Source: Clostridiales bacterium (lineage in GTDB: Bacteria > Bacillota > Clostridia > Christensenellales > Pumilibacteraceae). From it: a stretch of DNA of 52,363 bases. The first letter of the stretch is position 1. Each line of letters begins with the position of its first letter. Made by a program: the position numbers and the translations under genes. The stretch lies in contig JAIEFT010000054.1 of the NCBI GenBank assembly GCA_029066805.1, positions 1 through 52,363 of the forward strand, read 5' to 3'. Below the pieces are notes generated by a model. That model was given only the letters and a program-made list of their open reading frames with translations. It searched no databases and was not told the origin of the DNA. This document shows positions 1-52,363 of this stretch, one piece after another.

Positions 1-1
1 C

Positions 2-1459
<1,458 letters not shown>

Positions 1460-1471
1460 AGGAGCGGCGAT

Positions 1472-4400
1472 ATGTTTGAACTTAACAATTTTGATTCAAT
1501 GCAAATTCAGCTTGCCAGTCCCGACAAAATCAGGGAATGGTCGTACGGCGAAGTTACCAAGCCGGAAACAATCAACTATCGCACACAAAAGCCCGAAAAG
1601 GACGGCTTGTTCTCCGAACGTATTTTCGGACCGACTAAGGACTGGGAGTGCTACTGCGGCAAGTACAAGCGCATACGCTACAAAGGCGTTATATGCGACA
1701 AGTGCGGCGTAGAAGTCACCACAAGCAAAGTCCGTCGCGAGCGCATGGGGCATATCGAGCTTGCCGCGCCCGTTACGCACATTTGGTATTTCCGCGGCGT
1801 GCCCAGCAGAATAGGTCTTATACTCGACCTTCAGTTAAAACAGCTCGAGCAGGTTGTTTACTTTGTCAACTATATAGTACTCGATCCGGGCATAACCGAT
1901 TTGCAGTACAAAGAGATAATCACCGACGACAAGCTTCGTCAGTATCAGGAACAGTACGGACCTAAGGCGTTTAAGGTCGGCATGGGCGCGGAAGCTATCC
2001 GTCAGCTTTTGAAGGACATAAACGTCAAGGAAGAGTACGAAAAAATGCGCGAGGTCGTGGAGAAATCCTCGGGACAGAAAAAGCTTCGCGCTATCAAGCG
2101 TTTGGATATACTCGACGCGTTTATGAAGTCCGGCGCAGAACCGAGCTGGATGGTACTGGACGTACTGCCCGTGCTTCCGCCCGAGCTTCGTCCCATGGTT
2201 CCGCTGGACGGCGGCAGGTTTGCAACTAGCGACCTAAACGACCTTTACCGCAGAGTAATCAACCGCAACAACCGTTTGCGCAGACTCATGGAGCTCGGCG
2301 CACCCGACATAATCATTCGCAACGAAAAGCGTATGCTTCAGGAAGCCGTTGACTCGCTCATCGACAACGGCAGACGCGGCAAGGCGATAAACGGCGCAAG
2401 TAACCGAGAGCTCAAGAGCTTATCGGGCTTGCTCCGCGGCAAACAGGGTCGTTTCCGTCAGAACCTGCTCGGTAAGCGCGTAGACTATTCCGGTCGTTCG
2501 GTTATAGTCGTAGGTCCGGAGCTCAAATTCTATCAGTGCGGCGTTCCCAAGGAAATGGCGCTCGAGCTGTTCAAGCCGTTCGTTATTAAAGAGCTTGTTG
2601 CGCAGGGCAAAACACACAACGCCAAGACCGCAAAGCGCATAGCCGAGCGTGCCGACGCCGACGTATGGAATGTTCTGGAAAAGGTCATTAAGGACCATCC
2701 CGTGCTTTTGAACCGCGCGCCTACGCTGCACAGATTGGGTATTCAGGCGTTCGAGCCCGTGCTTGTAGACGGCAGAGCTATAAAGCTTCACCCGCTTGCC
2801 TGCGGCGCGTTCAACGCGGACTTCGACGGCGACCAGATGGCTATACACGTACCCCTGTCGGTAGAAGCGCAGGTCGAGGCGCGCGTGCTCATGCTTGCGC
2901 CCAACAATATACTCAAGCTTTCGGACGGTGCGCCCGTATGTACACCGTCGCAGGACATGGTAATGGGTAGCTACTACCTCACCATGGATAAACCCGGTTC
3001 TAAAGGCGAGGGCATGGTTTTTGCCGACGCAGACGAAGCTAAAATGGCATACGCCAACGGTCGTATCGAGCTGCAATCCAAAATTAAAGTTCGCGTTTCG
3101 CGCACCGTTGAGGATATTAAAAACAGCGGCGTAAAAATCCCCGACAACGCAGTCGCGGTTGACGGCAACTACCGTCACGTCGTTACCACAACCGTTGGCA
3201 GAATCATCTTTAACGAGCCTATTCCGCAAGACTTGGGCTACGTAGTGCGCGACACGTTTGAGAAGATGTTCGAGCCTGAAATCAACTTTAGGGTCGACAA
3301 AAAGATAATCGAAAGCATAATCAACAACACCTTCAAAAAGAAGGGCGCTTCGGTAACCGTATCGGTATTGGACGCAATTAAGTCGATGGGCTTCAAGTTC
3401 GCGACAATCGGTTCGATCACAACGTCGGTTTTCGATATGCACATTCCCGAGGAAAAGTTCAAGATTTTGGACGACGCGGAAGAGGAAGTCGTAAAAATCG
3501 ACAAGCTGTACGACCGCGGTTTCGTTACCGAGGAGGAGCGCTACAACGCAGTCGTCAATATTTGGAGCAAAGCCAACGACGACGTTACCGCGGCGCTTCA
3601 GCGCTCGCTTGACGCTTACAACCCCATCAACTTGATGGCGACATCCGGTGCGCGTGGTAGCATGAAGCAGATAGCTCAGCTTTCCGGTATGCGCGGTCTA
3701 ATGATCAACCCGCAAGGTAAAACGCTTGACGTTCCCATTCGCAGCTCGTTCCGAGAGGGTATGACGGTTTTGGAATACTTCATATCCACGCACGGCGGAC
3801 GTAAAGGTCTTGCCGATACCGCGTTAAAGACGGCTGACTCGGGTTACCTTACCCGTAGGCTTGTAGACGTCGCTCAGGACGTTATCGTGCGCGAGGACGA
3901 TTGCTGTTCGGACGGCGCGCCCAAGGGCATAGACACATATGCCATCACGGACGGCAAAAAGGTTATCGAGCAGCTCGAGGACCGCTTGGTCGGCAGATAC
4001 TGCGCCGAGAAGGTTATCAATCCCAAGAACCCCAAGGAAGTGCTTTGCGACGTTAACGAGCTTATAACCGAGCAGACCGCAAAGAACATTGTTGCGGCAG
4101 GCATCACTCACGTCAAGATAAGAACAGTCCTTACCTGCAAGAGCAAGCACGGCGTTTGCGTCAAGTGCTACGGCAGAGATATGGCGGCTGCAACGCCGGT
4201 GCGTATCGGCGAGGCTGTAGGTATTATAGCCGCACAGAGTATAGGCGAGCCCGGTACACAGCTTACGCTTCGTACCTTCCACATGGGCGGTGTTGCATCG
4301 GCTGACGATATTACACAAGGTTTGCCGCGTGTAGAAGAGCTTTTCGAGGCGCGCAATCCCAAGGGCTGTGCGGTACTCGCAGAGCACGGCGGCAAGGTGA

Positions 4401-5098
4401 GACTTGTTGAAAAGGACGGCAAGCGCGACGTTATAGTCAAGCGCGACGATGGCGACGAGGACAGCTACTCCATCCCGCACGGCGCAAGGCTCAAGTCTTA
4501 TATCAGTAACGGCGCAGTCATCAAGACGGGCGACGCTATAACCGAAGGTCCGTTAAACCCGAGCGATATCCTCCGCACCAAGGGCAGAAACGATGTTCAG
4601 GAATATATAGTCAAGGAAGTTCAGTCCGTTTACCGCTTGCAGGGCGTTGCGATCAACGACAAACACATAGAGGTTATCGTAAGGCAAATGCTCAAAAAGG
4701 TAAGGGTAGAAAACAGCGGCGATACCGACCTGTTGCCCGGCGAAATGATAGACCTTGCCACGTTTGACGAAGCAAACACCAAGGCTATAGAAAACTACGG
4801 CAGACCGGGCATAGCCAAGCACACACTACTCGGTATAACCAAAGCCGCGCTTGCAACCGATAGCTTCTTGTCCGCGGCGTCCTTCCAGGAAACCGCAAGA
4901 GTACTTACCGAAGCGGCTATCAAGAGCAAGGTCGATCCGCTCATCGGTCTTAAGGAAAACGTCATAATCGGCAAGCTCATACCCGCAGGTACGGGCGTCA
5001 GGAAGTACCGCAACTTCTATCCCGTCGAGCGCGCCTCCGCGCCCTCGGCAGAGGACAGCATGGTATTTTCCGCAGGCACAGACGACGAAGCGGTGTAA
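1472..5098 (+). CDS. rpoC: RNA polymerase beta' subunit
   Basis: Full-length 1208-residue beta' subunit. The N-terminal zinc site ([13 protein letters not shown], then CDKCG) lies near residues 60-80, the catalytic NADFDGDQM motif (three Mg-binding aspartates) near residue 450, the bridge helix/trigger loop region at about 730-810, and the second zinc site (CC...[11 protein letters not shown]) at about 810-900. It starts at ATG 1472 behind a strong AAAGGAGCGG ribosome site. It follows rpoB directly and is closed by an intrinsic terminator. The length is typical of Clostridia, with no large lineage insertion. Confidence 0.98.
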
Positions 5099-5116
5099 TT
5101 AGAACTGTTAAACATC

Positions 5117-5148
5117 AAAAGCAAGGATACTATTGTCCTTGCTTTTTT
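5117..5148 (+). terminator. Intrinsic terminator after rpoC
   Basis: AGCAAGGA and TCCTTGCT form an 8-bp stem around an 8-nt loop, followed directly by a T run. It ends the rpoBC transcript. Its 3' T tract overlaps the -35 region of the next promoter. Confidence 0.9.
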
Positions 5149-5167
5149 GATTTGCGTTTGATATAAT
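5139..5167 (+). promoter_or_regulatory. SigmaA-type promoter for the accessory islet
   Basis: TTGCTT (5139-5144), a 17-bp spacer and TATAAT (5162-5167) lie immediately after the rpoC terminator. Transcription would start near 5174, about 60 nt before the nucleotidyltransferase gene. Confidence 0.7.
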
Positions 5168-5233
5168 GACTGTACGCTACGAAGCAATCGCTTGCGATTA
5201 TAAACAATAATATAGCGGAGTGATACGATAAAT

Positions 5234-5893
5234 ATGATAGATATAAAAACTTGGATTAAAAACTTTACTGAGAAAGTCGAACAGACTTTTGCTAATCGCG
5301 TATGGTTTATCGGGTTGCAAGGTAGTTTCGGCAGAGGGGAAGCAAGCGAAACAAGCGATATAGATGTCGTCGTTATTCTTGATGAGTTGAGAGTGAACGA
5401 CTTAAAAACTTATAGAGATATGCTCGACACTTTACCGAACAGGGATTTGATTTGCGGTTTTATTTCGGGCAAAGCCGAGCTTATGAATTGGGAAGCAAGC
5501 GACTTGTTCCAATTCTATTACGATACCACGCCCATAAAAGGCACGCTCGATTTGCTTTTGGAAAGGGTGGATAAGCAAGCCGTTAAACGTGCGATACGGA
5601 TTGGCGCGTGTAACATATACCACGCCTGTGTTCACAATTTTGTACACGAAAAAAGCGACGATATACTTCGTTCATTGTATAAGTCGGCTGTCTTTGTTAT
5701 TCAAGCGGTGTGGTTTTATGAAACGGGCAAATATATCAAATCAAAAGCCAAATTACAAGAATCAATCAATCCACCGTCTGCTGTGCTTACAACCGCCCAA
5801 GAATTGAAGAATGGCGCGAATGTGAAGTTTGATGAAATGTCGGAGTTATTACTGAATTGGGCGGCAACGGCTATCGCGGGGTACAAAGAGTGA
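5234..5893 (+). CDS. Nucleotidyltransferase-fold protein (possible antibiotic-modifying type)
   Basis: A 219-residue protein of the polymerase-beta-like nucleotidyltransferase fold. The signature GSFGRGEASETSDID (residues 30-44) gives the G-S motif and two metal-binding aspartates (D42, D44). The rest is helical, as in the aminoglycoside adenylyltransferase/MNT families that join a catalytic domain to a helical bundle. The start at ATG 5234 has GGAGTGA upstream. It overlaps the next gene by four bases, so it leads an operon. The substrate cannot be told from sequence: a small-molecule (drug) adenylyltransferase or a toxin-antitoxin type MNT enzyme are both possible. No HEPN toxin partner is adjacent. 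Confidence 0.75.
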   Translation: MIDIKTWIKNFTEKVEQTFANRVWFIGLQGSFGRGEASETSDIDVVVILDELRVNDLKTYRDMLDTLPNRDLICGFISGKAELMNWEASDLFQFYYDTTPIKGTLDLLLERVDKQAVKRAIRIGACNIYHACVHNFVHEKSDDILRSLYKSAVFVIQAVWFYETGKYIKSKAKLQESINPPSAVLTTAQELKNGANVKFDEMSELLLNWAATAIAGYKE

Positions 5894-6651
5894 AAGATTG
5901 GTTTACGATTGATAAAATAGACGACACGACTTATATTATAAGCGAATATCGTCATTGGGAAGAAACACATTGTTACCTTTTAATCGGTAATGAGCGTTGC
6001 CTTTTGATTGATACAGGACTCGGCATTTGTAATATTTATGAGCAAGTTCGTAAGCTGACAGATAAACCCGTTACAGCCGTTGCAACTCATATTCATTGGG
6101 ATCATATAGGCGGACACAAATACTTTCCCGATTTTTATGCGCACAATACCGAGTTGGATTGGCTGAACGGCAAATTTCCATTGCCTATACAAACCGTCCG
6201 TGATATGGTAATAGACCGTTGCGATTTGCCCGAAGGCTTTGACGTAAACACTTATGAGATGTTTCAAGGCTCGCCGACAAAGGTGTTAAGCGGCGGCGAG
6301 ATAATTAACATTGGCGATAGAAAAATCGAAGTCTTGCATACCGCAGGGCATTCGCCGGGTCATCTTTGCTTTTGGGAACAAGAGCGCGGCTACATATTCA
6401 CAGGCGACTTGATTTATAAGGACACATTGTTTGCTTATTATCCGTCAACCGATCCCGAAGCGTATTTGCAATCTCTTGAAGCAGTTGCCGCATTACCGTC
6501 TAAAAGGCTGTTTCCTGCACATCACACATTGGATATTCACCCCGAAATAGCTGTTAGAATGAGAAATGCTTTCCGTGAACTAAAAGCACAAGGCAAGCTA
6601 CATCACGGGGCAGGAACGTTCAATTACGGCGATTGGGCGGTTTGGTTATAA
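5890..6651 (+). CDS. Metallo-beta-lactamase-fold hydrolase
   Basis: A 253-residue hydrolase with the binuclear-zinc motif THIHWDHIGGH (H67, H69, D71, H72). Further metal-ligand blocks are AGHSPGH and FTGDLIY, and a C-terminal PAHHT histidine completes the site. This is the general glyoxalase II/MBL hydrolase family; the substrate is unknown. I place the start at GTG 5890, which overlaps the upstream stop as GTGA and gives VKDWFTIDKI as N-terminus. The frame is open back to ATG 5857, but that start would lie 36 bases inside the nucleotidyltransferase gene. Translational coupling with that gene is likely. Confidence 0.85.
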   Translation: MKDWFTIDKIDDTTYIISEYRHWEETHCYLLIGNERCLLIDTGLGICNIYEQVRKLTDKPVTAVATHIHWDHIGGHKYFPDFYAHNTELDWLNGKFPLPIQTVRDMVIDRCDLPEGFDVNTYEMFQGSPTKVLSGGEIINIGDRKIEVLHTAGHSPGHLCFWEQERGYIFTGDLIYKDTLFAYYPSTDPEAYLQSLEAVAALPSKRLFPAHHTLDIHPEIAVRMRNAFRELKAQGKLHHGAGTFNYGDWAVWL

Positions 6652-6670
6652 ATACGGAGGCAATTAAACA

Positions 6671-7261
6671 ATGAAAAAGATTCTTTGCGTTATCTTGGAA
6701 CAATGGGCAGATTGGGAACTTGCTTATATATCTTCGGCGGTCAATATGCTCGGTGGCGGCAAATTTGAAAATAGGACTGTATCGCTCACAAAGAACGCCG
6801 TTACTTCTATTGGTGGTATTAAGTGTTTGCCCGATTACGACTTGCTTACCTTGCCGTCCGATTACGATGCCGTAATACTTATCGGCGGTATGTCGTGGCA
6901 TAACGAGAACGCTATGCAAGTTAAGCCGCTTATTGACGCTTGCATTAAGAGAGGCAAAGTGGTAGGTGCGATTTGTGATGCTTGTAGGTTTTTAGGCTCT
7001 ATCGGGGCATTGAACGGCGCAAAACACACGGCTAATGATTTGAACGAATTAAAACAATATTCGTCTTATACAAACGAACAAGGCTTTATACATAGGCAAG
7101 CGGTATTGGACAATAATGTTATCACGGCAAATGGAACGGCAGCTCTTGAATTTGCGCAAGAAGTATTACGAGCTTTATCGATATCAACCGAAGAACAAAT
7201 CAAGGGTTGGTATGATTTTCATAAGCTCGGTTTTTATAATGCGCCTATGCCGAAAATGTAA
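6671..7261 (+). CDS. DJ-1/PfpI family protein
   Basis: A 196-residue protein of the class I glutamine-amidotransferase-like superfamily. The nucleophile elbow AICDACRFLG puts a cysteine at about residue 104, after the conserved strand YDAVILIGG. The N-terminal MKKILCVILEQWADWE contains the usual early glutamate. It starts at ATG 6671 behind ACGGAGGC. Members of this family serve as deglycase-like, chaperone or small-molecule hydrolase proteins; no specific role is visible. It is the third gene of the A+T-rich islet operon and ends before a bidirectional terminator. Confidence 0.85.
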   Translation: MKKILCVILEQWADWELAYISSAVNMLGGGKFENRTVSLTKNAVTSIGGIKCLPDYDLLTLPSDYDAVILIGGMSWHNENAMQVKPLIDACIKRGKVVGAICDACRFLGSIGALNGAKHTANDLNELKQYSSYTNEQGFIHRQAVLDNNVITANGTAALEFAQEVLRALSISTEEQIKGWYDFHKLGFYNAPMPKM

Positions 7262-7513
7262 TGACGATAAACAATAATTTAATGTTTTAACTGCGAGTGA
7301 TTATTACTTTACAGTTCTGCGGCGGTTCGCCTAGATCCCTCGACTATGCTCGGGATGATGTGAGTTATAGCTTTGCTTTTCTAAAAAATGCTTGGTCTAT
7401 ATTTCCATCATTTCGACCGTAGCGCGTAGCGCGGAGTGGAGAAATGCGGGCAGAAAAAGGCGAAGCCGCATAATCATAACATTTTATAATCGATAAATTT
7501 CAATTTAGCGTAG
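7262..7513. repeat. Non-coding gap with dispersed repeat fragments
   Basis: No gene is visible. Two stretches belong to a class of short dispersed repeats also seen elsewhere in this window. One is CCCTCGACTATGCTCGGGATGA (near 7338), itself an imperfect inverted repeat. The other is CATTTCGACCGTAGCG followed by GGAGTGGAGAAAT (near 7411-7444). They look like degenerate REP-like intergenic repeats. The palindromic terminator that closes the gap is listed separately. Confidence 0.55.
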
Positions 7514-7539
7514 AAAGCCGAGAGCGCATCTCGGCTTTT
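7514..7539. terminator. Bidirectional terminator between convergent genes
   Basis: AAAGCCGAGA and TCTCGGCTTT pair around a 5-nt loop, with T-rich sequence on the plus side and a complementary A-rich edge on the other. It sits between the convergent DJ-1/PfpI and radical SAM genes and can serve both. Confidence 0.85.
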
Positions 7540-7542
7540 ATA

Positions 7543-8427
7543 TTATAAGTGTTTCAAGTTTTTTCTATATTGTTTCAGTTCGTTTTCGCCGAAGCGGTTG
7601 ATTACTTCGTCGATTATCGAAATGAGTTCTGCTCGGTCAGAGGGAAGATTGCCATGTAGTTGTACGGCGTTAGATGCGCCCAAAGCTGCAAAGTGCGTTT
7701 TAATCGACAAACCGTTTATAAGCATTTTCAGCTCGTTGTATTTTTCGGTTTCGCTTTCTTCAACCCAATTACCGTTTTGTATCTCGGTATATAATTCAGA
7801 AGTAGGATAAATGGTCAGCATAGATGCACCGACGATTTTAGGGTTGAGTTGGTTGAACACTTTTAACGTGTTCTCAACACCTTGCTTGCTTTTGTCTTTA
7901 CCGCTAATACCTGTAAGATAAAAGAAGTTATATTCGATTCCTGCTTCGTCGAGCTTGCGGCATTGTTCTAAAATATCGGCAGAGGTATAGCCCTTGTGCA
8001 TAAAGGTTAATGCTTCGTCATCGCCTGTTTCTACACCGATAGTAATGCCGTTATAGCCGCAACTGCGCAGTTGTTTTAATTCTTCTATGCTTTTTGGGGT
8101 AATATCGGTAATTCGAGCAAAACAGCCGATAGTTCTCAGGCGGTTAAGATACTGTTTTGCTAAATATGCAATATTCCGTAACTTTTCGGTAGAAAGCACG
8201 AAAGGATTTGCCCCGACCAAAAATACTCTCGTTACATCGGGTGTGTAGAGATACAATTCTTTCAGATCATCTTCGGTTTCGTCCATAGGGGACATACGGA
8301 ACTTGAACGGAACATCGTCATATAACGTGCAGAACTTACACTTATGATGTGTGCAGCCCGCCGTAACTTGTAATAGAGCCGACCACGCTTCGTAGGGTGG
8401 ACGCCAAACCGTGCCTGTATAGTGCAT
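7543..8427 (-). CDS. Radical SAM protein, CX4CX2C type
   Basis: A 294-residue radical SAM enzyme whose cluster motif GCTHHKCKFC gives cysteines 25, 30 and 33. This CX4CX2C spacing is seen in a family of small uncharacterised radical SAM proteins, rather than the canonical CX3CX2C. The TIM-barrel blocks FLVGANPF, GCFARITDI and ITIGVETGDDEAL follow. The frame is open to GTG 8436, but AAAGGACGG lies about 8 bases before ATG 8427, which I prefer. It is divergent from the FAD oxidoreductase gene. The reaction is unknown. Confidence 0.85.
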   Translation of the reverse strand: MHYTGTVWRPPYEAWSALLQVTAGCTHHKCKFCTLYDDVPFKFRMSPMDETEDDLKELYLYTPDVTRVFLVGANPFVLSTEKLRNIAYLAKQYLNRLRTIGCFARITDITPKSIEELKQLRSCGYNGITIGVETGDDEALTFMHKGYTSADILEQCRKLDEAGIEYNFFYLTGISGKDKSKQGVENTLKVFNQLNPKIVGASMLTIYPTSELYTEIQNGNWVEESETEKYNELKMLINGLSIKTHFAALGASNAVQLHGNLPSDRAELISIIDEVINRFGENELKQYRKNLKHL

Positions 8428-8455
8428 TATAAACACCGTCCTTTGTTTTTCTCTA

Positions 8456-8485
8456 ATTATAAATCTGAATAGTATCGCAATTCAA
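8456..8485 (-). promoter_or_regulatory. Promoter for the radical SAM gene
   Basis: On the minus strand, TTGAAT (8485-8480), an 18-bp spacer and TATAAT (8461-8456) are present. The start point would be near 8449, about 20 nt before the ATG. It diverges from the promoter at 8532 with a palindrome between them. Confidence 0.6.
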
Positions 8486-8505
8486 GTACTGTCTTTATTT
8501 AGTAG

Positions 8506-8525
8506 TAGTATCAAAAATGATACTA
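8506..8525. promoter_or_regulatory. Perfect palindrome, candidate HxlR operator
   Basis: TAGTATCA and TGATACTA are 8-bp perfect inverted arms separated by four A. The palindrome is six bases upstream of the -35 box of the oxidoreductase-hxlR operon. A related half-site, AGTATC, occurs at 8471-8476 inside the divergent promoter. Position and symmetry fit a dimeric winged-helix regulator such as the HxlR protein encoded in the operon; the link is inferred. Confidence 0.6.
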
Positions 8526-8531
8526 TGGCGA

Positions 8532-8560
8532 TTGACTTAAACTTGAAAAATCGCTATAAT
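8532..8560 (+). promoter_or_regulatory. Strong SigmaA promoter for the oxidoreductase-hxlR operon
   Basis: TTGACT (8532-8537), a 17-bp spacer and consensus TATAAT (8555-8560). The predicted start, near 8567, is next to an in-frame GTG at 8568, so a leaderless start is possible as well as the downstream ATG 8595. Confidence 0.85.
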
Positions 8561-8594
8561 ATAGAGTGTGAACGTGTTGAGGAACAATAACAAT

Positions 8595-9599
8595 ATGTAT
8601 GATGTAATTGTGATCGGCGCAGGCCCATGCGGTTGTATTGCAGCAAGGACACTATCCAAGAGCGGACTCAAGGTTTTGCTTTTGGAAAAATGTAAGTTGC
8701 CGAGATATAAAAGCTGTTCAGGAATTTTAATAGAGAAGTCGATGCGGTTTATCGAACAGCAGTTTGGGTGTAGTGTTCCGCAATCCGTTACCTGTACGCC
8801 CGTTGATAATCGCGGTATGATATTTACGGACGATGTAGGGCGCGAATATCGGTTTACAAGTCGCGGTCTGAATATTTGGCGTGATAAGTTCGATTATTGG
8901 CTTCTGTCGCTTGCGCAGGAAGCGGGAACGGAAAGCAGAGCCGAGAGCTGTGTTGCGTCCATACAAGAAGCGGAAGAAATGGTCGAAGTATCGGTCAACG
9001 GTAATACTGAGCAGGCACGATATGTAATCGACTGTTCAGGTGCGGTTGGAATCGGTAAAAAGACGCAACGTAATGTTATTACATACCAAACCTACAATCA
9101 AGGTAAAATCAATTTAGATCCGCATTATTTTTATGCGTATCTGCAACCCGAATTATCGGGCTATGATGCTTGGTTTAATGTCAAAGACGATATGCTTGTA
9201 TTAGGTGTTGCAAGTATCGAACAGAGCGACATAAAGAAGTATTACGAAGCGTTTGAAGCGTATATGCGAGATAGGTACGGACTTTGTGTGAGCGAACAGT
9301 TAAGAACGGACAAGTGGCTAATACGCAATATAGAGCCGCCATTTGAAATTGATTACGGCGAGAGCGGTATCTTGAAAGCGGGCGAGAACGCAGGGTTTTT
9401 GAATCCTATGGGCGAAGGCATTTCGTGTGGTATGGAAAGCGGATATTATGCTGCGCTTGCGATTATATCTAACTTTAATAATAGGCAAGGCGTAATAGAA
9501 AACTATAAGCGTAATGTGTCTGATGTAAAAAACTATATGCAACGTCAATGGCAGCTTGTAGGGCGTATGTCAAAAAAGTTTTCGTTTATGTATCAATAG
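8595..9599 (+). CDS. FAD-dependent oxidoreductase, geranylgeranyl reductase-like
   Basis: A 334-residue flavoprotein. The N-terminal Rossmann motif is MYDVIVIGAGPCGCIAARTL, followed by the LLLEK acid that binds the FAD ribose. A C-terminal block around GENAGFLNPMGEGIS matches the FAD-binding segment of the geranylgeranyl reductase/halogenase-like family. The chosen ATG has GAGGA about 12 bases upstream. GTG 8568, seven bases after the -10 box, would add nine residues. It is directly followed by an HxlR regulator, so it may handle a redox-active or electrophilic compound sensed by that regulator. The substrate is unknown. Confidence 0.8.
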   Translation: MYDVIVIGAGPCGCIAARTLSKSGLKVLLLEKCKLPRYKSCSGILIEKSMRFIEQQFGCSVPQSVTCTPVDNRGMIFTDDVGREYRFTSRGLNIWRDKFDYWLLSLAQEAGTESRAESCVASIQEAEEMVEVSVNGNTEQARYVIDCSGAVGIGKKTQRNVITYQTYNQGKINLDPHYFYAYLQPELSGYDAWFNVKDDMLVLGVASIEQSDIKKYYEAFEAYMRDRYGLCVSEQLRTDKWLIRNIEPPFEIDYGESGILKAGENAGFLNPMGEGISCGMESGYYAALAIISNFNNRQGVIENYKRNVSDVKNYMQRQWQLVGRMSKKFSFMYQ

Positions 9600-9608
9600 A
9601 GGTAGATA

Positions 9609-10004
9609 ATGACAGACAACAAATTCAGAAAAAGAGAAGTTATGGCACGTTGTGTGCCGATGAGTACATTGCAAACGGTTTTAAGCGGCAAATGGAAGTT
9701 TCTTATTCTGTGGTATATCGCAATCAATAAAGTGCAACGTTTCGGCTTGTTATTAAGATCGCTTGATGGAATAACGCAATCAACTCTTACAAAGCAGTTG
9801 CGCGAATTGGAGGATGACGGCTTTATACACCGTGAGATTTATAAAGAGATGCCGCCGCACGTAGAATACACTTTAACCGAGCTTGGCAAAAGTTTCGTTC
9901 CAGTTTTAACGCAAATGATGATGTGGAGTCAAACGCATTTATGCGCCCCTGATTATGTAAGCCCATATTCTGAAGAACAAATCAAAGAATTACTCAATCA
10001 ATAG
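9609..10004 (+). CDS. HxlR-family winged-helix transcriptional regulator
   Basis: A 131-residue MarR-related regulator. The hallmark is an early cysteine (C15, in MARCVPM) followed by LSGKWKFLILW, the helix-turn-helix (QSTLTKQLRELEDDGFIHRE) and the wing VEYTLTELG. In characterised HxlR/YodB proteins the N-terminal cysteine senses quinones, diamide or aldehydes. The gene begins ten bases after the oxidoreductase stop, so it is cotranscribed. Its probable operator is the palindrome at 8506-8525. Confidence 0.9.
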   Translation: MTDNKFRKREVMARCVPMSTLQTVLSGKWKFLILWYIAINKVQRFGLLLRSLDGITQSTLTKQLRELEDDGFIHREIYKEMPPHVEYTLTELGKSFVPVLTQMMMWSQTHLCAPDYVSPYSEEQIKELLNQ

Positions 10005-10028
10005 AAGAAGTAGATATGGAGTAAACTA

Positions 10029-10532
10029 ATGGTTCAACCTTTGATATGCAAAATAGCATCTCTGCAAGAAATGAACACGAAATGGGATTCTTTGATTGCG
10101 CAAAGCGTAAAAGATAAAGGGAATTGGATAGTATGGAAGAAAAAGAGTATAGAAAATTATAAGCAAGGTTATACCGTACCTTATTATGGAATACTTGAAG
10201 GGAATATTATTTGCGAAGCAACCGCGATGATCAATCCCGAAGTCGTGCAAAACAGTACGGGTTTGGTTGACAGTCATACAGTTTACTTGTCTGCCTTCCG
10301 CACGATTAGCGAGTATCAAGGGAAAGGTTATTTTTCAAAATTATTTCAGTTTATGATTGAGGATTTGCGGAATAAAGGATTTACAAAAGCCACTCTTGGT
10401 GTAGAGCCGGACGACAAGAAAAACAAAGAGATATATACACACTATGGTTTTACCGAATATATTAAATCCGGCAAAGAATATTACCCCGACGGAACAGAGA
10501 TTGATGTAGAGTATTACGCGAAAACAATATAA
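10029..10532 (+). CDS. GNAT-family N-acetyltransferase
   Basis: A 167-residue acetyltransferase with the acetyl-CoA-binding loop in EYQGKGYFSKLFQFM (the Q/R-x-x-G-x-G/A type), then strand TKATLGVEP and the C-terminal NKEIYTHYGF motif. Its substrate cannot be told from sequence. It starts 24 bases after hxlR behind GATATGGAG and is the last gene of the accessory islet, closed by a terminator. Confidence 0.85.
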   Translation: MVQPLICKIASLQEMNTKWDSLIAQSVKDKGNWIVWKKKSIENYKQGYTVPYYGILEGNIICEATAMINPEVVQNSTGLVDSHTVYLSAFRTISEYQGKGYFSKLFQFMIEDLRNKGFTKATLGVEPDDKKNKEIYTHYGFTEYIKSGKEYYPDGTEIDVEYYAKTI

Positions 10533-10581
10533 TGTCCGATAGCAAGCAAATTTCAATTTTTCGCTCTAAATAATATTTAGT

Positions 10582-10609
10582 TAAAATCTCTATGCTAAAG
10601 AGATTTTTT
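10582..10609 (+). terminator. Intrinsic terminator after the GNAT gene
   Basis: AAATCTCT and AGAGATTT pair around a short loop and are followed by a T run. It ends the islet operon. Confidence 0.8.
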
Positions 10610-10668
10610 AATTGTTGATATTTATTTTTTTATCTAAAGGCGCTTTGCGGCGTGGATTTTTGTTGAAC

Positions 10669-10697
10669 TTGACAAACGCAAGCAGAGGTTATATACT
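10669..10697 (+). promoter_or_regulatory. SigmaA promoter, leaderless geometry, ECF sigma gene
   Basis: Consensus TTGACA (10669-10674), a 17-bp spacer and TATACT (10692-10697), then exactly six bases to ATG 10704. The transcript should begin at or beside the A of the start codon. Confidence 0.85.
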
Positions 10698-10703
10698 TTT
10701 AGC

Positions 10704-11243
10704 ATGACCGAGCAGATGAGAACTACAATAAATAATCTCATTGTAAGCCTTGCACATGGGGACGAGGCGGCGCTAAGCGAACTGGCGCGGCTGGTTTCTG
10801 CGCGCATGCTTTCGGTCGCGCGGTCGATCGTGCATGACAGAGCGCTCGCAGAGGACGTGGTGCAAGAGAGCTTTATCAAGATAGTGGATAAGGCGCACAG
10901 ATTCAAGGCGGGGACTAACGGCTATGCGTGGATATGCAAGATAGTGCAGAACACGGCGCTTAATATGCGGCGTAAAATCAAGCCGACAACCGATATTGAC
11001 GAGTTCTACGACATTGCCGCTACAACAGACATTGCGGAAAAGTCAGCGCAAGCGCTCGCGGTAGAACAGGCAATGAGCGTACTGGACAATACGGAGAAGC
11101 TGCTCATTTATCAGAAGTATTTTATGGACTACACGGTAAGAGACAGCGCAAAAGCGATAAGCTTAAGTAAATCCACAGTCGCGCGCAAATTAGTCGAAGC
11201 CGAAGCCAAAATGCGAAAATTCATGACAAAATCGGGACAATAA
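10704..11243 (+). CDS. ECF-type RNA polymerase sigma factor
   Basis: A 179-residue extracytoplasmic-function sigma factor. Region 2 (VARSIVHDRALAEDVVQESFIKI, with the WICKIVQNTALNMRR helix) and region 4 (LIYQKYFMDYTVRDSAKAISLSKSTVARKL, the promoter -35 reader) are both clear. The linker is short, as expected. It heads an operon with a putative anti-sigma membrane protein, a VWA lipoprotein and a small membrane protein. The gene itself is read from a housekeeping-type promoter six bases before its ATG and has no ribosome site downstream of the predicted start. Confidence 0.9.
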   Translation: MTEQMRTTINNLIVSLAHGDEAALSELARLVSARMLSVARSIVHDRALAEDVVQESFIKIVDKAHRFKAGTNGYAWICKIVQNTALNMRRKIKPTTDIDEFYDIAATTDIAEKSAQALAVEQAMSVLDNTEKLLIYQKYFMDYTVRDSAKAISLSKSTVARKLVEAEAKMRKFMTKSGQ

Positions 11244-11268
11244 CTACAGTAAAAGGGTTGTAATATCG

Positions 11269-11973
11269 ATGGACGAAAAGGACAGACAAATCGAGCGGTT
11301 GTTCGACGACTACGCGTCGTCGCTCGAGCCGAACGAGCAGCTTGCTAATAGGGCTAAGCAAAAGATGCAGTCCAAACGCAAGGCGAAGAAAAGACCTATC
11401 TTCTGGGTGGGTTTTGCTTGCGCATGCGCCGCCGCTGTTGCGGTTGCCGTCTTTTCGGTTTCTTCGTTTTTCGGCAGTGACGATTTGGCGGGGAATAATT
11501 CGGATAATTCCGCAAACTCAGCGCCGCCTATTCGACCTGCGCCCGCCGTACAAAGCTACAGCATAAGCGACGTGCGCGCTGTTTCGGTCGACTACGGTTT
11601 TGCCAATGATTATATAAACACTACAGGGCTTGACGGCGCGGAAGTGTTCAGCCAAAGCTATTATGCATGCTACATCAAGGACACAAACGAATTTGCATAC
11701 CTCAAGGCAGTACTGGGAGTTAGCTACAACGGCGGCAATATCCAAATGAGCGTTGTTGCCGAAATGCCCGAATACGCCAATAAGGAACGCGAGCAGGACT
11801 ACGGCAGCTTGACTGTCGGCACAGGCTATAAATACTATACCGAATATATAAACGGGGAGTACGTTACTATGGCGTACTGCAAGACCGAAGATTGTAAATA
11901 TTACGTTTCCGCTATGGGCAATGCCAAAGGCGCACAGGATGTAGTTGCGGAGATCATAGGTCAAAATAATTAA
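11269..11973 (+). CDS. Putative anti-sigma factor, single membrane span
   Basis: A 234-residue protein with a cytoplasmic head of about 45 residues, one hydrophobic segment (PIFWVGFACACAAAVAVAV, about 43-62) and an extracytoplasmic domain of about 170 residues rich in Tyr, Ser and Asn. I see no canonical zinc-containing anti-sigma HxxxCxxC motif. The anti-sigma role is inferred from topology and its place 25 bases after the ECF sigma gene. It is cotranscribed with the VWA lipoprotein gene. Confidence 0.6.
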   Translation: MDEKDRQIERLFDDYASSLEPNEQLANRAKQKMQSKRKAKKRPIFWVGFACACAAAVAVAVFSVSSFFGSDDLAGNNSDNSANSAPPIRPAPAVQSYSISDVRAVSVDYGFANDYINTTGLDGAEVFSQSYYACYIKDTNEFAYLKAVLGVSYNGGNIQMSVVAEMPEYANKEREQDYGSLTVGTGYKYYTEYINGEYVTMAYCKTEDCKYYVSAMGNAKGAQDVVAEIIGQNN

Positions 11974-12050
11974 AATAAATTGATTTTATCGGGACAATAG
12001 GCAGAAGCGCGGTGTTGTAGTTGTAAATACAGTCAATCAAGGAGCGATCT

Positions 12051-13592
12051 ATGAAAATCAAAAAGATATTAACTGCAATTTGCGCATTATCGCTTGCTGC
12101 GTCCACGCTTACGGCGTGCGGTGCGGGTGATTATAATGACGGTGTGGCTACTGAACCGGGCAATTCGTGGAGCGGAAGCCCTGTGGTCAGACCCAATATT
12201 CCCGACGGCATGATCATACCGGATACAGGCGAGCTAGAAAATTATCAGACAGAGAACGTTACCGAGCGCAGCTTTGTGTCGGCGGCTATTACACCGGATT
12301 CGTATTTTTCGCTTGACCGCAACACCGCGTCGTATTCCTATATGCGCAGGATTATCAGCGACGGAAAAAAGGTCGCTTCTGGCAGTGTGCGGCTTGAGGA
12401 ATATATCAATTACTTTTCGTATGACTACGCGCGTCCGACGGACGGCGAGGCGCTCGCCGTTTCGGGCAATCTGTTCGACTGCCCGTGGAACACCGAGCAT
12501 AAGCTTATGAGCATCGGCGTGGCGGCGGAGGAAGTGACGTACGGCGAAAAGCCCAACAACATAGTTTTTCTGATCGATACGTCCGGGTCAATGTATGGAG
12601 AAGATAGGCTTGGGCTTATACAGCAGTCCTTTTCCATGATTGTCGAAAATCTGGACGACAACGACACTGTTTCCATCGTAACGTATGCCGGCGACAGCCG
12701 TGTCGCGCTCAGCGGCGAGAGCGGAAAGAACAAGACTAAAATTTGCAACGTGCTTCAAGACCTGGAGGCGATGGGTTCTACCAACGGACAGGGCGGCATA
12801 CAAAAGGCGTATAGCTTAGCGCAGCAATACTATTCTGCGGAAGCTAACAACCGCGTTATACTCGCCACCGACGGCGACTTTAACGTGGGCGCGTCAAGCA
12901 AGGACGCGCTTAAAAGCCTTATAACGCAAAAGCGCGAAAGCGGAATATATTTGTCCGTTTTGGGCGTGGGCATGTACAACACCAACGACATAACTATGAA
13001 GACGCTCGCCGAAAACGGCAACGGCAATTACGCTTATTTGGACAGCGTTGCCGAGGCGCGCAAGGTGCTTATAGAAGAGCTTGGCGGCACGTTCAACGTG
13101 GTCGCTAAGGACGCAAAAATGGGCGTTACGTTCAACGATAAGGTAGTGGATAAATACAGACTGCTCGGTTACGAAAGCAAGATGATGTCGCAAGAGGAGT
13201 TTGACGACGACAAAAAAGACGCGGGCGAGTTGGGCTCGGGGCACACCGTAACGGCGCTGTACGAGGTGGAGCTAAAGGACAACGCGGACGGCGCGGTCGC
13301 GACCTGTGAGGTCAGATACAAAACGCCCGACACGGAGGAAAACAAATCGGTATCTAGGACATTGGCTATTTCCGATTACGCCGAGTCACCAAACGAGGAT
13401 ACCATATTTATCGGCTGTGTGGCGGAATACGCGCTTGTTCTGCGCGAGTCGCGTTACAAAGGCGACGCGAGCTTAAGTAACGTTATAGAAAGGCTTTCCG
13501 CGCTCGACTGCACCAAAGAGGGCGGCGATCAGTTTAAGTCGGAATTTTTGGAAGTAGTCAAAAAGGCTAAGCAGGTTTACGGGGCGGTATAA
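12051..13592 (+). CDS. VWA-domain lipoprotein, YfbK-like
   Basis: A 513-residue lipoprotein. The signal peptide ends in the lipobox LTAC (C23). After an N-terminal domain (SYSYMRRIISDG, RLEEYINYFSYDY) typical of YfbK-like proteins comes a von Willebrand A domain. Its metal-ion adhesion site is DTSGSM (from D176), with TATDGDFN downstream. A C-terminal domain like DUF3520 ends the protein. Such proteins often travel with ECF sigma/anti-sigma pairs. The surface ligand is unknown. Start ATG 12051 lies behind a strong AAGGAGCG site. Confidence 0.85.
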   Translation: MKIKKILTAICALSLAASTLTACGAGDYNDGVATEPGNSWSGSPVVRPNIPDGMIIPDTGELENYQTENVTERSFVSAAITPDSYFSLDRNTASYSYMRRIISDGKKVASGSVRLEEYINYFSYDYARPTDGEALAVSGNLFDCPWNTEHKLMSIGVAAEEVTYGEKPNNIVFLIDTSGSMYGEDRLGLIQQSFSMIVENLDDNDTVSIVTYAGDSRVALSGESGKNKTKICNVLQDLEAMGSTNGQGGIQKAYSLAQQYYSAEANNRVILATDGDFNVGASSKDALKSLITQKRESGIYLSVLGVGMYNTNDITMKTLAENGNGNYAYLDSVAEARKVLIEELGGTFNVVAKDAKMGVTFNDKVVDKYRLLGYESKMMSQEEFDDDKKDAGELGSGHTVTALYEVELKDNADGAVATCEVRYKTPDTEENKSVSRTLAISDYAESPNEDTIFIGCVAEYALVLRESRYKGDASLSNVIERLSALDCTKEGGDQFKSEFLEVVKKAKQVYGAV

Positions 13593-13593
13593 A

Positions 13594-14055
13594 ATGACCG
13601 AAAACAAATTCAAGCTGTTAGGCGCGGTGATCGGCGCGGCGATAGTATTCGGCTTCGTGTTCGCCATGTACGGACTTGTGTCGGCGTGCGGTCCCGGTGG
13701 CGTTCCCAGAGACGAAATAACGGAGTATTACAACAACGATTCCAATTACAGAACCGTAATAGGTCAGATCGTAGAGTACGAAGATGAAAACTACATATTC
13801 GATGCGATAAAGATAAGCACCGGAGATATCGAGTACGTATGCGACCTGCCTTTGAAAAGCGCGGACATATTGCGCCGTAACGAGTTTGATTTTTCGGCAG
13901 GCGGCGTGTACAAGTTCACGATAGGTGATCCGTATTATCCACAGAACGGCTATGTGATAGTCGCAGTCAGGTCGGTCATGGGCAGTCGAGAGTATCTGTC
14001 CTACGACGTAGGCAAAGCCAACCTAATCAAGATTTATTCGGATACCGAGGAATAA
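13594..14055 (+). CDS. Small membrane-anchored protein of unknown function
   Basis: A 153-residue protein starting one base after the VWA gene's stop. One hydrophobic segment (LLGAVIGAAIVFGFVFAMYGLV, about residues 8-29, whose first 20 are the core) is followed by a soluble extracytoplasmic domain with no family I recognise. It ends the sigma-factor operon, just before a strong terminator. It could be an accessory to the VWA lipoprotein. Confidence 0.6.
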   Translation: MTENKFKLLGAVIGAAIVFGFVFAMYGLVSACGPGGVPRDEITEYYNNDSNYRTVIGQIVEYEDENYIFDAIKISTGDIEYVCDLPLKSADILRRNEFDFSAGGVYKFTIGDPYYPQNGYVIVAVRSVMGSREYLSYDVGKANLIKIYSDTEE

Positions 14056-14061
14056 CGTATT

Positions 14062-14086
14062 AAGCCCGACCGCGTGTCGGGCTTTT
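14062..14086 (+). terminator. Intrinsic terminator of the ECF sigma operon
   Basis: AAGCCCGAC and GTCGGGCTT pair around a 5-nt loop followed by TTTT. It ends five bases before the -35 box of the tilS promoter. Confidence 0.9.
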
Positions 14087-14090
14087 CAAG

Positions 14091-14119
14091 TTGACTTTTT
14101 CTGCGCGATAAGATATAAT
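14091..14119 (+). promoter_or_regulatory. SigmaA promoter, leaderless geometry, tilS
   Basis: TTGACT (14091-14096), a 17-bp spacer and TATAAT (14114-14119), then six bases (CTTTTT) to the GTG start codon at 14126. There is no room for a ribosome binding site. Confidence 0.85.
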
Positions 14120-14125
14120 CTTTTT

Positions 14126-15433
14126 GTGAATAGATTGCTTGAAAAAACGGCTGAAGCTTTAGCGTCATACAAAAATAAAAAGCTCGCGTTGGGCGTGTCG
14201 GGCGGGCGCGATTCTATGTGTCTTTTGCACGCCGTTTTGTACTGTGGCGTAATACAAAAAGAGAATATAATTGTCGTACATGTTAACCATTGTTTGCGCG
14301 AGCAGGCGGACAGCGACGAGCTTTTTGTCCGTGAGTATTGCAATAAAAATCGTATCGAATTTGTCGCAAAACGAGTGGACGTGAACAAGCACGCGGCGGC
14401 TAACGGGCTTACGGTCGAGCAGGCGGCACGAAATCTCCGATACGACGTGTTTTTCGATCTTATCAAGCACGGCAAAGCCGACGTAATTTTGACCGCTCAC
14501 CACGCGCTGGACAACGCCGAAACCGTGTTAATGCATTTATTCCGCGGCGCGGGGCTTGACGGACTGCGCGGCATGGTTGGCGGCACGATAGTCCGTCCGT
14601 TTATAGAAATTTATCCCGAAGAGTTGGACGAATACGTAAACGCCAACAATATAAAATACGTGGTTGACAGCACTAATTTTATAGACGACGCGGACAGAAA
14701 TTTTATACGGCTAAACGTAATCCCGCTTATAGAACAGCGGTATCGCGGCGCAGTGCGCGCGGTAAACGCTTTTTCACGCGAGTGCGGAAGCGTGTCCGAT
14801 TATCTGGACGGACTGTTCGATTTGTCGTGTATAAGTCACGACGGCGGCGCGGTGCTGATAGCGGAGAGAGCTTTATCGACAGCACTTGCCGCTCGGTATG
14901 TGCGGCATGCGCTTTCGGAGTTTTCGCTTGTCGATATTACGCGCGGACAAATAGAACGTGTAGTTCAGCTTGCCAAGATGCGTACCGGCGCGGTCGTGGA
15001 GCTTACGGGCGGCATACTTGCGGCTAAGGAATACGGCTACGTGTCGCTGTACATTCCGCGCAACAAATTCGACGGTGAAATTCCGATCAAAATGGGCGCA
15101 AACTTTATTGACGGGCTCGCCGTGGATATTACTGCCGATCAGCCGCTCAATACCGGGGGTAGGCACGTCGATCTGGACAAGCTTAACGGCGCTGTACTCA
15201 GGTTCAGGCGTGACGGTGACGTGTTCACGCCGAGCGGCGGAATGAGAAAAAAACTCAAGCAATTTTTTATCGACTGCAAAATTCCCAAGCGCTTGCGCGA
15301 CAGGATCCCGCTTATTTGCCGCGGCAACGAGGTGCTTGTAATTGTCGGTTATTATGTGGCAAAGGATGTCGGCATTACCTCAAAAACGTGGAACAGCGCG
15401 GCGCATAAAGGCGCCGTCACACCGAGGTGGTAA
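14126..15433 (+). CDS. tilS: tRNA(Ile)-lysidine synthetase
   Basis: A 435-residue N-type ATP pyrophosphatase that attaches lysine to C34 of tRNA-Ile(CAU) so that it reads AUA. The PP-loop SGGRDS is at residues 25-30 and the LTAHHALDNAETVL motif at about 130. TilS-specific C-terminal domains follow (RKKLKQFFIDCKIPKRLRD). It starts at GTG 14126, six bases after its -10 box. It leads a tilS-methyltransferase-rsmI string, in which the next gene overlaps its stop codon by one base. Confidence 0.93.
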   Translation: MNRLLEKTAEALASYKNKKLALGVSGGRDSMCLLHAVLYCGVIQKENIIVVHVNHCLREQADSDELFVREYCNKNRIEFVAKRVDVNKHAAANGLTVEQAARNLRYDVFFDLIKHGKADVILTAHHALDNAETVLMHLFRGAGLDGLRGMVGGTIVRPFIEIYPEELDEYVNANNIKYVVDSTNFIDDADRNFIRLNVIPLIEQRYRGAVRAVNAFSRECGSVSDYLDGLFDLSCISHDGGAVLIAERALSTALAARYVRHALSEFSLVDITRGQIERVVQLAKMRTGAVVELTGGILAAKEYGYVSLYIPRNKFDGEIPIKMGANFIDGLAVDITADQPLNTGGRHVDLDKLNGAVLRFRRDGDVFTPSGGMRKKLKQFFIDCKIPKRLRDRIPLICRGNEVLVIVGYYVAKDVGITSKTWNSAAHKGAVTPRW

Positions 15434-16101
15434 TGTCGGACGAGAGGTTTACAAAATACGTCCGTGACGGCGAAAAGGCAGAGCCGCTCGGCGACGGATA
15501 CTATATTATTCAGAGCGAAAACGGATACAGGTTCGGCAGCGACGCCGTGTCGCTCGCGCATTTTGCCGAGCGCGATTTAACGTGGCGCGATAAGGTTTTA
15601 GACTTGTGCTCTGGCTGCGGAATTATAGGAATCATGCTTGCTATATCAACAGGCGCACACATTGATTGTGTAGAAATAGACAAAAGCCTATGTGACATGA
15701 GCGGGCGTTCGGCAGGACTTAACGAACTGAAAAACATTACTTTCACTTGTTGCGACGCACGAGATATGGGAACATGGACGAACAATCAATATGATTGCGT
15801 GGTGTGCAACCCGCCGTATTATAAGGTTGGCTCTAAGCCGACTATAATCGCCCCGCAAGCAAATAGTGAAATCAGCATAACGCTTGCTGACGTAATATCA
15901 ATAAGTACGCGTGCTCTCAAGGTGGGCGGAGCGCTGTATATGACGCACGTCACTTCACGGCTTGACGAGATTATTTGCGCATGCCGAGACAACGGACTTA
16001 CTGTTAAAAAGCTTGTTGTTAATCCTAACGGAAAAACGTTTATGGTTCGAGCAGTGCGCGGCGGCAAACCATATATGGAACTGGAAATCAAGGAGTATTA
16101 A
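15433..16101 (+). CDS. TrmN6-like SAM-dependent methyltransferase (YabB family)
   Basis: A 222-residue class I methyltransferase. Motif I is VLDLCSGCGIIGIML, and the catalytic motif IV is CNPPYY, typical of N6-adenine or N-directed methylation. The family is TrmN6/YabB, which methylates tRNA1(Val) A37 in E. coli. The order methyltransferase-rsmI matches yabB...yabC in Bacillus. The start is ATG 15433, behind GAGGTGG and overlapping the tilS stop as TAATG. GTG 15427 is also in frame but less likely. Confidence 0.85.
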   Translation: MSDERFTKYVRDGEKAEPLGDGYYIIQSENGYRFGSDAVSLAHFAERDLTWRDKVLDLCSGCGIIGIMLAISTGAHIDCVEIDKSLCDMSGRSAGLNELKNITFTCCDARDMGTWTNNQYDCVVCNPPYYKVGSKPTIIAPQANSEISITLADVISISTRALKVGGALYMTHVTSRLDEIICACRDNGLTVKKLVVNPNGKTFMVRAVRGGKPYMELEIKEY

Positions 16102-16911
16102 ATGCTGTACTTTGTAGCCACACCTATCGGCAATCTTGACGAAATAACGCTTCGCGCGCTCGAAGTGCTTAAAAGCGTGGACTTGATAGCGGCGGAGGAC
16201 ACGCGGCACACCGCCATACTTCTATCTAAGTACGGCATAAAAACGCGCACCGTAGCTTACCACAAGTTCAACGAAAAAAGCGCGGTTGACGGGCTTATCG
16301 ATATGCTAAAGAGCGGTAAGGATATAGCTGTCGTGTCCGACGCAGGCACGCCGACGGTGTCCGACCCGGGGCATATTCTTACCACTGCGGCGATAGAGCA
16401 TGACGTGCCGTTTACGGTCGTAAGCGGCGCGTGCGCGGGAATAGACGCGCTTGTGCTTTCGGGGCTTGACACTCGCGCTTTTACCGTACTCGGGTTTTTG
16501 CCCGAAAAGAATATTGACAGGGTGCGCTACGTCGAGCCGTACAAAAGCCTCCCTTGCACGCTCGTGTTTTACAGTGCGGTGCACGACATAAAAAAGGATC
16601 TACTGTTCTTGTATGAGCAGTTCGGCGCGCGCAGGGTCGCCGTTTGCAGGGAAATGACCAAGCTGTACGAAACGGTCACGCGCGGTACGCTCGGGCAGGA
16701 TTTGGATATTGTAGAAAAGGGCGAGTTTGTCATAGTGGTGGAAGGGCTAAAGACCAATCCGCTTAGCGAGCTTTCGGTAGAGCAGCATATACGGCACTAT
16801 GTAGAAAAAGGCGAGCCCATTAAAGATGCGGTAAAAAAGGTCGCCGCCGACAGGCACGTCGCAAAGAGCGAAATATATAAAGTCGCTGTAGAAATGAAAG
16901 ACCGGGAATAG
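16102..16911 (+). CDS. rsmI: 16S rRNA 2'-O-ribose C1402 methyltransferase
   Basis: A 269-residue tetrapyrrole-methylase-fold enzyme. Its markers are the N-terminal VATPIGNLDEITLRAL, then AAEDTRHT, VVSDAGTPTVSDPG and the FLPEK block. Together with RsmH it methylates C1402 of 16S rRNA at the decoding centre. It starts directly after the preceding stop, with AAGGAG upstream inside that gene. Length and motifs are typical of the family. Confidence 0.95.
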   Translation: MLYFVATPIGNLDEITLRALEVLKSVDLIAAEDTRHTAILLSKYGIKTRTVAYHKFNEKSAVDGLIDMLKSGKDIAVVSDAGTPTVSDPGHILTTAAIEHDVPFTVVSGACAGIDALVLSGLDTRAFTVLGFLPEKNIDRVRYVEPYKSLPCTLVFYSAVHDIKKDLLFLYEQFGARRVAVCREMTKLYETVTRGTLGQDLDIVEKGEFVIVVEGLKTNPLSELSVEQHIRHYVEKGEPIKDAVKKVAADRHVAKSEIYKVAVEMKDRE

Positions 16912-16932
16912 GCATGTGTTTTACATAAACAC

Positions 16933-16961
16933 TTGATTTTGTCCGCAGATTCCTGTATACT
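16933..16961 (+). promoter_or_regulatory. SigmaA promoter for dnaA
   Basis: TTGATT (16933-16938), a 17-bp spacer and TATACT (16956-16961). A short leader with GAGG (16969-16972) precedes ATG 16979. No DnaA-box cluster is seen around it. Confidence 0.75.
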
Positions 16962-16978
16962 TAACAAAGAGGATAATA

Positions 16979-18331
16979 ATGAAAGATATAACTACTGTTT
17001 GGCAGGAAATACTTGCTATAATGGAAGTCGAAGTTCATTCTTTGGCGTTTGACGTTTGGATGCAGCCGCTTCGCCCGATCAAGGTGGAGGACGACGTGCT
17101 TATTTTGTGCGCGCCGTCGGCGGGCGCTAAGAGCGAGGTTGAGGCAAGGTATATGCCGCTACTTAAGCGCGCGCTTCGGGAGATTGAGGGCGCGCCGTCC
17201 GAGATAGCGTTGGTGTCCGACGACGAAGTGCCGTCGCCTGTGGCGGAAACCGTGCACGAGGATAGACAGATAGATAACTACGCGCCCGAGCGTGCCGAGA
17301 TAGGCAAGCTCAATCCTCGCTTTAACTTTGCCGAGTTTGTTGTGGGAAACTGTAACCGTCTGGCGTACCAGAGCGCACTCGCGGTTGCCGAAGCGCCGGG
17401 CGAAAAGTTCAATCCGTTGTTCATTTACGGCGACGTCGGTTTGGGCAAAACGCACATAATGCAGGCAATAGGCAATGATCTGCGCGTATCGCGCCCGCAT
17501 ACAAAAATGCTGTACATATCGATGGATACGTTTATCAACGAGTTTATAGCGTCAATACGCGGCTTGCATGGCATAAACAATCAAGCGTTCCGCGACAAGT
17601 ACCGCAATGTAGATTTGCTCATGATAGACGACGTACAATTTTTGAGCAAAAAGCCGAGCACGCAGGAGGAGATATTCCACACATTCGAGGCGCTTAAGAA
17701 TGCGGGCAAGCAAATGGTGTTTACGTCAGACCGTCGCCCGCAGGATATTCCCGACCTTGACGACCGCGTGCGTTCGCGCTTTTCGTCGAGCATGATAGTG
17801 GATATACAGCCGCCCGAGCTTGAAACTCGCATTGCCATTCTCGAAAAGAAATCGCAAAAGGAAAAGAAGATTATCGGACTGCCCGAGCTTACTTTTATTG
17901 CCGAGCGTGTAACAAGCAACGTGCGCGAAATGGAAGGCGTGCTCACAAAGGTAATGTTCATGTCGTCGCTGTACGACCGTAAGGTCGATCTTGCTATGTG
18001 CCAAGAGGCGCTAAAGGACTATCTTGTCCAGGAATGCGACGATATTTCGGTCGACGAGATTATAGACTGCACTTGTAAATACTTTGACGTGCCTAAGACG
18101 GAAGTCGTCGGCAAGCGCAAAAACAAGGACGTAGTCGTTCCGCGCCAGATCGCTATTTATCTGATAATCGAATTTACAAATATTCCGCTCAGCTCGATAG
18201 GCAATTATTTCGGCGGCAGAGAGCACACAACGGTCATGTATGCGCGTGACAAGATTTCCTCGCTTATCACTTCCGATTCAAAAATCAGGACGGCCGTAAA
18301 CGATATTAAAGCCATGGTTTTAAGGAAGTAA
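16979..18331 (+). CDS. dnaA: Chromosomal replication initiator DnaA
   Basis: A 450-residue initiator ATPase. Domain I is at about 1-80 and the variable domain II at about 80-110. The AAA+ domain III has Walker A GDVGLGKTH and Walker B LLMIDDVQFL. Domain IV is the DNA-binding helix-turn-helix GNYFGGREHTTVMYA. It is intact and full length. Oddly, it sits between rsmI and a DUF1934 gene rather than beside dnaN and recF, and no run of TTATCCACA boxes flanks it. The origin is probably not here, or its gene order has been broken up in this lineage. Confidence 0.95.
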   Translation: MKDITTVWQEILAIMEVEVHSLAFDVWMQPLRPIKVEDDVLILCAPSAGAKSEVEARYMPLLKRALREIEGAPSEIALVSDDEVPSPVAETVHEDRQIDNYAPERAEIGKLNPRFNFAEFVVGNCNRLAYQSALAVAEAPGEKFNPLFIYGDVGLGKTHIMQAIGNDLRVSRPHTKMLYISMDTFINEFIASIRGLHGINNQAFRDKYRNVDLLMIDDVQFLSKKPSTQEEIFHTFEALKNAGKQMVFTSDRRPQDIPDLDDRVRSRFSSSMIVDIQPPELETRIAILEKKSQKEKKIIGLPELTFIAERVTSNVREMEGVLTKVMFMSSLYDRKVDLAMCQEALKDYLVQECDDISVDEIIDCTCKYFDVPKTEVVGKRKNKDVVVPRQIAIYLIIEFTNIPLSSIGNYFGGREHTTVMYARDKISSLITSDSKIRTAVNDIKAMVLRK

Positions 18332-18333
18332 GC

Positions 18334-18723
18334 ATGGATAAATTCGATCAAAAAAATCTGCTAGTGTCGGTAACTGTCGCTACGGAAACAGAGCCGACCA
18401 CCGTGGACGGCGTTTACAGCAAAACCGAGGACGGGTTTACACTGGAGTTCGGTATCGGCACGGACAAGTTTGTAATAGCGCACAGCGACAAGCAAACGAC
18501 TGTAAAAGCCGAGGGCGTAATGGAGTACGATATCACGCTAAAAGGCGAGCGCACGTTTACCATGCTGAGTACGCCGTTCGGCAAAGTAAAGTTTTGCGTG
18601 ACTACCGAGGCGCGTAGGGCGGCTTTTACCGAAAATTCGATCAGACTCCAGCTGTGCTATATGCTTTCCGCCGACGGCGTGGGCGATATGGAGCGGTCTG
18701 TTGATTTGTTAATTAAGAATTAA
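18334..18723 (+). CDS. DUF1934 (YwiB-like) protein
   Basis: A 129-residue beta-rich protein. The VDGVYSKTEDGFTLEF start, central TTVKAEGVMEYDITL and STPFGKVKF block, and C-terminal QLCYMLSADG match the calycin-like DUF1934/YwiB family, of unknown function. It starts two bases after the dnaA stop behind AAGGAAG, so it is cotranscribed with dnaA. In other Firmicutes the family often sits near argS or rpoE. Confidence 0.75.
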   Translation: MDKFDQKNLLVSVTVATETEPTTVDGVYSKTEDGFTLEFGIGTDKFVIAHSDKQTTVKAEGVMEYDITLKGERTFTMLSTPFGKVKFCVTTEARRAAFTENSIRLQLCYMLSADGVGDMERSVDLLIKN

Positions 18724-18749
18724 GAATTCAGAATGCAGAATTAATAAAG

Positions 18750-18872
18750 AGGATGAGACTCCTCGCAGGGCTCGGAGTGACAAAAGTACAGTGGATGAGT
18801 TGAGTACTCTTTTGTCCTACGAAGCACCGAAGGTATTCTGAACAAGCGAAGCGCGGTGAAGAATCTCATCCT
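18750..18872. mobile_element. MITE-like inverted-repeat element
   Basis: Perfect 9-bp termini AGGATGAGA (18750-18758) and TCTCATCCT (18864-18872) enclose about 105 bp with no gene. It contains the dispersed-repeat motifs CTCCTCGCAGGGCTCGGAG and CTGAACAAGCGAAGCG. An inner inverted repeat, CAAAAGTA/TACTcTTTTG, is also present. It is preceded by a tract of AATTAAGAATT/AGAATGCAGAAT words (from about 18715). It fills the gap between the DUF1934 gene and rpsF. Confidence 0.6.
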
Positions 18873-18894
18873 TATATTGATAAAAACACTTATC

Positions 18895-18919
18895 AAAACG
18901 CTTGCCAAAGGCGTTTTTT
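18895..18919 (+). terminator. Probable intrinsic terminator before rpsF
   Basis: AAAACG-CTT pairs with AAG-(G)-CGTTTT around GCCA, with one bulged G, followed by a T run. It insulates rpsF from upstream transcription; its 3' half overlaps the rpsF promoter. Confidence 0.65.
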
Positions 18920-18930
18920 CGTGTTATAAT
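18902..18930 (+). promoter_or_regulatory. SigmaA promoter for rpsF-ssb-rpsR
   Basis: TTGCCA (18902-18907), a 17-bp spacer and TATAAT (18925-18930). The start would be near 18937, giving a leader of about 70 nt that carries the S6:S18 motif. Confidence 0.75.
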
Positions 18931-18962
18931 TACAAACGTGGCTAAATCTTTATGGTCACATT

Positions 18963-19003
18963 CCTTACTCACCGCAATGGTGGGTCATAGACCGCAAGGA
19001 GGG
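18963..19003 (+). promoter_or_regulatory. S6:S18-binding autoregulatory leader of rpsF
   Basis: CCTT (18963-18966) pairs with AAGG (18996-18999). Inside, ACTCACC (18967-18973) pairs with GGTGGGT (18979-18985) around GCAAT. The unpaired 3' strand of the internal loop contains CCG (18992-18994). This matches the published S6:S18 mRNA motif, in which the complex binds the CCG as it binds 16S rRNA. The lower helix includes the AAGG of the ribosome site AAGGAGGG (18996-19003), so binding would block rpsF translation. Confidence 0.8.
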
Positions 19004-19006
19004 TAT

Positions 19007-19303
19007 ATGAACAATTACGAAATCCTTTACATTCTGTCCGACAAGCAGGATGCCGATGCCAAGAGAGCATTGGTGGAGCGTTTTCAGGCTTTGGTCGCGC
19101 CTTACGGCGAGGTCACGGCAGAAGAGTGGGGCGGCGGCTCGCGCAAGCTTGAGTACCCCATTCAGACCAAAATTTCCGGCAAGCACTTGACCGGCTACTA
19201 TGTTCTTATGAAGTTCTCTGCACCGCCCGAAATTCCGGCGGAAATCGAACGTCAAATGCGCATCAGCGATGATGTTTTGCGTTGGATGATCGAAAGAGTG
19301 TAG
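19007..19303 (+). CDS. rpsF: 30S ribosomal protein S6
   Basis: A 98-residue S6 (MNNYEILYILSDKQ...), partner of S18 on the platform of the small subunit. The open frame extends upstream to 18902, but only ATG 19007 follows the AAGGAGGG site and gives the conserved N-terminus. It heads the rpsF-ssb-rpsR operon, with stop-to-start gaps of 9 and 86 bases to its partners. Expression is probably controlled by the leader just upstream. Confidence 0.97.
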   Translation: MNNYEILYILSDKQDADAKRALVERFQALVAPYGEVTAEEWGGGSRKLEYPIQTKISGKHLTGYYVLMKFSAPPEIPAEIERQMRISDDVLRWMIERV

Positions 19304-19312
19304 GGGCGGATC

Positions 19313-19732
19313 ATGAACAAAATCATTTTGATTGGCAATCTCACGCGCGATCCCGAATCCGGCAGTACTCAGGGCGGAGTTAACTTTACTCGGTTCAATA
19401 TTGCCGTTAACCGTCCGTTCACCAACTCAAACGGCGAGCGTGTAGCCGATTACTTCGACGTAATTTGTTGGCGTCAGCTTGCCGAGCGTTGTGCCAAATA
19501 CTTGTTCAAAGGTAGCAAGGTCGGTATAAACGGTTCGGTTCAGCGTAGACAATACGAGGACCGCGACGGGATCAAGCGCACGTCGTTCGACGTAGTTGCG
19601 GATGAAGTCGAGTTTTTGACCCCGCGTAGCAACAGCACGGGCCGCGAAGGTTCGCAAGGCGGATATGTGCCCGAAGAGCCGCATCCGATTTCGGATATGC
19701 AACCCGTCGACAATGATGATTTACCTTTCTAA
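19313..19732 (+). CDS. ssb: Single-stranded DNA-binding protein
   Basis: A 139-residue OB-fold protein with N-terminal MNKIILIGNLTRDPE and the central DYFDVICWRQLAE block. A short linker leads to the C-terminal acidic tip DNDDLPF that docks replication partners. It lies between rpsF and rpsR as in Bacillus and behind GGGGCGGA. The length is on the short side for a primary bacterial SSB (usually about 150-175) because the linker is short. Confidence 0.96.
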   Translation: MNKIILIGNLTRDPESGSTQGGVNFTRFNIAVNRPFTNSNGERVADYFDVICWRQLAERCAKYLFKGSKVGINGSVQRRQYEDRDGIKRTSFDVVADEVEFLTPRSNSTGREGSQGGYVPEEPHPISDMQPVDNDDLPF

Positions 19733-19818
19733 GGTGGTCGTTTTTGTGCACTTGTAATCGAAAACAAAATATGGTTTGACCTTACGGTCACATAAAATTT
19801 TTCAAGGAGATAATTGTC

Positions 19819-20094
19819 ATGGACAAGAACAGAAATAGAACAAAAGTAAACGACGGCGACGATAAGGTTCGCAAGACGCGCCGTCCCGCCAAAAAACGCG
19901 TGTGCGAGTACTGCCAAGGACACATCGACCACGTGGACTACAAGGACGCAGAGCGTCTTAAAAAATACATTGCCGAAAACGGCAAGATTTTGCCGCGCCG
20001 TGCAACCGGGCTTTGCGCAGAGCACCAACGCGACGTTACCACCGCTATCAAGCGCGCCCGTATAATGGCAATTTTGCCTTTCCGCGGCGAATAA
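19819..20094 (+). CDS. rpsR: 30S ribosomal protein S18
   Basis: A 91-residue S18 with a basic N-terminus and the conserved blocks [15 protein letters not shown] and [21 protein letters not shown]-terminal [10 protein letters not shown] follows. The CXXC near residues 34-37 is a zinc-binding pair retained in this copy. It starts at ATG 19819 behind AAGGAG. Its stop codon is followed four bases later by the first copy of the structured 3' element. Confidence 0.97.
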
Positions 20095-20098
20095 TCCC

Positions 20099-20226
20099 TT
20101 TTATGGCGGATGCATCGCGCAATAGTGCGTCAGCCGCATTGCCGCCCTCGGTCATGTAGGTGGTTCTACACTCCCGTCGGTCGGCAAAACGGACTTCCTT
20201 CTCTTGCGCGCGCCTGCGCCATAAAA
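20099..20226 (+). ncRNA. Structured 3' element, copy 1 (after rpsR)
   Basis: A closing stem of TTTTATGGCG (20099-20108) with CGCCATAAAA (20217-20226), ten perfect pairs. Inside are a small hairpin (CGCGC/GTGCG) and the central helix TTGCCGCC (20139-20146) with GGTCGGCAA (20179-20187, one bulged T). The apical hairpin TGTAG-GTGGTT-CTACA lies at 20155-20170. The loop strands CTCGGTCA and CTCCCGTC are shared with the copies at 24669 and 42880. It begins four bases after the rpsR stop and is followed by a terminator, so it is probably the 3' UTR of the rpsF operon. I recognise no known RNA family. Confidence 0.75.
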
Positions 20227-20250
20227 GTCCGTTCAAACAATATAACAGTT

Positions 20251-20282
20251 AAAAAGACCTTGCAAAATAGCAAGGTCTTTTT
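20251..20282 (+). terminator. Intrinsic terminator of the rpsF-ssb-rpsR operon
   Basis: AAAAAGACCTTGC and GCAAGGTCTTTTT form a perfect 13-bp stem around AAAATA, ending in T residues. It is 24 bases beyond the structured element. Confidence 0.95.
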
Positions 20283-20405
20283 AGTGCTCTAATCCTAAAA
20301 GAAAACAGATTAAAATTTTTATGTCTGTGTCGCAGACATGCCAAGACATTTTAAATAAAATGTTGTACAATATCAGTGAGATAATATTAAATGGAGTCTA
20401 ATCTT

Positions 20406-20666
20406 ATGAAAAAATCTATTATTGATTAAATCTGCATGAACAACGTAATCTTGCGCAAGCGTGTGTTTAGCGAGGAGCATGAAAAATTTTCCGATAAAGC
20501 ATACAAATTGTATGAACAACTGATTGATATTTTAAATGACGAACAGATAAAAGTTTATAATGAATATGTTGATGCTGAGATAAAAGCAAGTTCAGAGGCT
20601 GAGACCGTGTATTTTAGGGAAGGATTAAAGACGGGACTGCTTTTGGCTATGGAGTGCTTAGCGTAA
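20406..20666 (+). pseudogene. Small gene interrupted by an in-frame stop at codon 8
   Basis: An ATG at 20406 behind TGGAG reads MKKSIID and then TAA (20427-20429). The same frame continues as ICMNNVILRKRV... to 20666. A 76-residue ORF restarts at ATG 20436, seven bases past the stop and with no ribosome site of its own. The product is helical and ends FREGLKTGLLLAMECL. This resembles small Clostridia proteins of the DUF6809 type, but the match is from memory and weak. It may be a recent nonsense mutation, a case of reinitiation, or a sequencing error. Confidence 0.55.
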
Positions 20667-20766
20667 GCGTTTATTTATACTCTTAAAAATGCAGTCAAAA
20701 CAGTGTACTTTTGTTTTTGAACATGGTATAATGAATACGTTAATAACCTAATAGGAATCAGATTTA

Positions 20767-22344
20767 ATGATTAACGTATCAAACGTAAAATTGCAATTCG
20801 GCACGCGCGTGCTGTTCGAAAACGTAAGTATAAAGTTTTCGAGCGGCAACTGCTACGGCATTATCGGCGCTAACGGTGCGGGCAAGTCCACATTTCTCAA
20901 GCTTTTGTCGGGCAAGATAGAGCCGAGCAAGGGCGAGATAACAATAGGCAAGGGCGAGCGCATGTCCGTGCTTGAACAGAACCAAAACGCTTACGACGAT
21001 TACACCGTGCGCGAAGCGGTTATCTGCGGACACAAGCAGCTGAGCGAAATACGCCGCAAGCGCGAAGTCCTGTACGCAAAAGAGGACTTTTCCGAAGAGG
21101 ACGGCAATATCGCCGCGGAGCTTGAAACCAAGTACGGCGAGCTCGGCGGGTACGAATGCGAGATCGACGCGGAAACGCTTTTAAACAGCATAGGCATTCC
21201 GCAGGACTTGTTCGATACCGATATGCGCGACATTGAGCCTAAAATCAAGGTCAAGGTGCTTATTGCGCAATGTCTTTTCGGCAAGCCGGATATATTGCTT
21301 TTGGACGAGCCTACCAACAACCTCGACATCAAAACGGTCAGGTGGTTGCAGGAATACATCAAGTCGCTCGAGCAAGCGACCGTGCTTGTAGTGTCGCACA
21401 ACCGTCACTTCCTCAATCAGGTTTGCACGCACATCTGCGACGTGGACTATTCGGCGATAAACATGTTTGTGGGCAACTACGACTTCTGGTACGAATCGTC
21501 GCAGCTCATACTTCGTCAACAAAAGGAAGCGAACAAAAAAGCCGAACAGCGCATAAAAGAATTGCGCGAATTTATTGCGCGGTTCTCGGCAAACGCGAGT
21601 AAGTCCAAACAGGCTACAAGTCGCAAGCGCGAGCTTGACAAAATCGTAGTAGAGGACATCAAGCCGTCCTCGCGTAAATATCCGTACATCGACTACAAGT
21701 TTGAGCGCGACCCAGGCAACGACATTCTGCGCGTGGAAAAGCTGACTAAAAAAGGATTTTTCGAGAACGTCACATTCTCCGTCGGGCGCGACGATAAGAT
21801 AGGATTTTTGACGGACAACAGCCGCTCGGTCGCGGAGCTGTTCGACTGCATATTCGGCGAGAGTAAGCCCGACTCGGGCAGGGTAATTTGGGGCAAAAAC
21901 ATAAAGCCCGCGTACATGCCGCAAAACTACGACAAATACTTCGAGGGTTGCGCAATGTCGCTTGTTCAGTGGATAGACCGCTGGTCGGAAAACCACGAAC
22001 AGGAATACCTGCGGTCGTGGCTGGGTAGACTGCTGTTCTCGGGCGACGAGGCGCTCAAGCCCGCCAACGTTTTGTCGGGTGGGGAAAAGGCGCGTTGCAT
22101 GCTTGCGAGAATGATGCTCTTGTCGCCCAACTTCCTTATGTTTGACGAGCCTACAAACCACCTCGACCTCGAGAGCATAACTTCGCTCAACAAGGGAATG
22201 ATCAACTTTAAAGCGCCCATTCTGTTCATCACGGCTGACGAGGAAATAATGTCGTCGGTAGCCAACCGCATTATCATCATAGAAAACGGCGTCAAGGCTT
22301 ACGACCGTCCCGTAACTTATGATGAGTATATTGCCACGTTATAG
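20767..22344 (+). CDS. ABC-F family ATPase with degenerate second nucleotide site
   Basis: A 525-residue soluble protein with two ABC ATPase domains and no membrane segments, resembling YbiT/YkpA-type ABC-F proteins that act on ribosomes. NBD1 has Walker A GANGAGKST (34-42) and LLLDEPTNNLD, with the signature replaced by DIEPKIKVKVL. The lysine/arginine-rich inter-domain linker is at about 250-310. NBD2 has LSGGEKARCML and MFDEPTNHLDLES, but its Walker A reads FLTDNSRSVAEL (about residues 347-358), without the usual G-K-S/T. The role may be translation rescue or antibiotic protection. A TATAAT lies at 20727 but its -35 box is weak. Confidence 0.85.
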   Translation: MINVSNVKLQFGTRVLFENVSIKFSSGNCYGIIGANGAGKSTFLKLLSGKIEPSKGEITIGKGERMSVLEQNQNAYDDYTVREAVICGHKQLSEIRRKREVLYAKEDFSEEDGNIAAELETKYGELGGYECEIDAETLLNSIGIPQDLFDTDMRDIEPKIKVKVLIAQCLFGKPDILLLDEPTNNLDIKTVRWLQEYIKSLEQATVLVVSHNRHFLNQVCTHICDVDYSAINMFVGNYDFWYESSQLILRQQKEANKKAEQRIKELREFIARFSANASKSKQATSRKRELDKIVVEDIKPSSRKYPYIDYKFERDPGNDILRVEKLTKKGFFENVTFSVGRDDKIGFLTDNSRSVAELFDCIFGESKPDSGRVIWGKNIKPAYMPQNYDKYFEGCAMSLVQWIDRWSENHEQEYLRSWLGRLLFSGDEALKPANVLSGGEKARCMLARMMLLSPNFLMFDEPTNHLDLESITSLNKGMINFKAPILFITADEEIMSSVANRIIIIENGVKAYDRPVTYDEYIATL

Positions 22345-22367
22345 TGCATAAACACACAGATAATTTG

Positions 22368-22396
22368 TTGACGAACTTCAAGTAAAAGAGTATAAT
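22368..22396 (+). promoter_or_regulatory. SigmaA promoter, leaderless geometry, glmU-like gene
   Basis: TTGACG (22368-22373), a 17-bp spacer and TATAAT (22391-22396), then six bases (TAGTGT) to ATG 22403. No ribosome site lies between them. Confidence 0.85.
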
Positions 22397-22402
22397 TAGT
22401 GT

Positions 22403-23665
22403 ATGGTTAATATCGGTATAAACGGAGTTATTCTCCGCGTAAAGAATAATAATCTCGGCGACGCTTGGAATCTTCCGGTGCTCGGCAGGACATTGGAGGA
22501 ATGGGTGGCGGGCACATTGAACGTGCCGTGCCAAACGATAGAAGCGTCTACGGTCATCAACATTGCCGAAAAGCTCAAGACGCTGCTTGACCGCACAAAA
22601 CCTATCACGGTCGTGCTGTACTGCGATACGCCGCTCGTTGTTGCCAAAACGATAGAAACGGCTATAAAGCACTTAACGGCGCAAAACCTCGACGCGGTCA
22701 AGCTTCCGCGCGGATGTGTGTACAAGACCGAATACCTTTACGCCGCGGATACGCTGTTTCCCCAAGAGCCGACCGGCAGCGGCGAGTTCGAAGCTGTAAC
22801 CGATTGCGAGAGCTTGTCGCGCATTACCGACACGCTCAGGCGCAGAATACTCAACTTTCACGCGGGCAACGGCGTACTTATTACCGATTATAAAAACGTT
22901 TATATCGACAGCGACGTGGTAATAGAGCGCGGTGCTGCGATCGAGCCGTACAACTTTATCAAGGGCAAAACCGTAATTAAAGCCGACGCGCACATCATGC
23001 CCAACAACTATATAGAAAACTGCATTATCGGCGGCGGCGCGCGCGTAGACAGCTCAAGGCTTTACGCGAGTATCGTAGGCGAGGGTACAAGAGTAGGCCC
23101 GTTCGCTTATATAAGACCGAACACCGTAATCGGCAAGGATTGCCGCATAGGCGACTTTGTTGAGCTCAAGAGCTGCGTAATAGGCGACGGGTGCAAGGTC
23201 AGCCACCTTACGTATATCGGCGACGCCGAGCTGGGCGCGGAATGCAACGTCGGCTGCGGCGTTGTGTTTGCCAACTACGACGGAAAGAACAAGTATAAAT
23301 CGATTGTGGGCAATCGCGTGTTTATTGGTTCTAACTCCAACATCATCGCACCGGTGCATGTAGCCGACCATGCGTTTATCGCGGCGGGTTCTACCATAAC
23401 CGACGAAGTGCCGGCAGAAGCTTTGGCGATCGCGCGTTCACGCCAGACCAATATTCCGCACTGGGCAGGCAACATGTACGCCCCGCCCGTCGGCAACGAC
23501 AATCCGTCGCCGTACAGGCTTATTCAGGACGACGAAGGCATCATAGACGGTGCGGCTAGCGAGACCGAAAACACGGGCGAGACCGAAACAAACGCCGCCA
23601 ATAACACCGACGCTGACGGCAGCGGCGACAATAACGGAGATAACAACGGCGAACAGCCGAAATAA
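22403..23665 (+). CDS. GlmU-like protein: acetyltransferase half intact, uridylyltransferase half eroded
   Basis: A 420-residue protein. From about residue 155 on it is a left-handed beta-helix close to the GlmU C-terminal domain: [22 protein letters not shown] (catalytic His), [23 protein letters not shown] and [10 protein letters not shown]. This half makes N-acetylglucosamine-1-phosphate. The N-terminal half is short and lacks the LAAGxGTRMxS..PK nucleotide-binding motif of the uridylyltransferase; [13 protein letters not shown] stands in its place. The C-terminus is a low-complexity Asn/Asp/Gly/Glu tail (about 390-420). It is followed by prs as in the classic glmU-prs operon, so it is the true locus but reduced in function. 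Confidence 0.8.
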
Positions 23666-23697
23666 AAAATATAAAGAGAAATCTTTGGAGGCAACAA

Positions 23698-24663
23698 ATG
23701 ATAGCACACGGCAATAAGGTTAAGTTGTTCTGCGGCAACGCATGTAAGGGTTTGGCAGAAGCAATCGCTCAAAACATGCGTATGAAGCTTTCGGAAGCGG
23801 AAGTGAGCAAGTTTAGCGACGGCGAGATTTCCGTATCGATAGGCGAGTCCGTTCGCGGCTGCGACGTGTTTGTAATACAATCCACGTCCATTCCCACCAA
23901 CGACAATCTTATGGAATTGCTCGTCATGATCGACGCGCTCAAGCGCGCCTCGGCGGGCAGGATCACAGCGGTCATCCCGTATTTCGGCTATGCGCGGCAG
24001 GACAGAAAAGCGCGTGCGCGCGATCCCATTACCGCTAAGCTCGTGGCCGACCTTATTACTACCGCAGGCGCGGACAGAGTGCTTACCATGGACTTGCACG
24101 CGTCGCAGATACAGGGCTTCTTCAATATCCCCGTCGATCACCTTTTGGGCGCGCCCATACTCGCCAACGCTATCGCCAACGAGGAGTTCATCAAGGAAGC
24201 GGGGGACGACCTCGTCGTCGTATCTCCCGACGTAGGCTCGGTAGGCAGAGCAAGACAAATGGCGCAAAAACTTAACAAGACGCTCGCCATTGTCGATAAG
24301 CGCAGACCTAAGGCAAACGTCATGGAAGTCATGAACATAATCGGCGACGTCAAGGGCAAGCGCTGCCTTATACTCGACGACATGATAGACACCGCAGGCA
24401 CAATCGTTCAGGGCGCAAAAGCGCTTGTGGACGTGGGCGGCGCAACCGACGTGTACGCGTGCTGCACGCATTCCGTTCTTTCCGGCCCGGCTATCGAAAG
24501 ACTTCAGAACTCGGTCATCAAAAAGCTGTTCATGCTCGACACGATAGAGCTGCCGCAAGAGAAAAAGTTAGACAAGTTCATCACCGTTTCGGTCGCACCC
24601 ATCTTTGCCGCAGCAATATCGTGCATATACGCCGACATGCCCGTGTCCAAGCTTTACGACTAA
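23698..24663 (+). CDS. prs: Ribose-phosphate pyrophosphokinase
   Basis: A 321-residue PRPP synthetase, supplying PRPP for purines, pyrimidines, His and Trp. Markers are [17 protein letters not shown]-like N-terminal blocks, [23 protein letters not shown], the [11 protein letters not shown] metal loop and the PRPP-binding motif [12 protein letters not shown]. It starts 32 bases after the glmU-like gene behind TGGAGGC. Its stop codon is followed within a few bases by copy 2 of the structured 3' element. Confidence 0.97.
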
Positions 24664-24668
24664 TGCAC

Positions 24669-24787
24669 GACGGCGCATGCATCGCGTGATGCGGGCTACG
24701 TGCGTCAAGTCGCCTTGGTCATGTAGGGGGTTCTACACTCCCGTCGGCGACTTGCCACCTGTTGCCCATCTGACGCGCGCCTTCGTC
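24669..24787 (+). ncRNA. Structured 3' element, copy 2 (after prs)
   Basis: The central helix is nine perfect pairs, CAAGTCGCC (24706-24714) with GGCGACTTG (24746-24754). The apical hairpin TGTAG-GGGGTT-CTACA is at 24722-24737, flanked by TTGGTCA and CTCCCGTC as in the other copies. A 5' hairpin GCATC-gcgt-GATGC is present. The closing stem is short in this copy: GACG/CGTC plus GCGC/GCGC with a 3-nt bulge. It shares TGTTGCCCATCTG with copy 3. It starts just after the prs stop, and a terminator lies about 45 bases beyond. Confidence 0.72.
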
Positions 24788-24832
24788 ACCGAGACTTGGT
24801 TGCATTGTTAATGCTTTACAAATAATAATTAT

Positions 24833-24873
24833 AAAAAAGTCTGTCACGTTCGAATTGTGTGACAGACTTTTTT
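24833..24873. terminator. Bidirectional terminator between prs and spoIIID
   Basis: AAAAAAGTCTGTCAC and GTGACAGACTTTTTT form a 15-bp perfect stem. The sequence is symmetric, with T runs on both strands, so it closes the glmU-prs transcript and the convergent spoIIID gene. Confidence 0.95.
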
Positions 24874-24887
24874 ATTAGGGCTGATTT

Positions 24888-25163
24888 TTACTTTGCGGTT
24901 GCCGTAGCTGCTTTATTCGCGCATTTTTGTTTGGTAGCTTCGCCGCCGCGAAGGTGGCGCACGCTTAGGTTAAAGTCCAGGATTTTGCGCACGCGCTCAT
25001 ATAGCTCTGGTTCGAGCTTGGGTAGGCGTTCGGTCACGTCCTTGTGCACCGTAGACTTTCCGATTTCAAAACGCTTTGCCGCGTCGCGCACCGTGCACTT
25101 GGTTTCGGCTATGTATTTGCCTAATTCCACGGCGCGTATGTTCTTGCTGTCACTCTTTGTCAT
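24888..25163 (-). CDS. spoIIID: Stage III sporulation transcriptional regulator SpoIIID
   Basis: A 91-residue DNA-binding protein. The helix-turn-helix region CTVRDAAKRFEIGKSTVHKDV and the following TERLPKL...VRKILDFN and SVRHLRGGEATKQK blocks match SpoIIID closely. In B. subtilis this protein acts in the mother cell, downstream of SigmaE and before SigmaK. The start ATG (25163) follows CAGGGGGA, and a SigmaE-like promoter lies upstream. Only the lysine/alanine-rich C-terminal tail is lineage specific. This is the clearest sporulation marker in the window. Confidence 0.93.
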   Translation of the reverse strand: MTKSDSKNIRAVELGKYIAETKCTVRDAAKRFEIGKSTVHKDVTERLPKLEPELYERVRKILDFNLSVRHLRGGEATKQKCANKAATATAK

Positions 25164-25191
25164 AAATCCCCCTGATTTTTGGCGGTTGTAT

Positions 25192-25221
25192 ATTGTATGA
25201 CAGCATTCGACAGAATATGAT
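25192..25221 (-). promoter_or_regulatory. SigmaE-type sporulation promoter of spoIIID
   Basis: On the minus strand, ATCATATT (25221-25214), a 14-bp spacer and CATACAAT (25199-25192). This fits the Bacillus SigmaE consensus (KMATATT, 13-15 bp, CATACAMT) closely. The start would fall near 25185, about 22 nt before the ATG. Confidence 0.8.
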
Positions 25222-25223
25222 AA

Positions 25224-25418
25224 AATTCAGAATGCAGAATGTAGAATTAAGAATGGGGGCGGCGCTACCGCTTAATGTTGAAATGCTTTGTCCGATGTTG
25301 GGCATGACAAAAGATTAGTGTGTGGTCGCGTGGTCTGCTGCCATTTTTTGTCACTCTGAACGAAGTGAAGAGTCTCATCATTTTATAATTCTGCATTCTT
25401 AATTCTTAATTCTGAATT
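25224..25418. mobile_element. MITE-like element with AATTCAGAAT termini
   Basis: About 195 bp bounded by AATTCAGAAT (25224-25233) and ATTCTGAATT (25409-25418), perfect 10-bp inverted termini. More of the flanks is complementary too: AGAATGCAGAAT and AATTAAGAAT words on the left, ATTCTGCATTCTTAATTCTT on the right. It carries no gene. Near its right side (25346-25381) is the dispersed repeat TTTGTCACTCTGAACGAAG. It lies between the spoIIID and greA promoters, three bases from the SigmaE -35 box. Confidence 0.7.
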
Positions 25419-25428
25419 GGATAAATAC

Positions 25429-25457
25429 TTGACTAATCAAAGGCGATTGGTTATAAT
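25429..25457 (+). promoter_or_regulatory. SigmaA promoter for greA
   Basis: TTGACT (25429-25434), a 17-bp spacer and TATAAT (25452-25457). A normal leader with GGCAAGGAG precedes ATG 25489. Confidence 0.8.
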
Positions 25458-25488
25458 ATATTCTGAATAAATAGGCAAGGAGTTTATT

Positions 25489-26241
25489 ATGCCCAAAGAA
25501 TATATAATGACGGCGCAAGGCATGCGCGAACTGGAAGAGCGGCTCGAGTACATTAAGCTCGTAAAAATGCCCGCTGTTGTCGAAGAGATAGCTAAAGCGC
25601 GTGCGCAGGGTGACCTTTCGGAAAACGCCGAGTACACCATCGCCCGCGAGGAGCAGGCTCAGCTCCAGAACGAAATGGACACAATTATGGAGAAGCTTGC
25701 GAATGCAAAGGTCATTGACGAGAAGTCCATTAACGACGATATTGTTTCCATCGGCTGCTCTGTGGAAGTCATAGAAGCGGACGTTGAGGAAGGGCTTGCG
25801 GCTGTAGAAAAATGCGGGCTTACGCATACCGACATAATTGCGGGATTCCTTACGCGTATGTCGGTCAACGATATGCGCGCCTCACGCTACCGCAGTGGCA
25901 TACTGGAAGAGCTTACCGCAGAGGACTTCAAGACCGCGGGCTGCGAGCTTTTAACTTCCAAACGCTATAAGCGCGAGGAGCTTTTGGACAAAGGCTTTAC
26001 CGAAGCAGAGCTTTCGGAAAAGATCAAGCCTGCCAAGGTGGACAAGTCCAAATGCAGTGGGATCAAAGCTTATACAATTGTCGGTTCTCACGAGGCAAAC
26101 GCGCTTGCGGGCAGAATTTCCAACGAGTCGCGCGTCGGTTCGGCTTTGCTCGGCAAGACCGAAAACGACGTGGTCATGGTAGGCGATTTGATTTTTAAAA
26201 TCGTCGATATTGTCGTCGATAAAAAGGCAGTCAAGAAGTAG
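25489..26241 (+). CDS. greA: GreA-family transcript cleavage factor with large insertion
   Basis: A 250-residue protein, against a usual GreA length near 157. The N-terminal coiled coil (about 1-78) keeps the tip GDLSENAEY with the acidic residues that coordinate Mg in the polymerase secondary channel. The FKBP-like C-terminal domain starts at about 85 (VSIGCSVEVIEAD) and resumes at about 192 (IKAYTIVGSHEANALAGRISNESRVGSALLGK). The stretch of about 90 residues between (103-190) is extra, mostly charged and helical, and unknown to me. It is followed by lysS, as in many Firmicutes. Confidence 0.85.
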   Translation: MPKEYIMTAQGMRELEERLEYIKLVKMPAVVEEIAKARAQGDLSENAEYTIAREEQAQLQNEMDTIMEKLANAKVIDEKSINDDIVSIGCSVEVIEADVEEGLAAVEKCGLTHTDIIAGFLTRMSVNDMRASRYRSGILEELTAEDFKTAGCELLTSKRYKREELLDKGFTEAELSEKIKPAKVDKSKCSGIKAYTIVGSHEANALAGRISNESRVGSALLGKTENDVVMVGDLIFKIVDIVVDKKAVKK

Positions 26242-26286
26242 TCGGCAGTAATTACAACGCTAACATTCTAAAAAAGGCAAAGGATT

Positions 26287-27783
26287 ATGGCAGAACAGAA
26301 TAACGTTCAAAATAACAACGTCGAAGTCGAACAGGACATAGACGCGCTCAAGGCGGTGCGGCTTGCCAAGCTCGATGCGCTTTGCGAGGCGGACGCCGAT
26401 CCGTTCAAGATTACAGAATTCACTGTAGACGCGCACGCTTATGATATTATTTCCGACCCGAAAGAAGGCGAGGTCGTGACTGTCGCAGGCAGGCTTATGA
26501 GCAAGCGCGTCATGGGCAAAGCGAGCTTTGGGCATTTGCTCGACAGATCGGGGCAGGTGCAGATTTACGTTAAGTCGGACAACCTCGGTTTGGAAGCTTA
26601 CGACGGGTTTAAAAAACAGATAGACATCGGCGATATTATAGGCGTCACGGGCGAGGTGTTTGTCACTCACCGCGGCGAAGTATCGATTGCGGTAAAGCAA
26701 CTGACATTGCTTGCCAAATCGCTAACGCCGCTGCCCGAAAAGTGGCACGGACTTAAAGATAACGACATTCGCTATCGTAAGCGCTATCTTGACCTTATTG
26801 TAAACACCGAGGTCAAGGATACGTTTATCAAGCGCAGCAAGATAATTTCGGCGATCCGCAGTTATCTTGACGCTGACGGTTTTATTGAGGTGGAAACGCC
26901 AATACTGAACACAGTCGCAGGCGGCGCGGCGGCGCGTCCGTTTATTACGCACCACAACACTCTTGACCTAGATATGTACATGCGCATTGCGCCCGAGCTG
27001 TATCTTAAACGGCTCATCGTAGGCGGTCTTGAACGCGTGTACGAGCTTGGCAGAAACTTCCGCAACGAGGGCATGGACGTCAAGCACAATCCCGAATTTA
27101 CCATGCTCGAGCTGTACCAGGCTTACGGCAACTACGAAGACATGATGACGCGCACCGAGGAAATGTATCTCGCTGCGGCGCATGCAATCGGGCTTGATAA
27201 TAAAATCACGTATCAGGGCAGAGAGATAGATATTTCCACGCCGTGGCGTCGCGTGACTATGCGCGATATCGTTAATGAAACGGTGGGAGTTGATTTTATG
27301 TCGCTCACCAAAGAGCAGGCCCAAGCCGAGCTCAAGCGTTTGGGACTCGACCCCGAGGGCGACAAGAACGCCGCGGAATGCATGTATGTTGCGTTCGACA
27401 AGCTTGTGGAAAGCACGCTCATTCAGCCGACATTTGTTACAGGCTATCCTATAGAGATTTCTCCGCTCGCCAAAAAGGACGGCAACGGACTTACGTACCG
27501 CTTCGAGTTCTTCATTAACGGCTGGGAGGGCGGCAACGCCTACTCCGAGCTTAACGATCCGATCGACCAAGCTAAGCGGTTCGAGACCCAGCGCGCAATG
27601 ATGAAAAAGGGTAGTGAGGATGCGCAAGCCGCGGACGACGACTTTGTGGAAGCGCTCGAATACGGCATGCCTCCGACCGGTGGATTGGGTATAGGCATAG
27701 ATCGCATGGTCATGCTGCTCACCGATAGCGCGTCGATTAGAGACGTTATATTGTTCCCCACAATGAAACCCAGAATTAAATAA
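26287..27783 (+). CDS. lysS: Lysyl-tRNA synthetase, class II
   Basis: A 498-residue class IIb synthetase. An N-terminal OB-fold anticodon-binding domain (VTVAGRLMSKRVMGKASFGHL) precedes motif 1 and motif 2, FRNEGMDVKHNPEFTMLELY. Motif 3, GGLGIGIDRMVMLL, is near the C-terminus. It follows greA by 45 bases behind AAAGGATT. No T-box or other leader is visible. Normal length. Confidence 0.97.
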   Translation: MAEQNNVQNNNVEVEQDIDALKAVRLAKLDALCEADADPFKITEFTVDAHAYDIISDPKEGEVVTVAGRLMSKRVMGKASFGHLLDRSGQVQIYVKSDNLGLEAYDGFKKQIDIGDIIGVTGEVFVTHRGEVSIAVKQLTLLAKSLTPLPEKWHGLKDNDIRYRKRYLDLIVNTEVKDTFIKRSKIISAIRSYLDADGFIEVETPILNTVAGGAAARPFITHHNTLDLDMYMRIAPELYLKRLIVGGLERVYELGRNFRNEGMDVKHNPEFTMLELYQAYGNYEDMMTRTEEMYLAAAHAIGLDNKITYQGREIDISTPWRRVTMRDIVNETVGVDFMSLTKEQAQAELKRLGLDPEGDKNAAECMYVAFDKLVESTLIQPTFVTGYPIEISPLAKKDGNGLTYRFEFFINGWEGGNAYSELNDPIDQAKRFETQRAMMKKGSEDAQAADDDFVEALEYGMPPTGGLGIGIDRMVMLLTDSASIRDVILFPTMKPRIK

Positions 27784-27803
27784 TCGTAATTGAGTCGAAT
27801 AAT

Positions 27804-27840
27804 TTTTTGTCATTCTGAGCGTAGCGAAGAATCTCATCCT
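27804..27840. repeat. Dispersed repeat, TCATTCTGAGC type
   Basis: TTTTTGTCATTCTGAGCGTA followed by GCGAAGAATCTCATCC. Related copies lie at 18830-18872, 25346-25381, 36368-36412 and 43921-43968. It occupies most of the short lysS-decarboxylase gap. Confidence 0.65.
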
Positions 27841-27862
27841 TATTTATTCTTCGGAGAAAATA

Positions 27863-28885
27863 TTGAGTTTAGCGGAACAATTAAAAGCTGCTGCGGAACG
27901 TGACAAGCTTAGGCTTCACACTCCGGGACATAAGGGAGCGGTTTTCGGATTCGATTTGACCGAGCTTTCGGACGGAAGCTTTCCCGCCGATTTTGTTACA
28001 GTAGCCGAACGCCGCGCCGCGGAGATTTACGGCGCACGCCATGCGCACTATCTGAGCGGCGGCAGCTCGCAGGGTGTTAAAGCTTCGATATTCTATTCGG
28101 GCGTGAACGCCGTAGTGGATATCAATTCGCATCGCTCTGTGTTTGACGGCTTTAAGCTATCCGGCAAGCGTTGCGTTACGGCGGGGAACAGCGGCGATAT
28201 TCGTCCGCTCACTGTGGAACAAATCGACAAAGCGCTCACGGCTGATATTCGGGCGGTTGTCGTAACGACCCCCACGTATTACGGGTTCTGCGCGGACGTG
28301 GACGGCATTGCCGAATACTGTAAAAAGCGCGGACTTCTGTTTATTGCGGACAGCGCGCACGGCGCGCACTTCGGATTTTCGGACAGACTTCCAAAGAACG
28401 TCGCGCCCGTTGCGGATATCTGCAACGTGTCCACACACAAGACTCTTAGCGCGCTTACGCAGTCTGCGCTTTTATTGGACAATCTTTCGGACGATAACAG
28501 CGCAAAGCTCCGCGAGTCGGTGGCGGTCATGGGCTCTACAAGCCCGTCATATCTACTCTACGCCACGATTGACGGCGCGGTTGCTCAAGTAGCCGACAAG
28601 CAAACCGCCGAGGCATACGAGCGGCTTTTCGGCGCGGTAGAGAATATCAAGACGGAATTTCCGTTTTTAAACAACGACGATTTTACAAGGCTTGTGCTCG
28701 ATTGCACAAAGCTTGAAGTATCGCCCGCACAGCTCAACAATGCGCTTGCCGGGCGCGGCGTGTATTCCGAGCTGGTGAGCGATAAGTACATAGTTTTTAT
28801 TCTGACCGCCGAGGATTCGCCGAGCACGGTTACGTCGCTCGGTCGGGCATTGCACGACGGGATTAGGGAGATAAAAGTCAAATGA
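27863..28885 (+). CDS. Orn/Lys/Arg decarboxylase-family PLP protein (YaaO-like)
   Basis: A 340-residue fold-type I PLP enzyme. The N-terminal LHTPGHKG motif is the hallmark of Orn/Lys/Arg decarboxylases; ADSAHGAHFGF and the PLP-lysine segment STHKTLSALTQ follow. It is shorter than YaaO/SpeA-like enzymes (about 480), with a reduced C-terminal part. It starts at TTG 27863 behind GGAG. It precedes tmk, holB and ricT, as yaaO does in Bacillus. The substrate (arginine, lysine or other) cannot be told. Confidence 0.85.
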   Translation: MSLAEQLKAAAERDKLRLHTPGHKGAVFGFDLTELSDGSFPADFVTVAERRAAEIYGARHAHYLSGGSSQGVKASIFYSGVNAVVDINSHRSVFDGFKLSGKRCVTAGNSGDIRPLTVEQIDKALTADIRAVVVTTPTYYGFCADVDGIAEYCKKRGLLFIADSAHGAHFGFSDRLPKNVAPVADICNVSTHKTLSALTQSALLLDNLSDDNSAKLRESVAVMGSTSPSYLLYATIDGAVAQVADKQTAEAYERLFGAVENIKTEFPFLNNDDFTRLVLDCTKLEVSPAQLNNALAGRGVYSELVSDKYIVFILTAEDSPSTVTSLGRALHDGIREIKVK

Positions 28886-29496
28886 CAAGCAGTGGCAAGT
28901 TCATCGTAATAGAGGGCGTGGAGGGCGCTGGCAAAAGCCGTCAGTGCACGCTTTTGACCGACGCGCTAAACGCTATGGGCGTGCCTACGATCCACACGCG
29001 CGAGCCGGGCGGCGCGAGCTTAGCGGAGGCTATTCGCGGCTTGCTTTTAGATCCTGCGTATTCGCCCGACGCTATAGCCGAGCTGTATTTGTATTCGGCG
29101 GCGCGGCGCGATCATTTGAACAAGGTAGTATTTCCCGCGCTCGAACAGGGCAAAGTAGTTGTATGCGACAGGTTCATATATTCGACATTGGCGTATCAGG
29201 GCTATGGGCGCGGACTGGATTTGCAGTTTATCCGCAAGGTAAATGAAATTACTATCGCACCGCTCAAGGTAGACTTGGGACTGTTTTTGGATATTACGCC
29301 CGAGGCGGGATTTTTGCGCAAGGGCGGCGCAGATAAAGCCGACAGGCTGGAGCGCGAAAGTCTCGAGTTTTTCAACCGCGTTTACGACGGGTTTAAGGCT
29401 ATGTGCGGTTGCGGAGAGCTAACGGCTATAGACGTGTCGGGCACAAAGGAACAGTCCGCCGCGCGTATTTTGGCGGCGGTGCGCGGCATACTATGA
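28882..29496 (+). CDS. tmk: Thymidylate kinase
   Basis: A 204-residue P-loop kinase phosphorylating dTMP to dTDP. Walker A is EGVEGAGKSRQ, the DR motif VVCDRFIYSTLAYQGYGRG, and the lid segment is near RKGGADKADRLE. It overlaps the preceding gene by four bases (ATGA) and the following holB in the same way, so the string is translationally coupled. Confidence 0.96.
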   Translation: MTSSGKFIVIEGVEGAGKSRQCTLLTDALNAMGVPTIHTREPGGASLAEAIRGLLLDPAYSPDAIAELYLYSAARRDHLNKVVFPALEQGKVVVCDRFIYSTLAYQGYGRGLDLQFIRKVNEITIAPLKVDLGLFLDITPEAGFLRKGGADKADRLERESLEFFNRVYDGFKAMCGCGELTAIDVSGTKEQSAARILAAVRGIL

Positions 29497-30476
29497 GCAA
29501 TAGCATTCTCAAAAAGTACGCATATCTTTACGCCGAGCTTGACGGAATAAGAAACGTCGGCAGCGCGTACACGTCGGTGCTGCTTAGCGGCGAGGACGAC
29601 GAAGGACTAAAGGTTCTGTCTCGCATTGTTGCTGCGCGGCTGTGTGGAATAAGCATTGATCGCGCATTCGATGAGCACGCGGACATAATAGTATATCCGC
29701 GCGCGCAGGAAGAAAAAAAGAGCAAGTCTAAGTCCGGCGGGGAAAAGAGCAAGCGTTATGCCATTTCCGTTGAAGACATCAAGGAGATTTTGGACTCGCT
29801 GTATCTTACCCCGTTCCAGCTGAAAAACAAAGTGTATATCATAGAGAATGCGGAGAGCATGAGCGAGATCTGCCAGAACAAGCTGTTAAAGTCGCTCGAA
29901 GAACCGCCCCCGCGCGTGTGCTTTGTGTTATGCTCGAGCGGTAAGCTTCTCCCCACGGTGGAGTCGCGCTGCAATCGCATTGAGCTTCCGCCGTTTGACG
30001 TGTCGGTCGTGGAGCGAGAGCTTAGTAAGTTTCACAATGACGCGGCGGCAGTCAAGCTTGCCGCGCAGGCGAGCCGAGGCAATCCCGGACTTGCGGAAAG
30101 AATTCTCGCGGACGCGGGCTTTGCCGACACTTATGCCGCTTCAAAAAAGCTGATCAAGCTGTCTACCGGCAGTAAGATGTTTGCCCATGCCGCGGCGGTT
30201 TACGAAAAGCTTTCTCGCGACAAGGTGGACGCTTTGCTCGGAGTAGTCGAGTACTTGCTAAACGACATAGCCAGGCTGTGTATAGGCGCGGATACCGTGT
30301 TTGATCGTAAGGACATTGAAGAGATTGCGGGCGGATACACGCCGTACTCCGCCGCGCTCGCCGCAGAAGCAGTGCGCGAAGCTAAAAAGCACAATGCCGC
30401 AAACTGTATGCCGCAGGCGGTCATGGACACGTTGATATTAAAAATAATGGAGGTAAAAGCACAATGCCAAAGGTGA
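29493..30476 (+). CDS. holB: DNA polymerase III subunit delta'
   Basis: A 327-residue clamp-loader subunit. The conserved core is NKVYIIENAESMSEICQNKL followed by LKSLEEPPPRVCFVLCSS and the sensor LPTVESRCNRI. It lacks a Walker A site, as usual for delta'. The open frame extends to 29403, but ATG 29493 overlapping the tmk stop (ATGA) gives MSNSILKKYAYLYAEL and is preferred. It overlaps ricT by 13 bases. Confidence 0.9.
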   Translation: MSNSILKKYAYLYAELDGIRNVGSAYTSVLLSGEDDEGLKVLSRIVAARLCGISIDRAFDEHADIIVYPRAQEEKKSKSKSGGEKSKRYAISVEDIKEILDSLYLTPFQLKNKVYIIENAESMSEICQNKLLKSLEEPPPRVCFVLCSSGKLLPTVESRCNRIELPPFDVSVVERELSKFHNDAAAVKLAAQASRGNPGLAERILADAGFADTYAASKKLIKLSTGSKMFAHAAAVYEKLSRDKVDALLGVVEYLLNDIARLCIGADTVFDRKDIEEIAGGYTPYSAALAAEAVREAKKHNAANCMPQAVMDTLILKIMEVKAQCQR

Positions 30477-31648
30477 TAGGCGTCAGGTTTCGCACCTCGC
30501 CGCGAATGTATTACTTTGCGCCGACGGAGGGCGAGGAATACAAAAAGGGCACAAAAATCGTTGTGGAAACTCAGCGCGGCGTTGAGCTGGCTACGGTCGT
30601 ACTTCCCGTTACGGAAGTGGAAGAAAATAAGATAGTCGCGCCGCTCAAAGGCGTAATGCGCATTGCGACGGAATCGGATATCGAGGCGGCTTCCGCAGAC
30701 GAAGCGCAAAAGCAGGAAATTATTGCTACAGCCAAACAGAAGGTCGCTGCGCGCGGTCTGGATATGAAGATCGTCGATTGCGAGTTTACAGTAGACCACA
30801 GCAAGCTTGTGCTGTATTTTACAGCCGAACAGCGCGTGGACTTTCGCGAGCTCGTGCGCGACCTCGCGTCCGCATTCCATATGCGAATCGACTTAAGGCA
30901 AATAGGCGCGCGCGAGGAATGCAAGCTTATAGGCTCGCTCGGCGCGTGCGGCATGCCGTGCTGCTGCGGCAGGTTCGAGTCGGATTCCGAACACGTTTCG
31001 ATCAAAATGGCGAAGTGCCAGAACTTAGCGCTTACGCCTAACAAGATAAACGGCATGTGCGGTAGGCTATTATGCTGCCTGTCGTACGAAAACAAAACGT
31101 ACGAGGACGTCGCACGCCGCAGCCCCAAGGTCGGGTCGTGGCTGACATGTCCCGACGGCAGGCGCGGCTCTGTCGTGTCGGTCACGCCGCTCACCGAAAA
31201 AGTGCGACTTAGAGTGGGCGACGAGGACAACTTCGAGTTTGTCGAATATACGCTAGACGAACTTAAAACCGACGGCAATCGCGGCGGTAACGACAGGGAC
31301 AGGACCGGTACGGACATGGAAGGCTTAGAGCCCCCGCCCGATAGCCGCGACCGCCAAAGAAATAACAATCAAAACGTAAACAATAACGGCGGCAAAAAGA
31401 AAAATAAGAACAAAAACGGTCAAGGCGATCGCCCCGACAAGAACGGTCAAGACCGTTCCGAACGGATTAAGAATAATAGCAACAACAATAACGGCAATCG
31501 GAACAACAATAATCAAAACGGCAATAACAACAACGGCGGTAATGGCGGCGGCAAAAAGAAGAAGCACAAATTCAACCGCAACAAGCAGGGCGGCGGTGCA
31601 CAAAACGGAGCAAAGCCGCAGGGCGGAAGTAACCCGCCGCAATCGTAA
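30464..31648 (+). CDS. ricT: RicT/YaaT (PSP1-domain) regulator with Asn-rich tail
   Basis: A 394-residue protein. Residues 1-265 form the PSP1/YaaT domain, with cysteine clusters GACGMPCCCGRF and MCGRLLCCLSYE that bind iron-sulfur clusters in the B. subtilis Y-complex. That complex controls RNase Y-dependent mRNA maturation, competence and sporulation. The last ~130 residues are a disordered, lysine- and asparagine-rich tail (many NNN, KKKNK and NGN runs) not present in Bacillus. It is last in the decarboxylase-tmk-holB-ricT operon, behind AATGGAGG. Confidence 0.93.
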   Translation: MPKVIGVRFRTSPRMYYFAPTEGEEYKKGTKIVVETQRGVELATVVLPVTEVEENKIVAPLKGVMRIATESDIEAASADEAQKQEIIATAKQKVAARGLDMKIVDCEFTVDHSKLVLYFTAEQRVDFRELVRDLASAFHMRIDLRQIGAREECKLIGSLGACGMPCCCGRFESDSEHVSIKMAKCQNLALTPNKINGMCGRLLCCLSYENKTYEDVARRSPKVGSWLTCPDGRRGSVVSVTPLTEKVRLRVGDEDNFEFVEYTLDELKTDGNRGGNDRDRTGTDMEGLEPPPDSRDRQRNNNQNVNNNGGKKKNKNKNGQGDRPDKNGQDRSERIKNNSNNNNGNRNNNNQNGNNNNGGNGGGKKKKHKFNRNKQGGGAQNGAKPQGGSNPPQS

Positions 31649-31707
31649 ACCTTTTCCTGTCTGATAATTGTTCGCAGTCGCTAACCGAATAAATTAATTT
31701 TAACGCA

Positions 31708-31736
31708 TTGACAAATTTTGCGGTGTATGCTATAAT
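31708..31736 (+). promoter_or_regulatory. SigmaA promoter for the ferredoxin gene
   Basis: TTGACA (31708-31713), a 17-bp spacer and TATAAT (31731-31736), near consensus. The leader carries ATGGAGG before the start codon at 31765. Confidence 0.85.
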
Positions 31737-31764
31737 TGCCGTATAAATTTATGGAGGTTGTACC

Positions 31765-31932
31765 ATGGCACACAAAATTTCCGATGAATGCATAGCGTGC
31801 GGCGCGTGCGCTGCGGCTTGTCCCGTAAGCGCTATCAGCGAGGGCGACGGCAAGTATGTTGTAGACGCTGATGCCTGCATTGACTGCGGCGCGTGCGAGG
31901 GTGAGTGCCCCACGGGCGCTATTACCGAATAA
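31765..31932 (+). CDS. Clostridial-type 2[4Fe-4S] ferredoxin
   Basis: A 55-residue protein, MAHKISDECIACGACAAACP and so on. Two CX2CX2CX3CP motifs bind two [4Fe-4S] clusters: C9, C12, C15, C19, and the second set in CIDCGACEGECP. The length matches clostridial ferredoxins, the low-potential electron carriers for hydrogenase and pyruvate:ferredoxin oxidoreductase. A near-consensus promoter suggests high expression. It is monocistronic, with an imperfect terminator-like hairpin downstream. Confidence 0.95.
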   Translation: MAHKISDECIACGACAAACPVSAISEGDGKYVVDADACIDCGACEGECPTGAITE

Positions 31933-31967
31933 GGTAAGCACTATTACTTAGTACGGTAATTTTCGTA

Positions 31968-32010
31968 AAAATTTTCGGGTTGCGGTTTGTGCCGAAATCC
32001 GAATTTTTTT
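31968..32010 (+). terminator. Probable terminator after the ferredoxin gene
   Basis: TTTTCGGGTT pairs imperfectly (one G-U) with AATCCGAA, and a run of seven T follows. The loop is long, so confidence is moderate. Confidence 0.5.
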
Positions 32011-32035
32011 ATGCTTGTAAATATAGGTTAATATT

Positions 32036-32653
32036 ATGATATTTTTTACTTCCGATTTGCATTTGGGACATAAAAACTGTATAGACTATTGCGACCGCCC
32101 GTTTTCCGATGTTCAAGAGATGGACGAGGCTCTTATAAACAATTGGAATAAGCGTGTAAAAAACGGCGATACCGTGTATGTCGTCGGCGATTTGGTGTGG
32201 GAAAGCCGCGATCCGCTTAAGTACATATCGCGCCTAAACGGCAAAAAAGTATTGATTGTAGGCAATCACGATATTAAGTGGTTAAAACGGCAGGGTATGG
32301 CTAAGGCGAACGATGACGGCAGTGTCGAATTCCGCGATTATTTTGAGTATTTTACCAAAATCGCGCAGTATGTCGAAATTATGCTTGACGGTGTGCGCAT
32401 AACATTGTGTCACTATCCCATGCTCGAATGGCGCGACAGCCGAAAAATAGGCAGTAAAAAATTGGGGTACTTGATTCATGGGCATATCCACAACAGCCGC
32501 GAGCGTAAGTATTTGCCTATGTGGCTATTGCCGCACGCGCTTAACGCCGGCGCGGATATAAACGGCTATGCTCCCGTAACCTTTGACGAACTGAAAGTAA
32601 ACAATGAAGCTTTCAAGCGCTCTGCGCTCGAATCATACACAGACAAAGATTGA
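32036..32653 (+). CDS. Calcineurin-like metallophosphoesterase
   Basis: A 205-residue phosphoesterase with the dimetal motifs in order: DLHLGH (residues 7-12), GDLVW, GNHD, CHYPM and HGHIH. These place it in the small bacterial MPE family that includes phage-type and YfcE-like enzymes. The substrate is unknown. No clear ribosome binding site precedes ATG 32036. Its stop is 89 bases before the flippase start chosen below. Confidence 0.85.
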   Translation: MIFFTSDLHLGHKNCIDYCDRPFSDVQEMDEALINNWNKRVKNGDTVYVVGDLVWESRDPLKYISRLNGKKVLIVGNHDIKWLKRQGMAKANDDGSVEFRDYFEYFTKIAQYVEIMLDGVRITLCHYPMLEWRDSRKIGSKKLGYLIHGHIHNSRERKYLPMWLLPHALNAGADINGYAPVTFDELKVNNEAFKRSALESYTDKD

Positions 32654-32741
32654 ACCGTTTACGGTTTTACGGCAAGTCGGTTGTACGCTTTGTCCTTTAT
32701 TAACTACGAATTTATTTTGTGTGCTTTACCATACTATACAT

Positions 32742-34382
32742 GTGGAGAAAGAGCATACAGTCAAGTCGTTCGGCAGGAGCGCGGTCGCGCTTGCCGCAAT
32801 TGGGATTATAGCAAAGCTGATAGGCGCATTGTACCGCGTGCCGCTTACTAACATAGTAGGCGCGGAGGGCATGGGCTTGTATCAGATGGTATTTCCGCTG
32901 TACACGGTGTTATTGGCGTTTTGCGGCAGCGGTATGTCGGGTGCAACCTCGCGCGTGGTGGCTAAGTATACCGCGCTAGGCAATACCGCGGCGGCAAAAA
33001 GGACGATTAGGATAGCTATACTGCCGCTTGTCGGAGTGTCGGTTGCGTGCACGGTCGGCGTGGCGCTGCTGCGCAACGTAATATCTGGCGTGCAGGGTAA
33101 TACCGACGCAGGAATTGCATACCTCGCGCTGTGTCCGTCGCTACTGTTTGCGGGCGGCATAAACGTTTTGCGCGGGTATTTTCAAGGTCGGTCTAAAATG
33201 CTGCCGGGCGGAATAAGCCAGCTTATCGAGCAGATAGTCAAGCTCACATTGGGATTGTATTTGAGCAAACAGCTACTTCCGTACGGCGTTAAGTACGCGG
33301 TGGCAGGGGCTCTTATCGGTGTGTCGGTAAGCGAGCTTATCGCATTATTTTATTTGGTAATCAGATACTTGGTAGCGGGGCGGCGAATTGTGCGAATTGT
33401 AAACGTGCCTGCGCTCAATACCGAAATCGCGCAAGAGTTTACCGCCATGCCAGTTGTTGTGTCCGATAAAACAATATTGAAAGAATTGTTCTCGTTTGCG
33501 CTGTCGGTAACGCTGGGAGCGCTTGTTTTGCCCATAACGCAGATGATCGATTCGGTGCTTGTTATAAACCTGCTCATGCACGCGGGCGCGGGCAGAGAGA
33601 GCGCTACCGCTATGTTCGGACTGTTTGTCGGTCCTGTCGGCACGCTGATAAATATGCCGACTGTGGTAGTTCTGTCGGTAGCCATAGCGTTTTTGCCGAC
33701 AATAACGCGTGCGGTGGAAACCAAAGAGGACGCGGGCGCTCCCACAAAAAGCGCGGCAAAGTGGATCATGTTGTTTGTTATACCGATAACGGCTGTGTTT
33801 TTGTTCTTTCCGGGCTCTGTGTGTAATGTGTTGTATCGCAAGGGTTTAACTGCCGAACAGCTTAGCTTAGCGGCGCAGTTATTGCGCGTTCAAGCAATGT
33901 CGGTGTTTTATATCGGCATATTGCAACTGTCTACGGCGGTGTTGCAGGGCTACAATAAGGCACATAAGCCTGTAATCAATCTGCTGATCGGTGCGTGCGT
34001 AAAGGTAGGGCTTACGCCTTTTACCGTGCGCGCGTTCGGAATAACCGGTGCGGCGTTTGCAACGACGCTGTGTTACGCTGTGGCGGCAACGCTTTCCATG
34101 CGCTGTGCGTACAAGCGGCTAAGGGTGGGCGCGGATATTAAAAACGCGTTTATCGTCCCGACTGTATTTACCGCACTCGGCGCATTGGCGTTTTGGGGGA
34201 CGACGTATGCGCTTGGGGCTACCGCGCTTCCGTATCTTTGGCAAACGATTATAGGCGCGGCGGTGTTCGTCGTAGTGTACGCTGCGGGCATACTCGTTAG
34301 CGGCGCGATAAATATTAAATCCGAAATATCGGGTTTTATCAAGCTTGGGCGCAAAAAAAAGAATAACCTGCAAAAAGAATAA
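32742..34382 (+). CDS. SpoVB/MurJ-like polysaccharide flippase (MOP superfamily)
   Basis: A polytopic membrane protein of 547 residues with about 14 hydrophobic segments. N-terminal KSFGRSAVALAAIGIIAKLIGALYRVPL (the signature is in its last part), GLYQMVFPLY and GYFQGRSKM blocks match the SpoVB/Cps flippase family, which moves lipid-linked sugars across the membrane. The frame is open back to ATG 32604 inside the preceding gene. I choose GTG 32742, which gives the conserved N-terminus, but no ribosome site is seen. A CATACT six bases before it hints at another leaderless start. It could serve cortex or peptidoglycan precursor export. Confidence 0.8.
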   Translation: MEKEHTVKSFGRSAVALAAIGIIAKLIGALYRVPLTNIVGAEGMGLYQMVFPLYTVLLAFCGSGMSGATSRVVAKYTALGNTAAAKRTIRIAILPLVGVSVACTVGVALLRNVISGVQGNTDAGIAYLALCPSLLFAGGINVLRGYFQGRSKMLPGGISQLIEQIVKLTLGLYLSKQLLPYGVKYAVAGALIGVSVSELIALFYLVIRYLVAGRRIVRIVNVPALNTEIAQEFTAMPVVVSDKTILKELFSFALSVTLGALVLPITQMIDSVLVINLLMHAGAGRESATAMFGLFVGPVGTLINMPTVVVLSVAIAFLPTITRAVETKEDAGAPTKSAAKWIMLFVIPITAVFLFFPGSVCNVLYRKGLTAEQLSLAAQLLRVQAMSVFYIGILQLSTAVLQGYNKAHKPVINLLIGACVKVGLTPFTVRAFGITGAAFATTLCYAVAATLSMRCAYKRLRVGADIKNAFIVPTVFTALGALAFWGTTYALGATALPYLWQTIIGAAVFVVVYAAGILVSGAINIKSEISGFIKLGRKKKNNLQKE

Positions 34383-34415
34383 TAATAAAACTTTAATATG
34401 TTGTTGATTCAAGGA

Positions 34416-34547
34416 GTAAATTTGCTTGCTTGCAAGGGCAAATTTACGACGACGACAAAATGCATCATGCCGCGCTGCTTGCAGCCGACTCGCGCGGTGT
34501 TGCGCGCGAGTTTTGGAAATTATAAATTCCTTGGCATGATGCATTTT
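34416..34547. repeat. Nested inverted repeats between the flippase gene and serS
   Basis: Two adjacent structures. GTAAATTTGC (34416-34425) pairs with GCAAATTTAC (34438-34447) around 12 nt. AAAATGCATCATGCC (34457-34471) pairs with GGCATGATGCATTTT (34533-34547), 15 perfect pairs, enclosing a second stem ACTCGCGCG/CGCGCGAGT (34488-34511). No gene fits. It may be a small MITE, a processed RNA, or the 3' UTR of the flippase gene. Confidence 0.65.
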
Positions 34548-34586
34548 ATTTTATTGCTATTTGGTTTATAATGCAAGCAAAAAGGC

Positions 34587-34615
34587 TTGCATTTGGAATA
34601 TTCGAATGTTATAAT
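34587..34615 (+). promoter_or_regulatory. SigmaA promoter for serS
   Basis: TTGCAT (34587-34592), a 17-bp spacer and TATAAT (34610-34615). The -35 box lies in the right arm of a palindrome (ATGCAAGC at 34571-34578, GCTTGCAT at 34585-34592), a possible operator or small terminator. Confidence 0.65.
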
Positions 34616-34666
34616 AAAGGCAGTATTATTCGGCAAACAAAATTTACCGAACCAAAGGACGCACGT

Positions 34667-35941
34667 ATGATAGACATAAACCTTATACGCAACAATACGG
34701 ACGGAGTGGCGGCGGCGCTCGGAAAGCGCGGATATGACGCCGACCTGAAGGCTATACTCGCACTGGACGCTAAGCGCCGCGACATTATAGGCAAGACCGA
34801 AGCGCTCAAAGCCGAAAAGAACAAGGTGAGCGCGGATATCCCTCGGCTCAAAAAAGAGGGTAAGGACGTTCAACCGATATTCGCCAGAATGCGCGAGCTC
34901 GGCGACGAGATAGCGCACAACGACGAACAGCTCAAAGCCGTAGAGGACGAGCTTAAGACCGAGCTTTTGTGCCTGCCCAATCTTCCCGATGAGGACGTAA
35001 TTGCGGGTGGCAAAGAGAACAACGCCGTAGTTAAGGTGTGGGGAACGAAACCCGAATTCGATTTCCCGATCAAAAATCACGTCGAGCTTTGCGAGGGCTT
35101 GCACCTTATCGATTACGAGCGCGGAGTCAAACTGGCGGGCAACGGCTCGTGGCTGTATACAGGGCGCGGGGCGTTATTGGAGTGGGCGCTTATAAACTAC
35201 TTTATCAAGACGCACACAAAGGACGGATATACGTTTATTCTTCCGCCGCACATGCTTAATTACGAGTGCGGTCTTGGCGCGGGACAGTTCCCCAAATTCG
35301 AGGACGATGTATACCGCGTTGAGACGGCAGAAGGCGGCGCGGCGCGCAGGTTTATGCTTCCCACGGCGGAGACCGCGCTTGTCAACCTTTACCGCGGCGA
35401 GATCTTGCAGGAGAGCGAACTGCCCAAAAAGCTGTTTGCTTACACTCCGTGCTATCGCAAGGAGGCGGGCTCGTACCGCGCGGAGGAGCGCGGCATGATT
35501 CGCGGGCATCAGTTCAACAAGGTGGAAATGGTGCAGGTAACTACACCCGAAAAGAGCAAAGCGGCGTTTGAAGAACTTGTAAATAAGGCGTGCGCCTTGG
35601 TGGAAGGTTTGGGACTGCACTACAGGCTCAGTAAGCTCGCGGCGGGTGATTGCTCGGCGAGCATGGCGCGCACTTACGATATTGAAATTTGGATTCCGTC
35701 CATGGGCATATACAAAGAGGTCAGCTCGGTTTCCAACGCCAACGACTATCAGGCGCGGCGCAACATGACGCGTTACCGCGGCGCGGACGGCAAGATAGGG
35801 TATGTGCACACGCTCAACGGCTCGGGGCTTGCAACCTCGCGCGTGCTTCCCGCCATTGTCGAGCAAAACCAAAACAAGGACGGCTCGGTCACAGTGCCAG
35901 AAGTGCTTCGTGAGTTCTTAGGTACGGACGTATTGAGGTAG
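34667..35941 (+). CDS. serS: Seryl-tRNA synthetase
   Basis: A 424-residue class IIa synthetase. The N-terminal long coiled-coil tRNA-binding arm (about 30-100) and catalytic motif 2 (CYRKEAGSYRAEERGMIRGHQFNKVEM) are clear, followed by motif 3 near NGSGLATSRVLPAIVEQNQ. The frame is open to 34571, but ATG 34667 behind AAAGGAC gives the conserved MIDINLIRNN. No T-box leader is seen. Normal length. Confidence 0.96.
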   Translation: MIDINLIRNNTDGVAAALGKRGYDADLKAILALDAKRRDIIGKTEALKAEKNKVSADIPRLKKEGKDVQPIFARMRELGDEIAHNDEQLKAVEDELKTELLCLPNLPDEDVIAGGKENNAVVKVWGTKPEFDFPIKNHVELCEGLHLIDYERGVKLAGNGSWLYTGRGALLEWALINYFIKTHTKDGYTFILPPHMLNYECGLGAGQFPKFEDDVYRVETAEGGAARRFMLPTAETALVNLYRGEILQESELPKKLFAYTPCYRKEAGSYRAEERGMIRGHQFNKVEMVQVTTPEKSKAAFEELVNKACALVEGLGLHYRLSKLAAGDCSASMARTYDIEIWIPSMGIYKEVSSVSNANDYQARRNMTRYRGADGKIGYVHTLNGSGLATSRVLPAIVEQNQNKDGSVTVPEVLREFLGTDVLR

Positions 35942-35945
35942 TATT

Positions 35946-36323
35946 ATGTTTGGATTAGGCAGAAGAAGAGCGTTTGACAATAATAATACTAACGACCAGA
36001 ACGCAACGGGGTATCAGGAAAAGACTGTTTTTCCGACCGACTTTTCAGCGCCCGAATACAGTAATAATTATCAAAGCGGTGGCTATGCTCAGGATAACGG
36101 GTATGCGCAAAACGGCGCGCCGCAAAACAGCATGGTGCAAAATAGCGGCGCTTACACGCAGAGCATGGGCGGCACGGCAACGGAAGTCGCGCAGGAGCGC
36201 CCCATGGTCTTCGCGTCTCGTAAGCACAACGATATTTTTATCTACGAGTACTCAGATAGAATAGAATGGTATTTAAAGACAGATAAAGAAATGTACTTGT
36301 TCGACACGGTAAAAAAACAGTAA
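35946..36323 (+). CDS. Small Asn/Gln-rich protein of unknown function
   Basis: A 125-residue protein starting five bases after serS behind TTGAGG, so probably cotranscribed. The N-terminal 80 residues are low complexity, rich in Asn, Gln, Gly and Tyr (repeats like YAQDNGYAQNGAPQNS). The C-terminal 40 residues look folded: RPMVFASRKHNDIFIYEYSD, then IEWYLKTDKEMYLF. I recognise no family. No membrane segment or signal peptide. Confidence 0.6.
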   Translation: MFGLGRRRAFDNNNTNDQNATGYQEKTVFPTDFSAPEYSNNYQSGGYAQDNGYAQNGAPQNSMVQNSGAYTQSMGGTATEVAQERPMVFASRKHNDIFIYEYSDRIEWYLKTDKEMYLFDTVKKQ

Positions 36324-36367
36324 CAAGCCAAAGGCTTGACGAAGCTTTTGTCTGCATGTACTCGAAC

Positions 36368-36412
36368 TTTTGTCATTCTGAACAAGCGTAGCGCAGTGAA
36401 GAATCTCATCCT
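36368..36412. repeat. Dispersed repeat, TCATTCTGAAC type
   Basis: TTTTGTCATTCTGAACAAGC, then GTAGCGCAGTGAAGAATCTC and ATCC. Same family as the repeats at 18830, 25346, 27804 and 43921. Confidence 0.65.
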
Positions 36413-36426
36413 AATTTTTAGTAATT

Positions 36427-36466
36427 CAAAAACCGACGAGCACTTTTACGTGTTCGTCGGTTTTTG
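36427..36466 (-). terminator. Terminator of the SRP RNA gene
   Basis: On the minus strand AAAAACCGACGA and TCGTCGGTTTTT form a 12-bp stem, ending in a T run. It follows the last helix of the SRP RNA directly. Confidence 0.9.
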
Positions 36467-36467
36467 A

Positions 36468-36734
36468 AACTGCGCACCGTCTTTGATAATACGCACCGAA
36501 GCGTTTTCCCGTCGGTTGACTCCGCTAAAGCTACCTTGTGGCACACGCCACATCTTGTTTAGTGCTGCTGCGGTCAAGCCCTGACACGGTTCGCAAGCAG
36601 ACGTTGCACAAGACCTTAGTATCAACATCACCTAACGGTAACAGTCCTCCCATACGTAAACCGAGGACGGCGTTCGACCCATCTATAGCGGATTGTAGGT
36701 TACAGAGTGCCGCTGCCTCTCCGTCTAGCGCAGT
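36468..36734 (-). ncRNA. ffs: Signal recognition particle RNA, large Bacillus type
   Basis: About 267 nt on the minus strand. The 5' part CTAGACGGAGAGGCAGCGG, followed by ACTCTGTAACC and AATCCGCTATAG, aligns with the Alu domain of Bacillus scRNA. The S-domain tip GTGTCAGGGCTTGACCGCAG then CAGCACTAA carries the Ffh-binding loops. The 5' ACTGCGC and 3' GCGCAGT pair to close the molecule (3' arm at 36469-36475). A promoter and a terminator bracket it exactly. It scaffolds Ffh for cotranslational membrane targeting. The exact ends are inferred from promoter spacing and the closing helix. Confidence 0.93.
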
Positions 36735-36740
36735 ACAGTT

Positions 36741-36769
36741 ATTATACGGCATTGGTTAGAAAAAAGCAA
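36741..36769 (-). promoter_or_regulatory. SigmaA promoter of the SRP RNA
   Basis: On the minus strand TTGCTT (36769-36764), a 17-bp spacer and TATAAT (36746-36741). The start would be at about 36734. Confidence 0.85.
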
Positions 36770-36880
36770 GCGATTTTAGATAATTAAGAATTAAGAATGA
36801 AGAATGCAGAATTATTGAATAAGGATATTTAATGATGAGGGCGACCTAACCTATTCACTTTTCACTTTCACGTTTTCACT
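36770..36880. other. Gap between SRP promoter and kinase terminator
   Basis: No gene. It holds a tract of AATTAAGAATTAAGAATGAA, then GAATGCAGAAT, words (near 36783-36813), the same vocabulary as the MITE-like elements at 18715, 25224 and 50491, and then short TTCACTTTTCACTTTCACG repeats. Confidence 0.5.
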
Positions 36881-36909
36881 AAAAAATCCACCGTCGGGTG
36901 GATTTTTTA
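36881..36909. terminator. Terminator of the kinase gene
   Basis: AAAAAATCCACC and GGTGGATTTTTT form a perfect 12-bp palindromic stem around CGTCG. It overlaps the kinase stop codon on the minus strand. Confidence 0.9.
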
Positions 36910-37932
36910 ACTATTCGGTTTGTCGGGCTGTTTGGTGTGCATGATCGTGTTTGGCATAAACTCGCCGTAAAACATCTGCTGGAACGCGGCGATGTTGGAA
37001 TATCTGTCCTTGGGGTAGACAGCCAATGCCTTTAGCAGCGACTTTTCGCGCACGGGCTGGATCTTGACGCCGAGCGCGGACGGCGGGACAATTTTGTCCT
37101 CGATACGCCGCTCCGTCGCTTCGGGCGGGGGATTGCCTACAAGGCATGTGTAAATCGTTGCGCCCAGCTCGTAAATATCCGTCCACGGACCTTGGCTGCC
37201 GCCTTTGGTGTACAGCTCGAGCGGGGAGTAGCCTTTTTTGAGTACGAAGAACGGTTTTTGAATATTCTGCGTGTAAATGGACGCCGCGCCAAAGTCGATA
37301 AGCTTGATTATCCGATTATCGACTATCTGGATGTTCTCGGGCGAAATATCCTTGTGGATCACGCCGTGTTGGTGCAGACGCAAAAGCGTTTCTATTACGG
37401 GTCGCATAATATTGAGCGTTTCCGACATGTGCAGCCTGCCGCCGCGCCCGTTGATAAAGCGGTGCAGACTCATGCCGTTTAGGTATTCCATTACTATGTA
37501 AGCCGTGTTGTTTGTGAGGAAAAAGTCGTAGATGCTGACTATGCCGTCAAGGTGCTTTATAGAAGTGAGGACCTTGGCTTCCTGTATGAACGCCGTCAGC
37601 CAGTAGTTGAATACTTTGGCGTTTTCCGCATTGCCGATTTCCACTACGTTGGAATGCGGTAAGCGGCTTGTGTAGCCCTTAGGGAAGAACTCTTTTATAG
37701 CAACGCCGCGCGAGGTGTACGTATCGTACGCCTTGTACGTTATGCCGAACCCACCGCGTCCGAGCGGCGCGCCAATGACGTATCTGCCCGAAAGCATAGT
37801 GCGCAGCGGCAAAGCTCCTATGGGCGACGGGTCGTCACCGCGTTTGCCGCACCGCGGGCAAACCCGCGTCCTCGGGTCGAGAGTGGCAAAGCAGTTCATA
37901 CATATGGTGCGTATATCTCTCGTGTCTTGCAT
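36907..37932 (-). CDS. Zinc-ribbon Ser/Thr protein kinase
   Basis: A 341-residue Hanks-type kinase. An N-terminal CX2C...CX2C zinc ribbon (C11, C14, C25, C28) is followed by the glycine loop GRGGFG (58-63). The ATP lysine in VAIKEF is K80, the catalytic loop is HKDISPEN (193-200) and the metal loop is DFGAAS (213-218). HKD in place of HRD and ISPEN are common in bacterial kinases of this sort. No transmembrane or PASTA segments, so it is cytoplasmic. ATG 37932 lies seven bases after its -10 box with no ribosome site. The open frame upstream to 37968 would run through the promoter. The substrate is unknown. Confidence 0.88.
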   Translation of the reverse strand: MQDTRDIRTICMNCFATLDPRTRVCPRCGKRGDDPSPIGALPLRTMLSGRYVIGAPLGRGGFGITYKAYDTYTSRGVAIKEFFPKGYTSRLPHSNVVEIGNAENAKVFNYWLTAFIQEAKVLTSIKHLDGIVSIYDFFLTNNTAYIVMEYLNGMSLHRFINGRGGRLHMSETLNIMRPVIETLLRLHQHGVIHKDISPENIQIVDNRIIKLIDFGAASIYTQNIQKPFFVLKKGYSPLELYTKGGSQGPWTDIYELGATIYTCLVGNPPPEATERRIEDKIVPPSALGVKIQPVREKSLLKALAVYPKDRYSNIAAFQQMFYGEFMPNTIMHTKQPDKPNS

Positions 37933-37939
37933 CGTTTTT

Positions 37940-37968
37940 ATTATAAACCTATGATGTAAATTTGTCAA
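37940..37968 (-). promoter_or_regulatory. SigmaA promoter, leaderless geometry, kinase gene
   Basis: On the minus strand consensus TTGACA (37968-37963), a 17-bp spacer and consensus TATAAT (37945-37940), then seven bases (AAAAACG) to ATG 37932. Confidence 0.88.
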
Positions 37969-37979
37969 TCCATTCGTTT

Positions 37980-38226
37980 AAAGTTTTCTTGCCCACTTCT
38001 TTTTTAAAGAGACAGTAAAGCAATTATTGCAATATAATTCTCGAATTAAAGTTTTCTTGCTCACTTCTTTTTTAAAGAGAACAGTAAAGCAATTATTGCA
38101 ATATAATTCTCGAATTAAAGTTTTCTTGCCCACTTCTTTTTTAAAGAGAACAGTAAAGCAATTATTGCAATATAATTCTCGAATTAAAGTTTTCTTGCTT
38201 ACTTCTTTTACAAAAGAAGTAAGGAA
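37980..38226. repeat. Tandem repeat of a 69-bp unit
   Basis: Units begin at 37980, 38048, 38117 and 38186, each with AAAGTTTTCTTGC. The first is 68 bp (one A missing), the next two are 69 bp, and the fourth is partial. Each full unit contains the palindromes GCAATTATTGC and AATTCTCGAATT, plus a TATAAT. The partial unit ends in a perfect 12-bp stem, CTTACTTCTTTT/AAAAGAAGTAAG (38198-38223). It fills the space between two divergent genes. Because 69 is a multiple of three it leaves an apparent repetitive ORF at 38027-38236, which I do not take as a gene. Confidence 0.9.
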
Positions 38227-38241
38227 AATCTCATAATTTGA

Positions 38242-38270
38242 TTGACCTATAAAAAGTCTTGTGATAAAAT
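38242..38270 (+). promoter_or_regulatory. SigmaA promoter, leaderless geometry, membrane protein gene
   Basis: TTGACC (38242-38247), a 17-bp spacer and TAAAAT (38265-38270), then six bases to ATG 38277. A TATAAT overlapping the next six bases would need a 22-bp spacer and is less likely. Confidence 0.75.
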
Positions 38271-38276
38271 ATAATC

Positions 38277-38948
38277 ATGAGCGGAGTGAAGGTAACAAAG
38301 ACGCACAGCGGCGCGTACAGACGACCTGAAAATCCGGCAAATTTCATAACCTATGCGATTGCCGCATGCGTTACGTTTGTCGGGCTCATTTTTGCGTTTA
38401 GACTTTCGATCGGATTTATGGGCATGGTTAAATTCCCGATACTTGCGGTAGCTCTGTTTGTCGCGCTTGTAGTGTTTGTCTTTGGCATCGCGGCTAACTT
38501 CGGCAGAGCGGGTGTTTCGGGAAAAGTCATGAACTGCGAAAAACCGATTTTGACTTTTGCGGCGACCATGCCGTTGCTGCTTGTCGGACTACAGGACTAC
38601 AACGCCTCAAACACCGACAGAATTTTCGGGTATGTCCTGTTTGCCGTTATCGCTTGTGCGGTTATCGCCGATATAGCGCTCAATGTATTTTGCAAGGCGG
38701 ATTTTAAGCTGTTCGAGCTCGCGCTGTACGTGGTTATCGGCTTTGCGTGCGTAATCAGATTGCACCGCATTGCCGTGCTTTGCGGCGATCTGTGTTTCTG
38801 GATGGGCATAGGTGGGTTTTCGGCATATCTTGCGGGCACGGTTATAAGTTCTATCCCCGCGATCAAATGCCGCGGACTGATAAACAGCATTGCGGTGATC
38901 ATAGGCACGGCGCTCAATTTTGTAGGAATTTTCTTTTACGTTTTGTGA
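38277..38948 (+). CDS. Polytopic membrane protein of unknown function
   Basis: A 223-residue protein with a cytoplasmic N-terminus of about 20 residues, then about seven hydrophobic segments, such as FITYAIAACVTFVGLIF and ILAVALFVALVVFVFGIA. The remainder is short loops. I recognise no family. It starts at ATG 38277 without a ribosome site, six bases after a -10 box. It lies six bases upstream of ileS and may be cotranscribed with it. Confidence 0.7.
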   Translation: MSGVKVTKTHSGAYRRPENPANFITYAIAACVTFVGLIFAFRLSIGFMGMVKFPILAVALFVALVVFVFGIAANFGRAGVSGKVMNCEKPILTFAATMPLLLVGLQDYNASNTDRIFGYVLFAVIACAVIADIALNVFCKADFKLFELALYVVIGFACVIRLHRIAVLCGDLCFWMGIGGFSAYLAGTVISSIPAIKCRGLINSIAVIIGTALNFVGIFFYVL

Positions 38949-38954
38949 GGAATT

Positions 38955-41900
38955 ATGTATAAAAAGGTAGAGGGTTACAATCCTGTCGGCATGGAAAAAC
39001 GCGTGCTCGACTTCTGGAAAGAAAACGACGTTTTTAATAAGAGTGTAGTCTTGCGCGAAGGCGGTGACGAATTCTCGTTCTACGACGGTCCGCCTACGGC
39101 AAACGGCAAGCCGCACGTGGGACATGTGCTCACGCGCACAATGAAGGATATTATCCCGCGCTTCCACACCATGAAGGGCAAGCACGTGCTTAGAAAAGCG
39201 GGCTGGGACACTCACGGTCTGCCCGTCGAGCTCGAGGTGGAAAAGTCGCTCAATATAGACGGCAAGCAGGACATAGAAAAGTACGGCGTAGAACCGTTTA
39301 TACAAAAATGCAAGCAGAGCGTTTGGAAGTATAAATCCGAATGGGAGCGCATGAGCGAGCGCGTAGGCTACTGGGCGGACATGGACAAGCCGTATGTAAC
39401 CTATGACGACAACTACATCGAGTCGGTGTGGTGGTCGCTCAAAACCATTTTCGATAAAGGTCTCATTTACAAGGGACACAAGATCGTGCCGTACTGCCCG
39501 CGCTGCGGCACGGCGCTATCGTCGCACGAGGTGGCGCAGGGCTACAAGGACGTTACCGAGCGTACAGCCGTTGTCGGGTTCAATACAGACTATGCGGGCG
39601 GGTGCAAGCTACTCGCTTGGACTACAACGCCGTGGACGCTGCCGAGCAACGTCGCACTGTGCGTAAACGCCGAGTTTGACTACGTGCTGATCGAAGCCGA
39701 CGAACAGAAATACGTGCTTGCAAAAGAGCTTGTAAGTAAACACTTTGAAAACTACACCGTAATAAACACCGTCAAGGGCAGCGAGCTTGTGGGCGTGCAC
39801 TACGAGCCGCTGTTTAAAACATACACGGGCGACAGCGACTGCTACAAGGTAGTAGCCGACGGCTACGTAATGCTCACAGAGGGCACGGGCATTGTTCACA
39901 TCTCGCCCGCATTCGGCGAGGATGACGCGCGTGTAGGCAGGGCGAACGGACTGCCGTTTGTTCAAACTATAGACGAGCGCGGACGGTTTACCGAGCCGCA
40001 GGATTTAGAGGGCAAGTTCTGCAAGGACGCCGACAAGGATATAATAACCGACCTTAAAAAACGCGGACTACTCTTGTCCGCACCGCCGGTCACGCACAGC
40101 TATCCGTTCTGTTGGCGTTGCAACACGCCGCTGCTGTACTACGCGCGCTCGTCGTGGTTTATCAAGACGACGGCGGTTAAGGACGAGCTTGTCAAGAACA
40201 ACGCGTCGGTGAACTGGTATCCTCAAAGTATCGGAACGGGACGCATGGGCAACTTCTTGGAAAACGTTATCGACTGGGGCTTGTCGCGCGACAGGTTTTG
40301 GGGCACGCCGCTGCCGATTTGGGTGTGCGATAAATGCGGCAAGACCGAAGCTATAGGAAGCAAAGCCGAGCTAAAGGAAAAGTGCGGCATAAAGGGAGAT
40401 GTAGAGCTGCATAAGCCGTACGTGGACGGCGCGACGTATAAATGCTCTTGCGGCGGCACAATGCGCCGCACGCCCGAGGTTATAGACTGCTGGTACGATT
40501 CGGGGTCTATGCCGTTCGCGCAATATCACTATCCGTTCGAGAACAAGGATATTTTTGAAAAGACTTTCCCTGCGGATTTCATTTCGGAAGCGGTCGATCA
40601 AACCCGCGGATGGTTCTACACACTTCTCGTAATTTCAACATTGTTGTTCGGCAAAGCGCCGTTCAAGAACTGCTTGGTGCTCGGTCACGTAACCGACGAA
40701 CAGGGTAGAAAGCAGTCCAAGCATTTAGGCAACGTAGTCGACCCGTGGTCGGTGCTCGACGTTACGGGTGCGGACGCCGTAAGGTGGTACTACTACACCA
40801 ATTCCGCGCCGTATCTGCCGTCGCGCTTTTACATGCGTGCGGTCACGGAATCGCAAAACAAGTTTTTGGGCACGCTGTACAACACATACGCGTTCTACGT
40901 AATGTACGCGGAGATAGATAAGTTTGACCCCACCAAAGTGGACGAGAAAAAGGTCAAATATTCATTGATGGATAGGTGGGCGCTTTCCGAGCTGAACGAG
41001 CTTGTGCAAAAGGTGGACGCGGGGCTTAACGAATATAAGCTGTACGAAACCGCGCGCGCCATTGCCGATTATACGGACAAGCTGTCAAATTGGTATGTGC
41101 GCCGCTGCCGCGAGCGGTACTGGGTGGGCGGCATGTCGGAGGACAAGACCGCGGCGTTCTACACGCTGTATACCGTGCTTAACACGCTGTGCCGCGTTGC
41201 CGCGCCGTATGTGCCGTTTATTACCGAAGAAATCTACCGCAATATCGTTTGCAGTGTGGATAGTTCCGCGCCCGCGTCAGTGCACATGGCGGACTTCCCC
41301 AAAGTCAACAAAAAGTTTGTTGACGCCAAGCTTTCCGTCGATATGGATAAGGTAATCAAGGCGGCGGAGCTGGGTAGGGCGGCGCGCAACAAGAGCGGGA
41401 TCAAAAACCGTCAAACGCTGTCACGCGTGATCGTAGCGGGCGATTTTCCGTTTGAATACGCGGATATCCTCGCCGACGAGCTCAACGTGAAAGACGTAGT
41501 GGCAGGCGGCGCTAGCGACCTCACCGGCTACGACGTAAAACCGCAGCTCAAGACCGTAGGACCTAAGTACGGCAAGCTAGTCGGAGCGATACGCACGCAC
41601 TTAGCCGAAAACGGCGATACTGCCGCAAAGACCGCGCTTGCAGGCAATACTTATGCATTCGAGATCGGCGGCAACAAGGTTGAACTGACCAAGGACGATA
41701 TGCTGATCGCCACACGCGGCGCGGAGGGCTATTCGGTGGAGAGCGACCTTGATATGACTGTCGCGCTTGACGTAACGCTCACCGACGAGCTCTTAAAGGA
41801 AGGTGCTGCGCGCGAGATAATTTCCAAAATCCAGACCATGCGGAAAAACAACGGCTACGACGTCACCGACAGAATAAAGCTGTACTATGCAGGCGATAAA

Positions 41901-42041
41901 TTTATCGAGGAAGTATTTGCGGCGCACGGCGAGCGCATTGCCAAGGTCACGCTTGCGACAGAGGTCAATAAGCTGACCGCCGATGGCGAAAAGTCGGATA
42001 TCAACGGTCACGACGCGAGAGTGCGGATAGAAAAATGTTAG
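38955..42041 (+). CDS. ileS: Isoleucyl-tRNA synthetase, eukaryote-like type 2
   Basis: A 1028-residue class I synthetase. PPTANGKPHVGH holds the HIGH motif (as HVGH). The KMSKS motif is KQSKH, within GRKQSKHLGN. The CP1 editing domain lies between, with zinc-type cysteine pairs (CPRCG, CWRCN, CDKCG, CSCGG). The block TRGWFYTLLVIST and the long C-terminal part fit the type 2 (IleS2) enzymes, many of which resist mupirocin. It starts at ATG 38955 behind TGAGGA. No T-box leader. The next gene overlaps its end by seven bases. Confidence 0.95.
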   Translation: MYKKVEGYNPVGMEKRVLDFWKENDVFNKSVVLREGGDEFSFYDGPPTANGKPHVGHVLTRTMKDIIPRFHTMKGKHVLRKAGWDTHGLPVELEVEKSLNIDGKQDIEKYGVEPFIQKCKQSVWKYKSEWERMSERVGYWADMDKPYVTYDDNYIESVWWSLKTIFDKGLIYKGHKIVPYCPRCGTALSSHEVAQGYKDVTERTAVVGFNTDYAGGCKLLAWTTTPWTLPSNVALCVNAEFDYVLIEADEQKYVLAKELVSKHFENYTVINTVKGSELVGVHYEPLFKTYTGDSDCYKVVADGYVMLTEGTGIVHISPAFGEDDARVGRANGLPFVQTIDERGRFTEPQDLEGKFCKDADKDIITDLKKRGLLLSAPPVTHSYPFCWRCNTPLLYYARSSWFIKTTAVKDELVKNNASVNWYPQSIGTGRMGNFLENVIDWGLSRDRFWGTPLPIWVCDKCGKTEAIGSKAELKEKCGIKGDVELHKPYVDGATYKCSCGGTMRRTPEVIDCWYDSGSMPFAQYHYPFENKDIFEKTFPADFISEAVDQTRGWFYTLLVISTLLFGKAPFKNCLVLGHVTDEQGRKQSKHLGNVVDPWSVLDVTGADAVRWYYYTNSAPYLPSRFYMRAVTESQNKFLGTLYNTYAFYVMYAEIDKFDPTKVDEKKVKYSLMDRWALSELNELVQKVDAGLNEYKLYETARAIADYTDKLSNWYVRRCRERYWVGGMSEDKTAAFYTLYTVLNTLCRVAAPYVPFITEEIYRNIVCSVDSSAPASVHMADFPKVNKKFVDAKLSVDMDKVIKAAELGRAARNKSGIKNRQTLSRVIVAGDFPFEYADILADELNVKDVVAGGASDLTGYDVKPQLKTVGPKYGKLVGAIRTHLAENGDTAAKTALAGNTYAFEIGGNKVELTKDDMLIATRGAEGYSVESDLDMTVALDVTLTDELLKEGAAREIISKIQTMRKNNGYDVTDRIKLYYAGDKFIEEVFAAHGERIAKVTLATEVNKLTADGEKSDINGHDARVRIEKC

Positions 42042-42940
42042 CGCCCGATTGGAAAGACTATAAAATCCTCGGTACGGGCGACGGGCTCAAGCTCGAACTT
42101 TGGAAGGACATAATGCTGCTTCGCCCCGATCCGCAGGCAATATGGCGCGCAACCGTGGATTACAAAAAGTTCGACACGCACGCAAGGTACGAGCGCGATC
42201 GCGCCGGCGGCGGCAGGTGGATAGTCAATAAACCAATGCCCGACGAGTGGCAAATCTCCTGGCGCGACTGCAAGTTTTACATCAAGCCGACCGGATTCAA
42301 GCATACCGGACTTTTTCCAGAACAAGCAGTAAACTGGGCTAGGCTTTCCGGCATTGTGGACGAATATGCCGCGCGAGGCAAGCAGATAAGAATACTCAAT
42401 CTGTTTGCGTACACGGGCGCGTCTACAGCGGTTCTCGCCAAGCACGGCGCGCACGTCACGCACGTGGACGCGGCAAAGGGCATGGTGGAACGCGCCATAC
42501 TCAACTGCAAGCTCAACGGCGTGCCGCAGGATAATACCCGCTTTATTATAGACGACTGCAAAAAGTTCGTTGCGCGCGAGATCAAGCGCGGCAAGAGCTA
42601 CGACGCGGTCATCATGGATCCGCCCAGCTACGGCAGGGGCGCGGGCGGCGAGGTGTGGCGTATGGAGGACGACGTCTTCGACCTTGTAAGGCTCACCGTA
42701 GGCGTGCTCAACAATCCTCCCGCATTCTTTTTGATAAACAGCTACACAACAGGACTGCAACCGCAAACAATATCCAACATACTTTCGCTCAATTTGAGCG
42801 GCGGCAATGTTTCGGCATACGAGGTGTGTCTGCCGACGGAAAAACCGAGTATAAACCTACCTTGCGGCTGTAGCGGACTCTTCTTGGCGGATTCATCGCC
42901 GGATACGGGCTACGTTCGTCGTGGCGGCTTGGTTACGTAG
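42035..42940 (+). CDS. Class I SAM-dependent methyltransferase (RlmI-like), C-terminus altered by repeat
   Basis: A 301-residue methyltransferase. The SAM-binding motif is ILNLFAYTGASTAVLAKHGA and motif IV is VIMDPPSYGRG, as in RlmI/RlmL-type rRNA cytosine or guanine methyltransferases, but without an N-terminal PUA domain. It overlaps ileS by seven bases. The family normally ends soon after a LPCG block; here LPCGCSG is followed by about 20 residues encoded by the structured element at 42880-43007. The stop codon lies in that element's apical stem. The function is therefore likely intact but the tail is foreign. Confidence 0.8.
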   Translation: MLAPDWKDYKILGTGDGLKLELWKDIMLLRPDPQAIWRATVDYKKFDTHARYERDRAGGGRWIVNKPMPDEWQISWRDCKFYIKPTGFKHTGLFPEQAVNWARLSGIVDEYAARGKQIRILNLFAYTGASTAVLAKHGAHVTHVDAAKGMVERAILNCKLNGVPQDNTRFIIDDCKKFVAREIKRGKSYDAVIMDPPSYGRGAGGEVWRMEDDVFDLVRLTVGVLNNPPAFFLINSYTTGLQPQTISNILSLNLSGGNVSAYEVCLPTEKPSINLPCGCSGLFLADSSPDTGYVRRGGLVT

Positions 42941-43007
42941 GTGGGTCTACGCGCCCGTCGCCGCCCCACCGACTGTTGCCCGTCTGCGGCGCGACTGCGC
43001 CAAGAAG
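42880..43007 (+). ncRNA. Structured 3' element, copy 3 (overlaps methyltransferase 3' end)
   Basis: The closing stem is CTTCTTGGCG (42880-42889) with CGCCAAGAAG (42998-43007), ten perfect pairs. Compared with copy 1, three of the ten pairs are changed on both sides. The central helix is GGCGGC (42923-42928) with GCCGCC (42960-42965). The apical hairpin CGTAG-GTGGGT-CTACG at 42936-42951 replaces T-A by C-G at its base. The loop strands TTGGTTA and CGCCCGTC are conserved. Unlike copies 1 and 2 it begins inside a coding region and has no clear terminator behind it. Confidence 0.75.
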
Positions 43008-43066
43008 TCCGGTAAAGTTTTAAAAATATTTACAATAATAACAACAGTCATATTTTCGGAGAAACT

Positions 43067-43906
43067 GTGGAAAACGAGAAAACACAAAACGGCGGCAAGC
43101 CCGCCACAAAAGTAAAGCTGCGCTTGGACGTAAAGGACGTTGTGCGTAAGCGCAAGATAGACGAGCAGAACGACGAGGGCGGCATTACGATTTTGCACGA
43201 GGACAATCACCTGCTTGTCGTTTTAAAGCCGCAAAATATGCCTACCCAGGGCGACAGCAGCGGCGACAGCGATTTGCTTTCCGAGCTGAAAAAGTACTTG
43301 GTGGAAAAGTACAACAAGCTGGGCGACGCGTACCTCGGCTTGGTTCACCGTCTTGACAGGCCGACTGGCGGCGTTATGGTTTTTGCCAAAACAAGTAAAG
43401 CCGCGTCGCGCATAAGTTCCCAGATACGCGACGTTGACGGCGAGTTTGAAAAGACGTATCTCGCAGTTGTCAGCGGCAGACCGTCCCGCGAGGGCAAGAT
43501 AGAACACTACCTCGCCAAGGACGAAAAGGCGAACATGGTCGCCGTTGTTCCGTCGTCGCTCGAGGGCGCAAAAAAGGCGGAAGCGGAAATCAAGGTTTTG
43601 GACGAGACTGACGGCATGTCGCTTGTGTCGGTCAACCTGATTACAGGCAGATCGCATCAGGCGCGTGTGCAGCTAAAGTCGCTCGGCAGTCCCATTGTGG
43701 GCGACGTCAAGTATGCAGGCGACAAGCTGATAAAAAGTCCGCATCTTGCGCTGTGGGCGTACAAGCTGGTGTTAAATCATCCCGTAACGGGGGAGAAGCT
43801 CAAGTTTTTGGCATTGCCGCCGGCAGAGTTTCCGTGGACGGAATTCGACACAGAAAATCTGATTGACATAGTTCGCCCTCAGAGCGGCAGTCACTATAAA
43901 CTGTAA
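43067..43906 (+). CDS. RluA-family pseudouridine synthase
   Basis: A 279-residue RNA pseudouridine synthase. The catalytic motif is LVHRLDRPTGGVMVFAKT (catalytic Asp in HRLDR, residue ~96) and VNLITGRSHQARVQL is the second conserved block. The N-terminal ~40 residues are basic and lack a full S4 domain. The closest general type is RluD/YhcT. The target uridine is not predictable. It starts at GTG 43067 behind CGGAG and follows copy 3 of the structured element. Confidence 0.88.
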   Translation: MENEKTQNGGKPATKVKLRLDVKDVVRKRKIDEQNDEGGITILHEDNHLLVVLKPQNMPTQGDSSGDSDLLSELKKYLVEKYNKLGDAYLGLVHRLDRPTGGVMVFAKTSKAASRISSQIRDVDGEFEKTYLAVVSGRPSREGKIEHYLAKDEKANMVAVVPSSLEGAKKAEAEIKVLDETDGMSLVSVNLITGRSHQARVQLKSLGSPIVGDVKYAGDKLIKSPHLALWAYKLVLNHPVTGEKLKFLALPPAEFPWTEFDTENLIDIVRPQSGSHYKL

Positions 43907-43920
43907 ATCAGTTCCATGCA

Positions 43921-43968
43921 TTTGTCACTCAGAGCGAGCGCAGCGAAGCGAAGAGTCTAAAATGACAA
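43921..43968. repeat. Dispersed repeat, TCACTCAGAGC type
   Basis: TTTGTCACTCAGAGCGAGCG, then CAGCGAAGCGAAGAGTCTAA and AATGACAA. Its ends TTGTCA and TGACAA are inverted. Same family as the repeats at 18830, 25346, 27804 and 36368. Confidence 0.65.
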
Positions 43969-44016
43969 CACGGATAAAAATACTTAACCTTAAAATCAAC
44001 AAGGAGAAAATATATC

Positions 44017-45423
44017 ATGTTAGATCAAGAAATTTCCAATCTTTTGGCTTACGGACAGAATTGTCTACTGCTTGACGAATTGGACTGTGCGCAGGCGGCG
44101 CGTCGTATTTGCCGTTTGCTTAAAATCGCCGATTACAGCGCACTCGAGCCCACCGAGGAGGTTGACACGGCTACCAATCCCAACAAGCTCATTGCACCTC
44201 TTTTACAATACGCGGTGGACAGCGGTGTTGTCGAGGCAAGCGGCGTGGCTCAACTCAAATCGGAGATATTGGACGCTATCATGCTCAAGCCGTCCGAGGT
44301 CAACGACTTGTTTAACGATACGTACTCTGTCAACAAGCAAAAAGCGTTTGACTTTTTGTACGACTATGCGGTAAAAAGCGGTTACGTCGACGTTGACGAA
44401 GTCGCCAAAAACGATCGTTGGGAAGCCAAAGAGCTTAAGAGTAAAATCGAGATCATCATAAACACCATGCCGCAGGCAAAGACCGACAAGTACCCTAAGT
44501 GCGCGCTGTGTCGCGAGAACGAGGGTTTCGCATCGCGCGCTAATATGCGTACCGTGTCGTGCGAAATCGGCGGTGAGGAATGGGCGTACTGCTATTCACG
44601 TCACCAGTACTTCGATAAGCACGGCGTACTGGTTAACGCCGAGCACAAGCCCATGGCGGGCGGTTTGGAGACTATCCAAAAGCTCGCTAATGCCGCGGAC
44701 TTTATCGGCGCGGACGGGTTTGTCGGATGCGACTCGCTTTCCGAAAACGGCGGGGCGCTCAACACCAAGCATGAACACTTAAAGACAGGCTTCCGTACCA
44801 CGCCTATGCTCAAGCAGGGCTTTAAGCAAAGGCTCAAGTCGAGCGAGTATCCGTACTTGGAAATGGGCTTGGTCGATTGGTATTCGACGGTCATCAGATT
44901 TTCACACTCAAATTTCGAAAAAATCACGGAGTTTGCCGACAAGCTCATCAAGGCGTGGAAGGCTTATTCGGACGAGCATATCGCAAACGACGGCACAAAG
45001 AACTTTGTCAGCCTTGTTTGCCGCAAGGTTAACGGCAAGTACTGCTACGACGTTGTGTTGCGTTCGGCAGGGCTCAAACGTCCGCGCATGTCCGCCGACT
45101 ACGAGGAGATCAAAGCCGACGCGCTTTCCATAACAGATATACTCGGGTACTTCGTATTGCCGAATAAACTTTCCGAGCAGCTCAAGACCGCACAGCTGTA
45201 TTTGGACGGCACAATGGAATACAACAAAGAGACAAAGATCCCGCTTGCCAAGACTGTGGAACGCCTTTTAAAAGCGCAGGGCGGCACGGTAAGCAAGCTG
45301 GAAGCCAAGCTCAATATACACGACGAAGTAGACCTCGTGTGCGAAAAGATTTTGGCGTCCACCGCAATCGACCCCGCAAGCGTTCAAGGCTTTTTGTCGT
45401 CTTTGGATATCCGCGAGCTGTAA
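44017..45423 (+). CDS. galT: Class II galactose-1-phosphate uridylyltransferase (divergent)
   Basis: A 468-residue protein with the layout of Gram-positive class II GalT: YPKCALCRENEGF near residue 159, WAYCYSRHQYFDKHGVLVNAEHKPM, and an HxH active-site pair in NTKHEHLKTG (class II usually SHDHFQGG). The GxN/FQGG region is altered, so the enzyme is divergent, perhaps with another sugar phosphate. It stands alone with no galK or galE nearby. It starts at ATG 44017 behind AAGGAG and is closed by a perfect terminator. Confidence 0.78.
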   Translation: MLDQEISNLLAYGQNCLLLDELDCAQAARRICRLLKIADYSALEPTEEVDTATNPNKLIAPLLQYAVDSGVVEASGVAQLKSEILDAIMLKPSEVNDLFNDTYSVNKQKAFDFLYDYAVKSGYVDVDEVAKNDRWEAKELKSKIEIIINTMPQAKTDKYPKCALCRENEGFASRANMRTVSCEIGGEEWAYCYSRHQYFDKHGVLVNAEHKPMAGGLETIQKLANAADFIGADGFVGCDSLSENGGALNTKHEHLKTGFRTTPMLKQGFKQRLKSSEYPYLEMGLVDWYSTVIRFSHSNFEKITEFADKLIKAWKAYSDEHIANDGTKNFVSLVCRKVNGKYCYDVVLRSAGLKRPRMSADYEEIKADALSITDILGYFVLPNKLSEQLKTAQLYLDGTMEYNKETKIPLAKTVERLLKAQGGTVSKLEAKLNIHDEVDLVCEKILASTAIDPASVQGFLSSLDIREL

Positions 45424-45439
45424 TAATTAATGCAGAATC

Positions 45440-45470
45440 AAAAATGCTGTTCCGTCGGAACAGCATTTTT
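45440..45470. terminator. Bidirectional terminator after galT
   Basis: AAAAATGCTGTTCC and GGAACAGCATTTTT form a 14-bp perfect stem around GTC. It serves galT and the convergent membrane protein gene. Confidence 0.95.
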
Positions 45471-45481
45471 GTATGTTTAAT

Positions 45482-45907
45482 TTAAACTCCCGTTATGTCT
45501 ACTATAAACACAAGCCCCGCTATCATCGCAGCTGTGGTGAGTATAAACACGACTAGCGCTATCCAGGCGATAGGGCGGCGGTTGCAACGGAACTGATATA
45601 TTACGCCGAGCAGCCCGCCGAAGATGTATTCGGCAACAATAAACAGCGCGACTAATGCGAGCATGATCAAAAATACTACCACAAGTATTACGCCGATGCC
45701 CGCGCTATCCATTGCGTCTATCAGCGCGATAATTCCCCACACCGACAGCAAAAACAGTCCGCCGAAAAGTATAGACATTACTATGGAATATGCGCCGAAA
45801 TACCATGTATTTGCTTTGCGCTCTTTGTCGCTGCTTATGTTTCTATACCGCACTTGCAGGTTCATCAAAAGATTTATGCCCCACAATATACACCCGATAT
45901 TACTCAT
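45482..45907 (-). CDS. Four-span membrane protein of unknown function
   Basis: A 141-residue protein, mostly hydrophobic. Segments lie near residues 40-60 (YSIVMSILFGGLFLLSVWGI), 71-90, 90-106 and 118-137. The start (minus-strand ATG at 45907) follows a good ACGGAGG site. Cysteines and charged residues are few. I recognise no family. It faces the galT terminator. Confidence 0.7.
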   Translation of the reverse strand: MSNIGCILWGINLLMNLQVRYRNISSDKERKANTWYFGAYSIVMSILFGGLFLLSVWGIIALIDAMDSAGIGVILVVVFLIMLALVALFIVAEYIFGGLLGVIYQFRCNRRPIAWIALVVFILTTAAMIAGLVFIVDITGV

Positions 45908-45956
45908 AATAACCTCCGTTTACTTTATAGTGCGCAACATTACGCGTTTTATTATG

Positions 45957-46892
45957 CTAATGGATTTTATGTCCTGCCGATTCGTAAATTTTGTACCATT
46001 CGTAGTCGGTAAGCGGAACGTCGCAGCAGCCGCGGTAAAGCTCCAAATGCTTGTCGAGCGTCGTACCGATTACGGCTTGCATGCCTGCGGGGTGGTGCAG
46101 TATCCAAGCTATAGCCACAGCTTCGGGTGTTGTGTCGTACTTTTGCGCTAAGCCTTCCAGCATGAAGTTCAGCGCAAAATACTTCTTTTTTGCATGCTCT
46201 GTTACAAACGCGCCGCTGTAATGATATCCCGTATCGTCGGTAAAGCTGCATTGCATAGCGCCGTACGTTTGCAGAGTTATGTCATGCTTGCGGCAATATT
46301 CGAGTAGTCCGTCGGTGTTGCCGTTCGGCTCGCCAGTGTTGACGTAAATACCGCTGTCTATGATAGGGCAATACGCCGCGCTCATTTGCACCTGATTGAT
46401 TTGAAGCTTCTGATCGATATAGCTTTGCAAAAAATCGATCTGCGAGCCGGAAAAGTTGCTTACGCCGAACACGCGAACCTTGCCGGATTTTTCCAGTTTG
46501 TCAAAGGCTTCGGCTATTTGCTCGGGGCGCATGAGCGTGTCGGGTCGGTGCAGCAACAGAATGTCTATATAGTCGGTGTTTAGCCGCTTTAGCGAACCGA
46601 TTACACTTTCTATAATATGGTTATAGCTCAAATCGTAGCTGCCGCTTCGTATCCCGCACTTGGTTTGCAATACCATGTTTCCACGCAGGGATGGTGTTGC
46701 CTTTATGATTTTTCCGTAAATTTCCTCGCACGTACCGCCGCCGTAAATATCCGCGTGGTCAAACGTGTTTATGCCCATATCTATGGCAAGGCGGACAAGC
46801 CGCTCGTTGTTTGCGAGTGGTTTATCGGCTATGCGCATGCTGCCCAGAATTAGCCGACCGGATTCTATTCCGCCTATGTTTTTATATATCAT
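45957..46892 (-). CDS. Aldo/keto reductase (YdhF-like)
   Basis: A 311-residue TIM-barrel oxidoreductase. The catalytic tetrad is visible: D and Y in TFDHADIYGGG, K in LQTKCGI, and H in LLLHRPD. The NADPH site is in the C-terminal VIGTTLDKHLELY. It resembles YdhF-type reductases. The frame is open to 46916, but ATG 46892 lies six bases after a -10 box and gives MIYKNIGGIESGRL, the usual beginning. The physiological carbonyl substrate is unknown. Confidence 0.9.
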   Translation of the reverse strand: MIYKNIGGIESGRLILGSMRIADKPLANNERLVRLAIDMGINTFDHADIYGGGTCEEIYGKIIKATPSLRGNMVLQTKCGIRSGSYDLSYNHIIESVIGSLKRLNTDYIDILLLHRPDTLMRPEQIAEAFDKLEKSGKVRVFGVSNFSGSQIDFLQSYIDQKLQINQVQMSAAYCPIIDSGIYVNTGEPNGNTDGLLEYCRKHDITLQTYGAMQCSFTDDTGYHYSGAFVTEHAKKKYFALNFMLEGLAQKYDTTPEAVAIAWILHHPAGMQAVIGTTLDKHLELYRGCCDVPLTDYEWYKIYESAGHKIH

Positions 46893-46898
46893 AACAGT

Positions 46899-46927
46899 AT
46901 TGTAACATAGCGGCAACCAAAAAGCAA
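46899..46927 (-). promoter_or_regulatory. SigmaA promoter, leaderless geometry, aldo/keto reductase
   Basis: On the minus strand TTGCTT (46927-46922), a 17-bp spacer and TACAAT (46904-46899), then six bases to ATG 46892. It diverges from the adhE promoter 44 bases away. Confidence 0.75.
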
Positions 46928-46970
46928 TAGCAAACGAAAAATTCGTCCGTAATAATATTCATTCGCAGTC

Positions 46971-46999
46971 TTGACAATCGTGCGCGAATATAATATAAT
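46971..46999 (+). promoter_or_regulatory. SigmaA promoter for adhE
   Basis: Consensus TTGACA (46971-46976), a 17-bp spacer and consensus TATAAT (46994-46999). The predicted leader to ATG 47130 is about 124 nt and contains a long inverted repeat. No TTGTTAA..TTAACAA Rex site is seen. Confidence 0.88.
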
Positions 47000-47014
47000 G
47001 GTATCGTGTGGCTA

Positions 47015-47095
47015 GCCATGGGTGACTCGAACCCGCAAGCCCAAACGCCGTATTTTTGGCTATTTTGCCCCTTACGGTTTCGAGTCACCCATGGC
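47015..47095 (+). promoter_or_regulatory. Long inverted repeat in the adhE leader
   Basis: GCCATGGGTGACTCGAA (47015-47031) and TTCGAGTCACCCATGGC (47079-47095) are perfect 17-bp arms separated by 47 nt. A nested AGCC/GGCT stem lies in the loop. It lies wholly in the predicted 5' UTR, 30 bases before the ribosome site. It could be a regulatory or processing hairpin, or a small inserted repeat. Confidence 0.7.
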
Positions 47096-47129
47096 GAAGC
47101 TCCGCCTTAAAAGCAACATTGGAGGTATT

Positions 47130-49730
47130 ATGGACGAACTCATTGTACAAGACGAGGAGTCGCTTAAAGCGCTGATAAGGCGCGTGAGGGAAGCGCAAGT
47201 CAAGTACTCAACGTACACGCAGGAACAAGTGGATAAAATCTTCTTGGCGGCGGCGACCGCTGCGGATAAGGTCAGGCTCGACCTTGCGGAAATGGCCGTT
47301 TCCGAGACCGGTATGGGCATCGTGGAAGATAAGGTCATAAAGAATCACTATGCCGCAGAGTACATTTACAACGCGTACCGCGACGTCAAAACCTGTGACG
47401 TTGTAAGCCGCGACGATTCGTACGGTGTGGAAGTATTGGCTGAGCCCGTAGGCGTAGTAGCCGCTATCGTTCCCACCACAAACCCTACGTCCACCGCTAT
47501 ATTCAAAGCCCTTCTCGCGTTAAAGACGAGAAACGGTCTTATATTCTCGCCGCATCCGCGCGCAAAAAACTGCACGATTGCGGCAGCCAAGGTCGTGCTT
47601 GACGCAGCGGTCAAAGCCGGCGCGCCCGAGGGCATTATAGGCTGGATAGACGTGCCCAGCGTAGCTCTTTCCGGCGCGGTCATGAGCGCTTGCGACCTTA
47701 TTCTCGCGACGGGCGGACCGGGCATGGTTCGTGCGGCGTACAGCTCGGGCAAGCCCGCTGTCGGCGTCGGACCTGGAAATACACCCGTAATTATAGACAG
47801 TTCGGCGGATATCGAGCTTGCGGCTTCGTCCGTGCTTCACAGTAAGTCGTTCGACAACGGAATGATTTGCGCATCCGAGCAGTCCGTAATAGTATTAAAA
47901 GACGTATACGACGCGTACAAAAAAGAACTTGGCATTCGTGGCGCTTACTTCCTTAACGAGGAAGAAATCAACAAGGTTCGCGCTACAATACTTATTAACG
48001 GTTCGGTCAACGCCAAAATCGTCGGTCAGTCCGCGCCTACAATAGCTAAGCTGTGCGGCTTTGAAGTCCCCGAAACCTCTCGCATACTCGTAGGCGAGGT
48101 TTCGTCAGTCGAGATTTCCGAGCCGTTTGCTCACGAAAAGCTTTCGCCGGTGCTGGCTATGTACAAGGCGGAGGACTTTGATGACGCGCTCAAAAAGGCG
48201 GAGAAGCTTGTAGCCGACGGCGGCTACGGTCACACCTCGGTCATTTACGCCAACGAGTTTTCGGCAAAGGACAAAATCGCGCGTTTCGGCGATCTTATGA
48301 AGACCTGCCGCATACTTGTTAACACCCCTGCGGCGCAAGGCGGTATAGGCGATATTTACAACTTTAAACTGCTCCCGTCGCTCACGCTCGGCTGTGGGTC
48401 GTGGGGCGGCAACTCCGTATCGGAAAACGTGTCGGTCAAGCACTTGTTAAACTACAAGACAGTTGCAAAAAGGAGAGAGAATATGCTGTGGTTTCGCGCG
48501 CCTGAAAAGGTTTACTTCAAGAAAGGCTGTATGCCCGTCGCTCTCGAGGAGCTTAAGGAAATGGGCAAAAAGCGCGTGTTTATCGTGACCGACGAGTTCT
48601 TGTTTAAGAGCGGATTTTCCAAGCTAGTAAGCGACAGGCTCAACGAGATGGGAATAGTCAATACAACGTTTAGCGACGTTCAGCCCGATCCTACGCTCGC
48701 TTCGGCAAAGAAGGGCGCGGAAGCTATGCGCTCGTTCGAGCCCGACGCAATCATTGCTCTAGGCGGCGGCTCTGCGCTTGACGCCGGCAAAATCATGTGG
48801 GTGCTGTACGAGCATCCCGAAGTCGATTTTGCTGACATGGCAATGCGCTTCATGGATATCCGCAAACGCGTATATAAATTCCCCAAGATGGGCGAAAAAG
48901 CGTACTTTGTCGCTATCGCCACAACGGCGGGCACAGGCTCGGAGGTAACGCCGTTTGCCGTTATCACCGACGAGAGCAACGGTCTTAAATACCCGATTGC
49001 CGACTATGAGCTTTTGCCCAAAATGGCTATCTGCGATCCTGCGCTTATGATGAGCATTCCCAAAGGTCTTACCGCCAACTCCGGCTATGACGCTATGGTT
49101 CACTCGCTCGAGGCCATTGCTTCCGTAATGTCCAGCGAGTATACCGACGGCATTGCTAAAGAAGCGATAAAAATGATATTCGAATATCTGCCTATAGCAT
49201 ATAAGGACGGCTCGAACGAAAAGGCGAGGGCAAAAATGGCTAACGCCGCGACCATGGCGGGCATGGCGTTTGCCAACGCTTTCTTGGGCATTTGTCACTC
49301 CATGGCGCATAAGCTAGGATCGTATCACCACCTGCCTCACGGCATGGCTAACGCATTGCTATTGCCCGCTGTCATGCGGTTTAACGCTTCGGAAGCGCCC
49401 ACCAAGATCGGAACATTCCCGCAGTACGACCACCCTGTATGCTTAAGGCGCTACGCAGAAGTAGCCGAAATGATGGGACTTAAAGGCAAGACCGACGAGG
49501 AGAAGCTTGAAAAGCTTATAGACAAGCTTAACGATCTTCGTAAGGAAGTCGGACTCCCCGCCAGCATAAAGGACGCGGGCGTGCCCGAAGATAAGTTCCT
49601 TGCTACGCTTGACGAGATGTGTCGCGCCGCGTTTGACGATCAGTGCACGGGCGCAAATCCTCGCTATCCCATGATCGCCGAAATCAAACAGATATATCTG
49701 GACGCCTACTACGGCAAGGAGGGTAAATAA
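47130..49730 (+). CDS. adhE: Bifunctional acetaldehyde-CoA/alcohol dehydrogenase
   Basis: An 866-residue fusion. The N-terminal aldehyde dehydrogenase half (about 1-430) has the cysteine nucleophile in NGMICASEQS. The iron-dependent alcohol dehydrogenase half (about 450-866) has GGGSALDAGK and the metal ligands in FLGICHSMAHKLGSYHHLPHG. It converts acetyl-CoA through acetaldehyde to ethanol, regenerating NAD in fermentation. The frame is open to 47022, but ATG 47130 behind TTGGAGG gives the conserved MDELIVQD start. The length is typical. The next gene starts two bases later. Confidence 0.97.
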   Translation: MDELIVQDEESLKALIRRVREAQVKYSTYTQEQVDKIFLAAATAADKVRLDLAEMAVSETGMGIVEDKVIKNHYAAEYIYNAYRDVKTCDVVSRDDSYGVEVLAEPVGVVAAIVPTTNPTSTAIFKALLALKTRNGLIFSPHPRAKNCTIAAAKVVLDAAVKAGAPEGIIGWIDVPSVALSGAVMSACDLILATGGPGMVRAAYSSGKPAVGVGPGNTPVIIDSSADIELAASSVLHSKSFDNGMICASEQSVIVLKDVYDAYKKELGIRGAYFLNEEEINKVRATILINGSVNAKIVGQSAPTIAKLCGFEVPETSRILVGEVSSVEISEPFAHEKLSPVLAMYKAEDFDDALKKAEKLVADGGYGHTSVIYANEFSAKDKIARFGDLMKTCRILVNTPAAQGGIGDIYNFKLLPSLTLGCGSWGGNSVSENVSVKHLLNYKTVAKRRENMLWFRAPEKVYFKKGCMPVALEELKEMGKKRVFIVTDEFLFKSGFSKLVSDRLNEMGIVNTTFSDVQPDPTLASAKKGAEAMRSFEPDAIIALGGGSALDAGKIMWVLYEHPEVDFADMAMRFMDIRKRVYKFPKMGEKAYFVAIATTAGTGSEVTPFAVITDESNGLKYPIADYELLPKMAICDPALMMSIPKGLTANSGYDAMVHSLEAIASVMSSEYTDGIAKEAIKMIFEYLPIAYKDGSNEKARAKMANAATMAGMAFANAFLGICHSMAHKLGSYHHLPHGMANALLLPAVMRFNASEAPTKIGTFPQYDHPVCLRRYAEVAEMMGLKGKTDEEKLEKLIDKLNDLRKEVGLPASIKDAGVPEDKFLATLDEMCRAAFDDQCTGANPRYPMIAEIKQIYLDAYYGKEGK

Positions 49731-49732
49731 TT

Positions 49733-50482
49733 ATGGCTTTAACCGAAATTGCAACCCGTCCGAATAAGACGGTATACAGAGAAGGCGACCTTTGCTACAA
49801 AGTGTTTGCTGCCGACTACAAAAAGTCTGATATATTCAACGAGGTGCTCAACCAGACCCGCGTCGAGGAGACCGGACTGTTTGTGCCCAAAGTTCACGAG
49901 GTCAAGCGCTTCGACGACGGCAGGCTTGCTATAGTAATGGATTACGTAGCGGGCAAGTCGCTTGCCAAGATGATCGAGGAAAACCCCGAAAAGAAAGAAG
50001 AATACATTCTCAAGCTAATCGATATTCAGTTATCCATGCACGGACTTACTGCGCCCGAGCTCAACAAACAGCGCGCCAAGTTCACAAGAAAGATCGAGCT
50101 TTCGGGATTGGACGCAACCACAAGGTACGAGCTGCAAATGCGACTTGACGGTATGCCCAAGCACAAAAAGCTTTGCCACGGCGACTTTAACCCGTCCAAC
50201 GTGATTATAACCGAAAGCGGCGAGGCGTGCGTAATCGACTGGTCGCACGCGACTATAGGCAACGCTTCCGCCGACACCGCGCGCACGTATTTGCTGTTTA
50301 TGCTTGCGGGCGACGATAAGACCGCGGAGTTTTATCTTCACAACTTCTGCAAAAAAGCTGACACCGCATTGCAGTATGTTCAAAACTGGCTTCCCATCGT
50401 TGCCGCGTCGCAAATGGTCAAGGGCAAGCCGCAAGAACGGGAGATGCTGGCTAAGTGGGCGGACGTCTGCCAATACGACTAA
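49733..50482 (+). CDS. Choline kinase/APH-like phosphotransferase
   Basis: A 249-residue kinase-like phosphotransferase. The Brenner-type catalytic motif is CHGDFNPSNVIITE and the DFG-equivalent is CVIDWSHATIGN. The N-terminal ATP lysine is probably in CYKVF. This fold covers choline, fructosamine and aminoglycoside kinases. It begins two bases after adhE, so the two are cotranscribed; families of this kind often sit in Clostridia operons as small-molecule kinases. The substrate is unknown. Confidence 0.82.
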   Translation: MALTEIATRPNKTVYREGDLCYKVFAADYKKSDIFNEVLNQTRVEETGLFVPKVHEVKRFDDGRLAIVMDYVAGKSLAKMIEENPEKKEEYILKLIDIQLSMHGLTAPELNKQRAKFTRKIELSGLDATTRYELQMRLDGMPKHKKLCHGDFNPSNVIITESGEACVIDWSHATIGNASADTARTYLLFMLAGDDKTAEFYLHNFCKKADTALQYVQNWLPIVAASQMVKGKPQEREMLAKWADVCQYD

Positions 50483-50490
50483 ATAATCAA

Positions 50491-50574
50491 TATAGTTAAT
50501 GTGACAGATTCCTCGATAAGCAAAATGCAGAATTAAGAATGCAGAATGCAGAATGAGGAATCTGTTTAACTATA
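50491..50574. mobile_element. Small MITE-like element
   Basis: Nested perfect inverted ends: TATAGTTAA (50491-50499) with TTAACTATA (50566-50574), and AGATTCCTC (50506-50514) with GAGGAATCT (50555-50563). The interior is AGAATTAAGAATGCAGAATG words, the vocabulary of the other elements here. At about 84 bp it is the smallest. It fills most of the gap before the [2Fe-2S] protein gene. Confidence 0.7.
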
Positions 50575-50628
50575 TAAAAGTTTTTATTTAATTTTTCTAT
50601 TACTTATCTCTACATATAGGATGTTATC

Positions 50629-50874
50629 ATGATACTTAGTGTTTGTGTAGGCAGTTCCTGCCATTTAAAAGGCTCATATGACGTGATCGAAACGTTCAAG
50701 CGGCTCATAGCAGAGCGCGGTGTAAGCGACAAGATCGAGCTTCGCGCATGCTTCTGCTTGGGACGTTGCAGCGACGGCGTGGCGGTCAAAGCCGACGGCA
50801 ATTACATACTCAATGTAAACGGCGCTAATGCCGAAGAAAAGTTCGACGGCGAGATTTTGCCGCTATTGGGGTAG
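50629..50874 (+). CDS. [2Fe-2S] thioredoxin-like protein (NuoE/HydC-like)
   Basis: An 81-residue thioredoxin-fold ferredoxin. Four cysteines, in CVGSSC (C6, C11) and CFCLGRC (C43, C47), give the CX4C...CX3C pattern of NuoE-like [2Fe-2S] proteins; C41 is extra. It probably passes electrons to the hydrogenase-like protein encoded four bases downstream. It starts at ATG 50629 after a weak ribosome site (AGGATGTTATC). Confidence 0.85.
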   Translation: MILSVCVGSSCHLKGSYDVIETFKRLIAERGVSDKIELRACFCLGRCSDGVAVKADGNYILNVNGANAEEKFDGEILPLLG

Positions 50875-50878
50875 GATT

Positions 50879-52363
50879 ATGCTGTATCTCGATTTTCAAA
50901 AGGCTAACTGCAAAAACTGTTATAAGTGCTTGCGCGCGTGCCCCGTCAAGGCAATCGACGCGCAGGGCGGTCAAGCCAAGATTATAGAGAGCCGTTGTAT
51001 ACTTTGCGGTCACTGCACGATCGCGTGTCCGCAAAACGCCAAAAGCGTGCATAACGATTCGGACAGCATACTGCGCTTGCTGCAAAAGAGTAAATGCGTA
51101 ATAGCGTCGGTCGCGCCCGCGTTTGTCGCGTCGTTCGGCTTAAATTCGTTCGAGCCTATTCGTGCCGCGCTAAAGTCACTCGGCTTTTACGACGCGTTTG
51201 AAACGGCGGAGGGCGCGGCGGCGGTTACTGCCGAGTACAAAAAACTCCTTCAGTCGGGCAAGTACGAAAACCTTATAACATCGGCGTGTCCCGCGGTCAA
51301 CCGTGCAATCGAGCTGTATCACCATGACGCGCTAAAGTACCTCGCGCCCGTCGATTCGCCCATGGTAGCGCATGCCAAGATTTTAAAGTCGCGCTATCCC
51401 GACGCCGATATAGTGTTTGTCGGACCGTGCATCGCCAAAAAGCGCGAAGCCAAGGAGAGCGGAGTTTTGAGCGGCGCGCTCACTTTTGAGGAGCTTGTCA
51501 CTATACTCGCGCAAAAGGGTATTGATATTCCCGATGTTCCGCCCGTAGAGCAGCTTAAACAACCGGACAAAAACGCAAAAAAAGCGGAAAAAGCTGAGGT
51601 CGCTGCGGTGGCGGAGCAACCCGAAATGCGCGCCAAGTATTATCCCATTTCGCGCGGAATTATCAAGTCGTTCGACGCGTTCCCCGGCGGCTACGAATAC
51701 ATAGCGGTCGACGGAGTGAACCGGCTCGATCAGGCGATAAAGGACTTGCTCTCGGTCAAGAACGTGTTTTTGGAAATCAATGCGTGCGAGGGCGCATGCG
51801 TAAACGGTCCGTGCTCTATCAAGCACGCGGGCGGAAGCGTGGAAGCAAACGTAAAGGTGCGCAACTACGTAGCAAGCGTGTCCGCCGACGTCGTGCCCGA
51901 ATATCCCGATATTTCCAAGATGTTCAAGCCCAAAAAGGCGGGCGATCGTCAGCCCACAGAGGACGAAATCAAATCCGTGCTCGAGAGTACCGGCAAATAC
52001 GGTGCGGGCGATGAGCTCAATTGCGGCGCGTGCGGATATTCCACATGCCGCGAAAAGGCTTGGGCGGTCATCAACGGCTACGCCGAAGTGGAAATGTGCG
52101 TTCCGTACATGCGCGAAAAAGCCGAGTCAATGGGCAACGTTATTATAGAAAACAGCCCTAACGGCATTATCGTGTGCAGCGACGACCTTGCTATTTCCGA
52201 AATCAACCGCAAGGCGCAAGCCATGATAGGTATAAGCTCGCCCGAATACATATTCGACTGCTTTGACCCGTCGGCGGCGTTCAAGGCCGCGGACAGCGGC
52301 AAGCCCGTTCACGTTGACAAGCTTAAAATCGACAAGACCGGCAAGTATGTCGATATCATGATT
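50879..52363 (+). CDS. Sensory-type [FeFe]-hydrogenase with PAS domain (cut by window end)
   Basis: The first 495 residues of a protein open at the right edge. Residues 1-60 hold two [4Fe-4S] motifs (C11, C14, C17, C21 and a second set in CILCGHCTIACP). A hydrogenase large-subunit C-terminal domain follows. L1 is TSACP (134-138), L2 is GPC (C184), L3 is NACEGAC (C303, C307). Then comes an extra cluster motif CGACGYSTC (C382, C385, C390; C407 later) and a PAS domain from about 415. L1 normally reads TSCCP: the first cysteine, the proton relay, is alanine here, a mark of sensory HydS-type enzymes. A phosphatase, kinase or other output domain should follow beyond the window. Confidence 0.88.
   Translation, partial: MLYLDFQKANCKNCYKCLRACPVKAIDAQGGQAKIIESRCILCGHCTIACPQNAKSVHNDSDSILRLLQKSKCVIASVAPAFVASFGLNSFEPIRAALKSLGFYDAFETAEGAAAVTAEYKKLLQSGKYENLITSACPAVNRAIELYHHDALKYLAPVDSPMVAHAKILKSRYPDADIVFVGPCIAKKREAKESGVLSGALTFEELVTILAQKGIDIPDVPPVEQLKQPDKNAKKAEKAEVAAVAEQPEMRAKYYPISRGIIKSFDAFPGGYEYIAVDGVNRLDQAIKDLLSVKNVFLEINACEGACVNGPCSIKHAGGSVEANVKVRNYVASVSADVVPEYPDISKMFKPKKAGDRQPTEDEIKSVLESTGKYGAGDELNCGACGYSTCREKAWAVINGYAEVEMCVPYMREKAESMGNVIIENSPNGIIVCSDDLAISEINRKAQAMIGISSPEYIFDCFDPSAAFKAADSGKPVHVDKLKIDKTGKYVDIMI

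Follow-up and report, generated by a model that had tools for sequence, protein, structure and literature searches.

Palindromic repeats at gene 3′ ends in Pumilibacteraceae: a large dispersed family with covarying stems and a more stable antisense-strand fold

Integron attC sites are located at the 3′ end of the cassette gene. They are imperfect palindromes of 57–141 bp that are recognized as the folded bottom strand (PMC3053210). REP palindromes are found mainly 3′ of genes, where the two neighbors are on the same strand or convergent (PMC3733652). ERIC elements are 127-bp repeats with long stem loops which are co-transcribed with neighboring genes and have an orientation-dependent effect on mRNA; they are listed as having 7-bp terminal inverted repeats and as duplicating the target site (PMC2229807). 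Rickettsia palindromic elements (RPE) of ~150 bp enter coding frames (PMC10969869). Such repeats are usually defined by sequence. The family described here is defined by a structure that has outlasted sequence across genera and partly across a Clostridia order; dozens of copies sit at ordinary gene ends in little-known gut bacteria, and no catalogued element that we checked fits them.

Three copies lie in the window, the whole 52,363-nt stretch of contig JAIEFT010000054.1 that was analyzed, where a first-pass annotation had placed them; they are given here on the minus strand, the strand that folds better in the family. Copy 1 (class B, 20098..20227) is directly 3′ of rpsR (ribosomal protein S18; 19819..20094, plus strand) and copy 2 (class A, 24667..24790) directly 3′ of prs (ribose-phosphate pyrophosphokinase; 23698..24663, plus), with spoIIID (24888..25163, minus) as a convergent neighbor. 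Copy 3 (class A, 42878..43009) is inserted into the 3′ end of a SAM-dependent methyltransferase gene (42035..42940, plus; RlmI-like in the first-pass annotation) and supplies its final codons, the frame ending at 42940 within the apical hairpin of the copy. The apical hairpins with their internal loops occupy 20150..20179, 24717..24746 and 42931..42960, all minus. Copy 3 does not simply follow its gene, as the first description implied, but has replaced the gene's last codons. Downstream of copy 3 is an RNA pseudouridylate synthase gene (43067..43906, plus); a sigma factor had been considered for this position and was rejected, the product being a pseudouridine synthase. The long-hairpin fold of copies 1, 2 and 3 has z scores of −4.49, −2.24 and −4.74 against dinucleotide shuffles, and the 30-nt apical signature has three matches in the window and none in 100 shuffles.

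The three elements are members of a large dispersed family of repeats. A covariance-model search of the genome and its relatives, as the annotation had suggested, returned dispersed matches across the family and the order: at least 32 in the source genome (42 candidates scored), with matches present in 49/74 family genomes and 50/297 order genomes; copy counts are lower bounds, with at most 42 candidates per genome scored in the family and at most 10 in the order. A 23-nt core pattern, allowing up to two mismatches, gave 27 matches in the source genome, of which L032 and L034 were judged chance matches in coding DNA; the reversed pattern, run as a control, gave 0. Eight matches outside the family were inspected, of which L303 is a doubtful member and L298 had a misplaced window. 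A site shared by L302 and L304 was considered as deep orthology and rejected; the 87% identity extends over all 3.1 kb and is thus uninformative about the element. The annotation had proposed an RNA family new to Rfam, to be given up on a match to a known Rfam family or on further copies that did not covary, and neither appeared. At gathering score the sole Rfam 15 match in the window was an SRP RNA elsewhere, 16 loci searched in the same way had zero matches, and copy 3 searched at E up to 10 returned four miRNA matches, all far below gathering scores. No element was detected in viral contigs with an exact pattern or in plasmids and phages by blastn with copy 3, and the literature on such repeats, surveyed mostly outside subscription journals, yielded no described equivalent.

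The element is an imperfect palindrome of ~130 nt. Its central helix was thought to differ in all three window copies, but copies 2 and 3 have a common middle helix, ATACGGGC/GCCCGT, which is that of class A; class B (copy 1) has CGCGCAATAG/CTCTTGCGCG. The conserved internal loops first seen in three copies were borne out in the enlarged family. The GKGGKT apical loop is usual in the collected copies (87/106, 62 of them GTGGGT and nearly all from the source genus), but in copies from beyond this genus the loop differs and the apical stem frequently reads GTAC/GTAC, GTAT/ATAC or TTAT/ATAA instead. A GTAG motif sits paired inside the apical stem. The terminal arms pair, although their sequence varies between copies (alignment A2, columns 4–10). 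Read on the antisense strand, three G·A mismatches recur 11 nt apart in the 59 class A copies analyzed, with a right-arm spacing of 11 and 11 nt in 59/59. In copy 3 these rungs pair 42892 with 42995 (columns 16/122 of A2), 42904 with 42984 (28/111) and 42915 with 42973 (40/100) on the minus strand, the first being T·C on the plus strand. Among class A copies the T·C mismatch is kept at columns 28/111 in 58/59 and at 40/100 in 57/59.

That the stems are kept while their sequence changes, as was claimed from three copies, is clear in the larger set. Pair counts were made on 59 of the 62 class A copies (alignments A2 and A3), after removal of the atypical L008 and L056 and of L108, which nearly duplicates L105; among the 59, L059 comes from a different genus (G028). 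The counts exclude the 11 class B copies as well as chimeric and unclassified ones. On the gene strand two-sided changes occur in 35/48 pairs (score 0.371, shuffled 0.134) and on the bottom, antisense strand in 36/48 (0.421, shuffled 0.161), a score reached by 0/500 shuffles in either case. The substitutions also indicate which strand bears the structure. With two near-constant G·U columns set aside, the gene strand has 93 A·C cells and 42 G·U cells, and base exchanges pass mostly via G-U on the antisense strand, though the excess of A·C over G·U could partly reflect mutation bias. Each strand scored on its own consensus, the bottom strand has 2653/2827 canonical cells and the top strand 2595/2826. 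If both strands are scored against the top-strand consensus, the top leads with 2595 against 2538, an excess due to the two near-constant G·U columns (39/101 and 67/72, 54/59 each). Two columns form canonical pairs on the bottom strand alone (GU49/GC8/AU2 and GU53/CG3/AU1, n = 59). The antisense strand folds better in 69/73 copies (mean −9.2 kcal/mol; shuffles +2.1) and the gene strand in 4/73, although the gene-strand fold is also strong (mean −61.5 kcal/mol). In other genera and families the antisense strand folds better in 29/31 usable copies and the gene strand in 2/31, this set comprising 32 copies from which L299 was dropped for a misplaced window (L228 duplicates L059, and L297 duplicates L141). 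The evidence is not one-sided, but it favors the antisense-strand fold as the conserved one. The coding-strand location first reported is correct as to position, while the fold of the opposite strand has the greater stability and, taken overall, the better conservation.

The copies sit at gene 3′ ends in one orientation, most of them flanked by two genes of the same strand. With a codon-scored gene caller trained on 15 window ORFs, a same-strand gene precedes 97 of 102 copies, which are not all independent because the set takes in three copies from outside the genus (L059, L124 and L141) and some orthologous pairs. In 63 of those 97 the stop codon is within 10 nt of the nominal element edge. 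The neighbor-gene layout is 89 ++, 7 +−, 3 −+, 2 −− and 1 +?; a longest-ORF caller gives a weaker picture (58, 20, 15, 8 and 1, in the same order). Core operons are among the neighbors (rplJ-rplL, secY-adk-like and ffh-rpsP-like). Individual copies come and go. A prs match was obtained in 17 further genomes of the genus, none of which has a counterpart of copy 2 in the ~260 nt that follow prs. Copy 3 is absent from its own junction in all 18 further genomes of the genus examined there, one of which, G016, has a short element-like stretch. The family is a dispersed repeat that is gained and lost, numbering dozens of copies in certain genomes, and not a fixed RNA gene. Chimeric copies (L041, L077 and L081) and shortened copies (the rplJ site in G004, G008 and G019) survive, and single copies therefore look dispensable. 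No target-site duplication is visible at two clean empty sites, where the flanks are too diverged for one to be called.

None of the described systems that we checked accommodates these features. The family resembles ERIC in its ~130-nt length and long stem-loop form, but no sequence relation is shown and the ERIC host belongs to a different phylum; unlike ERIC, it is tied to stop codons and has its better fold antisense. Where ERIC has terminal inverted repeats, the ends of the present family differ between copies, so that the conserved termini of a classical MITE (ERIC, RUP, NEMIS) are lacking. With REP it has in common gene-downstream palindromes between same-strand genes, but REP are 20–40 bp long and carry GTAG or CGTC as an unpaired tag, whereas here the palindrome is far longer and GTAG is within a stem. 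The Y1 transposase (PF01797) has no match in the source genome and none in 16/20 genus genomes (source included); it matches in 31/74 family genomes, where it does not follow element count (Spearman −0.11, p 0.36). Membership in REP/RAYT is, on palindrome length, tag and PF01797, unsupported. Likeness to attC lies in an imperfect palindrome of similar length at a gene 3′ end; in the present family the bottom strand is the one that folds better. The attC boxes RYYYAAC and GTTRRRY occur together in 0/103 copies (left box in 4, right in 3), and no integron integrase (TIGR02249) scores above cut-off in 74 genomes, the weaker matches in 68/74 being found in all 14 controls too; moreover, unlike those of integron cassettes, the neighbors include core operons. 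An attC assignment is likewise unsupported.

We consider it about evenly poised that the family consists of mobile, ERIC/REP-like dispersed palindromes whose antisense-strand hairpin is recognized as ssDNA or RNA. This builds on what was observed of the copies, namely their number, their orientation, how near they lie to stop codons, how they differ in occurrence between species, their covariation and the greater stability of the antisense fold. During spread, the hairpin would be recognized by a putative protein, in the version that we prefer as ssDNA and otherwise as antisense RNA, although A-form RNA accommodates the 11-nt ladder at least as well as DNA does. The protein may read a rigid rod with a conserved tandem G·A below the tip and three G·A mismatches spaced one helical turn apart, and template switching and/or selection would rewrite the outer arms to fit the host coding end, with which they pair at queA. 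Transcription of the operon would incidentally carry the hairpin into the mRNA, whose processing or stability it may affect, as proposed for ERIC. Searches for Y1 transposase, integron integrase and reverse transcriptase found no mobilizing enzyme. More tentatively, and with rather more doubt than belief, we suggest that this is a new class of mobile or regulatory element recognized by structure, in which a template-strand rod with G·A mismatches one helical turn apart is read by a putative protein inserting or acting at stop codons, while the outer arms are continually rewritten to pair with the coding end of the host gene.

Covariation with conserved loops was first taken to indicate RNA and not a DNA-only repeat. 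This does not follow, because ssDNA hairpins such as integron attC are also recognized by structure (PMC3053210) and because template switching in replication can create and repair stems (PMC8794818). RNA selection, ssDNA recognition and template switching are easily confused if covariation is taken as proof of RNA, and the family offers a natural data set for separating them. An element acting in cis, in which the gene-strand hairpin protects the upstream mRNA or serves as a processing site and copies are kept for that, is improbable, if a serious contender: it agrees with the position after and between same-strand genes, with a gene strand that folds strongly, covaries and leads in canonical cells on its own consensus, and with the ribosome-binding sequence that adjoins the downstream start codon in one end subfamily, but it is at odds with the better fold of the opposite strand, where most exchanges pass as G-U, with the absence of window copies 2 and 3 from the relatives examined, and with the survival of shortened copies.

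Those same G-U exchanges, together with purine-rich G·A loops of a kind usual in folded RNA and a ladder that fits an A-form helix, would suit a functional antisense-strand RNA, a trans-acting or retroposed ncRNA from source loci inserted antisense at gene ends. So would the few copies in opposite orientation (L011, L098, L223 and L232), where the bottom strand is sense to both neighbors. We nevertheless regard it as unlikely, given that reverse transcriptase (PF00078) was found neither in the source genome nor in 17/20 genus genomes, nor in 8/12 genomes with at least 20 element matches, and that its count does not track element count (Spearman 0.03). Still harder to credit is largely mutational covariation, in which template switching would keep copying the left, coding arm into the right one and structural selection would be unneeded. 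At queA the outer arms do pair with the coding end of the host gene, and right arms follow that coding end in more than one genus; PMC8794818 reports that stems can arise and be repaired by template switching. Mismatches should vanish under such a process, yet the T·C pairs at 28/111 and 40/100 are kept, one kept mismatch falling by hand pairing on the stop codon of the queA copies, and the conserved tip and the spread of the family are left unexplained.

Returning to the dispersed-palindrome reading, its copies also shape the genes beside them. In copy 3, as in several further cases, codons or the stop codon of the host gene come from the element, a likeness to RPE, though the present family, unlike RPE, falls on gene 3′ ends and no sequence relation is shown. 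Repeats can in this way furnish stop codons and protein ends for ordinary genes.

The three elements lie where the first-pass annotation had placed them, at the 3′ ends of genes (copy 1 at 20098..20227 after rpsR, copy 2 at 24667..24790 after prs and copy 3 at 42878..43009 in the end of a methyltransferase gene), and each folds well below its own shuffles, in line with the structure proposed there. A 30-nt apical signature has three matches in the window vs. zero in 100 shuffles. An Rfam 15 search gave zero matches at the three elements, which bears out the view that no known family covers them, and zero in 16 loci, most of them with more element copies.

The element is a dispersed family. With copy 1 as query, BLAST found 26 matches in the source genome, and a 23-nt core pattern found 27 there compared with zero for a reversed control; two of the 27 (L032, L034) appear to be chance matches to coding sequence. 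The loci read fall into two main classes that have the tip (the apical hairpin) and the outer stem in common and differ in the middle helix, which is ATACGGGC/GCCCGT in class A (copies 2 and 3) and GCAATAG/CTCTTGC in class B (copy 1). Chimeras join a left B to a right A (L041, L077) or a left A to a right B (L081), and one copy, 3′ of a tRNA-Leu gene, is reduced to the tip (L012). In a variant the hairpin encloses an additional module of ~85 nt (GCAGCCACAGGCTGAC...CAACATTTGGTTGC or similar), placed left of the tip in L010, L015, L016, L028 and L096 and right of it in L011. L057 (positions 1500 and 1634) and L227 hold neighboring tandem copies or else the beginning of a second one.

A covariance model built from 59 class A copies had at least 32 matches in the source genome, matches in at least 49 of 74 genomes and at least 14 of 18 genera of the family, and in at least 50 of 297 genomes of an order sample, 17 of those from the same family; these counts are lower bounds since at most 42 candidates per genome were scored in the family search and at most 10 in the order search. 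The strongest order-sample matches outside the family were in G139, G157 and G189 (family f19) and G285 (family f20). The genome_contigs collection, described as covering 84,980 species, returned 60 stretches in a scan with an exact pattern, under record titles of Clostridia, Clostridiales, Christensenella sp., Roseburia sp. or Anaerocaecibacter muris, the last genus belonging to Pumilibacteraceae in the NCBI taxonomy. Viral contigs (exact pattern), plasmids and phages gave no element match. A distant class with the same tip and another middle helix (CGCAATACTTTGTTGC) occurs in a ribosomal protein operon of family f15 (L301), 3′ of an rplF-like and 5′ of an rplR-like gene.

Structure is conserved while sequence changes. 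On the gene strand the 59 class A copies pair in 91.8% of cells, and both partners change in 35 of the 48 pairs. Their covariation score of 0.371 compares with 0.134 for shuffles, which do not remove the relatedness of the copies and of which none of 500 reaches 0.371, and with at most 0.097 when partners are slid, a control that keeps relatedness. The bottom strand, antisense to the upstream gene, reaches 93.8% pairing on its own consensus, with two-sided changes in 36 of 48 pairs and a score of 0.421 vs. 0.161. In other genera the tip stem is often GTAC/GTAC in place of GTAG/CTAC, and conservation is lost from the tip loop but mostly retained in the internal loops.

Exchanges between G-C and A-U are expected to pass through G.U on the strand that folds. 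On top-strand consensus pairs, intermediates were A.C in 93 cells and G.U in 42, with the near-constant G.U columns 39/101 and 67/72 set aside; exchange proceeds mostly through A.C on the gene strand, which is G.U on the opposite one, and together with the energies this favors the bottom strand, short of proof, as the folded molecule. For two columns, only the bottom strand is canonical (GU 49, GC 8, AU 2 and GU 53, CG 3, AU 1, of 59). Raw counts of canonical cells lean less to one side: the bottom strand leads on its own consensus (2653 vs. 2500 of 2827) and the top strand on its own (2595 vs. 2538 of 2826), the latter because of the two near-constant G.U columns. Folding energies give a clearer signal. 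The bottom strand is the more stable one in 69 of 73 copies of classes A and B, with a mean advantage of 9.2 kcal/mol, whereas shuffles favor the gene strand by 2.1 kcal/mol. In other genera and families, 31 copies were usable; the bottom strand is the better-folding one in 29 of them, and one of the copies (L228) is L059 of the 73-copy set. Rare copies in opposite orientation (L011, L098, L223, L232) have their better-folding strand sense to both neighbors, and could be source loci should the molecule be RNA.

Recurrent mismatches interrupt the stems; read on the gene strand they are U.C or U.U, which on the bottom strand become G.A or A.A. At columns 16/122, T.C stands in 51 and C.T in 5 of 59 copies, and the mismatches at 28/111 and 40/100 are kept in 58 and 57. 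A tandem mismatch adjoins the tip, at 59/80 in all 59 copies and at 60/79 as C.T in 46 and T.G in 13. Along the right arm the first three mismatches are 11 nt apart at both steps (59/59); along the left arm, which has one bulged base, the steps are 12 nt (58/59) and 11 nt (57/59). Each step is one helical turn, and the three may form a ladder read by a protein.

Position at genes was taken from 102 copies with enough flank, 99 of them from the genus, with our own codon-scored gene caller. The upstream gene lies on the same strand in 97 of 102 copies (79 of 102 with a cruder caller) and the downstream gene in 92 of 101. In 63 of the 97, the upstream stop codon is within 10 nt of the nominal left edge, set 58 nt before the tip. 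The stop codon falls within the outer stem in some copies and is supplied by the element in others. In other genera and families, 24 of 30 copies have same-strand genes on both sides, three more lack an upstream call, two are opposite to both neighbors and one is divergent. The right flanks of one end subfamily (TTTGAAAGC/GCTTTCAAA; L069, L079, L111, L205, L212, L215) have a similar tail, TTTTNTGACAAGGAGGTCAT, that carries a ribosome-binding-like sequence directly 5′ of the next start codon, in other genera too.

Close species differ in which sites are occupied. The prs site has an element in the source genome and none within ~260 nt of the stop codon in all 17 other genomes with a prs match. 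The methyltransferase-pseudouridine synthase junction has one in the source genome and none in 18 others read, G016 showing a short element-like stretch (TCGGCGGTGCATACATCGCG). Copy 3 altered the end of the methyltransferase protein, which is CSGLFLADSSPDTGYVRRGGLVT here and CSGLYTN followed by three residues in six relatives (G004, G005, G010, G012, G015, G019). Between rplJ and rplL, in a comparison that leaves out G001 and G012 and where G007 had no match, G000, G005, G010 and G015 have a full copy directly 3′ of the stop codon, G004, G008, G019 and G002 a shortened or decayed one, and G003, G006 and G009 possible remnants, with no element in G011, G013, G014, G016, G017 and G018. At the queA stop codon, 6 of 29 family genomes read have an element or part of one (G000, G016, G017 and, from two other genera, G036, G064, G084); G028 has a copy further downstream, and the remaining genomes have none in ~190 nt (G009 was not assessable). 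Three more genus loci at queA carry it, L046 (G018), L151 and, as a left part, L226 (G002). Fuller copies have a right arm that complements the species' own coding end, CTGTTTCTT with AAGAAACAG in the source genome and CTGTGCG with CGCACAG in G017, and the truncated G036 copy likewise has GCCTGTT with AACAGGC; the chimeric copy of G016 is without this pairing. When paired by hand, the stop-codon T of queA remains opposite a C.

The element would be a mobile palindrome whose fold is required for its spread, a reading that draws on its many copies, presence or absence between close species, one orientation and structure kept while sequence changes. Arms that track host genes fit template switching, which has been reported (PMC8794818) to create as well as to repair stems, but on its own this process would erase mismatches that are kept. 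We prefer the antisense strand, as ssDNA or RNA, as the acting molecule. Neither candidate mobilizer follows the element: of the 20 genus genomes, 16 lacked a match to Y1 transposase (PF01797) and 17 lacked one to reverse transcriptase (PF00078), the source genome included in both, and over 74 family genomes element count correlated with their counts at Spearman -0.11 and 0.03, respectively; since assemblies are mostly drafts, absence from a single genome is weak and the pattern over many stronger. Among 12 genomes with at least 20 element matches, five had a Y1 match and four a reverse transcriptase match. Integron integrase (TIGR02249) was above cut-off in 0 of 74 genomes, and 0 of 103 copies had both attC boxes. 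The element resembles ERIC (PMC2229807), REP (PMC3733652) and RPE (PMC10969869) repeats in abundance, place and gene-end effects, and attC sites (PMC3053210) in bottom-strand folding. For each of the kinds MITE, REP and attC, however, it lacks a feature that was tested, and its relation to RPE is not shown at the sequence level. We file it under dispersed palindromic repeats, as a variant of that known kind.

The window also holds a bacterial large SRP RNA (RF01854, 36470-36733, minus strand, 154.7 bits) and a 69-nt A+T-rich tandem repeat in three to four copies (37978-38218). A second dispersed repeat has TTAAGAATTCAGAATGCAGAAT-like units at 18705-18748, 25211-25254, 36776-36819 and 50518-50561, and adjoining it is a repeat ending in GNAGTGAAGAATCTCATCC or similar (18835, 25344, 27803, 36375). 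Text similar to these two repeats also occurs near elements in relatives (L070, L183).
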